A DNA stretch of 36,201 bases, taken from Gallionella sp. (GTDB lineage: Bacteria > Pseudomonadota > Gammaproteobacteria > Burkholderiales > Gallionellaceae). The notes beneath the pieces were generated by a model. The model saw only the letters and a list, made by a program, of their open reading frames with translations. It did not search any database and was not told the origin of the DNA. This document shows, piece after piece, positions 1 to 36,201 of this stretch. The stretch covers positions 1 through 36,201 of the forward strand of contig JAUYJO010000026.1 of the NCBI GenBank assembly GCA_030700315.1, in the 5' to 3' direction. Position numbers and translations under genes: made by a program. The stretch's first letter is position 1. Every line of letters starts with the position of its first letter.

Positions 1-140
1 GATTGACGCCGCGCTCCAAAACCTTACAATCCCCATAAGCACCGCTCTCCACAGGTTCAGTCCAACGAGGTTTATCCGCCGCCGGCAGGTTGGCGCGTTG
101 AATAGGCTTGGGAGGGGCGGCGGATAAACGCTATTCGTTA
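1..140. repeat. Left copy of a 140-bp terminal inverted repeat
   Basis: Bases 1-140 are the exact reverse complement of 36062-36201; identity stops at base 141. The repeat contains its own palindrome: 70-83 and 116-129 are perfect 14-base inverted arms around a 32-base loop. The right part resembles the GGCGGATAACGC core of the REP-like units at 4054 and 15454, so this is probably a dispersed genomic repeat at which the contig ends. The last three codons and stop of the DUF262 gene lie inside it. Confidence 0.95.
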
Positions 141-1702
141 GCCCCCAAGTCCGCCATAGCCTCTTTCGGTTTATTGGGCAGTACATGCTCCACATCAAAA
201 GTCTTAGTACCTCTTCTTCGGTCAATATAATTCGGAAAGCTAACCCTATTTGTCTGTTCAGCACCATCTTCAAGATAATGTCCAACCCTCGCTAGAATTT
301 GCAGTAAATCTTGCCTTTTCAAATCATTGAAGTTGACATTTCCAATGGTATCAATCTTCTCTTCAAACTTATCTATCCAACCTTCAATTAGGACTTGAAT
401 ATCTGCAATGGGCTTATCACGAACTGATCGAGCGATGTTAAATACTAAATCTCGAATATTGTCATAGGTATTTTCTTTTCCATTGATGGTTCGTGCAGCC
501 GCGAAGTAATCAAGATAATAGCTAATCGCACGAATCTTTTTATCAGCATCGCTGGCCGTATCGTCTTGCTTTACGGTGGCAGCAATTACCATCGTCTGCA
601 AAGTGAGGTCGCGCGAGCCATTAAAGTACACATGCGAGAAATGTTCGTCGAATTGCTTTTCGGCTTTCTTTATTTTTATGTAGAGCTCAACGAAAAAGGG
701 GATGGTCGATGTAACCAAATTGAAATAGTCATCTGAATTGTTCAGGCCCAATCTATCCTTATTGTCCGCCACCCAGCGATGGTAACCATCCCCGATATTT
801 TCAAAATCTCCAGGTTTATCGCCCTTTTCCTTGCCTCTAATTGAACCTGCATATTTTGCTCTAAGCCAAGTCTTAAAGAATGCCGAATCCTCATCACTAC
901 CCAACTCACGAAGAGTACGAATGCATTCATTCCATTTTGTGTGAGCAATCTTATTTCGCGAATCATCTTCAATAGCAGAAAGTAAATACCCTTTCAGCAA
1001 ATCAATCGGACTTAGCTTAAGACCACGATCATTCATGGTCACAAAGACTTTATGCCCATCCTGTTCCCCAGGCACCCCTATCTCAAATAGATATACGCGC
1101 TGCGTTAAATAGTCTACAAAATATGGTTTCGCGGCGTCATCAAGTGCACTATCGAGAAACGTGTCTATCAGTGTGTAGAGTTCATAAATTCGTTTGGAGC
1201 CAACATCCAACTGCGGAATCACTTCGACAGCGTCGTCAAAATCCTCATCTGAACTAATCTTGTCATTTGGCTCAGCAAGTAAATTAAACAACTGTGCGCG
1301 AGGGTCATCGAAGCCTATGTTAAAGGCAAATTGACCGTAAATTTTTTTCCGTAGCAATGGCTCAATATCCGAAATTTCTAACGCCGGAGCCGTTTTAGAT
1401 AATTTATTGAAATATGCAACCAACATTGCAAGAGAAGTAATTCGTTGTTGTCCATCAACGATTGATTTTGCGCCCGTTTCACCAGGTGTTGTGATTATGG
1501 TTCCAAGGAAGTAAGGAGGATATTTCTTAACCTCCGTCCGACCATGGGTCGATTTATAACTCACGAAGAACGCTTCTTGAATATCGGAAAGGAGTTCTCG
1601 AAGATGCTTATGTTCCCACTTGTAGTCTCTCTGATAAGTTGGAAGCGCAAAACTTTGCTGAAGGCACTCGCTCACTGTACGTCGGTCAAAGGTGATTTCC
1701 AC
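131..1702 (-). CDS. DUF262 (GmrSD-like) protein, cut within its DUF1524 domain
   Basis: The protein has the DUF262 hallmark DGQQRITSL at about residues 83-91 and a second conserved block, FVTMNDRGLKLSPIDLLKG, further on. DUF262 is the nucleotide-dependent ParB/sulfiredoxin-like domain of GmrSD-type modification-dependent restriction enzymes and related defence proteins. The C-terminus reaches DVEHVLPNKP, the start of the HNH-like DUF1524 nuclease domain, and ends about ten residues later, so most of that domain is missing. The final three codons and stop come from the terminal repeat. I chose the GTG at 1700-1702 because AGGAGA lies nine bases upstream; a non-ATG extension of eight residues is possible. 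Truncation predicts loss of nuclease activity. It sits beside other broken genes, consistent with a decaying defence locus. The family call is solid; the biological role is inferred. Confidence 0.8.
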   Translation of the reverse strand: MEITFDRRTVSECLQQSFALPTYQRDYKWEHKHLRELLSDIQEAFFVSYKSTHGRTEVKKYPPYFLGTIITTPGETGAKSIVDGQQRITSLAMLVAYFNKLSKTAPALEISDIEPLLRKKIYGQFAFNIGFDDPRAQLFNLLAEPNDKISSDEDFDDAVEVIPQLDVGSKRIYELYTLIDTFLDSALDDAAKPYFVDYLTQRVYLFEIGVPGEQDGHKVFVTMNDRGLKLSPIDLLKGYLLSAIEDDSRNKIAHTKWNECIRTLRELGSDEDSAFFKTWLRAKYAGSIRGKEKGDKPGDFENIGDGYHRWVADNKDRLGLNNSDDYFNLVTSTIPFFVELYIKIKKAEKQFDEHFSHVYFNGSRDLTLQTMVIAATVKQDDTASDADKKIRAISYYLDYFAAARTINGKENTYDNIRDLVFNIARSVRDKPIADIQVLIEGWIDKFEEKIDTIGNVNFNDLKRQDLLQILARVGHYLEDGAEQTNRVSFPNYIDRRRGTKTFDVEHVLPNKPKEAMADLGANE

Positions 1703-1783
1703 TGTAGTTTGTCTCCTGAATAGCATCGATTAGACATTAATCCAAAAAGTGTCGTAACAATCGGGGGGCACGTTTTCCGCTGC

Positions 1784-1918
1784 TCACCTGTCCACCACCC
1801 ACTCGCCACGCTGCTTAATTTCGTCATGCATCGCATCCGGTGCTAGGTCTAGCTCGCCCGGCCATGTGACGGCACCCACCACCACGGGGGGCTCCAATGT
1901 TCCGGAGTCGATTTCATT
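1784..1918 (-). pseudogene. C-terminal remnant of a DUF2442-like protein
   Basis: A short open stretch encodes AVTWPGELDLAPDAMHDE followed by about ten more residues and a stop. This matches the conserved C-terminal pattern of DUF2442 proteins (tryptophan-proline, then LAPD and a hydrophobic end). A stop codon lies directly upstream in this frame and no start is present, so only the tail survives. DUF2442 proteins are often encoded next to DUF4160 partners in toxin-antitoxin-like pairs; no partner was recognised here. The call rests on motif memory alone. Confidence 0.5.
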
Positions 1919-1974
1919 TTAGCTCCATCAAAAACAATTTCACTCCGGTATCTTTGGTTGCTATGTATGGCCTG

Positions 1975-2211
1975 TCAATTCATCAGGCCAATAAGAATAA
2001 GGATTTTTGTTACCTACTCCAGCGCGGGATAGAGCCTGAAAAACCCGCTGATAAAAAAATACCCAACAAGGCAATCGAAGTCATGCGTCTGCGGCAGGAT
2101 TTTTTCCAGCCGCTTGCTCAGGGTGTTGTCGCCCTGATTGGTCAGGAATTTTTTCGGGGCAACTGGGGGCGGCGCTGAAACCGGCTGCGGCTGATTATGA
2201 TCGTCGGACAT
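1975..2211 (-). pseudogene. N-terminal remnant of a PLD-like/SNF2-type helicase
   Basis: The open part (2014-2211) encodes 65 residues including FLTNQGDNTLSKRLEKILP and DCLVGYFFISGFFRLYPALE. This is the characteristic start of large helicases that carry an N-terminal phospholipase-D-like domain and occur in restriction or defence loci. A TAG interrupts the frame just after that block, and the same frame continues with VTKILILIGLMN, the expected next beta strand, before a second stop. The gene is therefore broken by a point stop and then deleted. It would have been transcribed away from carA, in the same direction as the DUF262 gene. Confidence 0.6.
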
Positions 2212-2406
2212 TTAAGATTTACATTTCCTTGAGTATGCTGGACAAAATCGGCATTCAAACCATGCACGGCTGGCGAAGTATATTCACATTGCGCCATCTA
2301 TTCCACATTTTTAGGGAGCCCCTCGGGGCGGATGGGAAGCGTGGCAGAATGTGCGGGAAAGGAGCAGCGCAGCGCGACCCCGCGAAGCCTACAGGCTTGG
2401 TTACAT
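2212..2406. other. Intergenic stretch between the helicase remnant and carA
   Basis: No convincing gene was seen in these 195 bases. The stretch holds the upstream region of the helicase remnant on the minus strand and leads into the carA promoter. The open frame that crosses it on the plus strand has no family resemblance. Confidence 0.5.
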
Positions 2407-2435
2407 TTGATGCCTCCCCGCTAATCCGCTATAAT
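2407..2435 (+). promoter_or_regulatory. Sigma-70-type promoter of the carA operon
   Basis: TTGATG at 2407-2412 and TATAAT at 2430-2435 are separated by exactly 17 bases. The -10 box is perfect and the -35 box is a good match. Transcription would begin near 2442, just before the leader hairpin, and would serve carA, the ORF6N gene and carB. Confidence 0.8.
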
Positions 2436-2448
2436 GCGCATCAATTCA

Positions 2449-2479
2449 AAGCGGGATGGACACACGGTTCGTCCCGCTT
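2449..2479 (+). promoter_or_regulatory. Leader hairpin at the start of the carA transcript
   Basis: AAGCGGGA (2449-2456) pairs perfectly with TCCCGCTT (2472-2479) and is followed by CTTT. It begins about seven bases after the predicted transcription start, so it could stabilise the 5' end or act as a weak attenuator. It partly covers the ATG at 2456, which argues against that codon as the carA start. Confidence 0.55.
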
Positions 2480-2509
2480 CTTTATGTCAACTGCTTTGGG
2501 AGTATTCCG

Positions 2510-3760
2510 GTGCCGCAAACTAACGGTCATGGCAAGCACGCCACCCCTGATTATGAAACTTGCCATGACCGTTTCCCCCTATCCAACTTTCCCCCGCAAG
2601 CGGGAGAAAGTGCAAACGAATCGCTACGCGAGTTTCACGTTAACCCTGCCATTCTTGTGCTTGCCGAAGGCACGGTATTTCGGGGTGTTGCCATCGGGGC
2701 TTCCGGCAGTAGCGCCGGTGAGGTGGTGTTCAACACCTCGATGACCGGTTATCAGGAAATCCTCACCGACCCATCCTACTGCAAGCAGATCGTCACGCTG
2801 ACCTACCCGCATATCGGCAACGTCGGCGTGAATAGCGAAGACGTGGAGTCGCGCCAGGTGTTTGCCAGCGGCCTGGTGATCCGCGATCTGTCGCTGACGG
2901 TAAGCAACTTCCGCAGCACCCAATCGCTGCCCGACTACCTCAAGGCCAACAACGTGGTGGCGATCGCCGGGATCGACACGCGCAAGCTGACGCGCATCCT
3001 GCGCGAGAAGGGCGCGCAGAACGGTTGCATCGCCACCGGCACGGACGAAGCGGCGGCGCTCGCGGCGGCGCGCGATTTCGCCGGACTGGCCGGAATGGAT
3101 TTGGCTAAAGAAGTTTCATGCACCGATCCCTACTCGTGGACGCAGCGTGAATGGGAGTTGGGCGTGGGCTATCCCGAGTTGGCACATTCCGAATTTCATG
3201 TGGTGGCTTACGACTTCGGCGTAAAGCGCAACATCCTGCGCAAGCTGGCCGAGCGCGGTTGCCGCATCACCGTGGTGCCGGCGCAAACCCTGGCTGCGGA
3301 GGTGCTGGCGCTGGAGCCGGACGGCGTATTCCTGTCCAACGGCCCCGGTGATCCCGAACCGTGCGACTACGCGATAGCCGCGACGCGCGAGTTCATCGAT
3401 GTGGGCGTACCGCTGTTTGGCATCTGTCTCGGCCATCAATTGATGGGCTTGGCGGTGGGTGCGAAGACAGTAAAGATGAAGTTCGGCCATCGCGGCGCGA
3501 ACCATCCGGTGCAGGACATGCAAAGCAAACGGGTAATGATCACCAGCCAAAACCACGGCTTTGCGGTGGATGCGGCGACGCTGCCGGCAAATGCGCGCGT
3601 CACGCATGTCTCGCTGTTCGACGGCACCTTGCAGGGTTTCGAGCTGACTGACAAGCCCGCGTTCTGCTTCCAGGGGCATCCGGAAGCCAGTCCGGGGCCG
3701 CACGATGTGGATTATTTGTTCGACCGCTTCGTGGCGATAATGGAGGCAAATCGTGCCTGA
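2510..3760 (+). CDS. carA: Carbamoyl-phosphate synthase small subunit
   Basis: CarA hydrolyses glutamine and passes ammonia to CarB for carbamoyl phosphate, the precursor of pyrimidines and arginine. The N-terminal CarA domain ([19 protein letters not shown]) is followed by a class I glutamine amidotransferase domain with the nucleophile motif GICLGHQ (Cys306 in this numbering) and GHPEASPGP carrying the His390/Glu392 pair. The family normally starts just before the strand read here as [10 protein letters not shown], but no ATG, GTG or TTG exists at that place. The nearest upstream codon with a good ribosome site is GTG 2510, preceded by GGGAG at seven bases. Translation from it runs through a palindromic repeat and adds about 45 residues. 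ATG 2456 is the alternative but lies in a hairpin. Function is certain; the start is not. Confidence 0.93.
2522..2644. repeat. Dispersed two-hairpin repeat (copy 1), at the carA 5' end
   Basis: Arms 2522-2536 and 2559-2573 form a perfect 15-bp stem with a 22-base loop. A second stem, 2586-2597 with 2600-2611, has one mismatch, and the unit ends in GAGTTTCACGTTAAC. A closely related copy with compensated base changes lies at 7553-7676 upstream of greA, and a partial inverted copy lies at 18221-18355 inside the RND pump gene. Here the unit is read in frame as the N-terminal extension of CarA. Confidence 0.9.
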
Positions 3761-4235
3761 TAAAAAGCCCGTTTTGCTGCCCGGACAAATTATCGAAGGC
3801 ATTGAGGGACAAATTTATTCCTTGCGCGGTCAGCGGGTGATGTTATCGCACGATCTGGCCGCGCTCTATCAGGTTGAGACTAAAGTATTGATGCAGGCAG
3901 TGCGACGCAACATCGAGCGATTCCCCGAAGATTTTTCTTTCGAACTTACCAATCAAGAGGTTCGGATACTAAGGTCACAAATTGTGACCTTAGAAGGCGG
4001 GTTGAGGACGCATGCACCCCATGCTTTCACCGAGCAAGGTGTTGCCATGCTTTGTAGGGCGGATGAGCGTAGCGTTATCCGCCAAATGGAATTCTCATAC
4101 GGCGGAAGGCGCTTCGCTTTTCCGCCCTACAAAAAATTTGTCGCACAATTCCAAGTGGTATTTGAAGCGATCCGCGAATTGATGACCCCTCCTCTGCCGC
4201 CCTCCAAAAAACGCATCGGTTTTATTCAAGATTAA
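3753..4235 (+). CDS. ORF6N-domain protein with in-frame repeat insert
   Basis: The first hundred residues are a typical ORF6N domain: [19 protein letters not shown], then [18 protein letters not shown], then [12 protein letters not shown]6N proteins are DNA-binding proteins of phage and mobile-element origin. Directly after FTEQGVAML, residues 101-126 are encoded by a REP-like palindrome (4054-4130). The sequence then resumes with [16 protein letters not shown], the usual family C-terminus. The helical middle part normally found between these two blocks appears to be missing. The GTG start overlaps the carA stop and follows GGAGG at six bases, so the gene is translationally coupled to carA. 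Its position between carA and carB is unusual. Whether the product is still functional is unknown. Confidence 0.8.
4054..4130. repeat. REP-like palindrome inside the ORF6N gene
   Basis: The unit begins GTAGGGCGGA and ends TCCGCCCTAC, perfect 10-base inverted ends. It contains the core GATGAGCGTAGCGTTATCC. The same core and ends occur at 15454-15547. It is open in the host frame. Confidence 0.9.
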
Positions 4236-4241
4236 TGTGAT

Positions 4242-7200
4242 ATGCCAAAACGTAGTGACATTAAAAGTATCCTGATCATCGGCGCCGGCCCCATCGTTAT
4301 CGGGCAGGCATGCGAGTTCGACTATTCCGGCGCGCAGGCCTGCAAGGCGCTGCGCGAAGAAGGCTATCGCGTCATCCTGGTGAACTCGAATCCGGCCACC
4401 ATCATGACCGACCCGGACATGGCGGATGCGACTTACATCGAGCCGATCACATGGAAGATGGTGGAGAAAATCATCGCCAAGGAACGACCCGACGCGATCC
4501 TGCCGACCATGGGCGGACAGACTGCGCTGAACTGCGCGCTTGATCTGGCAAAACACGGCGTGCTGACAAAATACAACGTGGAGATGATCGGCGCATCGCG
4601 CGAGGCCATCGACATGGCAGAAGATCGCGAAAAATTCAAGCAGGCGATGACGCGTATCGGGCTGGCTTCGGCGCGCTCCGCGATCGCACACAGCATGGAA
4701 GAGGCGTTTCAGGTGCAGCAGGTAATGGGCTTTCCGACCGTTATCCGCCCATCTTTCACCATGGGCGGCAGCGGCGGCGGTATCGCCTATAACCGCGAAG
4801 AGTTTGTCGAGATATGCGAGCGCGGGCTGGAAGCCTCGCCGACACGCGAGCTGTTGATCGAGGAATCGCTGCTCGGCTGGAAAGAATACGAGATGGAAGT
4901 GGTGCGCGACCGCAACGACAACTGCATCATCATCTGCTCCATCGAAAACCTCGACCCGATGGGCGTGCATACCGGCGACTCGATCACCGTCGCGCCGGCA
5001 CAAACACTGACCGACAAGGAATACCAGATCATGCGCGATGCCTCGCTGGCGGTGCTGCGCGAAATCGGCGTAGACACCGGCGGCTCCAACGTGCAGTTTT
5101 CCATCAACCCGGACGACGGGCGCATGGTGGTGATCGAGATGAACCCGCGCGTGTCGCGTTCCTCTGCGCTGGCCTCCAAGGCGACCGGCTTCCCGATTGC
5201 CAAGGTAGCGGCCAAGCTGGCGGTAGGCTACACGCTCGACGAGCTGAAGAACGACATCACCGGCGGCGCGACCCCCGCTTCGTTCGAACCCTCCATCGAC
5301 TATGTGGTCACCAAAATCCCGCGCTTTGCCTTCGAGAAATTCCCGCAGGCCAACGACCGTCTGACCACACAGATGAAATCGGTGGGCGAAGTGATGGCGA
5401 TTGGTCGCACCTTCCAGGAGTCGTTCCAGAAAGCCTTGCGCGGCCTGGAGGTCGGCGTACACGGACTGGATAGCAAGTACAGTGACCGCGAAGCAATCGT
5501 GTCCGAACTCGGCAACCCCGGACCGGAACGTATCTGGGCGGTAGGCGACGCGTTCCGTCTCGGCATGAGCGTGGAAGAAGTCTTCAACGTCAGCAAGATC
5601 GACCCGTGGTTTTTGGTGCAGATTGCCGACCTGATCCGGCAGGAACAGGCGCTGGCGGGGCACACACTGGAAAGCCTGGGCGCGGATCATCTGCGCACCT
5701 TGAAGCGCAGCGGTTTCGCCGACGCGCGCCTGGCGGCACTGTTAGGTATCGATGATGAATCGGTGCGCGCCTACCGCCATGCACTCGGCGTGCGCCCGGT
5801 CTTCAAACGCGTGGATACCTGCGCCGCCGAATTCGCCACCAACACCGCCTACATGTATTCGACTTACGAGGAAGAGTGCGAAGCGCAACCTACCGGCAAC
5901 AAAAAGATCATGGTGCTGGGCGGCGGACCGAACCGCATCGGACAGGGCATCGAATTTGACTACTGCTGCGTGCATGCCGCGCTGGCAATGCGCGAGGACG
6001 GCTACGAGACCATCATGGTCAACTGCAACCCGGAAACCGTCTCGACAGACTACGACACTTCCGACCGGCTATATTTCGAACCGCTGACGCTGGAAGATGT
6101 GCTGGAAATCGTGGCGGTGGAAAAACCCATCGGCGTGATCGTGCAATACGGCGGCCAGACACCGTTGAAGCTGGCGCACGGCCTGGCAAGGAATGGCGTG
6201 CCCATCATCGGCACCACGCCGGACATGATCGACTGCGCGGAAGACCGCGCGCGTTTCCAGACCATGCTGCGCAAGCTGAATTTGAAACAGCCGCCCAATC
6301 GCACCGCAAGCAATGTGGCCGATGCGGTCGCGGGCGCAACCGAGATTGGCTATCCGCTGGTGATGCGCCCTTCCAACGTGCTGGGCGGTCGCGGCATGGA
6401 GATCATCCATGCGCAGCCTGACCTGGAACGCTATATGCGCGAGGCTGAAGAATTAGCCAAAATTTACCCGGAGCGCATGCCCATTTTGCTGGATCGTTTC
6501 TTGAACGATGCCATCGAGGTGGACGTGGATGCGATATCAGATGGTCGGCAAGTCATCATCGGCGGCATCATGGAACACATCGAGCAGGCTGGCGTGCATT
6601 CCGGCGACTCGGCCTGCTCGTTGCCGCCGTTCAGCCTGTCGCAGGAAATGCAGGACGAATTGCGCCGCCAGACCTTGGCGATGGCCAGGGAACTCAACGT
6701 GGTCGGTTTGATGAACGTGCAGTTCGCGATTCAAAATGACAAGATGGGGCACGGCACCGTGTATGTGCTGGAAGTAAACCCACGCGCATCGCGCACCGTG
6801 CCGTTCGTTTCCAAGGCGACCGGCGTGCCGCTGGCGAAAATCGCGGCGCGCTGCATGGCCGGGCAGACCCTGGCGCAGCAGGGCGTAACCAAGGAGGTCA
6901 TCCCGCCGTATTACTCGGTCAAGGAAGCGGTATTCCCGTTCATCAAGTTCCCCGGCGTGGACACCATCCTCGGCCCCGAGATGAAATCCACCGGCGAAGT
7001 GATGGGAGTCGGCGAAACTTTCGCCGAGGCGTTTGTGAAATCACAATTGGCAGCCAGCGTAAAACTGCCCAAAGATGGTAGAGTATTTATCAGCGTGCGC
7101 GAAGAGGATAAACCCGGTGCAATGGAGGTGGCGCGCGCTTTAAGGGAACTCGGTTTCACCATTCTGGCAACGCGCGGTACGGCAGCGGTAATCAGTGCGG

Positions 7201-7484
7201 CAGGCGTTGCGGTGACGGTGGTGAACAAGGTGGCGGAAGGTCGCCCGCATATCGTGGACATGATCAAGAACGGCGAAGTCAGCCTGATCGTCAACACCGT
7301 GGACAGCAAACCTTCGGCGATGCGCGATTCGTATTCCATCCGCCATGCCGCATTGCAGGGACGGGTTACTTACTACACCACGCTGGCCGGCGCGCGCGCC
7401 GCCTGCATCGGGATGCAACACTTGACCGAGTTGCAGATATATGACCTGCAAGCGCTGCACAAACGTTTAGCCTCTAGCCGGTAG
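4242..7484 (+). CDS. carB: Carbamoyl-phosphate synthase large subunit
   Basis: CarB makes carbamoyl phosphate from bicarbonate, two ATP and the ammonia delivered by CarA. At 1080 residues it has the full family length. Two homologous ATP-grasp halves are visible: the first starts with [20 protein letters not shown] and the second with [20 protein letters not shown] near residue 555. Both halves have the metal-binding EMNPR/EVNPR signatures ([20 protein letters not shown] and [20 protein letters not shown]). The C-terminal 140 residues form the MGS-like allosteric domain that binds UMP or ornithine in enteric bacteria. No clear ribosome site precedes the ATG, perhaps because the ORF6N gene separates it from carA. 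The stop codon is the TAG within the repeat that starts at 7481. Confidence 0.97.
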
Positions 7485-7552
7485 GGTGGGCTTTGCCCAC
7501 CATGCCTGTCCTGAGCTTGTCGAAGCGGTCGGGCGTAGCCCGACCTACGACT
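7481..7552. repeat. Repeat cluster carrying the carB stop codon
   Basis: Three units follow one another: the hairpin GTAGGGTGGGC-TTT-GCCCACC from 7481, whose TAG serves as the carB stop; the dispersed unit 7504-7537, which recurs with one mismatch at 13584-13617; and the hairpin GGTCGGGC-GTA-GCCCGACC around 7527-7547. Such stems could also help end transcription after carB. Confidence 0.8.
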
Positions 7553-7676
7553 AACGGGCATGGCAAGTGTGCCACACCTGATTATGGAACTTGCCATGCC
7601 CGTTTCCCTCACCTCAATCCTCTCCCGCAAGCGGGCGAGGAGGCGAACGAATCGCTGCGCGAGTTTCACGTTAACG
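7553..7676. repeat. Dispersed two-hairpin repeat (copy 2), upstream of greA
   Basis: Same structure as the unit at 2522-2644. Arms 7553-7567 and 7590-7604 are perfect with a 22-base loop. The second stem, around 7618-7628 with 7631-7641, has one mismatch. Relative to copy 1, one pair of the first stem and three pairs of the second have changed on both sides. It lies wholly in the carB-greA gap. Confidence 0.9.
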
Positions 7677-7707
7677 ACTAATAACTAACGACTAAGGAAG
7701 TATTGGC

Positions 7708-8184
7708 ATGAGCAAAACCCCATTAACTCTCGTCGGCGCGGAACTGCTGCGCCAGGAACTGCACCGCCTCAAGACGGTGGAACGCCCATCGGTAATCGGC
7801 GCAATCTCCGAAGCGCGCGCGCAGGGCGACCTGTCTGAAAATGCCGAATACGACGCGGCCAAGGAACGCCAATCGTTTGTCGAAGGGCGCATCGTCGAAC
7901 TGGAAGGCAAGCTGGGCAGCGCGCAGATTATCGACCCAAAAACTATCAACGCCGGCGGGCGTTGTGTGTTCGGCTCAACCGTGGTGCTGGAAGATGTCAA
8001 CAACGGCGATGTCGTCACCTATCAAATCGTCGGCGACGACGAGGCAAATATCAGAGAGCGTAAAATTTCCATCAGCTCGCCGATTGCGCGCGCGCTGATC
8101 GGCAAGATGAGCGGAGATATAGCCGAGGTGATAGCACCAAGCGGAATGCGGGAATACGAAGTGGTGGATGTTCAATACATTTGA
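7708..8184 (+). CDS. greA: Transcription elongation factor GreA
   Basis: GreA enters the secondary channel of stalled RNA polymerase and stimulates cleavage of backtracked RNA. The 158-residue length is typical. The N-terminal coiled coil carries the tip motif [16 protein letters not shown] with the essential acidic pair, and the C-terminal FKBP-like domain includes [12 protein letters not shown]. The start has AAGGAAG at a suitable distance. It follows carB with 223 bases of repeats between them, so it may be co-transcribed or have its own promoter; I saw no clear promoter boxes in the gap. Confidence 0.97.
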
Positions 8185-8528
8185 ACGAGCCCGGTGAACG
8201 GGTTGGGCGTGCCACAACAACTACGACTTGCCGGCTTGTGCTGGCGCACTAAGGGAAAAATCACAAACGTACCGTTTGTGGTCATGAACCTCACGATGAT
8301 GTAGGTCGGGATTCATCCCGACGGGGTTGGGTTATACGGCGCTCTGTCGGGATGAATCCCGACCTACGAAACCCACCCCCGGTTCATAAAAGGTACTTTT
8401 ACAATTTCTGCCTCGCTAACCACTCCAGTCGACGCAATATTAGCCACGATACCAGTCATTTCCCCTGAATCGGACAAACCGGTATCCAAAAGACGGCTAC
8501 AACAATCGGCAAACAATTTACCGAAAAA
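8185..8528. repeat. Non-coding gap with a 22-bp perfect inverted repeat
   Basis: Arms 8301-8322 and 8346-8367 are perfect inverted copies of GTAGGTCGGGATTCATCCCGAC, and each arm is itself a small hairpin. The unit lies between the convergent greA and leuA genes and could act as a bidirectional terminator. The rest of the gap holds no recognisable gene. A minus-strand frame continuing past the leuA stop is open for about 50 codons but has no start signal or family resemblance. Confidence 0.8.
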
Positions 8529-10100
8529 TCACAGTTGCGGGTGGGCGCGCTCCTGCTTGCTGTGCAACTTGTTGAGCGCATTCAGGTAAGCCTTGGCGGA
8601 AGCCACCACGATATCGGTATCCGCGCCCTGCCCGTTGACGATCCGCCCGCCCTTGGCCAAGCGCACCGTCACCTCGCCTTGCGCATCGGTGCCGCTGGTG
8701 ATGTTGTTCACCGAATACAATTGCAGCTCGGTGCCGCTATGGGCGACTTTCTCGATGGCCTGGAAGGTTGCGTCCACCGGACCGCCGCCTTGCGCATCGG
8801 CTTGGTGCTCGGTGCCCTCGATGCTGATGATCACGCGCGCCACCGGCAACACCCCGGTTTCGGAATGCGCGCCCATCGCCACCAGACGGTAATATTCGCT
8901 GACCTGCGCCACCGCCTCATCACTCACCAGCGACTGCAAGTCCTCGTCGAAAATTTCATGTTTGCGATCCGCCAGTTCCTTGAAGCGCTGAAACGCGGCA
9001 TTGAATGCCTCCTCGGAATCGAACTCGATATTCAGTGCGGCAAAACGCTGGCGTAACGCATTGCGCCCGGAGAGTTTGCCCAGGGTCAACTTGTTGGCAT
9101 TCCAGCCCACATCCTCGGCGCGCATAATTTCGTAGGTCTCGCGGTGCTTGAGCACGCCATCCTGATGGATACCGGACTCGTGCGCAAAAGCATTTGCGCC
9201 GACGATGGCCTTGTTCGGCTGCACCGGATAGCCGGTGATGCTGGAAACCAGTTTGGAAGTCGGCACGATCTGCGTGGTGTCGATGCGCGTGTCGAGGTTG
9301 AATATGTCGCGGCGCGTCCTTACCGCCATCACCACCTCTTCCAGCGAGGCATTGCCGGCGCGTTCGCCGAGGCCGTTGATGGTGCACTCGACCTGGCGCG
9401 CGCCATTCATCACGGCGGCCAAGGAATTCGCCACCGCTAACCCTAAGTCATTGTGGCAATGCGTGGACCAAACCACCTTATCCGAATTCGGCACGCGTTC
9501 GATCAATTCGCGGATGCGCTCGCCCCATGCGGCGGGAATGGAATAGCCCACCGTATCCGGCACGTTCAGCGTTTTTGCTCCGGCCCGGATCACCGCATCG
9601 AACACACGTATCAAAAAATCCATCTCCGAACGCACCGCATCCTCGGCGGAAAATTCCACATCGTCGGTATATTCCAGCGCCCACTTCACCGCGCTGACCG
9701 CGCGCTCCACCACCTGATCTTCGCTCATGCGCAACTTGTGCTGCATGTGTATCGGGCTGGTGGCGATGAAGGTATGGATGCGCCCCGACTTCGCCGGTTT
9801 GATCGCCTCGCCGGCACGGCGCACGTCGTTCTCCCCGGCACGCGCCAGCGAACACACCGTGGAATTTTTCACGGTTTCAGCAACGGCTTTCACCGCCTCG
9901 AAATCGCCCGGGCTGGCTGCGGCAAAACCCGCTTCGATCACATCCACGCCGAGTTTTTCCAACTGGCGCGCAATGCGGACTTTCATTTCCCGCGTCATCG
10001 CCGCGCCGGGGCTCTGCTCGCCGTCGCGCAAGGTAGTGTCGAAAATAATCAATTTGTCTGTCGTTTGATTTGGCATTTTATTCGGCATTTTATTTGGCAT
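8529..10100 (-). CDS. leuA: 2-isopropylmalate synthase
   Basis: LeuA condenses acetyl-CoA with 2-oxoisovalerate, the first committed step of leucine synthesis. The catalytic TIM-barrel domain shows [16 protein letters not shown] near the N-terminus, the metal-binding [12 protein letters not shown], and the glycine-rich [13 protein letters not shown] signature. The C-terminal 110 residues form the LeuA allosteric domain that senses leucine. The length of 523 residues fits the family. The N-terminus reads [16 protein letters not shown] because of a 12-base tandem duplication, giving three in-frame ATG codons. The first has GGAG seven bases upstream and is chosen here. A leucine-rich leader peptide lies about 80 bases upstream. 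The other leu genes are not in the window. Confidence 0.96.
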
Positions 10101-10180
10101 GATAAAACTCCAATGAGAATAGTTTAAACCTGCGCGGCCGATGCACGGTTAGCGCTTGTGAAAATAAGTGGTGTATGTGA

Positions 10181-10261
10181 TTAGCGCGCGCGGCGCAGCA
10201 GCAGCGCGGCCAGCAGGCTGAACGTGGAGTGGAGTATCGCGATGTGCGTGGAAAAATGCAT
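10181..10261 (-). CDS. leuL: Probable leucine leader peptide of leuA
   Basis: A 26-codon frame encodes MHFSTHIAILHSTFSLLAAL followed by LLRRAR, with six leucine codons, five of them CTG in two runs. It ends 80 bases before leuA. Composition, size and place fit a leu-type attenuation leader in which scarce charged leucine tRNA stalls the ribosome. A stem that could be the attenuator (10127-10133 with 10143-10150, one bulged base) follows, but its T run is only three bases. Predicted promoter boxes put the transcription start on the A of the ATG, so the leader might be translated from a leaderless message; no ribosome site is visible. This is an inference from sequence pattern. Confidence 0.55.
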   Translation of the reverse strand: MHFSTHIAILHSTFSLLAALLLRRAR

Positions 10262-10267
10262 GGGCGA

Positions 10268-10295
10268 ATATTACCAGTTTTACCGGCTCGCGCAA
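10268..10295 (-). promoter_or_regulatory. Candidate leuA promoter
   Basis: On the minus strand TTGCGC (10290-10295) and TAATAT (10268-10273) are 16 bases apart. The expected transcription start, seven bases after the -10 box, falls at 10261, the first base of the leader-peptide ATG. Confidence 0.5.
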
Positions 10296-10459
10296 TGGGC
10301 TGTTGTTTCATATTCATTCGCGCCAGCGCCCGCGCAATGCGCCCTGCTTTGCCGTCGTACCCCCATTTTTCAAAGTGTAGAGCACAACATTCCAGAGTAA
10401 GACAGCCGCATAAGTCAAACTTGGGGGTGATCCCCAGCTTAGCCGGGTCTTTACCTTAC
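10296..10459. other. Gap between gpsA and the leuA promoter
   Basis: Nothing recognisable is encoded in these 164 bases. A GGGGGTGATCCCC-like short inverted sequence lies near 10424-10436, downstream of gpsA, without a T run. Confidence 0.4.
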
Positions 10460-11452
10460 TCAATTAAATTCCAGGTTCGGTGCGCGATTCAACAATTCGG
10501 TGACGGCTTCCGCAACGGGGATGTGCTCGTAAAGGATGCGGTACACGGCCTCGCAAATCGGCATGGCAACATCCATGCGCCGCGCGAGGCGATGCACTTC
10601 GCGTGCTGTGTAAACGCCTTCGGCAACATGCCCGAGCCGATGCAGGATATCCGGCAAGCCTAGTTGCTGCACCAGCAACAGGCCGACCTGGCGGTTGCGC
10701 GACAGGTCGCCGGTGCAGGTGAGAATCAAATCGCCCGCGCCAGATAATCCGCTCAGTGTTTCGGGCCGCCCGCCCAGTTTCAACCCGAGCCGGGTAATCT
10801 CGGCCAAGCCGCGCGTCAGCAACGCGGCTCGCGCGTTAAGCCCCAGTCCCAGGCCGTCGCAAATGCCGGCGGCGATTGCCATGACATTCTTTACCGCACC
10901 GCCGACTTCCACACCGATCACGTCGTGGCTGGCGTAAATGCGCAGGTGGGCATGATGCAGGGCTTGCGCAGTGCGCTGCGCAAATTCCCCGTCGGCGGAG
11001 GCAAGCGTCAACGCGGTCGGCAGGCCACGCGCGACTTCCTGCGCGAAGCTGGGCCCGGACAACGCGCCGCAGGAAAATCCGGGGGGCAGTATTTCAGCGG
11101 CGACCTGGTGCGGCAGCAAAGATGTTTCCGCCTCAAAACCTTTGCACAGCCACACGACCTTGGAGCATCGCCCGGACAAAGCCACTTGTTGCAGCGTCAC
11201 CCGTAGTGCCGCAGTAGGAACGGCGATGACCGCCAATTCGGCTGAGCCCAATGCGGCGGAGAAATCAGCATGCAGTTCAAGATTTTCCGGCAGCGGAATG
11301 TCCGGCAGATAGCGCTGGTTGCAGCGCGTGGCGCGCATCGTCTCGATTTGCGCGGCGTCGCGCGCCCACAGCGTGACGCGGTGGTTGGCGGACAGGCTGA
11401 TGGCGAGCGCGGTTCCCCATGCCCCCGCGCCGATAACGGTAAGGTTCATCAT
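10460..11452 (-). CDS. gpsA: Glycerol-3-phosphate dehydrogenase [NAD(P)+]
   Basis: GpsA reduces dihydroxyacetone phosphate to sn-glycerol-3-phosphate for phospholipid synthesis. The Rossmann motif VIGAGAWGTALA is at the N-terminus. SGPSFAQEVARGLPTA and the GVEVGGAVKNVMAIAAGICDG block with the catalytic lysine follow, and the C-terminal helical domain contains LSGLSGAGDLILTCTGDLSRNR. About 330 residues is the usual length. Two ATG codons (11452 and 11449) precede NLTVIGAG; neither has a ribosome site, because the bases before them belong to a pyrimidine-rich repeat. An upstream ATG at 11509 would add 19 repeat-encoded residues. The gene ends the secB cluster, as in enterics where secB precedes gpsA, but the repeat separates it from the SH3 gene. 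Confidence 0.95.
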   Translation of the reverse strand: MMNLTVIGAGAWGTALAISLSANHRVTLWARDAAQIETMRATRCNQRYLPDIPLPENLELHADFSAALGSAELAVIAVPTAALRVTLQQVALSGRCSKVVWLCKGFEAETSLLPHQVAAEILPPGFSCGALSGPSFAQEVARGLPTALTLASADGEFAQRTAQALHHAHLRIYASHDVIGVEVGGAVKNVMAIAAGICDGLGLGLNARAALLTRGLAEITRLGLKLGGRPETLSGLSGAGDLILTCTGDLSRNRQVGLLLVQQLGLPDILHRLGHVAEGVYTAREVHRLARRMDVAMPICEAVYRILYEHIPVAEAVTELLNRAPNLEFN

Positions 11453-11577
11453 CAGAAGACAGAGGACTGAAGACAGAGGACAGATTTTTGTGTGCCGCTT
11501 GCGGCACATTGGTTAAACGCGCGGCGCAGCCGCGACAGCGCTTCTGTCTTCTGTCTTCCGTCCTCTGTCATCTGGCT
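11453..11577. repeat. Composite repeat with GACAGAGGA-type ends (copy 1)
   Basis: Purine-rich tandem heptamer-like ends (AGAAGACAGAGGAC) at the left and their complement (CTTCTGTCTTCTGTC) at the right flank a centre with the hairpin TGTGCCGC-TT-GCGGCACA and the stem GCGGCGCAGCCGC. The same organisation recurs at 28071-28248 across the gpmI-envC junction. The left end abuts the gpsA start codons and the right end abuts the SH3 gene stop. Confidence 0.8.
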
Positions 11578-12046
11578 AGTCCCCCCAAACATCGGCGCTG
11601 CTCACATAGCCGATGTCCGTGTCCTGATGGCGCACCTTGATCCAGCCTGCGCCGGTTGATTCAAGATACTCCAGCGCCACTTGCTGGCGCACCTGAAACA
11701 GGCGCGACGCACCCAGCTCCGGTTCGGCGCGCACATCCAGCACCGGCGTCAGCGCAAACACATAGCGCTTGACGCTCAATGCGTTCTTTTCGATCCAGTA
11801 CAACCCGCCGGAGCGGTCGCGCACCTTGACCCAGTTATCCAGCACGACAACCTGCTCGAAAGGCATGTAGCGGTTTACCACAAACAGCTTCTTCGCCTTG
11901 AGCGAAGGCGCGTCATAGAGTATCGCGCTGCTCTCGCCAACCGATACGTAATCCGCTGCGCGGGCTACACCCGCGCAGCACAACAGCCCGGCCGCAACAA
12001 TCAAACCGACCAGTTTTACCAGAGACGGTGAATGCTGCGGCTTCAT
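11576..12046 (-). CDS. Secreted SH3-like domain protein
   Basis: The protein has an n-region and a hydrophobic stretch (LVKLVGLIVAAGLLCCAGVARA) that reads as a Sec signal peptide cleaved after ARA, so it should act in the periplasm. The mature part holds two bacterial SH3-like repeats: one around YVSVGESSAILYDAPSLKAK and another around VLDVRAEPELGASRLFQV, ending with GWIKVRHQDTDIGYVSSADVW. Such domains usually bind peptidoglycan or stabilise envelope proteins. The ATG overlaps the secB stop (TGATG), which indicates translational coupling; a TTG one codon earlier is the alternative. A specific function is not known. Its place between secB and gpsA suggests a conserved Betaproteobacterial cluster. 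Confidence 0.8.
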   Translation of the reverse strand: MKPQHSPSLVKLVGLIVAAGLLCCAGVARAADYVSVGESSAILYDAPSLKAKKLFVVNRYMPFEQVVVLDNWVKVRDRSGGLYWIEKNALSVKRYVFALTPVLDVRAEPELGASRLFQVRQQVALEYLESTGAGWIKVRHQDTDIGYVSSADVWGD

Positions 12047-12513
12047 CAATGCGTGGTGACCGTCGCGGCCTGCGCCTGCTGTTGTTTTTGTTGCTGGTAG
12101 AGCGCATCAAAATTGATCGGGTTCAACAGTACTGGCGGGAAGCCGGCTCGCACCGTCAGGCTGGAAACCGCCTCGCGCAGATACGGGAACAGGATGTTCG
12201 GGCACATCACCGCCAGCAAGGTTTCCAAATCTTCGCCGGGGATGTTGCGCATCTGGAAAATGCCACCCTGTTTGATTTCGACCAGGAACATCACTTTTTC
12301 GCCGAGCTTCGCGGTCACGGTAGCCGTGATGACCACGTCGTATATGCCCTCCTCGACCAAAGAGGCCGCCGGTTGCAATTGAATATCGATTTGCGGGCTT
12401 TCGCGCTCCAGGAATATCTGTGGGGCATGCGGGACCTCCAGCGAGAGATCCTTGACATAGATTTTTTCCATGTTGAAAATGGGTTGTACGTTTTCTTGTG
12501 CGGCTTCAGTCAT
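12046..12513 (-). CDS. secB: Protein-export chaperone SecB
   Basis: SecB is a tetrameric cytoplasmic chaperone that keeps preproteins unfolded and hands them to SecA. The 155 residues show the family pattern: [17 protein letters not shown] at the start, then [10 protein letters not shown], and the diagnostic block [20 protein letters not shown] followed by [20 protein letters not shown] and [19 protein letters not shown]. It lies between grxC (16 bases upstream) and the SH3 gene (one-base overlap), matching the enteric yibN-grxC-secB-gpsA order. Confidence 0.97.
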
Positions 12514-12529
12514 GTTTTTTCCTCCGTGG

Positions 12530-12787
12530 TTATAGTGCTAATAATTTATCCAATTCACCGGCCTGGTTGAGTGCTGCCAGATCGTCATAGCCGCCGACAT
12601 GTTCGCCGCCGATATAGATTTGCGGCACGGTGCGCCGCCCGGTTTTTTCCATCATCACCGCGCGCAATTCGGGCTGCAAATCGACGCGGATTTTTTCGAT
12701 GTCCCGCACGCCCTTGCGCTGCAACAACTGCTCGGCGCGGACGCAGTAAGGGCAGACTTTGGTGCAGTACATCAATACTTTCGCCAT
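12530..12787 (-). CDS. grxC: Glutaredoxin 3
   Basis: This 85-residue protein is a dithiol glutaredoxin that reduces disulfides with glutathione. The active site is CPYC (Cys12, Cys15), followed by the cis-proline block [11 protein letters not shown] and the [16 protein letters not shown] end that binds glutathione. The ATG shares its A with the TAA of the rhodanese gene (TAATG), so the two are coupled. A longer frame upstream overlaps the rhodanese gene and is not used. Confidence 0.95.
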
Positions 12788-13200
12788 TACGCCTTCTCCA
12801 AGGGCAAATTGGCCTTCTGCCAAGCCGTTATGCCGCCCGCCAGAATATATGTCTGGGCAAAGCCGTGCTTGCCCAGCGCCGCGCAGGCCGCAGCGGAGCG
12901 ATTGGCGGTGCGGCACACCACCACGATGGGCTGCTCCTTGTATTTTTCCAGTTCGCCGATACGCTCGTTGAGCTTGCCGAGCGGGATCAGCTTGGAGTTC
13001 AGGATGTTCCCGAGCTTGTATTCGCCCTCTTCGCGCACATCCAGCACCAGCGCATTCTTGTGGTTAATGAGCTGCAAGGCTGCGGGGCAATCCACTTCCT
13101 TGATGCCGCGAATGCGGTTGCCAAATATCGACCAGAACAGCATCGCGCCGCTGAACAATGCAATGGAAATCGAAAGAATATTATTGGTGACGAACTGCAC
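12787..13200 (-). CDS. Membrane-anchored rhodanese (YibN type)
   Basis: An N-terminal membrane segment (about residues 8-26) is followed by one rhodanese domain. The active-site loop VVCRTANRSAAA places the sulfur-carrying cysteine at residue 96. DVREEGEYKLGNILNSKLIP is the conserved rhodanese entry block. Single-domain rhodaneses move sulfane sulfur. The position immediately before grxC and secB is that of E. coli yibN. The start overlaps the pglL 3' end by 20 bases. Confidence 0.9.
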   Translation of the reverse strand: MQFVTNNILSISIALFSGAMLFWSIFGNRIRGIKEVDCPAALQLINHKNALVLDVREEGEYKLGNILNSKLIPLGKLNERIGELEKYKEQPIVVVCRTANRSAAACAALGKHGFAQTYILAGGITAWQKANLPLEKA

Positions 13201-15013
13201 GCCGGTACTCCCGTTCTTTTTGGAGGGCGAATTCTAGCAGAGCTGAAAAGCGTTCGGGGTCTTTCTCTGCCAATTCGCTCATCTGCCGCCGCGCATCGGC
13301 AAAATTGCCCGGATAGGACCAGATGGCCTGTTCCAGAATAGTTCTGGCCTGCTCCTGCTGCCCGGCCAGCGCCAGCAGCAGTGCCTGGCGGTATGCCACC
13401 ACGCCGGTCGGCATGAAACGCATCACGCGGGTGTTCAATTCCAGCTTATCCTTGAGGTATTCTTCCTTGATCTCGATCAGCGAACTCATGAGCAGCTCGG
13501 CGTAAGGCGCCAGCAGCGACCCGCCATGCACCGCCACCAAGCCGGCCCGCGTGCGCTCGAAGGCGCTGCCGTCGGCCGCCGAAGCCTGTCCTGAGCTTGT
13601 CGAAGCGGCCGGGCGTATCGCCAGCGTCCGCTCCAGTTGCTGATAGCCGCTGCGCAGTTGCGCCAGCGTCATCAAGCCCAGCAACAGAATCGCCGCGACG
13701 GATAGACGCCCGGCATGGCGCAATTCCAAGCGGTAGCGCGTTTCATCCAATGCGCCCAGCAACACCGCCGCGACCGCGACAAAATAGGCATACCACAGCG
13801 GATATTCGAGCAGGCTGTGGATAGCCAGCACACCCAGTGCGGCATGCCCCCACCAGTGCGCGGCATCGAGCACGACGCGCCTCAGGCCGTAAAGCCAGAT
13901 GCCCAGTGACCCGAACAGCACCAGCAAGCCCGCGCTGCCCGCTTCGGCCGCCAGATGAAAAACCAGGTTGTGCGCATTGTTGTACAGGCCGGTAATGCTG
14001 CCAGACTGCAATACCGGCAGCAACTGAAAATGCTGCCAGGCGAATTGCCCAAAGCCGACGCCCAGCCACGGCGACTGCACGAACATCAGCCCCGCTTCGC
14101 GCCACAGATACAGGCGTATCGCCCCGCTTGCCCCGTCGCCAAACAGACGCCGCATGGTATCGATACTGCCGTCCGCGCCAGCCATGAACGGCAGTTGCAC
14201 GACCAGATGCATCACGGCAAACCCGCCAATCAGCAGCAGGCTGTAGCACAACAGCGGGCGCTGCGCGGCATCGCGCCGCGTCCACCACCAGGCCAGACCA
14301 GCCATCAGCAGCAAATACAGCCAGGAGCTGCGCGACCCGCTCAAGGTCATCACGAACAGCAGCGGCACTGTCAGCGCCGCCACATAGCCCGGTTTCAGCT
14401 TACGCAACCGCAACAGCAAACCGAGCGAAATCAGCCCCAGCGTGATGTAATTGGCAAAGTGGTTGGGCTGGGCGAGGTTGCCATAGACGCTGTGCGAGAC
14501 CTTCATCACGATCACCGGATTCAGCGGTGTGGGCCAGCGGTAATGCTGCAATACCCCGATCATGGCGCTGAGTTCCGCGCCCATCAGCAAAAATACTGCC
14601 AGCACCAGCGCCATTCTTTCCATGCCGAAGCAGTCGCGCAATCTGGCACCGAGCACCATCAACAATGCCCCGAACAGCAAATATAATGCGTACAGCAAGG
14701 CCTGATCGAAATAGACCACCTTGCCCAGCCCCCATTGCAGCAGCAGCACGGAGATCAATCCGGCCGGCAACTGCACGATGCGCGGCATATCCGGCTGCTG
14801 CCAGAAGTCGCGCCCGGCCAGCAAGGTCAGCGCCAGCACGCCGAGCAGCGCGCTCCACCATTCCTGATAAAACGTGGTCAGCGGGTATTGATGACGGTAA
14901 TGCAGAAAAGGCAAAACCCACATCAGCCCGACGATAACCAGGCTGAGATGGGTTAAGCCCAAGCCAAACGAATATGAACCTGAAACCGGGCGCAGGTTGG
15001 CCGCTTGACTCAT
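13181..15013 (-). CDS. pglL: PglL-type O-oligosaccharyltransferase / O-antigen ligase family
   Basis: This 610-residue polytopic membrane protein has about eleven hydrophobic segments. Near residue 180 it carries GNLAQPNHFANYITLG, the signature of PglL-like protein glycosylation ligases, and further on the periplasmic-loop motif YNNAHNLVFHLAAEAG of the Wzy_C/ligase superfamily. PglL enzymes transfer lipid-linked glycans to pilin and other proteins in the periplasm; WaaL or polymerase activity cannot be excluded. The C-terminal 150 residues are soluble and helical (TPR-like). Residues about 466-477 (PAASTSSGQASA) come from a dispersed repeat at 13584-13617. The ATG overlaps the preceding gene's stop (ATGA), and the 3' end overlaps the rhodanese gene. 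No pilin gene lies nearby. Confidence 0.8.
   Translation of the reverse strand: MSQAANLRPVSGSYSFGLGLTHLSLVIVGLMWVLPFLHYRHQYPLTTFYQEWWSALLGVLALTLLAGRDFWQQPDMPRIVQLPAGLISVLLLQWGLGKVVYFDQALLYALYLLFGALLMVLGARLRDCFGMERMALVLAVFLLMGAELSAMIGVLQHYRWPTPLNPVIVMKVSHSVYGNLAQPNHFANYITLGLISLGLLLRLRKLKPGYVAALTVPLLFVMTLSGSRSSWLYLLLMAGLAWWWTRRDAAQRPLLCYSLLLIGGFAVMHLVVQLPFMAGADGSIDTMRRLFGDGASGAIRLYLWREAGLMFVQSPWLGVGFGQFAWQHFQLLPVLQSGSITGLYNNAHNLVFHLAAEAGSAGLLVLFGSLGIWLYGLRRVVLDAAHWWGHAALGVLAIHSLLEYPLWYAYFVAVAAVLLGALDETRYRLELRHAGRLSVAAILLLGLMTLAQLRSGYQQLERTLAIRPAASTSSGQASAADGSAFERTRAGLVAVHGGSLLAPYAELLMSSLIEIKEEYLKDKLELNTRVMRFMPTGVVAYRQALLLALAGQQEQARTILEQAIWSYPGNFADARRQMSELAEKDPERFSALLEFALQKEREYRRAVRHQ
13584..13617. 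repeat. Dispersed 34-bp repeat inside pglL
   Basis: The unit starts GCCTGTCCTGAGCTTGTCGA and matches 7504-7537 with a single mismatch over 34 bases. In pglL it is read on the opposite strand in frame, in the soluble linker after the last membrane segment. Confidence 0.9.
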
Positions 15014-15333
15014 TTTTGTGATTGCAGTTTTTCTGCGACAAACTCTGAGCGAGATTCCGCGTTATTCGGCTTGTTGTGTAACCGGCACCAAGACAACAGA
15101 TCGTCAGAGTTGATGAAAAACTTTACCGCATTCACTCCAGCCTTCCTGATATCCGCGAGTACCTTGCCCGCCATTGCACTCCATTCGGTATAAGTCGCTT
15201 CAAAACGCTCTGGGTCTGTGGCGGCAGACTTCACGCGCGCCCAATTTTCTTCTGTGTACCATGTAACGCCAACCACAGAAGTTGAGGCTTGCTTCTTCGC
15301 TCTGAGCCGCTCTAAAAGACTTGGTTTTTTCAT
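15010..15333 (-). CDS. Conserved hypothetical protein
   Basis: I do not recognise the family. The product is about 107 residues from the ATG at 15333, soluble and rich in charged residues, with an N-terminal basic segment (LLERLRAKKQ) and a central block VTWYTEENWARVKSAATDPE that looks conserved and folded. No signal peptide or membrane segment is seen. A GGAG lies upstream at a slightly long spacing; another ATG at 15342 is too close to it. Its stop overlaps the pglL start (ATGA), so it is the first gene of this coupled minus-strand group. Confidence 0.65.
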   Translation of the reverse strand: MKKPSLLERLRAKKQASTSVVGVTWYTEENWARVKSAATDPERFEATYTEWSAMAGKVLADIRKAGVNAVKFFINSDDLLSWCRLHNKPNNAESRSEFVAEKLQSQK

Positions 15334-15453
15334 ATGTGTCATTGCTCCGCCCATTTCAGATACGAACAAAAGGGGTAGTGTTCTCATGGCACTCGGTTAA
15401 GGGATTGCGGCTCCATAACGATGGAGTGGCTTGCTGCTGCGGCACGATAGCAT

Positions 15454-15547
15454 GTAGGGCGGATGAGCGCAGCGTTATCCGCCGTATGCTGGCCTCTCGC
15501 ACAACTTCCATTCGGCGGATAACGGCCTGCGGCCTCATCCGCCCTAC
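15454..15547. repeat. REP-like palindrome (second copy)
   Basis: It starts GTAGGGCGGATGAGCG and ends CATCCGCCCTAC, with two internal GGCGGATAACG-type arms. It is the same family as 4054-4130 and lies upstream of the hypothetical gene and downstream of the PIN gene. Confidence 0.9.
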
Positions 15548-15605
15548 GATTCATTTACGGTCAACGCTTAACCGAGTGCCATGAGGATCGTATTCGAATT
15601 GTTTT

Positions 15606-16016
15606 CTAACCCAATACAGTTTCCGCCAGCATCGCTGGCGATAAAACAGAAACGCCCCGGATTGTATTCCCGTAGATCTGGCCGAAATGAGTGCGGTCGC
15701 CGGTGACCAGTGTGTCGCAGTGGTGGTGGATGGCGGCAGCAAGTACCGGCCTGTCCTTCTCGGGCAGATTCACCGTATCCGGCAACAGCAAATTGCCGGC
15801 ACTCATGCCGCCGATTTTGATCCGGTCAGCCATCGCATTCAGCACAGGAAGGCCGCTCGACGTTTTGGCGGCCAGATTACGCCGCGCCTCTTCGAACACA
15901 TAAGCATCCGCCCATAGCTCATGTCCGGCAGCCTCGGTGAGCGCGAGCAGTTGTCTTACCGCACCATCGGCCCGTGCTGCCGAAAAAAGGATATTTGCGT
16001 CCAGAAAAATGCGCAC
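15606..16016 (-). CDS. PIN-domain toxin (VapC-like)
   Basis: The 136 residues form a PIN nuclease domain. Likely metal ligands are Asp6 (MRIFLDANILFSAA), Glu42 or Glu43 (VFEEARRN), Asp88 (KDRPVLAAA) and Asp107 (TLVTGDRTHFG). PIN toxins cleave tRNA or rRNA and are held inactive by a DNA-binding antitoxin. The start lies four bases after the stop of the AbrB-type gene, the normal antitoxin-then-toxin order. All acidic positions are present, so it is probably active. Confidence 0.88.
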   Translation of the reverse strand: MRIFLDANILFSAARADGAVRQLLALTEAAGHELWADAYVFEEARRNLAAKTSSGLPVLNAMADRIKIGGMSAGNLLLPDTVNLPEKDRPVLAAAIHHHCDTLVTGDRTHFGQIYGNTIRGVSVLSPAMLAETVLG

Positions 16017-16020
16017 CGCG

Positions 16021-16260
16021 TTAGTGCGACTTGGTTTTTTTGTTCAGCACGGTGGCCAGTTCTGCCTCGGCCTCTTCAAATTCATGCAAGCGCTCGGCGC
16101 TGTAGAGCTCGATGGGCAGAGTAACGGCGGGTCGCAACAAGATGCCTTCGGGTGTCGTTTCAGCGATCAGTTGATCTGCCGCAGAAATGCCGAGTGCTTT
16201 GCGAAATTGCGTGGGGAGTGTGATGACGCCACGCTCGGTGATTGTCAGAGTAGTTTTCAT
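16021..16260 (-). CDS. AbrB/SpoVT-family antitoxin
   Basis: The 79-residue protein starts with the swapped-hairpin AbrB fold: TLTITERGVITLPTQFRKAL then GISAADQLIAE. This domain binds the operon promoter. The charged C-terminal half (LHEFEEAEAELATVLNKK) would wrap the PIN toxin. It forms a vapBC-type pair with the next gene. Confidence 0.88.
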   Translation of the reverse strand: MKTTLTITERGVITLPTQFRKALGISAADQLIAETTPEGILLRPAVTLPIELYSAERLHEFEEAEAELATVLNKKTKSH

Positions 16261-16324
16261 GTTTTGCAGTGTTGCAGAAAATCAGTAAACCTGCAATCGC
16301 AAGTTAACGCAATATTCGATCAAT

Positions 16325-16546
16325 CTAACGGACATTGCAAGTAGCGCTCTTGATGCCGAATTTCGCCAGTATGCTGGTCAGCGGGCAGACCTGCGTAAAG
16401 CCGCTCTGGAACAGGTTGGCACCGACGAAGGCGGTGAACCACAGGAAGTTCTGGTTGACGAACAGCGGGCTGGCTTCTACACCCAGCGACAGCGACAGCA
16501 GGATAAAAAAACCTGCGACGATACGGACAATACGTTCTGCGTTCAT
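16325..16546 (-). CDS. DUF2892 inner-membrane protein (YgaP C-terminal type)
   Basis: The 73 residues contain two membrane segments (IVRIVAGFFILLSLSLGV and FLWFTAFVGANLFQSGFT) followed by CPLTSILAKFGIKSATC, the DUF2892 signature. The same module forms the membrane part of E. coli YgaP, a rhodanese linked to the regulator YgaV. In Proteobacteria, DUF2892 genes recur in sulfide- or persulfide-responsive operons. The start has AGGAG eight bases upstream, and the gene follows the RND pump by 31 bases, so it is probably the last gene of the sulfide operon. Confidence 0.9.
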   Translation of the reverse strand: MNAERIVRIVAGFFILLSLSLGVEASPLFVNQNFLWFTAFVGANLFQSGFTQVCPLTSILAKFGIKSATCNVR

Positions 16547-16577
16547 GCTTGATACTCCTATTTATGTTGACGAGGAT

Positions 16578-19500
16578 TTACGGAAACTTCTTGTACAGCG
16601 TGGCGTAATACAGCACCGGAATCACCACCAGCGTCAGCAAGGTGGAAACCAGGATGCCAAAAATCAAGGCCAATGCGAGGCCGTTGAAAATCGGATCATC
16701 GAGGATGAACAGCGCGCCGAGCATCGCCGCCAACCCGGTCAGAATGATCGGTTTGGCGCGCGCGCCGGCGGCGGCGGTCACCGCCTGCTGCAACGCCACG
16801 CCATCGCGCAGTTGCAGATTGACGAAATCCACCAGCAGGATCGAATTGCGCACGATGATGCCGGCCAGCGCGATCATGCCGATCATCGAGGTCGCGGTGA
16901 ATTGCGCGCCGAACAACGCATGTCCAGGCATCACGCCGATGATGGTCAGCGGGATCGGCGCCATGATGACCAGCGGCACCAGGTAGGATTTGAACTGCGC
17001 CACCACCAGCAGATAAATCAGCAGCAGACCCACGCCGTAAGCGATGCCCATGTCGCGGAAGGTCTCGAAAGTCACCTGCCACTCGCCGTCCCATTTCAGC
17101 GCGTAACCGGCATAGGGATCGCTGGGCTGTTTAAAGAAATAACTCTCCAGCGCGCCGCCCTGCTCCAGCGCCATGCCGCCGGTCTTGCCATTAATGTCGA
17201 ACATGCCGTACAACGGGCTATCCAGCTCGCCCGCCATATCGCCAAACACATACACCACCGGCAGCAGGTTCTTGTGATAGATCGGATAATCGCGTTGCGC
17301 GGGGACGACCTGCACCAGCTCGGATAACGGGACGAGAATACCGTCACGCGCACGTACCTTGAGCTTGAGCACTTCGCCGATCTGGCTGCGCCGCTCCGCC
17401 GGCAGGCCGATGCGCAGCGGCGGCGCATACTTCGCGTTTTCATCATGCAGCGAAGCAACATCCTGCCCGGACAACGCCATGGCAATTGCATCCACAATGT
17501 CGTGCGGCGCAACCCCGAGCAGGGCCGCCTTGCTTTGCAACACATGCAGCAACAGCTTGGGCGCGGGTTCGGTGACGCTGTCGTCGATGCCGACGATGTC
17601 CGCCGTCGCGGCGAACTGCTCGCGCACCTTGCCGGCCACGGCACGTGTGCCGTCGTAATCCGGCCCGTAAATCTCGGCCACAATCGGCGACATCACCGGC
17701 GGTCCGGGCGGCACTTCGACAATCTTCACCTTCGCGCCCCGGTTTTGCGCAATCTTCCTGATCGGCTCCAGCGCGGCGCTGGCGATCTCATGGCTGCTGC
17801 GGTTGCGCTGATGCTTGGCGCGCAAATTCACCTGGATGTCACCCTGCTCGGCGGCGCTGCGCAAATAGTACTGGCGCACCAGGCCGTTGAAATTGATCGG
17901 AGACGCCGCACCGGCATAGGCCTGGTAATCGGTCACTTCCGGCACGGTCGCCAGATAATCGCCGATCTCGTGCAGCACCGCGTTGGTCTGTTCCAGCGCC
18001 GTGCCGCTGGGCATATCCACCACGACCTGGAACTCCGATTTATTGTCGAACGGCAGCATCTTCAGCACCACCAGCTTCACCACACCCAGCGACACCGCCA
18101 GCAGCAGTGCGGCCAGGATGGCCAGCCACAGTTTGCGTCGCGCGCGCTTGCCGCCTTCCCGATTCAGGAACGGGCTCAGGCGCTCGCGGAAGAAGCGATT
18201 GATCGCGGATTCGCTCTCGTCGTTAACAAGAGCATCGCGTAGCGATACGTTCGTACCCTCTCCCGCTTGCGGGGGATAACCAGCGACTTGGCTGGCGTTG
18301 TTTGCCAGCCTAGTCGAATGGCTAGTAGTTCCATCAGGGTTGGGGAGGGGGAGAGTCTCGTGCTGCGCCCCGGCGAAGCGGTACACCAGCCACGGCGTGA
18401 TGATGAACGCCACCGCCAGCGAGATCAGCATGCCCATGCTGGCATTGATCGGGATCGGGCTCATGTATGGCCCCATCAGGCCGCTGACGAACGCCATCGG
18501 CAACAGCGCGGCAATCACCGTGAAAGTCGCGAGTATGGTCGGGCTGCCCACTTCATCCACCGCTTCCGGAATGATTTCAGCCAGCGATTGATGCGGTGCC
18601 AGCGCACGCCGTCTGTGGATGTTCTCGACCACGACAATCGCGTCGTCCACCAATATCCCGATGGAAAAAATCAGCGCGAACAGCGACACGCGATTCAGCG
18701 TGAAGCCATACGCCCACGAGGCAAACAAGGTCGCCGCCAGGGTCAGCAGTACCGCGATACCGACCACCAGCGCCTCGCGCCGCCCCATCGTCAACCACAC
18801 CAGCACGACCACGGCGAGGGTGGCGAACAGCAGCTTCTGGATCAGCTTCATCGCCTTGTCGTTAGCGGTCTCGCCATAGTTGCGCGTGACGCTGACCTGC
18901 ACGTCGTGCGGAATCACGCTGCCCTTGAGCTCTTCCACACGCGCCAGCAACTTATCGGCGATTTCCACCGCATTGGCACCGGGTTTTTTGGTGACCGCCA
19001 GCGTGACGGCAGGAAATTCTCCCTTGGCCGCGATCTGCTTGTCTGCGGCGGCCATCCCGGTTCCCAGCCATACATAACTGTTCGGCTGGTCCGCGCCATC
19101 CTGCACCTCGGCGACATCGCGCAGAAATATCGGCTTGGCATTAGCCGAATTACCGTTGGCCACGCCGACCACCAGTTGCTTCACTTCACCGGCGTCGCTC
19201 AGAAAACTGCCGGTCTGCACCAACACCTCGCGGTTGTCCTGCACCAGATTTCCGGCATTCTGCGACACATTGGCGGATTGCAGCGCGGCGCGCACATCCT
19301 GCATGGTGAGCTGGTAGGCGTTCAGGCTTTCCGGGCTGAGCAGCACGCGCACCATGCGCTGCGTCGCGCCCAGCGTGCTCACTTCGCGCGTGCCCGGCAC
19401 GCGCTTCAGCTCGGCCTCGATGGCATGCGCCACCTGGGTCAGTTCGATACCGCCACCGGCAATCTGCTCGCGCCACAGCGTCAGCGCAACCACCGGCACA

Positions 19501-19919
19501 TCGTCGATACCCTTGGCTTTGATGATCGGCCGCCCCACGCCCAGCGTCGGCGGCAACCAATCCACATTGGAATTGACGACATCGTAGAGCTTCACCAGCG
19601 AGGGAATATGCTCCTCGCCGACCTTGAACTGCACCGTGACCACCGCCATGCCCGGCTGCGATACCGAATAGATATGATCCACGCCGGCGATCTGTGCCAG
19701 CACCTGCTCGGCGGGCGTCGCCACGGTCTGCGCCACGTCGCGTGCCGAAGCGCCAGGATAAGGAATCAGCACGTTGGCCATGGTCACGTTGATCTGCGGC
19801 TCTTCCTCGCGCGGCGTCACCAACACGGCGAACATGCCCAGCAGCACGGCGACCAGCGCCAGCAGCGGGGTCATCTGCGAGTGCAGAAAATATTTGGCGA
19901 TACGCCCTGATATACCCAT
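16578..19919 (-). CDS. RND efflux transporter, inner-membrane subunit, with repeat insert
   Basis: This is a full-length proton-driven RND pump of about 1113 residues with two groups of membrane segments and two large periplasmic loops. The fourth segment has the proton-relay motif GILVDDAIVVVENIHRR with the paired aspartates. The early block EEEPQINVTMANVLIPYPGA is typical of the HAE1/AcrB-like branch. The ATG at 19919 precedes GISGRIAKYFLHSQMTPLLA; a TTG eleven codons earlier is unlikely. Residues about 522-566, between ITPWLVYRFAG and INRFFRERLSPF, are encoded by a dispersed palindromic repeat and a low-complexity stretch. The site is a cytoplasmic linker between the two halves, which could tolerate it. 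Substrate is unknown. The partner fusion protein is two genes upstream, and no outer-membrane channel is encoded nearby. Confidence 0.93.
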   Translation of the reverse strand: MGISGRIAKYFLHSQMTPLLALVAVLLGMFAVLVTPREEEPQINVTMANVLIPYPGASARDVAQTVATPAEQVLAQIAGVDHIYSVSQPGMAVVTVQFKVGEEHIPSLVKLYDVVNSNVDWLPPTLGVGRPIIKAKGIDDVPVVALTLWREQIAGGGIELTQVAHAIEAELKRVPGTREVSTLGATQRMVRVLLSPESLNAYQLTMQDVRAALQSANVSQNAGNLVQDNREVLVQTGSFLSDAGEVKQLVVGVANGNSANAKPIFLRDVAEVQDGADQPNSYVWLGTGMAAADKQIAAKGEFPAVTLAVTKKPGANAVEIADKLLARVEELKGSVIPHDVQVSVTRNYGETANDKAMKLIQKLLFATLAVVVLVWLTMGRREALVVGIAVLLTLAATLFASWAYGFTLNRVSLFALIFSIGILVDDAIVVVENIHRRRALAPHQSLAEIIPEAVDEVGSPTILATFTVIAALLPMAFVSGLMGPYMSPIPINASMGMLISLAVAFIITPWLVYRFAGAQHETLPLPNPDGTTSHSTRLANNASQVAGYPPQAGEGTNVSLRDALVNDESESAINRFFRERLSPFLNREGGKRARRKLWLAILAALLLAVSLGVVKLVVLKMLPFDNKSEFQVVVDMPSGTALEQTNAVLHEIGDYLATVPEVTDYQAYAGAASPINFNGLVRQYYLRSAAEQGDIQVNLRAKHQRNRSSHEIASAALEPIRKIAQNRGAKVKIVEVPPGPPVMSPIVAEIYGPDYDGTRAVAGKVREQFAATADIVGIDDSVTEPAPKLLLHVLQSKAALLGVAPHDIVDAIAMALSGQDVASLHDENAKYAPPLRIGLPAERRSQIGEVLKLKVRARDGILVPLSELVQVVPAQRDYPIYHKNLLPVVYVFGDMAGELDSPLYGMFDINGKTGGMALEQGGALESYFFKQPSDPYAGYALKWDGEWQVTFETFRDMGIAYGVGLLLIYLLVVAQFKSYLVPLVIMAPIPLTIIGVMPGHALFGAQFTATSMIGMIALAGIIVRNSILLVDFVNLQLRDGVALQQAVTAAAGARAKPIILTGLAAMLGALFILDDPIFNGLALALIFGILVSTLLTLVVIPVLYYATLYKKFP
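18221..18355. repeat. Dispersed repeat inserted in frame in the RND pump gene
   Basis: The block from CGTTAAC through ATCGCGTAGCGATACGTTCG and CTCTCCCGCTTGCGGGGGAT is the inverted counterpart of the right halves of the repeats at 2522-2644 and 7553-7676. The stretch to 18355 is repetitive and polypurine-rich. It encodes about 45 residues without a stop. Confidence 0.85.
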
Positions 19920-20031
19920 ATTTTTTCCGAGCCCTGGTAGGGTGTTTTTCAAACGTTAACGAACAACATCAAATCCACCTCCGCCTCTTCGACAGTCTCA
20001 TCCACCTAGAAGGAGGAAGGTTAACTGAAAC

Positions 20032-20122
20032 AACCCAAACCCGAACCCCTCCCAGCCTCCCCTTATCAGGGGAGGAGCCTAGTCTCACCCCCTGACAAGG
20101 GGGAGCTGGAGGTGGTTGGTTT
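20032..20122. repeat. C-rich palindromic repeat between sqr and the RND gene
   Basis: An inverted repeat with AACCCAAACCCGAACCCCTC at one end and GGAGGTGGTTGGTTT at the other has internal CCCCTTATCAGGGG and CCCCTGACAAGGGG stems. Related units lie at 25931-26013 and 31690-31813 and inside the fusion-protein gene at 21864-21952. It fills most of the 253-base gap upstream of the RND start, so it could modulate read-through. Confidence 0.85.
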
Positions 20123-20172
20123 GCGAAAATTCAGGTTTTGCGGGGATACCAGAAGATTTTCTTTCAGCATTA

Positions 20173-21444
20173 TTACTTCAGCTTCTCGATGCCCATCATC
20201 TTCATGATTTTCTTTTCATAGAAGGGTTCCGAAGAGCCTTTTTTCATCTTGCGGATGAAATACTTTTCGAACCCGACCTTGGCGAGATGCACCCATTTGC
20301 CTTCCGAGAACCAGTTCACGTTGCGCGGCGGAATCTGCGGCATGGCCACAAACGCCACGCCGCTTTCGCCGAAGTCGGCCAGGCATACCGCATTCCAGGT
20401 GGCCTCTTTGTCGGCCGGTTGGCCATTCAATTCCGCGTGAATGTTGTCCACGGTGGCAGTCACCATGGACTCGATCATGTAGCCGGTCTTGGGTGTGCCG
20501 GTCGGTACCGGGGTAGCTTCCACCGGGGGGATCGCGACACAGACACCGACGGCAAAAATATTCTTGTACTTGGTGTTGCGCTGGTGTTTGTCCACGATGA
20601 TGAAGCCGCGCGCCTGGGTCAGCCCCTCGATGCCGAATACCGCATCGACGCCTTTGAAAGCCGGCAGCATCATGCTGTAGTTGAACGGCAGTTCATGCTT
20701 TTTCTTTTCCATGCCCATGTCGTCATGCTCGGTGACATACATCTTGCCGGCTTCGACCTTGGTGACCTTGGCGTTGCAGATCCACTTGATGTGTTTGTCG
20801 CGCATGCCCGATTCCAGAATACCCTTGGAGTCACCCACGCCGCCCAAACCGAGGTGGCCAATGTAGGGCTCGGAAGTAACGAAAGTCATCGGCACTTTGG
20901 TGCGGATCTTGCGGCGACGCAGATCGGTTTCCATAATGAACGCATATTCGTAGGCGGGGCCAAAGCAGGATGCGCCTTGCACCGCGCCGACCACGATGGG
21001 GCCGGGGTTCTTGCAAAAATCTTCCCACTCGCCGTGGGATTTCATCGCGTGATCGACATGGCATACGGAATAGGTGTGCCCGCCATGCGGCCCCAAACCC
21101 TCGACTTCTTCAAAGGCCAGCTTGGGGCCGGTGGCAATCACCAGGTAATCGTAACCGAGGTTTTTGCCATCGTTCAGTTCGAGCTGGTTCTGGTCTGGGT
21201 GTACGCGCTTCACGCCAGTGGAGATGAAATCGATCCCCTTGCGTTCCAGATAAGTGCGTACCGGAAATTCGATGTCTTCACGGTCGCGCCATTTGACACC
21301 AACCCAGGGATTGGACGGCACAAAATGAAAATTCTCGCTGTTTGAAACAACCGTTACCTTGTGGCTCTTGTCCAGTTTTTCCCGCATTTCGTAGGCGGCC
21401 GGCATGCCGCCGATACCTGCGCCCATGATGACGATGTGTGCCAT
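20173..21444 (-). CDS. sqr: Sulfide:quinone oxidoreductase
   Basis: SQR is a membrane-associated FAD enzyme that oxidises sulfide to polysulfur and feeds electrons to quinone. The 423 residues start with the FAD motif IVIMGAGIGGMPAAYEM. The cysteines expected of the type I enzymes, as in Acidithiobacillus ferrooxidans, are present at Cys128 (YSVCHVDHA), Cys160 (GASCFGPAYEYAF) and Cys354 (NAVCLADFGESG). PTGTPKTGYMIE near residue 313 and the amphipathic lysine-rich C-terminus, which would dock to the membrane, are also typical. A flavocytochrome c flavoprotein is less likely because there is no Tat signal. The start has GGAGG seven bases upstream. It lies 29 bases downstream of the membrane fusion protein gene in the same operon as the RND pump. 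Confidence 0.9.
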   Translation of the reverse strand: MAHIVIMGAGIGGMPAAYEMREKLDKSHKVTVVSNSENFHFVPSNPWVGVKWRDREDIEFPVRTYLERKGIDFISTGVKRVHPDQNQLELNDGKNLGYDYLVIATGPKLAFEEVEGLGPHGGHTYSVCHVDHAMKSHGEWEDFCKNPGPIVVGAVQGASCFGPAYEYAFIMETDLRRRKIRTKVPMTFVTSEPYIGHLGLGGVGDSKGILESGMRDKHIKWICNAKVTKVEAGKMYVTEHDDMGMEKKKHELPFNYSMMLPAFKGVDAVFGIEGLTQARGFIIVDKHQRNTKYKNIFAVGVCVAIPPVEATPVPTGTPKTGYMIESMVTATVDNIHAELNGQPADKEATWNAVCLADFGESGVAFVAMPQIPPRNVNWFSEGKWVHLAKVGFEKYFIRKMKKGSSEPFYEKKIMKMMGIEKLK

Positions 21445-21473
21445 GTTGCTATCCTCCGTAAGTTGATGAATCG

Positions 21474-22604
21474 TTACTTCTGCTTTGCGCCCGACATTCC
21501 GGCCTTGACCGGTTCCAGCGCCACTTTTTCGCCCGGGCTCAACCCCGCCAGCACTTCTACCAGCCCCTCGGCCAGCGTTTCTCCAAGACGCACCTGGCGC
21601 AATTTCATGGCACCATTCTCGCCCACCACATACACCGCCACCACTTCACTGCGGTGCAGCACGGCACTCGCCGGTATCACCAGTTTGTTCGCCTTGCCCA
21701 CCACAAAATGCACGCGTACAAACATACCCGGATAAATTCCCGCTTCGTTTTTGGGCAAATCCACGCGCACTTGCGTGCTGTGGGTGCGCGCGTCGGCAAC
21801 CGGCAGCACCGTCACCGAGGCGGCATCAATCCAGCGCTTCAGCGAGGGAATCTCCACCTTGGCTTCCACCCCTCTCCTCAATCCTCCCACAAAGGGGGAG
21901 GGGGCGATCGTCCCTTCCCCCTCTGGGGGAAGGTTAGGATGAGGGTTCATGTGCGCACCAATCTCCGCCAGCTTGTCTTGCGGCACGCTCACCAGCACAC
22001 GCATCTCGGCAGAATCGAAACCGGTCATCAAGGGTTTGCCGGGCATCACCATTTCGCCAACCTCCACCAGGCGCGCCGCCACCAACCCGCTGTAAGGCGC
22101 AATCACCGCCGTGTAGCCGTGCGCAAGACTGGCCTGCCCCGCGCCCGCCTCGCTGGCAGCAGCTTGCGCCAAGGCCACTTTGTAGTCGGCCTGCGCCTTG
22201 TCGAGCGCCGCCTGGCTGATGAACTTTTGCGCGAACAATTGCCGGGCACGCTCGTAAGCCGCCTTGGCGTTGTTCAGATTGGCCTGCGCCTGCAATACCT
22301 GCGCCTGGCTGCCCGCAAGAGCCTGTGCGGCTTCGCGCTCGTCGATACGCAGAATCACCTGCCCCTTGCTGACACGGTCGCCGACATCGAACAGAATTTC
22401 CTTGACGCGCCCGCCGATCTGCGCGGACACAGTAGACTGGCGCGTCGCCTCCACCAGGCCGTCGGCGCTGTAAGTTTGCGCCACCTCGCGGTACTCCACC
22501 GGGGTCACGGCAAGCGACCCGGCAGCCAGCGCGGTACCGGCTCCCAACACCTGTGCGGTCACAGCCCCCCACAGCAGACTAATAATCCAGAATTTTTTCA
22601 GCAT
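21474..22604 (-). CDS. RND efflux membrane fusion protein with repeat insert
   Basis: This is the periplasmic adaptor that links an RND pump to an outer-membrane channel. An N-terminal signal peptide (ISLLWGAVTAQVLGAGTALA) precedes the lipoyl half-motif VSAQIGGRVKEILFDVGDRV, a long helical hairpin rich in alanine and glutamine (about residues 90-155), the second lipoyl half, and beta-barrel and proximal domains (THSTQVRVDLPKNEAGIYPG). Residues about 219-247 (NPHPNLPPEGEG and onward) are encoded by a C-rich repeat and interrupt the beta-barrel domain between DKLAEIGAH and AKVEIPSLKRWID. The insert may disturb folding. It is the first gene of the operon with sqr, the RND pump and DUF2892. Confidence 0.9.
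   Translation of the reverse strand: MLKKFWIISLLWGAVTAQVLGAGTALAAGSLAVTPVEYREVAQTYSADGLVEATRQSTVSAQIGGRVKEILFDVGDRVSKGQVILRIDEREAAQALAGSQAQVLQAQANLNNAKAAYERARQLFAQKFISQAALDKAQADYKVALAQAAASEAGAGQASLAHGYTAVIAPYSGLVAARLVEVGEMVMPGKPLMTGFDSAEMRVLVSVPQDKLAEIGAHMNPHPNLPPEGEGTIAPSPFVGGLRRGVEAKVEIPSLKRWIDAASVTVLPVADARTHSTQVRVDLPKNEAGIYPGMFVRVHFVVGKANKLVIPASAVLHRSEVVAVYVVGENGAMKLRQVRLGETLAEGLVEVLAGLSPGEKVALEPVKAGMSGAKQK
21864..21952. repeat. C-rich repeat inserted in frame in the fusion-protein gene
   Basis: The segment contains CCCCCTCTGGGGGAAGGTTA followed by GGATGAGGG; the reverse complement (CATCCTAACCTTCCCCC) recurs at 31779-31800. It encodes about 29 proline- and glycine-rich residues in the host frame. 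Confidence 0.85.
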
Positions 22605-22633
22605 CGCGACACCCCAGTCACTTCGTTATATTA

Positions 22634-22649
22634 GAATATACTGATATTC
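22634..22649 (-). promoter_or_regulatory. Candidate operator of the fusion-protein/sqr/RND operon
   Basis: GAATAT (22634-22639) and ATATTC (22644-22649) form a perfect dyad with a four-base spacer, 30-45 bases before the first gene, overlapping the likely promoter. An adjacent ATATT-AG-AATAT dyad overlaps it. AT-rich dyads of this size are typical ArsR-family sites, and a candidate persulfide-type ArsR regulator is encoded at 26127. A partly similar TAGAATATTAGCAG (minus strand) lies between that regulator and gpmI. Confidence 0.45.
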
Positions 22650-22654
22650 AAATT

Positions 22655-22693
22655 AAAAAGCAATCATAAAAAGCAATCATAAAAAGCAATCAA
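22655..22693. repeat. Three tandem copies of a 13-base unit
   Basis: AAAAAGCAATCAT is repeated at 22655, 22668 and 22681 (last copy ends AA). It lies just upstream of the dyad, at the position of upstream promoter elements, and is very AT-rich. Confidence 0.9.
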
Positions 22694-22724
22694 TTCGAGT
22701 GGCTTCTATATTATGTGCAATGCG

Positions 22725-22776
22725 GGTTATTCGCTACTCCGAAGTTGCAACTTCCGAGATCGTCGTTCGAATAACC
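22725..22776. promoter_or_regulatory. Nested palindromes upstream of the chemoreceptor gene
   Basis: GAAGTTGCAACTTC (22741-22754) is a perfect 14-base palindrome enclosed by GGTTATTCG (22725-22733) and CGAATAACC (22768-22776). It does not resemble the other repeat families here and could be a regulatory site in the gap between the divergent fusion-protein and chemoreceptor genes. Confidence 0.4.
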
Positions 22777-22803
22777 ATTTACCTACTTATTCAATTACGA
22801 TTT

Positions 22804-22920
22804 AACCCATATAATCCATTGGGGCGTAGGCCGGGCTTCAGCCCGACATGTCGGGTTAAAACCCGACCTACAACCCATATGATTTTCAATACCCCAATAG
22901 CTAATGAACTATCTGGGTTT
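22804..22920. repeat. MITE-like repeat with AACCCA-type inverted ends (copy 1)
   Basis: The unit starts AACCCATATAATCCATT and ends AATGAACTATCTGGGTT, imperfect 17-base inverted ends. Its centre, GGGCTTCAGCCCGACATGTC plus a GGGTTAAAACCC stem, is the reverse complement of the centre at 25839-25885. Confidence 0.85.
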
Positions 22921-22980
22921 AAAATGCTGCTTAACCGTGAAAAAATCCCGGCTGCGCGATAAACCAGAAATCAATCTTGT

Positions 22981-24711
22981 ATGAAAGAAAAAATGACTAC
23001 TAAAAGTTCAACCGCAAAAAGCGCCAGCATCAAAACCCGTTTGTTATTGATTATGGCCGCCGCCTTGACGGGCATGATACTGATTGCGATTTTTGCCTTG
23101 CAGTCCGAGAAGGCTACCTTGCTCGAAGACCGCAAGGTCAAGACCCGCCATCTGGTTGAGGTCGCTCATGGCCTGCTTGGCTATTATTATGACCTGCAGC
23201 AAAAGGGCGCCATCACCGAAGATGCGGCAAAAGAGGCGGCCATCAAGGCGATCAAGGCATTGCGCTACGAAAAAACGGAATATTTCTGGATCAACGACTT
23301 CACCGCACCGGTCCCAAAAATGGTGATGCACCCGACCGTGCCCGCGCTGGACGGTAAAGTGCTCGATGCCGAAAAATTCAACTGCGCAACAAGCTTGCAG
23401 GGCGGGATTGACGGCATTATCGAGAAGACCGATGGCAAGAAAAACCTGTTCGTCGCTTTCAATGAGGTAGCCAATAAATCAGGCCAGGGTTACGTCACCT
23501 ATAACTGGCCAAAACCCAAGGCGGGCGGCGGCACCACCGTGGAACTTTATACCAAGCTGTCCTTCGTCAAAAAATTTGAGGGCTGGAACTGGCTGATCGG
23601 CTCCGGCATTTATCTCGACGATGTTGACACGATATTCTGGAACCACGCCACCTGGCTGATCGGCATCATTCTGGCGATAACCGCGCTGGTCGGCGGAGGC
23701 ATGATGCTGGTTATACGCCGCATAACGCGGTCGCTGAACGAGCTGGGGAATGCCATGAACCAGATTCAGACCAGCAACGATCTGTCGCGGCGTGTAACCG
23801 TCAACTCACATGACGAAGTCGGATTGATCGGGCTATCCTTCAACCAGATGATCCAGAGTTTCCAGGAAATCATCCAGCAGGTAGTTTCCAACTCGAACGG
23901 CGTCATGCAGGCTGCCGACAAACTTTCCGACTCCTCGCATCGCGTCGCCGTCAGGTCGCAGAGCCAGAGCGACGCAACCGCCGAGATGGCGGCGGCGGTG
24001 GAAGAGGTGACCGTCAGCATCAGCCATGTCGCCGACAGTTCGCAGGAAACCCATCATATCGCCCACAAGTCCGGGGAGCTATCCTCGCTGGGCGGCGAAG
24101 TGGTGCAAGGAGCCGCAACCGAGATGAACAAGATCGCCGAATCCGTGAATCAATCTTCGCAGTTCATCGGAAAGTTGGGCGAGCATTCCAACCAGATTTC
24201 CGCCATCGTCAGCGTCATCAAGGACATCGCCGACCAGACCAACCTGCTGGCGCTCAACGCCGCCATCGAGGCGGCGCGCGCCGGCGAACAAGGGCGCGGC
24301 TTTGCCGTGGTGGCGGACGAAGTGAGAAAACTTGCAGAACGCACCGCCCGCTCCACCGAGGAAATCACCACGATGATCGGCAGCATCCAGAACGGCACGC
24401 AACACGCCGTGAAAAGCATGCAGGAAGGTTGCGCCCGCGTTACCGAAGGGGTCGCGATGGCGAATCGCGCCGGCGAATCGATGAGCCAGATCAGCGACGG
24501 CGCAAACCGCGTGATCACTGCGGTCAGCGATATTTCTACCGCTTTGCGCGAACAGAGCGCCGCCAGCACCCAGGTGTCGCAAAAAGTCGAAATAATTGCG
24601 CGAATGACCGAGGAAAACAGCGTGGCGGCCAATGAAATTGCCGGGGAAGCGCAACAACTGAAAGGCCTGGCCAGCGCCCTGGGCAATGCGGTCAGCCGCT
24701 TCAAGGCTTAA
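22981..24711 (+). CDS. Methyl-accepting chemotaxis protein with Cache sensor
   Basis: This 576-residue chemoreceptor has a first membrane segment (about 19-42), a periplasmic single-Cache-like domain (about 45-205, with [20 protein letters not shown] and the [15 protein letters not shown] end), a second membrane segment (about 220-241), a HAMP domain (about 242-295) and the cytoplasmic signalling hairpin. The hairpin tip [20 protein letters not shown] is perfectly conserved and would bind CheA/CheW. sCache_2 domains of this kind often bind small carboxylates; the ligand cannot be read from the sequence. Two close start codons exist (22981 and 22993) without a strong ribosome site. The gene is divergent from the sulfide operon. 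No che genes are nearby. Confidence 0.92.
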
Positions 24712-24744
24712 CTCCATTTCTCCTCAACAATAGGGAAATAATCC

Positions 24745-24796
24745 GTAGGTCGGGCTCCGCCCGACATTTTTATCCGGCGGGTAGAACCCGCCCTAC
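24745..24796. repeat. Paired hairpin repeat between convergent genes
   Basis: GTAGGTCGGGCTCCGCCCGAC is followed by a GGCGGGTAGAACCCGCC stem and CTAC. It lies between the convergent chemoreceptor and Hpt genes and could end transcription from both sides. It is related to the hairpins at 8301 and 28127. Confidence 0.75.
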
Positions 24797-24852
24797 GAAA
24801 TTGCTCTACTGATCTGGAATTGGAATAAGAACCTGCCAGATTCGCCAGCCTA

Positions 24853-25647
24853 TCAGGCGTCATGTGTCGCGGAAATGGAAAGGGCATTTTTTGTAATGTC
24901 GGCCAAATTCTGCGCCAATTGAGCATCCTTGACGATGACATAATCGGCATCGGTGGCCCTGCTCTTTTTATTGGCGATACCCCGGTTTGCGGTAACCAGG
25001 ATAGCCTTGATATTGCGGTTTTTTGAAGCGGAAAGCTTGAGCGCGCCGATCAGAGCAATTCCGTTCAGTACCGGAATTTCATTGGTGGTGATGAGCAGGT
25101 CGAAGGGTTCGGTAAGAGCGCGCATCAGCGCGATATAACCATCGCCTATGACTACCGGGCGTATCGGCAATTCCGCCAGTGCTTGCAGGTAAATTTGCGT
25201 CAGCAGCTTCGTATTGTCGACAATCATCACCGTGAACTGTTTGGGGGCGAATTGTTTGCGCAGCCCGTTCAGCCGCTCCTCGATCTGCGGGAAGCTGGTG
25301 TTCCCCGCATGAACCTGCCCCAGGGTCATGCGCAGCAGGTCGACATACTCCAGGCTGATGGCGACGAGCGCCGGGGTGTATTTAGCGCCGCCTTCAGTCG
25401 TATTCAGCAAGTCTTCCAGTTGATGGCAAAGAGTGGTGATGATATGCAGCCCAAAAGTGCCACCGCTGCCTTTCAGGCTATGGATGATGCGATAAAACTC
25501 ATTGAACGAGTCGCGGCTGACGCCGTATTTCTCCATGGCCATCAGCAACTGTTCGAGGCGATCAAGCTTTTCCGGCATTTCCTCAAGGAAGGAATTATGC
25601 AGTTGTAGCAGCATCTGCTGGAAGGTGTCGGAATTAATGGAACTCAT
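24853..25647 (-). CDS. Hpt-domain protein with a degenerate receiver domain
   Basis: The N-terminal 120 residues are a histidine phosphotransfer domain with FYRIIHSLKGSGGTFG; His56 is the phosphorylated residue. A CheY-like fold follows at about 138-250 (FTVMIVDNTKLLTQIYLQAL). In DLLITTNEIPVLNG the aspartate that receives phosphate is replaced by threonine, and only one residue of the upstream acidic pair is left (IVDNT). A lysine is present in ADYVIVKD. This is a pseudo-receiver that should not accept phosphate in the normal way. The protein probably relays phosphate from a hybrid kinase or binds a partner through the second domain. No ribosome site is visible. The gene is convergent with the chemoreceptor gene. 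Confidence 0.82.
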   Translation of the reverse strand: MSSINSDTFQQMLLQLHNSFLEEMPEKLDRLEQLLMAMEKYGVSRDSFNEFYRIIHSLKGSGGTFGLHIITTLCHQLEDLLNTTEGGAKYTPALVAISLEYVDLLRMTLGQVHAGNTSFPQIEERLNGLRKQFAPKQFTVMIVDNTKLLTQIYLQALAELPIRPVVIGDGYIALMRALTEPFDLLITTNEIPVLNGIALIGALKLSASKNRNIKAILVTANRGIANKKSRATDADYVIVKDAQLAQNLADITKNALSISATHDA

Positions 25648-25667
25648 TGGGCGTTGGCTACGAATTT

Positions 25668-25694
25668 GTAAAGATGGTAAAGATGGTAAAGATG
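25668..25694. repeat. Three tandem copies of GTAAAGATG
   Basis: Exact 9-base tandem repeats lie 21 bases upstream of the Hpt gene start. Copy number could vary by slippage and alter the promoter region. Confidence 0.9.
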
Positions 25695-25758
25695 CGGGTT
25701 ACCTGAAAGCGGCGCTTGACCTCAGAAACGTGCTAATTGTCGCCGATACAACATAATA

Positions 25759-25906
25759 AACCCAGATAATCCATTAGGCCGTGTCCATGAACCCCAGATA
25801 ATCCATTAGCTCTTGAGGCATTGCAAAATCAATGGGTTGTAGGTCGGGTTTTAACCCGACATGTCGGGCTGAAGCCCGACCTACGTCCAAATGGATTATC
25901 TGGGTT
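25759..25906. repeat. MITE-like repeat with perfect 17-bp inverted ends (copy 2)
   Basis: AACCCAGATAATCCATT (25759-25775) and its exact complement (25890-25906) enclose 114 bases containing a further CCCAGATAATCCATTAG at about 25793 and a TCGGGTTTTAACCCGA/TCGGGCTGAAGCCCGA double hairpin. No protein is encoded. It resembles a miniature inverted-repeat element, but a target duplication was not evident. Confidence 0.88.
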
Positions 25907-25930
25907 AACGTGAAACAACACAAAATGGAA

Positions 25931-26013
25931 CCCCAAACCCCCTCCAGCTCCCCCTTGTCAGGGGGAGAGCCCACCTCCTCCCCTGACAAGGGGAGGCCGG
26001 AGGGGGTTTGGGG
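25931..26013. repeat. C-rich palindromic repeat
   Basis: CCCCAAACCCCCTCC (25931-25945) is the exact complement of the right end (25999-26013), with internal CCCCCTTGTCAGGGGG and CCCCTGACAAGGGG stems. Same family as 20032-20122. With the preceding element it fills the region 25648-26126, which holds no gene. Confidence 0.9.
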
Positions 26014-26126
26014 TAAAAGGTGGAGCAATCTTGCGAGACGTTTCATCACCAGGGGGCTGCAACTACAATGACCTTTAGGCCGGTATGACGCAGTTTTTCT
26101 AATAGATTATTTGGGAATATCTCCCC

Positions 26127-26435
26127 TCATACCGAACAAAACACGTCGCGCATCATGCCGACCAGCTTCAGCGTGCGCAAATCGTCGATGCGGTAATACA
26201 CCCGGTTGGCGTCCTTGCGTGTCGCCAAAACGCCTTTGGCGCGCAAAATTGCCAGGTGCTGCGAAATATTGCTCTGCGAGGTGCCTACCTGCTCCACGAT
26301 ATCCTGCACACTGATTTCGCGGTCGCCGAGCACGCACAAAATCTTCAGGCGCAGCGGATGCGCGATGGCCTTGATGGCCTGTGCGGCCTGTTGGATATCC
26401 TCGTCCCTGTCGATCAAATTATTTCCCATATCCAT
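26127..26435 (-). CDS. ArsR-family repressor, BigR/SqrR/YgaV type
   Basis: This 102-residue winged-helix repressor has the ArsR pattern: AIAHPLRLKILCVLGDREIS, the recognition helix TSQSNISQHLAILRAKG, and the wing ATRKDANRVYYRI. Cys34 (KILCVL) and Cys100 (DVFC) are the only cysteines and are 66 residues apart. The persulfide sensors BigR and SqrR, as I recall them, use cysteines with the same separation and the same local context. In these, formation of a tetrasulfide or disulfide releases DNA. No ArsR metal-site CXC motif is present. I infer regulation of the sulfide operon at 16325-22604, although three kilobases lie between. It is divergent from gpmI. A start two codons later is possible. 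Confidence 0.82.
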   Translation of the reverse strand: MDMGNNLIDRDEDIQQAAQAIKAIAHPLRLKILCVLGDREISVQDIVEQVGTSQSNISQHLAILRAKGVLATRKDANRVYYRIDDLRTLKLVGMMRDVFCSV

Positions 26436-26543
26436 CCCCGATTATCCCGCCAGCCCACATCACACGAGCCCACATAACCAATAGAGGCAAATTCGGCTAA
26501 AATGAAATCTCACAAAATCACCATCTGCTAATATTCTACCCCA

Positions 26544-28088
26544 ATGAACCCCACCCCTGTCTTGCTGCTTATTCTGGACGGCTTCGGTTACCGCGAAGAT
26601 GCCGACTTCAACGCTGTTCTGGCGGCACGCAAACCCAATTGGGATGCGCTGTGGAGCGACTATCCGCACACCCTGATCGATGCCTCCGAAAGGCACGTCG
26701 GCCTGCCGTCCGGGCAAATGGGCAACTCCGAAGTCGGCCATCTCAACATCGGCGCGGGACGCGTGGTGTATCAGGACTTGAGCCGCGTCGATGTCGCCAT
26801 CGAAGACGGCAGCTTCTACACCAACCCGGCGTTAAGCCAGGCCGTTGCGTTAGCCAAACAAAACAACAGCACGCTGCATATCATGGGGTTGCTCTCTCCG
26901 GGCGGGGTGCATAGCCACGAAAACCACATCTTCGCCATGCTGGAAATGGCGGCGCGCGCCGGCCTGAAAAAGGTCTATATGCACGCCTTTCTGGATGGGC
27001 GCGACACACCGCCCAGAAGCGCCGCACCATCGCTGCAACGCTTGCAGGAAAAATGCCTCGCCTTGGGATGCGGGCAAATCGCCAGCATCACCGGCCGTTT
27101 TTATGCGATGGATCGGGACAACCGCTGGGAGCGTGTGCAACCCGCTTATGAACTGCTCACCCAGGGGCGTGCCGAATATACCGCAGCCGATGCGCTGAGC
27201 GGGCTGGAACAGGCCTATGCGCGCGGCGAGTCGGACGAATTCGTCAAGCCGACCGCGATTGTTTCAGGCAGCGCGGATAACGCCATGCAGGACGGTGATG
27301 CGGTGGTGTTCATGAATTTTCGCGCCGACCGCGCCCGCGAGATCACGCGCGCCCTGACGGACAAAATATTTGGCGGCTTCGAGCGCGTTTATCTGCCCAA
27401 ACTCGCCGGTTTCGTTTCGCTGAGCAGCTATGGCGAAGACTTTCATCTGCCTTGCGCCTACCCGCCGCAAACCATCCACAACGGTTTCGGCGAATACCTC
27501 TCGAATCTGGGGCTCAGGCAACTGCGCATCGCCGAGACCGAAAAATACGCGCATGTCACCTATTTTCTCAGCGGCGGCAGGGAGCAGCCCTATCCCGGCG
27601 AAGACCGCATTCTCGTGCCCTCGCCCAAAGTCGCGACTTACGACCTGAAGCCGGAAATGAGCGCATTTGAAGTGACCGACAAGCTCGAAGCCGCGATCCT
27701 GAGCCGCCAGTATCACGCCATCATCTGCAATTACGCCAACGGCGACATGGTGGGGCATACCGGCAACATGGAAGCCGCCACGCAAGCCATCGAGGTGCTG
27801 GACGCTTGCGTCGGTCGCGTGGTCAAGGCGATGCGCTCTATCGGCGGCGAGGTCATCATCACCGCCGATCACGGCAATGCCGAGCAAATGATCGACCACG
27901 CGACGCACCAGGCGCACACCGCTCACACCCTGAACCCGGTGCCCTTCCTGTATATCGGACGCCAGGCCAAACTGATCGAAGGCGGCGCACTGCGCGATCT
28001 GGCGCCCAGCCTGCTGGCCATGATGGGGCTGCCGCAACCGGCGGAAATGACCGGGCACAGCCTGATACAGATGACAGAGGACAGATGA
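26544..28088 (+). CDS. gpmI: 2,3-bisphosphoglycerate-independent phosphoglycerate mutase
   Basis: GpmI interconverts 3- and 2-phosphoglycerate in glycolysis and gluconeogenesis using two manganese ions. The alkaline-phosphatase-like domain has [12 protein letters not shown], the catalytic serine in [16 protein letters not shown] (Ser62), and the metal ligands in [17 protein letters not shown] and [11 protein letters not shown]. The insert domain has [14 protein letters not shown] and [14 protein letters not shown]. The 514 residues match the family. The last six or so residues (QMTEDR) and the stop are supplied by the repeat that begins at 28071. The TGA overlaps the envC start (ATGA). Confidence 0.97.
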
Positions 28089-28248
28089 CGGAAAACAGAG
28101 GTTTTGTGCGGCTGCGCCTCGCCTTTGTAGGTCGGGCTTCGCCCGACACAAAACAAAACCCGCGCAGCGGGCACTTAAAAAGATTGCGCGGCGCAGCCGC
28201 GACAACACTTCTGTCATCTGTCATCTGTCTTCTGTCCTCTGGTGTCTG
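28071..28248. repeat. Composite GACAGAGGA-type repeat across the gpmI-envC junction (copy 2)
   Basis: The left end ATGACAGAGGACAGATGAC and the right end CTTCTGTCATCTGTC followed by CTGTCTTCTGTCCTCTG match the ends of 11453-11577. The GCGCGGCGCAGCCGCGACA stem is shared exactly, and a GGTCGGGCTTCGCCCGAC hairpin is nested within. It encodes the end of GpmI in one frame and the whole N-terminus of EnvC in another. Confidence 0.85.
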
Positions 28249-29359
28249 TAGCGCCGGCAAGCAGGAAGAACTCGAAAATCTGCGTAACCGCATCGCCACC
28301 ATGCAAGCCGAGCTGGAAAAAACCAGCGAGTCAAAATCCGAAGTCGCGGATGCGCTGCGCGATTCTGAGCGGGCGATCAGCGACAGCAACCGCAAACTTG
28401 CCGATCTCGCCAAACAACAACAGGCCGCCGACAAAAAACTTAATGGGCTCGAAGCGCGGGAGCGGCAATTAGGCGGAAACCTGGCAGAACAACAGCTTCT
28501 GCTGGGCAGGCTGCTGTACCGGCAATATCTGGGCGGCAAGCAGGAACACCTGAAGCTGTTGCTGAACAACCGCAACCCCAACCGGGTCGCCCGCGATTGG
28601 CAATATTACCGTTATATCGCGCGCAACCGGGCGGCCTGGCTGGCCGCGCTGCGCGACGATCTGAGCGCGCTGCATTCCGTCAGTGCGGCGACCCGCGAAC
28701 AACGCACGGAGCTGGCCTTGTTGCGCGAGGAACAATCCGCGCAAAAAATAACGCTGGAAAAGGAAAAGCAGACCCGGCAACAGATGCTGGGCAAAATCTC
28801 CCAGCAATTGCGCCAGCAACGCCGCGAAATAAACCGGCTGCAACGCGACGAAAACCGCCTCGCGCAACTGGTCGAAAAACTCGCCAAAATGCTCGCCCAG
28901 CCCAAATCCGGCTCGCTGTTCCGCAACGACAGCCTGCCGGACAACCGCTTTGACGGCAACCCGTTCGACCAGCTCAAAGGCAAGCTGGCCTTGCCGGTAA
29001 AATGCGTGGTCACCAACCGCTTCGGCACGCCGCGCCCCGACAGCACCGTGCTGTGGAAGGGACTATTCCTGAGAACTTCTGCCGGGCAGGCTGTCAAAGC
29101 CGTTGCTGCCGGACAGGTGGTGTTCGCGGATTGGCTGCGCGGCTTCGGCAACCTGCTGATCGTCGACCACGGCGCGGGTTACATGAGCCTGTACGGCAAT
29201 AATGAAACACTTTTCAAACAGGTCGGGGATGTGCTGCGCGGCGGCGATATCGTCGCTGCGGTCGGGAACAGCGGCGGCAATGAGGATTCCGGTTTATACT
29301 TCGAATTGCGCCATGAAAGCAAACCGCTCGACCCCATGAAGTGGCTGGCGACAAAATAA
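28085..29359 (+). CDS. envC: EnvC-like murein hydrolase activator
   Basis: EnvC acts in the periplasm to activate the amidases that split daughter-cell peptidoglycan. After the N-terminus come a long coiled coil (about residues 60-300) and a LytM/M23 domain (about 315-420). The LytM domain has lost the zinc ligands: the usual HxxxD is WKGLFL, and the usual HxH is YFELRH. This is the pattern of EnvC activators rather than active endopeptidases, and [20 protein letters not shown] matches EnvC closely. The ATG at 28085 overlaps the gpmI stop and has AGAGGA just upstream. The signal peptide ([19 protein letters not shown]) is encoded by a dispersed repeat. The gene runs into ctpA with 13 bases between. 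Confidence 0.9.
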
Positions 29360-29372
29360 CCTTGAGGAAATT

Positions 29373-30767
29373 ATGCGTGTTCTGGAAAAAGCAGGTTTGG
29401 TAGGTTTGGGACTGGTGATGGGCGTGGCTGTCAGCCTGCATTTTGCCGCGTTTGCCGACAAAGAAACACTCGCGACACCGTTGCCCATCGAAGAACTGCG
29501 CGCCTTCTCCGAAGTATTCGGACGCATCAAGAGCGACTATGTCGAACCGGTCACCGACAAAAAATTGATCGACGAAGCCATCAACGGCATGTTGAGCGGC
29601 CTCGACCCCCACTCCGCCTATCTCGACACGGAAGCCTTCAAGGAGCTGCAAGTCGGCACGCAAGGCAAGTTTGGCGGCCTCGGCATCGAAGTCGGCATGG
29701 AAGACGGCCTGGTGAAAGTCATCTCGCCGATCGAAGACACCCCGGCCTTCCACGCCGGCATCAAGAGCGGCGACCTGATCATCAAACTGGATGACACCCT
29801 GGTCAAGGGCTTGACGCTGAACGAAGCGGTCAAACGCATGCGCGGCAAGCCGGGCACCAAGATCGTTCTGACCATCATCCGCAAGGATGAGCCCAAGCCG
29901 CTCACCATCAGCCTGGTGCGCGCCGTCATCAAGGTGCAGAGCGTAAAATCCAAGCTGGTTGATCCCGGCTACGGGTTTATCCGCATCACGCAATTTCAGG
30001 AACAGACCGGCGAAAACCTCGCCACCGCGCTGGAAACGCTGATCAAACAAAACAAGGAACCGTTGAAGGGCCTGGTGCTCGATTTGCGCAATGATCCGGG
30101 CGGACTGTTGAACGGCGCCGTCAGCGTTTCCGCGGCCTTCCTGGCGCAGGATGCCCTGGTGGTTTATACCGAGGGACGCACCGATGACGCGAAAATGCGC
30201 CTCACCGCCAGCCCGGAAAACTACCTGCGCGGCAACATCAAAAACGACTACCTGAAATCCCTGCCCGATTCCGTCAAGAGCGTGCCCTTGGTCGTGCTGG
30301 TAAACGGCGGTTCCGCCTCCGCATCGGAAATCGTCGCCGGTGCGCTGCAAGACCACAAGCGCGCCGTCATCATGGGCACGCAGACTTTCGGCAAAGGCTC
30401 GGTGCAATCCATCCTGCCCCTGGGCAACCATACCGCCATCAAACTCACCACGGCGCGCTATTACACGCCGGGCGGGCGTTCCATCCAGGCGAAAGGCATC
30501 GTGCCGGACATCCTGGTGGAAGACCCCGCCACTGCCGGGCAGGACAACACCTTCCGCCTGCGCGAAGCGGATCTGGACAAGCACCTGCTCAACGGCCAAT
30601 CACCGGAAGAAAAGCCGGCCGACACCGGCAAGGACGCGCCTGCAGCTCCCACCACCAACGGCAACACCGCAAAACCAGTCCCCACAGAATTCGGCTCCAA
30701 GAACGATTACCAGCTGAACCAGGCATTAAACCTTCTTAAGGGAATGCAGATATTGCAGGGGAAATAA
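29373..30767 (+). CDS. ctpA: Carboxy-terminal processing protease, S41 family
   Basis: CtpA is a periplasmic or membrane-anchored serine protease that degrades or processes envelope proteins, often murein hydrolases. An N-terminal hydrophobic segment (about residues 8-27) is followed by a PDZ domain (about 95-175, GKFGGLGIEVG...AGIKSGDLIIKLD) and the S41 domain. The catalytic pair is Ser316 in GGSASASEIVAGAL and Lys341 in TFGKGSVQSILPL, with the family spacing of 25. A proline- and alanine-rich tail ends the 464 residues. GAGGA precedes the ATG. The gpmI-envC-ctpA order is common in Proteobacteria and fits joint control of cell separation. Confidence 0.95.
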   Translation: MRVLEKAGLVGLGLVMGVAVSLHFAAFADKETLATPLPIEELRAFSEVFGRIKSDYVEPVTDKKLIDEAINGMLSGLDPHSAYLDTEAFKELQVGTQGKFGGLGIEVGMEDGLVKVISPIEDTPAFHAGIKSGDLIIKLDDTLVKGLTLNEAVKRMRGKPGTKIVLTIIRKDEPKPLTISLVRAVIKVQSVKSKLVDPGYGFIRITQFQEQTGENLATALETLIKQNKEPLKGLVLDLRNDPGGLLNGAVSVSAAFLAQDALVVYTEGRTDDAKMRLTASPENYLRGNIKNDYLKSLPDSVKSVPLVVLVNGGSASASEIVAGALQDHKRAVIMGTQTFGKGSVQSILPLGNHTAIKLTTARYYTPGGRSIQAKGIVPDILVEDPATAGQDNTFRLREADLDKHLLNGQSPEEKPADTGKDAPAAPTTNGNTAKPVPTEFGSKNDYQLNQALNLLKGMQILQGK

Positions 30768-30806
30768 ACAACCGCCGCAGCTACTCAGGTCGAAGTCGTA
30801 TGCTTG

Positions 30807-30920
30807 AACCCAGATAATCCATTGGGGCGTAAGGGCGTAGGTCGGGTTAGCGGAGCGTAACCCGACACCCGACACAGCCTCTTCGTGTCGGGTTACGCCC
30901 GCTGGGCTAACCCGACCTAC
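30807..30920. repeat. AACCCAGATAATCCATT-type repeat with large hairpin
   Basis: The 17-base end of the element at 25759 recurs at 30807-30823. It is followed by a long imperfect hairpin whose outer arms, GTAGGTCGGGTTAGC (30837) and GCTAACCCGACCTAC (ending 30920), are exact complements. It follows ctpA and may terminate that operon. No right-hand copy of the 17-base end is present. Confidence 0.85.
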
Positions 30921-30939
30921 AACTTGAAGCGACGCAAAA

Positions 30940-30957
30940 TCTCAATTGAGATACAAT
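30940..30957 (+). promoter_or_regulatory. Probable autoregulatory operator of the relB-yafQ operon
   Basis: TCTCAATTGAGA (30940-30951) is a perfect 12-base palindrome directly followed by TACAAT (30952-30957), a good -10 box. An operator overlapping the promoter is expected for RelB/DinJ antitoxins, which bind palindromes through their ribbon-helix-helix domain. Confidence 0.55.
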
Positions 30958-30985
30958 CAACCCATTCAATGACTAGGGGGTGGCG

Positions 30986-31267
30986 ATGGCTACGACAACA
31001 ACGATGGTTCATGTGCGTGTCGACAATGAAGTTAAGGCGCAGGCGACGGAAGCACTTGCGGCGATGGGGTTGTCTGTTTCGGATGCGGTGAGACTTTTTC
31101 TAAAGCGAGTGGTGGCTGAGCAGGCGATTCCTATCGAGCTCAAGGTGCCGAACGTTGAAACGCGTGCCGCTATGGAAGAATCGCGTGCGATCATTCGTGC
31201 CCATCGCGCTCGCTTTGCCAGCGCACAGGAACTTTTTGATGACCTCGAAAAAAACGGCAAGCACTAA
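30986..31267 (+). CDS. RelB/DinJ-family antitoxin
   Basis: The 93-residue protein has the ribbon-helix-helix pattern of RelB/DinJ antitoxins: MVHVRVDNEVKAQATEALAA, then MGLSVSDAVRLFLKRVVAE and the C-terminal toxin-binding part. It binds its operator and neutralises the YafQ-like toxin. I take the ATG at 30986, with a run of five G at five to ten bases upstream; GTG 30980 is possible. The 3' end overlaps the toxin start by 29 bases. Confidence 0.9.
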   Translation: MATTTTMVHVRVDNEVKAQATEALAAMGLSVSDAVRLFLKRVVAEQAIPIELKVPNVETRAAMEESRAIIRAHRARFASAQELFDDLEKNGKH

Positions 31268-31568
31268 GCGTGCATCGCTGCCTCGCGCATCCGACCATAC
31301 GAAAAAATTTATCAAGGACTGGGCGCGCCTATCAGAGTCTGGGCGCTACGATATGAAGCGTCTCAAAGAAGTAATGTTGATGCTCATCAGTAACGCAAGC
31401 CCGCTTGGGCCGGAATGGTTCGATCACCCGCTCAAAGGGGAATGGATCGACCATCGCGAGTGCCACATTGGCGGTGATTTTTTACTGATTTACCAACTTC
31501 ATGGCAGCGGCACGAACGAGATATTAAGCTTCGTGCGAGCAGGCACACATGCCGATCTTTTTGAATGA
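31239..31568 (+). CDS. yafQ: YafQ-family mRNA interferase toxin
   Basis: YafQ toxins cut mRNA on the ribosome. The 109 residues follow the family: GRYDMKRLKEVMLMLIS, then WFDHPLKGEWIDHRECHIGG and the end FVRAGTHADLFE. The histidines of DHPL, ECH and GTH and the following aspartate correspond to the catalytic residues of E. coli YafQ, so it should be active. The N-terminus has a basic extension (MTSKKTASTKRASLPRAS) not usual in the family, encoded partly within the relB overlap. The ATG at 31239 was chosen for that overlap. Confidence 0.9.
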   Translation: MTSKKTASTKRASLPRASDHTKKFIKDWARLSESGRYDMKRLKEVMLMLISNASPLGPEWFDHPLKGEWIDHRECHIGGDFLLIYQLHGSGTNEILSFVRAGTHADLFE

Positions 31569-31879
31569 GGGCAATTGTTTTTCGCTGGGTAAACTCATGT
31601 TGCAAAAGGGCGCTGTTGCTCTTAACCCCCCGGGGGTAGGAGGATTTAAAACGCGCCGAATATAAAAACCCCCGTAACTACTCAGGTGCTGCCGCTTTGC
31701 TCCTTCCCCCTTGCAGGGGCTGGGATGGTGGTAGAAAGGTGGAGTAAAAGATACCTTTCGATGATTCCACCCTCTCACCCCCATCCTAACCTTCCCCCTT
31801 CCAGTGGGAAGGGACTGGCGTTTTGGCTATTTTCGAGCATACTGCTTTGACCTGAGCAGTTACAAATATTGGAGGATTT
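31569..31879. repeat. Gap with C-rich repeats upstream of the RHH gene
   Basis: The stretch contains CCCCCCGGGGG, a TTCCCCCTTGCAGGGGC hairpin half at about 31690-31720, and CATCCTAACCTTCCCCC at 31784-31800, which matches the repeat inside the fusion-protein gene. No gene is recognised. The last 20 bases hold GGAGGATTT, the ribosome site of the next gene. Confidence 0.7.
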
Positions 31880-32119
31880 ATGAGCGTACTCAGCGTTCGT
31901 TTGCCGGAATCTTTGCACAAAATGGCCAAGGATGTTGCCGAGGAAGATAACGTCTCTCTTAACCAGTTTATTGCCACCGCAGTGGCGGAGAAGGTCGCTG
32001 CGCTGACCACAGAAAATTATCTCAAATCGCGAGCGGATCGCGGATCGCGGAAAGCATTCGATCAGGCGCTTGCCAAAGTGCCAGCTGTTCAGCCCGAAGA
32101 ATTTGACAGGCCGGGTTGA
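31880..32119 (+). CDS. Ribbon-helix-helix (CopG/HicB-like) antitoxin, orphan
   Basis: The 79 residues start MSVLSVRLPESLHKMAKDVA and continue EDNVSLNQFIATAVAEKVAA, the Arc/CopG ribbon-helix-helix fold also found at the end of HicB antitoxins. The tail carries a short proline-rich end (VPAVQPEEFDRPG). No toxin gene is adjacent on either side, so it is an orphan or acts on another locus. TTGGAGGA precedes the ATG at a good distance. Confidence 0.78.
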   Translation: MSVLSVRLPESLHKMAKDVAEEDNVSLNQFIATAVAEKVAALTTENYLKSRADRGSRKAFDQALAKVPAVQPEEFDRPG

Positions 32120-32179
32120 ACCAAAAACGTGGTTGGTGATGAATGCTCCGCTAGTTCATTGAACACTTAAGAGACCGCC

Positions 32180-32268
32180 ATGACTGCAATCGCATTTACT
32201 CAACTCAGGAAAAACTCGGTGAAATCATCGAGCGTGTTCACGACAACGAAGATGCTCAGGCCAAATAG
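32180..32268 (+). pseudogene. Frameshifted Phd/YefM-type antitoxin remnant
   Basis: The ATG frame encodes MTAIAFTQLRK. The next residues of the family, LGEIIERVHDNEDAQAK, are found in another frame starting at 32215 and end at the TAG at 32266. Together they are the first strand and helix of Phd/YefM antitoxins. The C-terminal toxin-binding half is absent, and no toxin follows; the kinase gene starts two bases later. Confidence 0.65.
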
Positions 32269-32270
32269 CC

Positions 32271-35200
32271 ATGGATAAGCCGACCGAACAAACGCAACTA
32301 CGTATCCTGCTGCTGGAGGATGTGCCGACAGATGCCGAGCTCATGGAGGAGGCGTTGCGCGAGGCAGGTTTGTCCTTCATTGCCAAACGCGTCGATACGC
32401 GCGAGGCATTTATCCGCGCGCTCGAAGAGTTCAAGCCGGACATCGTCCTCGCCGATTACAAGCTCCCCAGCTTCGACGGCGGCGCCGCGCTGAAAATTGT
32501 CCGGCAGCAGTATCCGACCATACCGGTGGTGATGGTGACCGGCGCAATGGGGGACGAAAAAGCCATCGAATTGCTCAAACAGGGAGCTAGGGATTACGTC
32601 CTCAAGGATCGGTTGGGGCGGCTCGGTACCGAGGTGCGGCGGGTGCTCGCCGAAGAGCGGGATATCCGCGCGCGCAAGGCGGCGGAACAGACGCTGCGGC
32701 AAAGCGAGGCGGACTTCAGGGCGCTCGTCGAACAGTCCCCCATCGCCATGCTCGTGGATGCCGGCGTGGGAGCGGACGCGAAGACCGTCATGATGAACCG
32801 GAAGTTCACCGAGCTGTTCGGCTATACGCCGGCAGACGTTCCCGATGAGCAGCACTGGTGGCCGCTTGCCTACCCCGACGAGGCATACCGGGAAGAAATC
32901 AAGACCGAATGGACGCAACGGGCCGAAGAAGCCTCCCGGAACCGCAGCAGCATCGAACCCATGGAGGCCTCGATTACCTGCAAGGATGGCGCCATCCGGT
33001 ACATCAGGATCTCTTTTACCTCCATAGGCGACAAAAACATTCTCGGCTTTGAAGATCTGACCAAACGCAAGCAGGCAGAAGATGAACTGGAAAGATTTTT
33101 TAACCTGATCCCCGACCCGGTGTGCATCGCATCTGCCGACGGGCATTTCCTGAAAATCAACCCTGCGTGGCAGGAATTGCTGCGATACACCACGCAGGAA
33201 ATCCTCGCCAAACCCTTCCTCGATTTGATCCACCCCGACGACCGTGCCGCGACCATGAAGGAAGTGGAGCGGCAACTGGCCGGCGAAGCGACCATGCGAT
33301 TCTCCAACCGCTATCGCTGCAAGGACGGCAGCTACAAATGGCTGGAATGGAAGGCGACACCGGCCGTGGGTGGGCAACTGCTGTTCGCCTCCGCGCGCGA
33401 CATCACCGAGCGCAGGCAGGCGGAAGCCAGGATTCAGAAACTGACCCGGCTCTATGCCACCCTCAGCCAGATCAACCAGATCATTGTGCGCAGCACCACC
33501 AACCGCGAAGAGTTGTTCCTCAGCATTTGCAGCGCTGCGGTCACCCACGGCGATTTCATCATGGCCTGGGTGGGACTGGTGGATGAAACGACGCGCACGG
33601 TCAAGCCTGTCTGCCACTATGGCGCCGAGAATGGCTATCTGACCAATATTGACGTCAGCATCGACGATGTGCCGTCGGGCCGGGGGCCGACCGGCACCGC
33701 GATCCGCGATAACGGCGTCAGCTACGTGAATGACTACGCCAGCGACGAACGAACCTTGCCCTGGCGCGTAGCGGCGCTGCAGCGCGGCTTCCGTTGTGCT
33801 GCGGGGCTGCCGTTGCGCTTCGGGGATAAAGTGATCGGGGCGCTGACCCTGTATACCGACGAGCCGGGATTTTTCGACGCCGACCAGTTGAACTTGCTGG
33901 AAGAAATGGCCACGGATGTCAGCTTTGCGCTGAACAACATCGCGCATGAAGCCGAACGCAGCGCGGCGGAATTGCAGTTGAAGGAGCGCGAGCGGCAATA
34001 CCACACTCTGGCCGACTCCGGCCAGGCCTTGATCTGGACTGCGGACACGGACAAGCTGTGCGATTACTTCAACAAAGTCTGGCTGGAATTCACCGGACGC
34101 ACCTTGGAGCAGTTGCTCGGTAACGGCTGGGCCGACGATGTTCACCCGGACGATTTCGACCAATGTCTGGCTACCTACGTTGACGCCTTTGACCGGCGCG
34201 AGCCCTTCAGCATGCTATACCGCCTGCGCCGCCACGATGGCGAATATCGCTGGCTCCAGGACGATGGTTGCCCGCGCTATAACACCGCGGGCGAGTTTAT
34301 CGGCTACATCGGCTACTGCCTCGACATCACCGAAAACAAGAAGGCGGAAGCCGGGCTGGCGGAAAGCGCGCAACATTTTCGTGCCGTCGCGGAGTCTGCC
34401 AACGATGCCATCATCACGATCTCCGGCAGCGGCGACATTGTGGACTGGAACCCTGCGGCGGAACGCTTGTTCGGCCATAGCAAAGCCGAAATAACCGCCC
34501 TGCCCCTCACAGTATTGATGCCGGAACGCTTCCGCGACCTGCATAGCACAGGCCTGTCAAGGGTGAACTCTGGCGGAACGCCGCATGTGATCGGCAAGGC
34601 CGTTGAGCTTGCCGGGCTGCGCAAGGACGGCAGCGAGTTCCCGCTGGAACTCTCGCTGGCGCAATGGCATTCCGGCCAGAGCCAGTTTTTCACCGCGATT
34701 ATTCGCGACATCGCCGAACGCAAAACACTCGAGGGGCAACTGGCGACGCAATACCAGCAACTAAAAGATGCGCATGAGCAACTGCTGGAATCGAGCAAAC
34801 AACTAAAAGCGACCCAAAGCCAGTTGATGCAATCGGCGAAGATGGCGTCTATCGGCCTGCTGGCCGCAGGCGTGGCGCACGAAATCAATAACCCGATCGG
34901 TTATGTGAACTCCAACATGGGAACCCTGGAAAAATACCTGGCCGACATCTTCGCTGTCATAGACAAGTTTGAAGATGCCGAAATGGTAATGGGAATGCTG
35001 ATGGACGCCAACGATCCGCTGCTGGAAGAGCTGCGCCAATTCAAGAAAAAAATAAACCTGGACTACGTCCGCAAGGATATCAAGGATCTGCTCACCGAAT
35101 CGCATCAGGGCCTGGAGCGGGTGAAGCGTATCGTTCTCGACCTGAAAAACTTTTCCCATGCCGACAGCGATGACCAGTGGTTGTGGGCGGATATACATCA

Positions 35201-35666
35201 GGTGCTGGATGCGACCCTGAACGTCGTTTGGAACGAACTGAAATACAAGTGCGAAGTGGTCAAGGAATACGGCGTATTACCGGAGATATACTGCTTGCCC
35301 ACGCAACTCGACCAGGTGTTCATGAACCTGCTGGTGAACGCCGCGCAAGCCATCGAAGTACGCGGCAAAATCACCATCCGCACCGGGCAGGAAGGCGACA
35401 GGGTATGGGTCGAAGTGAGCGATACCGGCAAAGGCATTCCGCCGGAAGATTTCCCCAACCTGTTCGATCCGTTCTTTACCACCAAACCGGTGGGAAAAGG
35501 CACCGGTCTCGGGCTTTCTGTATCCTACAGCATCGTGGAAAAGCATCACGGCAAAATCGAAGTACACAGCGAAGTGGGCAAAGGATCGACCTTCCGGGTA
35601 TGGCTGCCGGTGCGGCAACCCGATGTCAGGGAGGCGGCATCACCCGCAAGCAATCCAATGAAGTAA
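32271..35666 (+). CDS. Multi-sensor histidine kinase (REC-PAS-PAS-GAF-PAS-PAS-HisKA-HATPase)
   Basis: This 1131-residue cytoplasmic kinase starts with a receiver domain (residues about 10-125; LLLEDVPTDAELM, phospho-acceptor Asp62 in VLADYKLPSFDGG, lysine in DYVLKDRLG). PAS domains follow at about 148-268 and 273-390, a GAF domain at about 405-555, and further PAS domains at about 575-700 and 710-835. A coiled coil leads into the phosphoacceptor helix AAGVAHEINNPIGYVNSN with His870. The ATPase domain has the N box FMNLLVNAAQAI and the G boxes SDTGKGIPPED and GKGTGLGLSVSYSIVEKH. There is no membrane segment, so the input is intracellular or comes by phosphotransfer to the N-terminal receiver. 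No response regulator with an output domain is nearby; the Hpt protein at 24853 is a possible partner. Confidence 0.92.
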   Translation: MDKPTEQTQLRILLLEDVPTDAELMEEALREAGLSFIAKRVDTREAFIRALEEFKPDIVLADYKLPSFDGGAALKIVRQQYPTIPVVMVTGAMGDEKAIELLKQGARDYVLKDRLGRLGTEVRRVLAEERDIRARKAAEQTLRQSEADFRALVEQSPIAMLVDAGVGADAKTVMMNRKFTELFGYTPADVPDEQHWWPLAYPDEAYREEIKTEWTQRAEEASRNRSSIEPMEASITCKDGAIRYIRISFTSIGDKNILGFEDLTKRKQAEDELERFFNLIPDPVCIASADGHFLKINPAWQELLRYTTQEILAKPFLDLIHPDDRAATMKEVERQLAGEATMRFSNRYRCKDGSYKWLEWKATPAVGGQLLFASARDITERRQAEARIQKLTRLYATLSQINQIIVRSTTNREELFLSICSAAVTHGDFIMAWVGLVDETTRTVKPVCHYGAENGYLTNIDVSIDDVPSGRGPTGTAIRDNGVSYVNDYASDERTLPWRVAALQRGFRCAAGLPLRFGDKVIGALTLYTDEPGFFDADQLNLLEEMATDVSFALNNIAHEAERSAAELQLKERERQYHTLADSGQALIWTADTDKLCDYFNKVWLEFTGRTLEQLLGNGWADDVHPDDFDQCLATYVDAFDRREPFSMLYRLRRHDGEYRWLQDDGCPRYNTAGEFIGYIGYCLDITENKKAEAGLAESAQHFRAVAESANDAIITISGSGDIVDWNPAAERLFGHSKAEITALPLTVLMPERFRDLHSTGLSRVNSGGTPHVIGKAVELAGLRKDGSEFPLELSLAQWHSGQSQFFTAIIRDIAERKTLEGQLATQYQQLKDAHEQLLESSKQLKATQSQLMQSAKMASIGLLAAGVAHEINNPIGYVNSNMGTLEKYLADIFAVIDKFEDAEMVMGMLMDANDPLLEELRQFKKKINLDYVRKDIKDLLTESHQGLERVKRIVLDLKNFSHADSDDQWLWADIHQVLDATLNVVWNELKYKCEVVKEYGVLPEIYCLPTQLDQVFMNLLVNAAQAIEVRGKITIRTGQEGDRVWVEVSDTGKGIPPEDFPNLFDPFFTTKPVGKGTGLGLSVSYSIVEKHHGKIEVHSEVGKGSTFRVWLPVRQPDVREAASPASNPMK

Positions 35667-35766
35667 TTGGGTGCGGAAAACGGGAAAAACAAACAAAACC
35701 AAAACGCATCAATGAAAAATTCGCGAGGGATTTAATGATGTGGGAACATTGCTGCCAATTGGCGAA
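35667..35766. other. Gap after the kinase gene
   Basis: An A-rich stretch without recognisable genes, terminator stem or repeat. Confidence 0.4.
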
Positions 35767-35880
35767 TTATTGAGATTTCCATAATTGAAGAAAGAACCTC
35801 CGCACTTGCGTGCCATTGACTTCAATAACGGCGAGGCGTGTCTTGGTGCCGCCGATGTCGCCCGCAAGAAAATTATTCAT
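35767..35880 (-). pseudogene. N-terminal fragment of a glucokinase-like gene
   Basis: A 37-codon frame starts MNNFLAGDIGGTKTRLAVIE, the phosphate-1 ATP-binding motif (DxGGTxxRLA) of bacterial glucokinases, and continues NGTQVRR before turning into unrelated sequence (FFLQLWKSQ) and a stop. Only the first strand and turn remain. The rest of the roughly 320-residue gene is not in the following bases, so it was deleted here. Confidence 0.6.
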
Positions 35881-36061
35881 GGCCGCCAATGGTATCCGAT
35901 TTTCGCAATTGATTTTCGTGATCGTTCATAGGTAATGACTGTCAATCCGAGAACTGCGAAACCGTGGGCTCACATGAATGCGCAGGCTGCCTGGCAAACA
36001 CTGGCACCTGTATCCCCCCGTTCCCTGCGTCAAAGTATATAGGCCTTTCGGCATATATGAA
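35881..36061. other. Gap between the glucokinase fragment and the right terminal repeat
   Basis: No gene or repeat family of this window was recognised in these 181 bases. AAAATCGGATA/TATCCGATTTT-type AT-rich sequence lies just upstream of the fragment start. Confidence 0.4.
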
Positions 36062-36201
36062 TAACGAATAGCGTTTATCCGCCGCCCCTCCCAAGCCTAT
36101 TCAACGCGCCAACCTGCCGGCGGCGGATAAACCTCGTTGGACTGAACCTGTGGAGAGCGGTGCTTATGGGGATTGTAAGGTTTTGGAGCGCGGCGTCAAT
36201 C
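36062..36201. repeat. Right copy of the 140-bp terminal inverted repeat
   Basis: Exact reverse complement of bases 1-140, including the internal 14-base palindrome arms (36073-36086 and 36119-36132). It follows AT-rich non-coding sequence here, whereas the left copy truncates the DUF262 gene. The different flanks show that the repeat occurs in at least two places. Confidence 0.95.

Follow-up and report, generated by a model that had tools for sequence, protein, structure and literature searches.

Short repeats that recur elsewhere run through or into several genes of one Gallionella sp. contig, raising the question of whether they are simply tolerated there or provide proteins with new parts. 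We analysed a stretch of 36,201 nucleotides of this contig (the window), which gave no Rfam match at gathering score. Several unrelated families of short dispersed repeats sit in frame within genes in Gallionellaceae genomes. In the reading that we favour, with a probability of roughly 0.8, one family, E1, and the GTAG-tagged palindromes are tolerated within genes, and the right end of another family, E4, is reused as a signal-peptide core.

The main element, E1, occurs in carA (2510-3760, plus strand; CPSase small chain, PF00988 and PF00117), which begins with a GTG at 2510 that is conserved in relatives. An E1 copy of 120 bp is inserted in frame after codon 5 (2525-2644, plus strand) and is bounded by TAAC on both sides (2521-2524 and 2641-2644), the 5' base being variable among E1 copies. 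The closest relative (L032) retains the empty site, CCGCAAACTAACCCTGCC, where the window reads CCGCAAACTAACGG...CACGTTAACCCTGCC, and the 40 codons are absent from 20 of 20 relatives printed and, in a separate comparison, from L041. A variant, E1b, forms an in-frame segment of an RND transporter (18222-18356, minus strand), adding, after a hydrophobic helix and before the conserved block that follows, 45 residues where close relatives have a few to about ten and two loci (L134 and L135) carry a different segment of some 25. This block was missing from all 23 aligned loci of 20 genomes, 10 with at least 75% identity and the others more distant. The 3' half of the block aligns with E1 and almost the entire length with other E1b copies; CarA and the RND pump share one reading frame of E1, and in the pump the peptide runs ...TNVSLRDALVN. 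A repeat insertion of 27 codons in a membrane-fusion protein (21867-21947, minus strand) was likewise missing from 13 of 13 aligned loci.

An earlier note on this DNA had expected such segments to be absent from orthologues, and the orthologue alignments bear this out for CarA, the RND pump and the membrane-fusion protein. Two further proteins on its list were less clean. In the ORF6N-domain gene between carA and carB (3753-4235, plus strand; PF10543), found at the same place in G005 and G016, a GTAG-type palindrome (4053-4130, plus strand; another copy at 15453) and its flanks encode 31 residues where those two genomes have 46, so that the case reads as an in-frame replacement of native residues rather than an insertion. 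The segment in pglL (13571-13617, minus strand; CCTGTCCTGAGCTTGTCGAAG type), a repeat copy worth 4-6 codons, is common to the window and G009 (1 of 17 aligned loci), ruling out a private insertion. The gene ends singled out by the note held up: the carB stop, TAG at 7482-7484, lies inside the GTAGGG of one or more GTAG-type palindromes with other copies elsewhere (7481-7549, plus strand), followed before greA by a second E1 copy (7550-7675, plus strand; 82% identical to the first), and the GpmI C terminus and EnvC N terminus are both built from an E4 copy. Also sustained were the involvement of several unrelated families, the kept frame, the betaproteobacterial host and an outcome like that of Rickettsia palindromic elements (RPEs). 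The setting itself is less new than had been thought. REPs inside genes have already been described (PMC3733652, presumably Di Nocera et al. 2013) for several species, Thauera among them, where they encode 20-30 and up to 82 residues; the paper suspects that many N-terminal REP cases are extragenic.

Across the genome, the 3' end of E1 was found at 76 places (up to three mismatches) versus none for the reversed pattern, which is beyond chance, and dispersed copies have defined ends (YYAACGG...CACGTTAA). E1 was present in 49 of 76 genomes of the genus. Coding signal was detected on both sides at 9 of 82 places, with clear read-through at 3, by a crude test that leaves out 3 of 85 places (more than four errors) and is blind to N-terminal cases, that of carA included. 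This lends no support to a preference of the repeats for colonizing coding sequences, as the note had worded it. A Pfam scan of 17 hand-picked ORFs spanning E1 gave six internal cases, all in linkers or at domain edges. Nor were E1 frames open above dinucleotide shuffles: 49 copies of 110-128 bp contained 89 open frames (1.82 of six per copy, compared with 1.78 for shuffles), a number reached by 40 of 100 shuffles. We therefore discarded a preferentially coding role for E1, few copies being flanked by coding sequence and their frames being no more open than shuffles.

The E4 family has a different architecture, consisting of inverted arrays of the heptamers GACAGAN and TCTGTCN around a hairpin core. 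With each base tested at N, (TCTGTCN)n contains no stop and encodes one identical hydrophobic peptide in all three frames, because the heptamer length, 7, equals 1 modulo 3; the right-end heptapeptide is SVFCLLS and variants. Within the genus, 22 of 76 genomes had tracts, which range between loci from 3 to 14 units; searching with the reversed heptamer pattern as a control yielded 0-17 hits per genome and 4 in this one. In the window, one E4 copy with inverted heptamer arrays and a hairpin core (11458-11575, unstranded) lies upstream of a gene that, from its protein sequence, we take to be gpsA, with ATG codons just after the tract. Another, whose core contains a GTAG-type hairpin, spans the gpmI-envC junction (28066-28249, plus strand), its left end giving the last residues of GpmI, MTEDR, and its right end encoding the predicted signal-peptide core of EnvC.

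The envC gene would extend over 28184-29359 (plus strand) if translation begins at the closest start codon that lies in frame ahead of the tract, a TTG at 28184, with a putative cleavage site after the tract-encoded core. EnvC N termini were read in 67 of the 76 genomes searched, and at least two exact TCTGTC units directly precede the mature protein in 12 of them, counting G089, which has only two separate units. At the ancestral position, 39 of 55 tract-free envC genes have an open GTGA start in frame, as against 0 of 12 tract-bearing ones, in which we saw no other signal peptide; EnvC is the one family whose tract-free orthologues were read. N-terminal hydrophobicity was similar in the two groups (median 2.68, n = 12, with the tract versus 2.75, n = 55); the right end of E4 forms a hydrophobic core before mature EnvC, one as hydrophobic as native signals. 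On a quick EnvC tree, in which 23 of 64 inner branches have support below 80 and two long branches are joined, the tract state changed nine times, and at least five times when the tree is reduced to branches supported at 95 or above.

Tract-made N termini recur in nine exported families: besides EnvC, they were seen in FlgI, FlgH, FliO, FliP, DUF4390, DUF3108, MshK-like, ApbE and prepilin proteins, with Pfam matches after the tract to FlgI, FlgH, FliO, FliP, DUF4390, DUF3108, ApbE and N_methyl/PilX. The label 'exported' was assigned by hand from Pfam names, and the MshK-like proteins and the protein at L315 are presumed exported from the kind of protein that they are. Alignment with the solved FlgI (7bgl) places LAHAERIRD against SAAHADRIKD. 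These hosts come from 142 unique tracts, 45 of which passed a coding test; 98 ORF rows were listed and 40 of them, picked by coding score and by eye, were run through Pfam.

The variable base of the heptamer favours leucine at positions where it changes the encoded residue, but not where it is synonymous. It was T (Leu) at 31 of 41 CNT codons of exported genes, compared with 14 of 33 synonymous TCN positions (p = 0.0045) and with 150 of 430 positions in 125 other tracts (p = 8e-7), and a within-tract permutation gave p = 0.009 (22 of 27 loci). The test comprised 22 exported rows plus five more EnvC loci, some of them non-independent (for example, G061 and G063). By subset, p was 0.14 for EnvC alone (7 loci) and 0.08 for the other exported genes (15); with one member per family, it was 0.026 or 0.14 depending on the member chosen. 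Five prepilin-type rows (alone, 0/2 versus 0/5) were excluded, since such proteins do not require a hydrophobic leader. T was not favoured in 14 genes presumed to use a start of their own downstream of the tract (6/17 versus 5/15) or in seven cytosolic rows without such a start (4/8 versus 6/13).

By hand count, a start codon occurs within 10 codons after the tract in 5 of 27 exported genes versus 13 of 21 others (p = 0.003), the set being the 45 tracts minus one duplicate and a CarA-linker row, plus five added by eye. The exported genes with a possible start there are FliO (L393), FliP, MshK-like (L400), a prepilin (L377) and PilW (L384). Among cytosolic genes, Gph (three genomes), RuvX (two), MurG and a FAD-binding protein (one each) lack a usual start soon after the tract; unless translation of these genes begins at a rare start codon, the tract would place an export signal on a protein where none belongs.

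We propose that several short dispersed repeat families move through Gallionellaceae genomes, with transposition as the probable source of copies, and that intragenic copies would persist only where an insertion does little harm (termini, linkers and domain edges) and the frame stays open. Judged by position, E1 and the GTAG palindromes in genes are probably just tolerated. An E4 copy arriving at the 5' end of a gene for an exported protein could take the place of the signal-peptide core in any phase, because its heptamers have no stop and give the same hydrophobic heptapeptide in every frame. The ancestral start and core would then be lost and the old cleavage-site residues kept, as seen in EnvC and likely in FlgI. 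Translation of the tract-made N termini would presumably begin ahead of the tract, and the products would presumably be exported and cleaved. It seems likely that E4 represents a portable, frame-independent signal peptide on a mobile-looking repeat that has repeatedly replaced the signals of EnvC, of flagellar ring and flagellar export proteins, of lipoproteins and of further secreted proteins throughout the genus. Its ends may also switch these genes on and off, because a single heptamer displaces the reading frame by one base. For E1 and the palindromes, the earlier note goes too far in envisaging a general route by which peptides are added; one form of that idea stands, a heptamer-ended element supplying signal peptides, which the note had not proposed and which our results support.

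Repeats might instead insert everywhere and stay wherever they are harmless and in frame, the hydrophobic reading of E4 being a lucky property that is purged less at exported genes and never used. The small number of E1 places flanked on each side by coding signal, the confinement of internal E1 copies to linkers and domain edges, and the tracts that precede cytosolic genes too are all compatible with this account, which we nevertheless consider unlikely, as tract-bearing envC genes have neither another visible signal peptide nor the ancestral GTGA start, and leucine is preferred at CNT but not at TCN positions. That same preference, expressed in the frame of the gene, also speaks against regarding the tracts as 5' regulatory or phase-variation sequences in which heptamer gain and loss switches flagellar, pilus and cell-separation genes and the peptide is secondary. 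The unit length of 7, which is 1 modulo 3, the differing tract lengths and the several flagellar or pilus hosts would suit such switching; genes of other kinds carry tracts as well, however, and as a full explanation we find it doubtful, somewhat more so than unused tolerance.

Selection of E1 as an RPE-type coding element that brings a conserved peptide into proteins would account for the identical frame in CarA and the RND pump, but is improbable given the scarcity of copies with coding sequence on both sides and frames no more open than shuffles. The assembly is a fragmented MAG of 243 contigs with 5.4% contamination, and an assembly or binning artefact was therefore weighed too; we rejected it as having next to no chance, because the E1 and E4 tract families recur in many genomes of the genus, and the same kinds of junction appear in many other assemblies. 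Reuse of the E4 right end, alongside tolerance of the other families, remains the reading that we prefer.

Heptamer units are dispersed in other bacteria as well: cyanobacterial STRR are short dispersed heptameric repeats, and Beggiatoaceae reportedly carry TAACTGA heptamer repeats. Unlike these, the heptamers here lie in inverted arrays on either side of a hairpin core and form part of reading frames. E1 and E4 resemble MITEs in having dispersed copies with defined ends. RPEs, as portrayed in PMC3733652 and PMC10969869, are likewise repeats of ~100-150 bp lying in frame inside unrelated housekeeping genes. Compared by description rather than by sequence, CarA, the RND pump and the membrane-fusion protein share with them in-frame read-through in conserved genes and absence from orthologues, but the large intragenic share of RPEs has no counterpart in E1 (9 of 82 places; 6 internal cases among 17 ORFs), and the families here are mutually unrelated, with one supplying predicted signal peptides. 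For enterobacterial RU-1/RU-2 repeats (PMC2759123, 2007; presumably by Delihas), the loci described as having a predicted signal include YPO2495 and YE2643; these are single predicted cases, whereas the tract of E4 is independent of frame, involves nine exported families, recurs in the same gene of different species and has been put to a codon test. In the literature searched, we found no direct precedent for signal peptides that are encoded by heptamers and independent of frame. E4 may therefore offer a testable instance of molecular exaptation, a selfish-looking repeat acting as a ready-made protein part in any frame and with many uses. It would also provide a concrete route to new signal peptides, with ancestral and derived states both present in related species, and its codon-level signature, the leucine preference, can be searched for in other genomes.

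The palindromes differ from E1 and E4 in their tag. Short hairpins with GTAG occur at 4053-4130, 7481-7549, 22817-22887 and 25830-25900 and fit GTAG/CGTC REPs by sequence, whereas E1 and E4 are without it. A transposase search limited to Y1_Tnp returned five matches in the genome, four over the cut-off, indicating RAYT-type enzymes; the five loci contain no E1 or E4 sequence, and GTAGG motifs, scored by presence only, lie near three of them.

The right end of E4, one of several dispersed repeat families in this DNA, encodes much the same hydrophobic peptide whichever frame it is read in. E4 is laid out as [GACAGAN]n, then a core holding two hairpins, then [TCTGTCN]n, and has copies at window 11458-11575 and at the gpmI-envC junction (28066-28249); over 13 pairs the core length ranges from 28 to 194 bp, 8 of them falling at 56-61 bp. 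Of the 76 genomes of the genus (handles G0xx), 22 contain the triple heptamer pattern, with a maximum of 122 overlapping matches in one genome, compared with 0-17 per genome for a reversed control, which such arrays can match too. Because 7 is 1 modulo 3, a heptamer array gives the same reading in all three frames, and TCTGTCN is stop-free in every frame for any N, yielding SV(F/L/I/V)C(L/P/H/R)LS; the hydrophobicity of TCTGTCT exceeds that of 97% of stop-free heptamers. The opposite strand is hydrophilic (TEDRRQK) and, where the unit is TGACAGA, contains a stop. Taken together, the two peptides mean that an E4 between genes can add a hydrophilic tail upstream, as in GpmI, which ends in ...MTEDR from E4, and a hydrophobic head downstream.

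Where the right end runs into a gene (a tract), it is a candidate signal-peptide core at genes for exported proteins, the ancestral state having been compared for EnvC. EnvC was matched in 67 of 76 genomes, with N-termini read in all 67. An open in-frame GTGA start, its GTG on the gpmI stop, lies 14-40 codons before mature EnvC in 39 genomes. Twelve genomes (G000, G004, G005, G010, G013, G016, G061, G063, G066, G068, G069 and G089) have at least two exact TCTGTC units directly before mature EnvC, the weakest being G089 with two separate units, and the same 14-40 codon search turned up no such GTGA start in any of these genomes. Three further tracts (G051, G064 and G072) look decayed by eye. 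In G018, G020, G042 and G047 a GTAG palindrome instead supplies M(S/P)(V/A)GYCAL; such a palindrome also stands ahead of the tract in G013, as does an in-frame ATG from a module of the E1 variant E1b, MKLLAIRLGGQTTPAKSLV, in G016. Tract-made EnvC cores match the others in hydrophobicity (median 2.68 versus 2.75). On a quick maximum-likelihood tree of mature proteins the tract label requires 9 changes, or 5 once branches supported below 95 are dropped, counts that do not separate gain from loss; reversion to the GTG-overlap state is, we infer, unlikely.

In the loci examined, 45 of 142 unique tracts read through in frame to an ORF that carries coding signal. Pfam domains following a tract were FlgI (own genome, G016), FlgH (G016, reading ...LLIGC, which we take to be a lipobox), FliO (own genome, G058, G005), FliP (own genome), DUF4390 (G013, G052), DUF3108 (own genome, G020), ApbE (G020, ...LLSCG) and those of N_methyl prepilins and PilX; for the presumed MshK proteins with a tract (three genomes), Pfam gave no match. 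The tract-bearing FlgI, at FCSSAAHADRIKD, can be aligned with the solved FlgI 7bgl from LVATLAHAERIRD of the latter onward. By hand count, a start codon lies within 10 codons past the tract in 5 of 27 exported and 13 of 21 other cases (p = 0.003), these 27 including prepilins and excluding five EnvC loci. Some tract-bearing genes have cytosolic names and show none of the usual start codons close after the tract: Gph (in three genomes) and RuvX (in two), together with MurG and a FAD-binding protein. Their translation may begin at a rare codon, for example a CTG lying in frame in the Gph tract, or the N-terminal extension may instead be tolerated. The Gph-like (HAD hydrolase) loci L344, L308 and L365, from three genomes, carry an in-frame E4 fusion; the G016 Gph tract has 14 units.

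A codon test for selection on the peptide used a different set of 27 tract-made N-termini (12 EnvC and 15 others), in which the variable base can be part of a CNT codon, where T gives Leu, C gives Pro and A gives His, or of a TCN codon, which is Ser throughout. T occupies 31 of 41 CNT positions versus 14 of 33 TCN positions (p = 0.0045); CNT differs from 125 other tracts (T in 150/430; p = 8e-7), whereas T frequency at TCN does not (p = 0.45). Comparing CNT with pooled TCN and NTC positions gave p = 0.027, and shuffling bases within tracts p = 0.009 (22 of the 27). Leu bias was absent both from 14 genes taken as having their own start past the tract (6/17 versus 5/15) and from 7 cytosolic genes without one (4/8 versus 6/13). 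Subsets gave p = 0.14 (EnvC alone, 7 loci) and p = 0.08 (the other 15); one member per family gave p = 0.026 or 0.14 depending on the member chosen, and 12/16 (p = 0.002) versus background.

The earlier note was borne out in finding repeats in frame at the genes it named. The carA copy of E1 (window 2525..2644) forms a clean insertion of 120 bp: in all 20 relatives compared, MPQT-NPAIL or an equivalent continues without a break. The RND transporter gene has a 45-residue stretch from E1b where close relatives have a few to ~10 residues and two relatives a different segment; the membrane-fusion protein gene has 27 extra codons from a further family. The ORF6N gene keeps its frame, but a GTAG palindrome with flanks (31 residues) replaces 46 native residues, and the pglL segment spans 4-6 codons and is common to G009. 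The ORF6N-domain gene (window 3753-4235) lies between carA and carB, likewise in G005 and G016, and was not found there in 30 other relative loci read.

The broader claim, that repeats colonise coding sequences, was not supported for E1 when taken as a preference. A crude codon-usage test of 240 nt each side, which N-terminal cases such as carA escape, classified 82 of 85 E1 places found: coding signal was on neither side at 39, one side at 34 and both sides at only 9, three of them clear read-through. Pfam searches of 17 hand-picked E1-spanning ORFs gave six internal cases (YgjP-like peptidase, glycosyltransferase, RapZ, U32 peptidase, chorismate lyase and a histidine kinase with E1 between PAS and HisKA); in others the copy is near the N-terminus and the true start uncertain. 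E1 copies were not more open than shuffles. E1 therefore seems mostly extragenic and sometimes tolerated inside genes.

E1 runs from YYAACGG to CACGTTAA over ~118-122 bp (composite variants, up to ~170 bp). In the own genome (a MAG of 3.52 Mb, 243 contigs, 95.5% complete) the carA copy has at least 46 blastn matches (40 of 156 candidates scored), and the 27-nt 3' end, with up to 3 mismatches allowed, has 76 occurrences (reversed pattern, 0). A 23-nt pattern (up to 2 mismatches) detected E1 in 49 of 76 genomes, the own genome having the highest count (70) and controls all 0. The end was found in at least 94 stretches, in MAGs named Gallionella, Ferrigenium, Sideroxydans, Nitrotoga, Gallionellaceae and Nitrosomonadales and, among the matches listed, vaguer-named ones such as Proteobacteria bacterium FK4.bin2 and Gammaproteobacteria bacterium RBG_16_51_14; the own genome is probably of the Gallionellaceae.

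Intragenic repeats are of a kind already known: PMC3733652 and PMC10969869 describe them in Rickettsia and, in the form of GTAG/CGTC REPs, in various free-living bacteria, Thauera among them. In Yersinia, PMC2759123 records a predicted signal peptide made by a repeat. The literature searched held no precedent for signal peptides drawn from a heptamer end that reads alike in every frame, which would be the new part.

E4 may belong to a class of heptamer-ended palindromes: the CarA interdomain linker (residue ~180) has length inserts in eight relatives (including loci L047 and L063), and those of G005 and G016, the two whose DNA was read, consist of other heptamers (GGATTTG, GGAATCA) in inverted arrays. 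Judged by sequence, repeat elements also insert into one another, with a GTAG-type hairpin nested in an E4 core (window 28127-28150) and E1b modules within or beside E4 arrays in loci L323 and L182. A further dispersed repeat, family D3, around AACCCAGATAATCCATTGGGGCGTA, occurs at window 22796, 25751, 25783 and 30799. Five Y1_Tnp (RAYT-type) matches were found in the own genome (L459-L463), three with GTAGG motifs close by.
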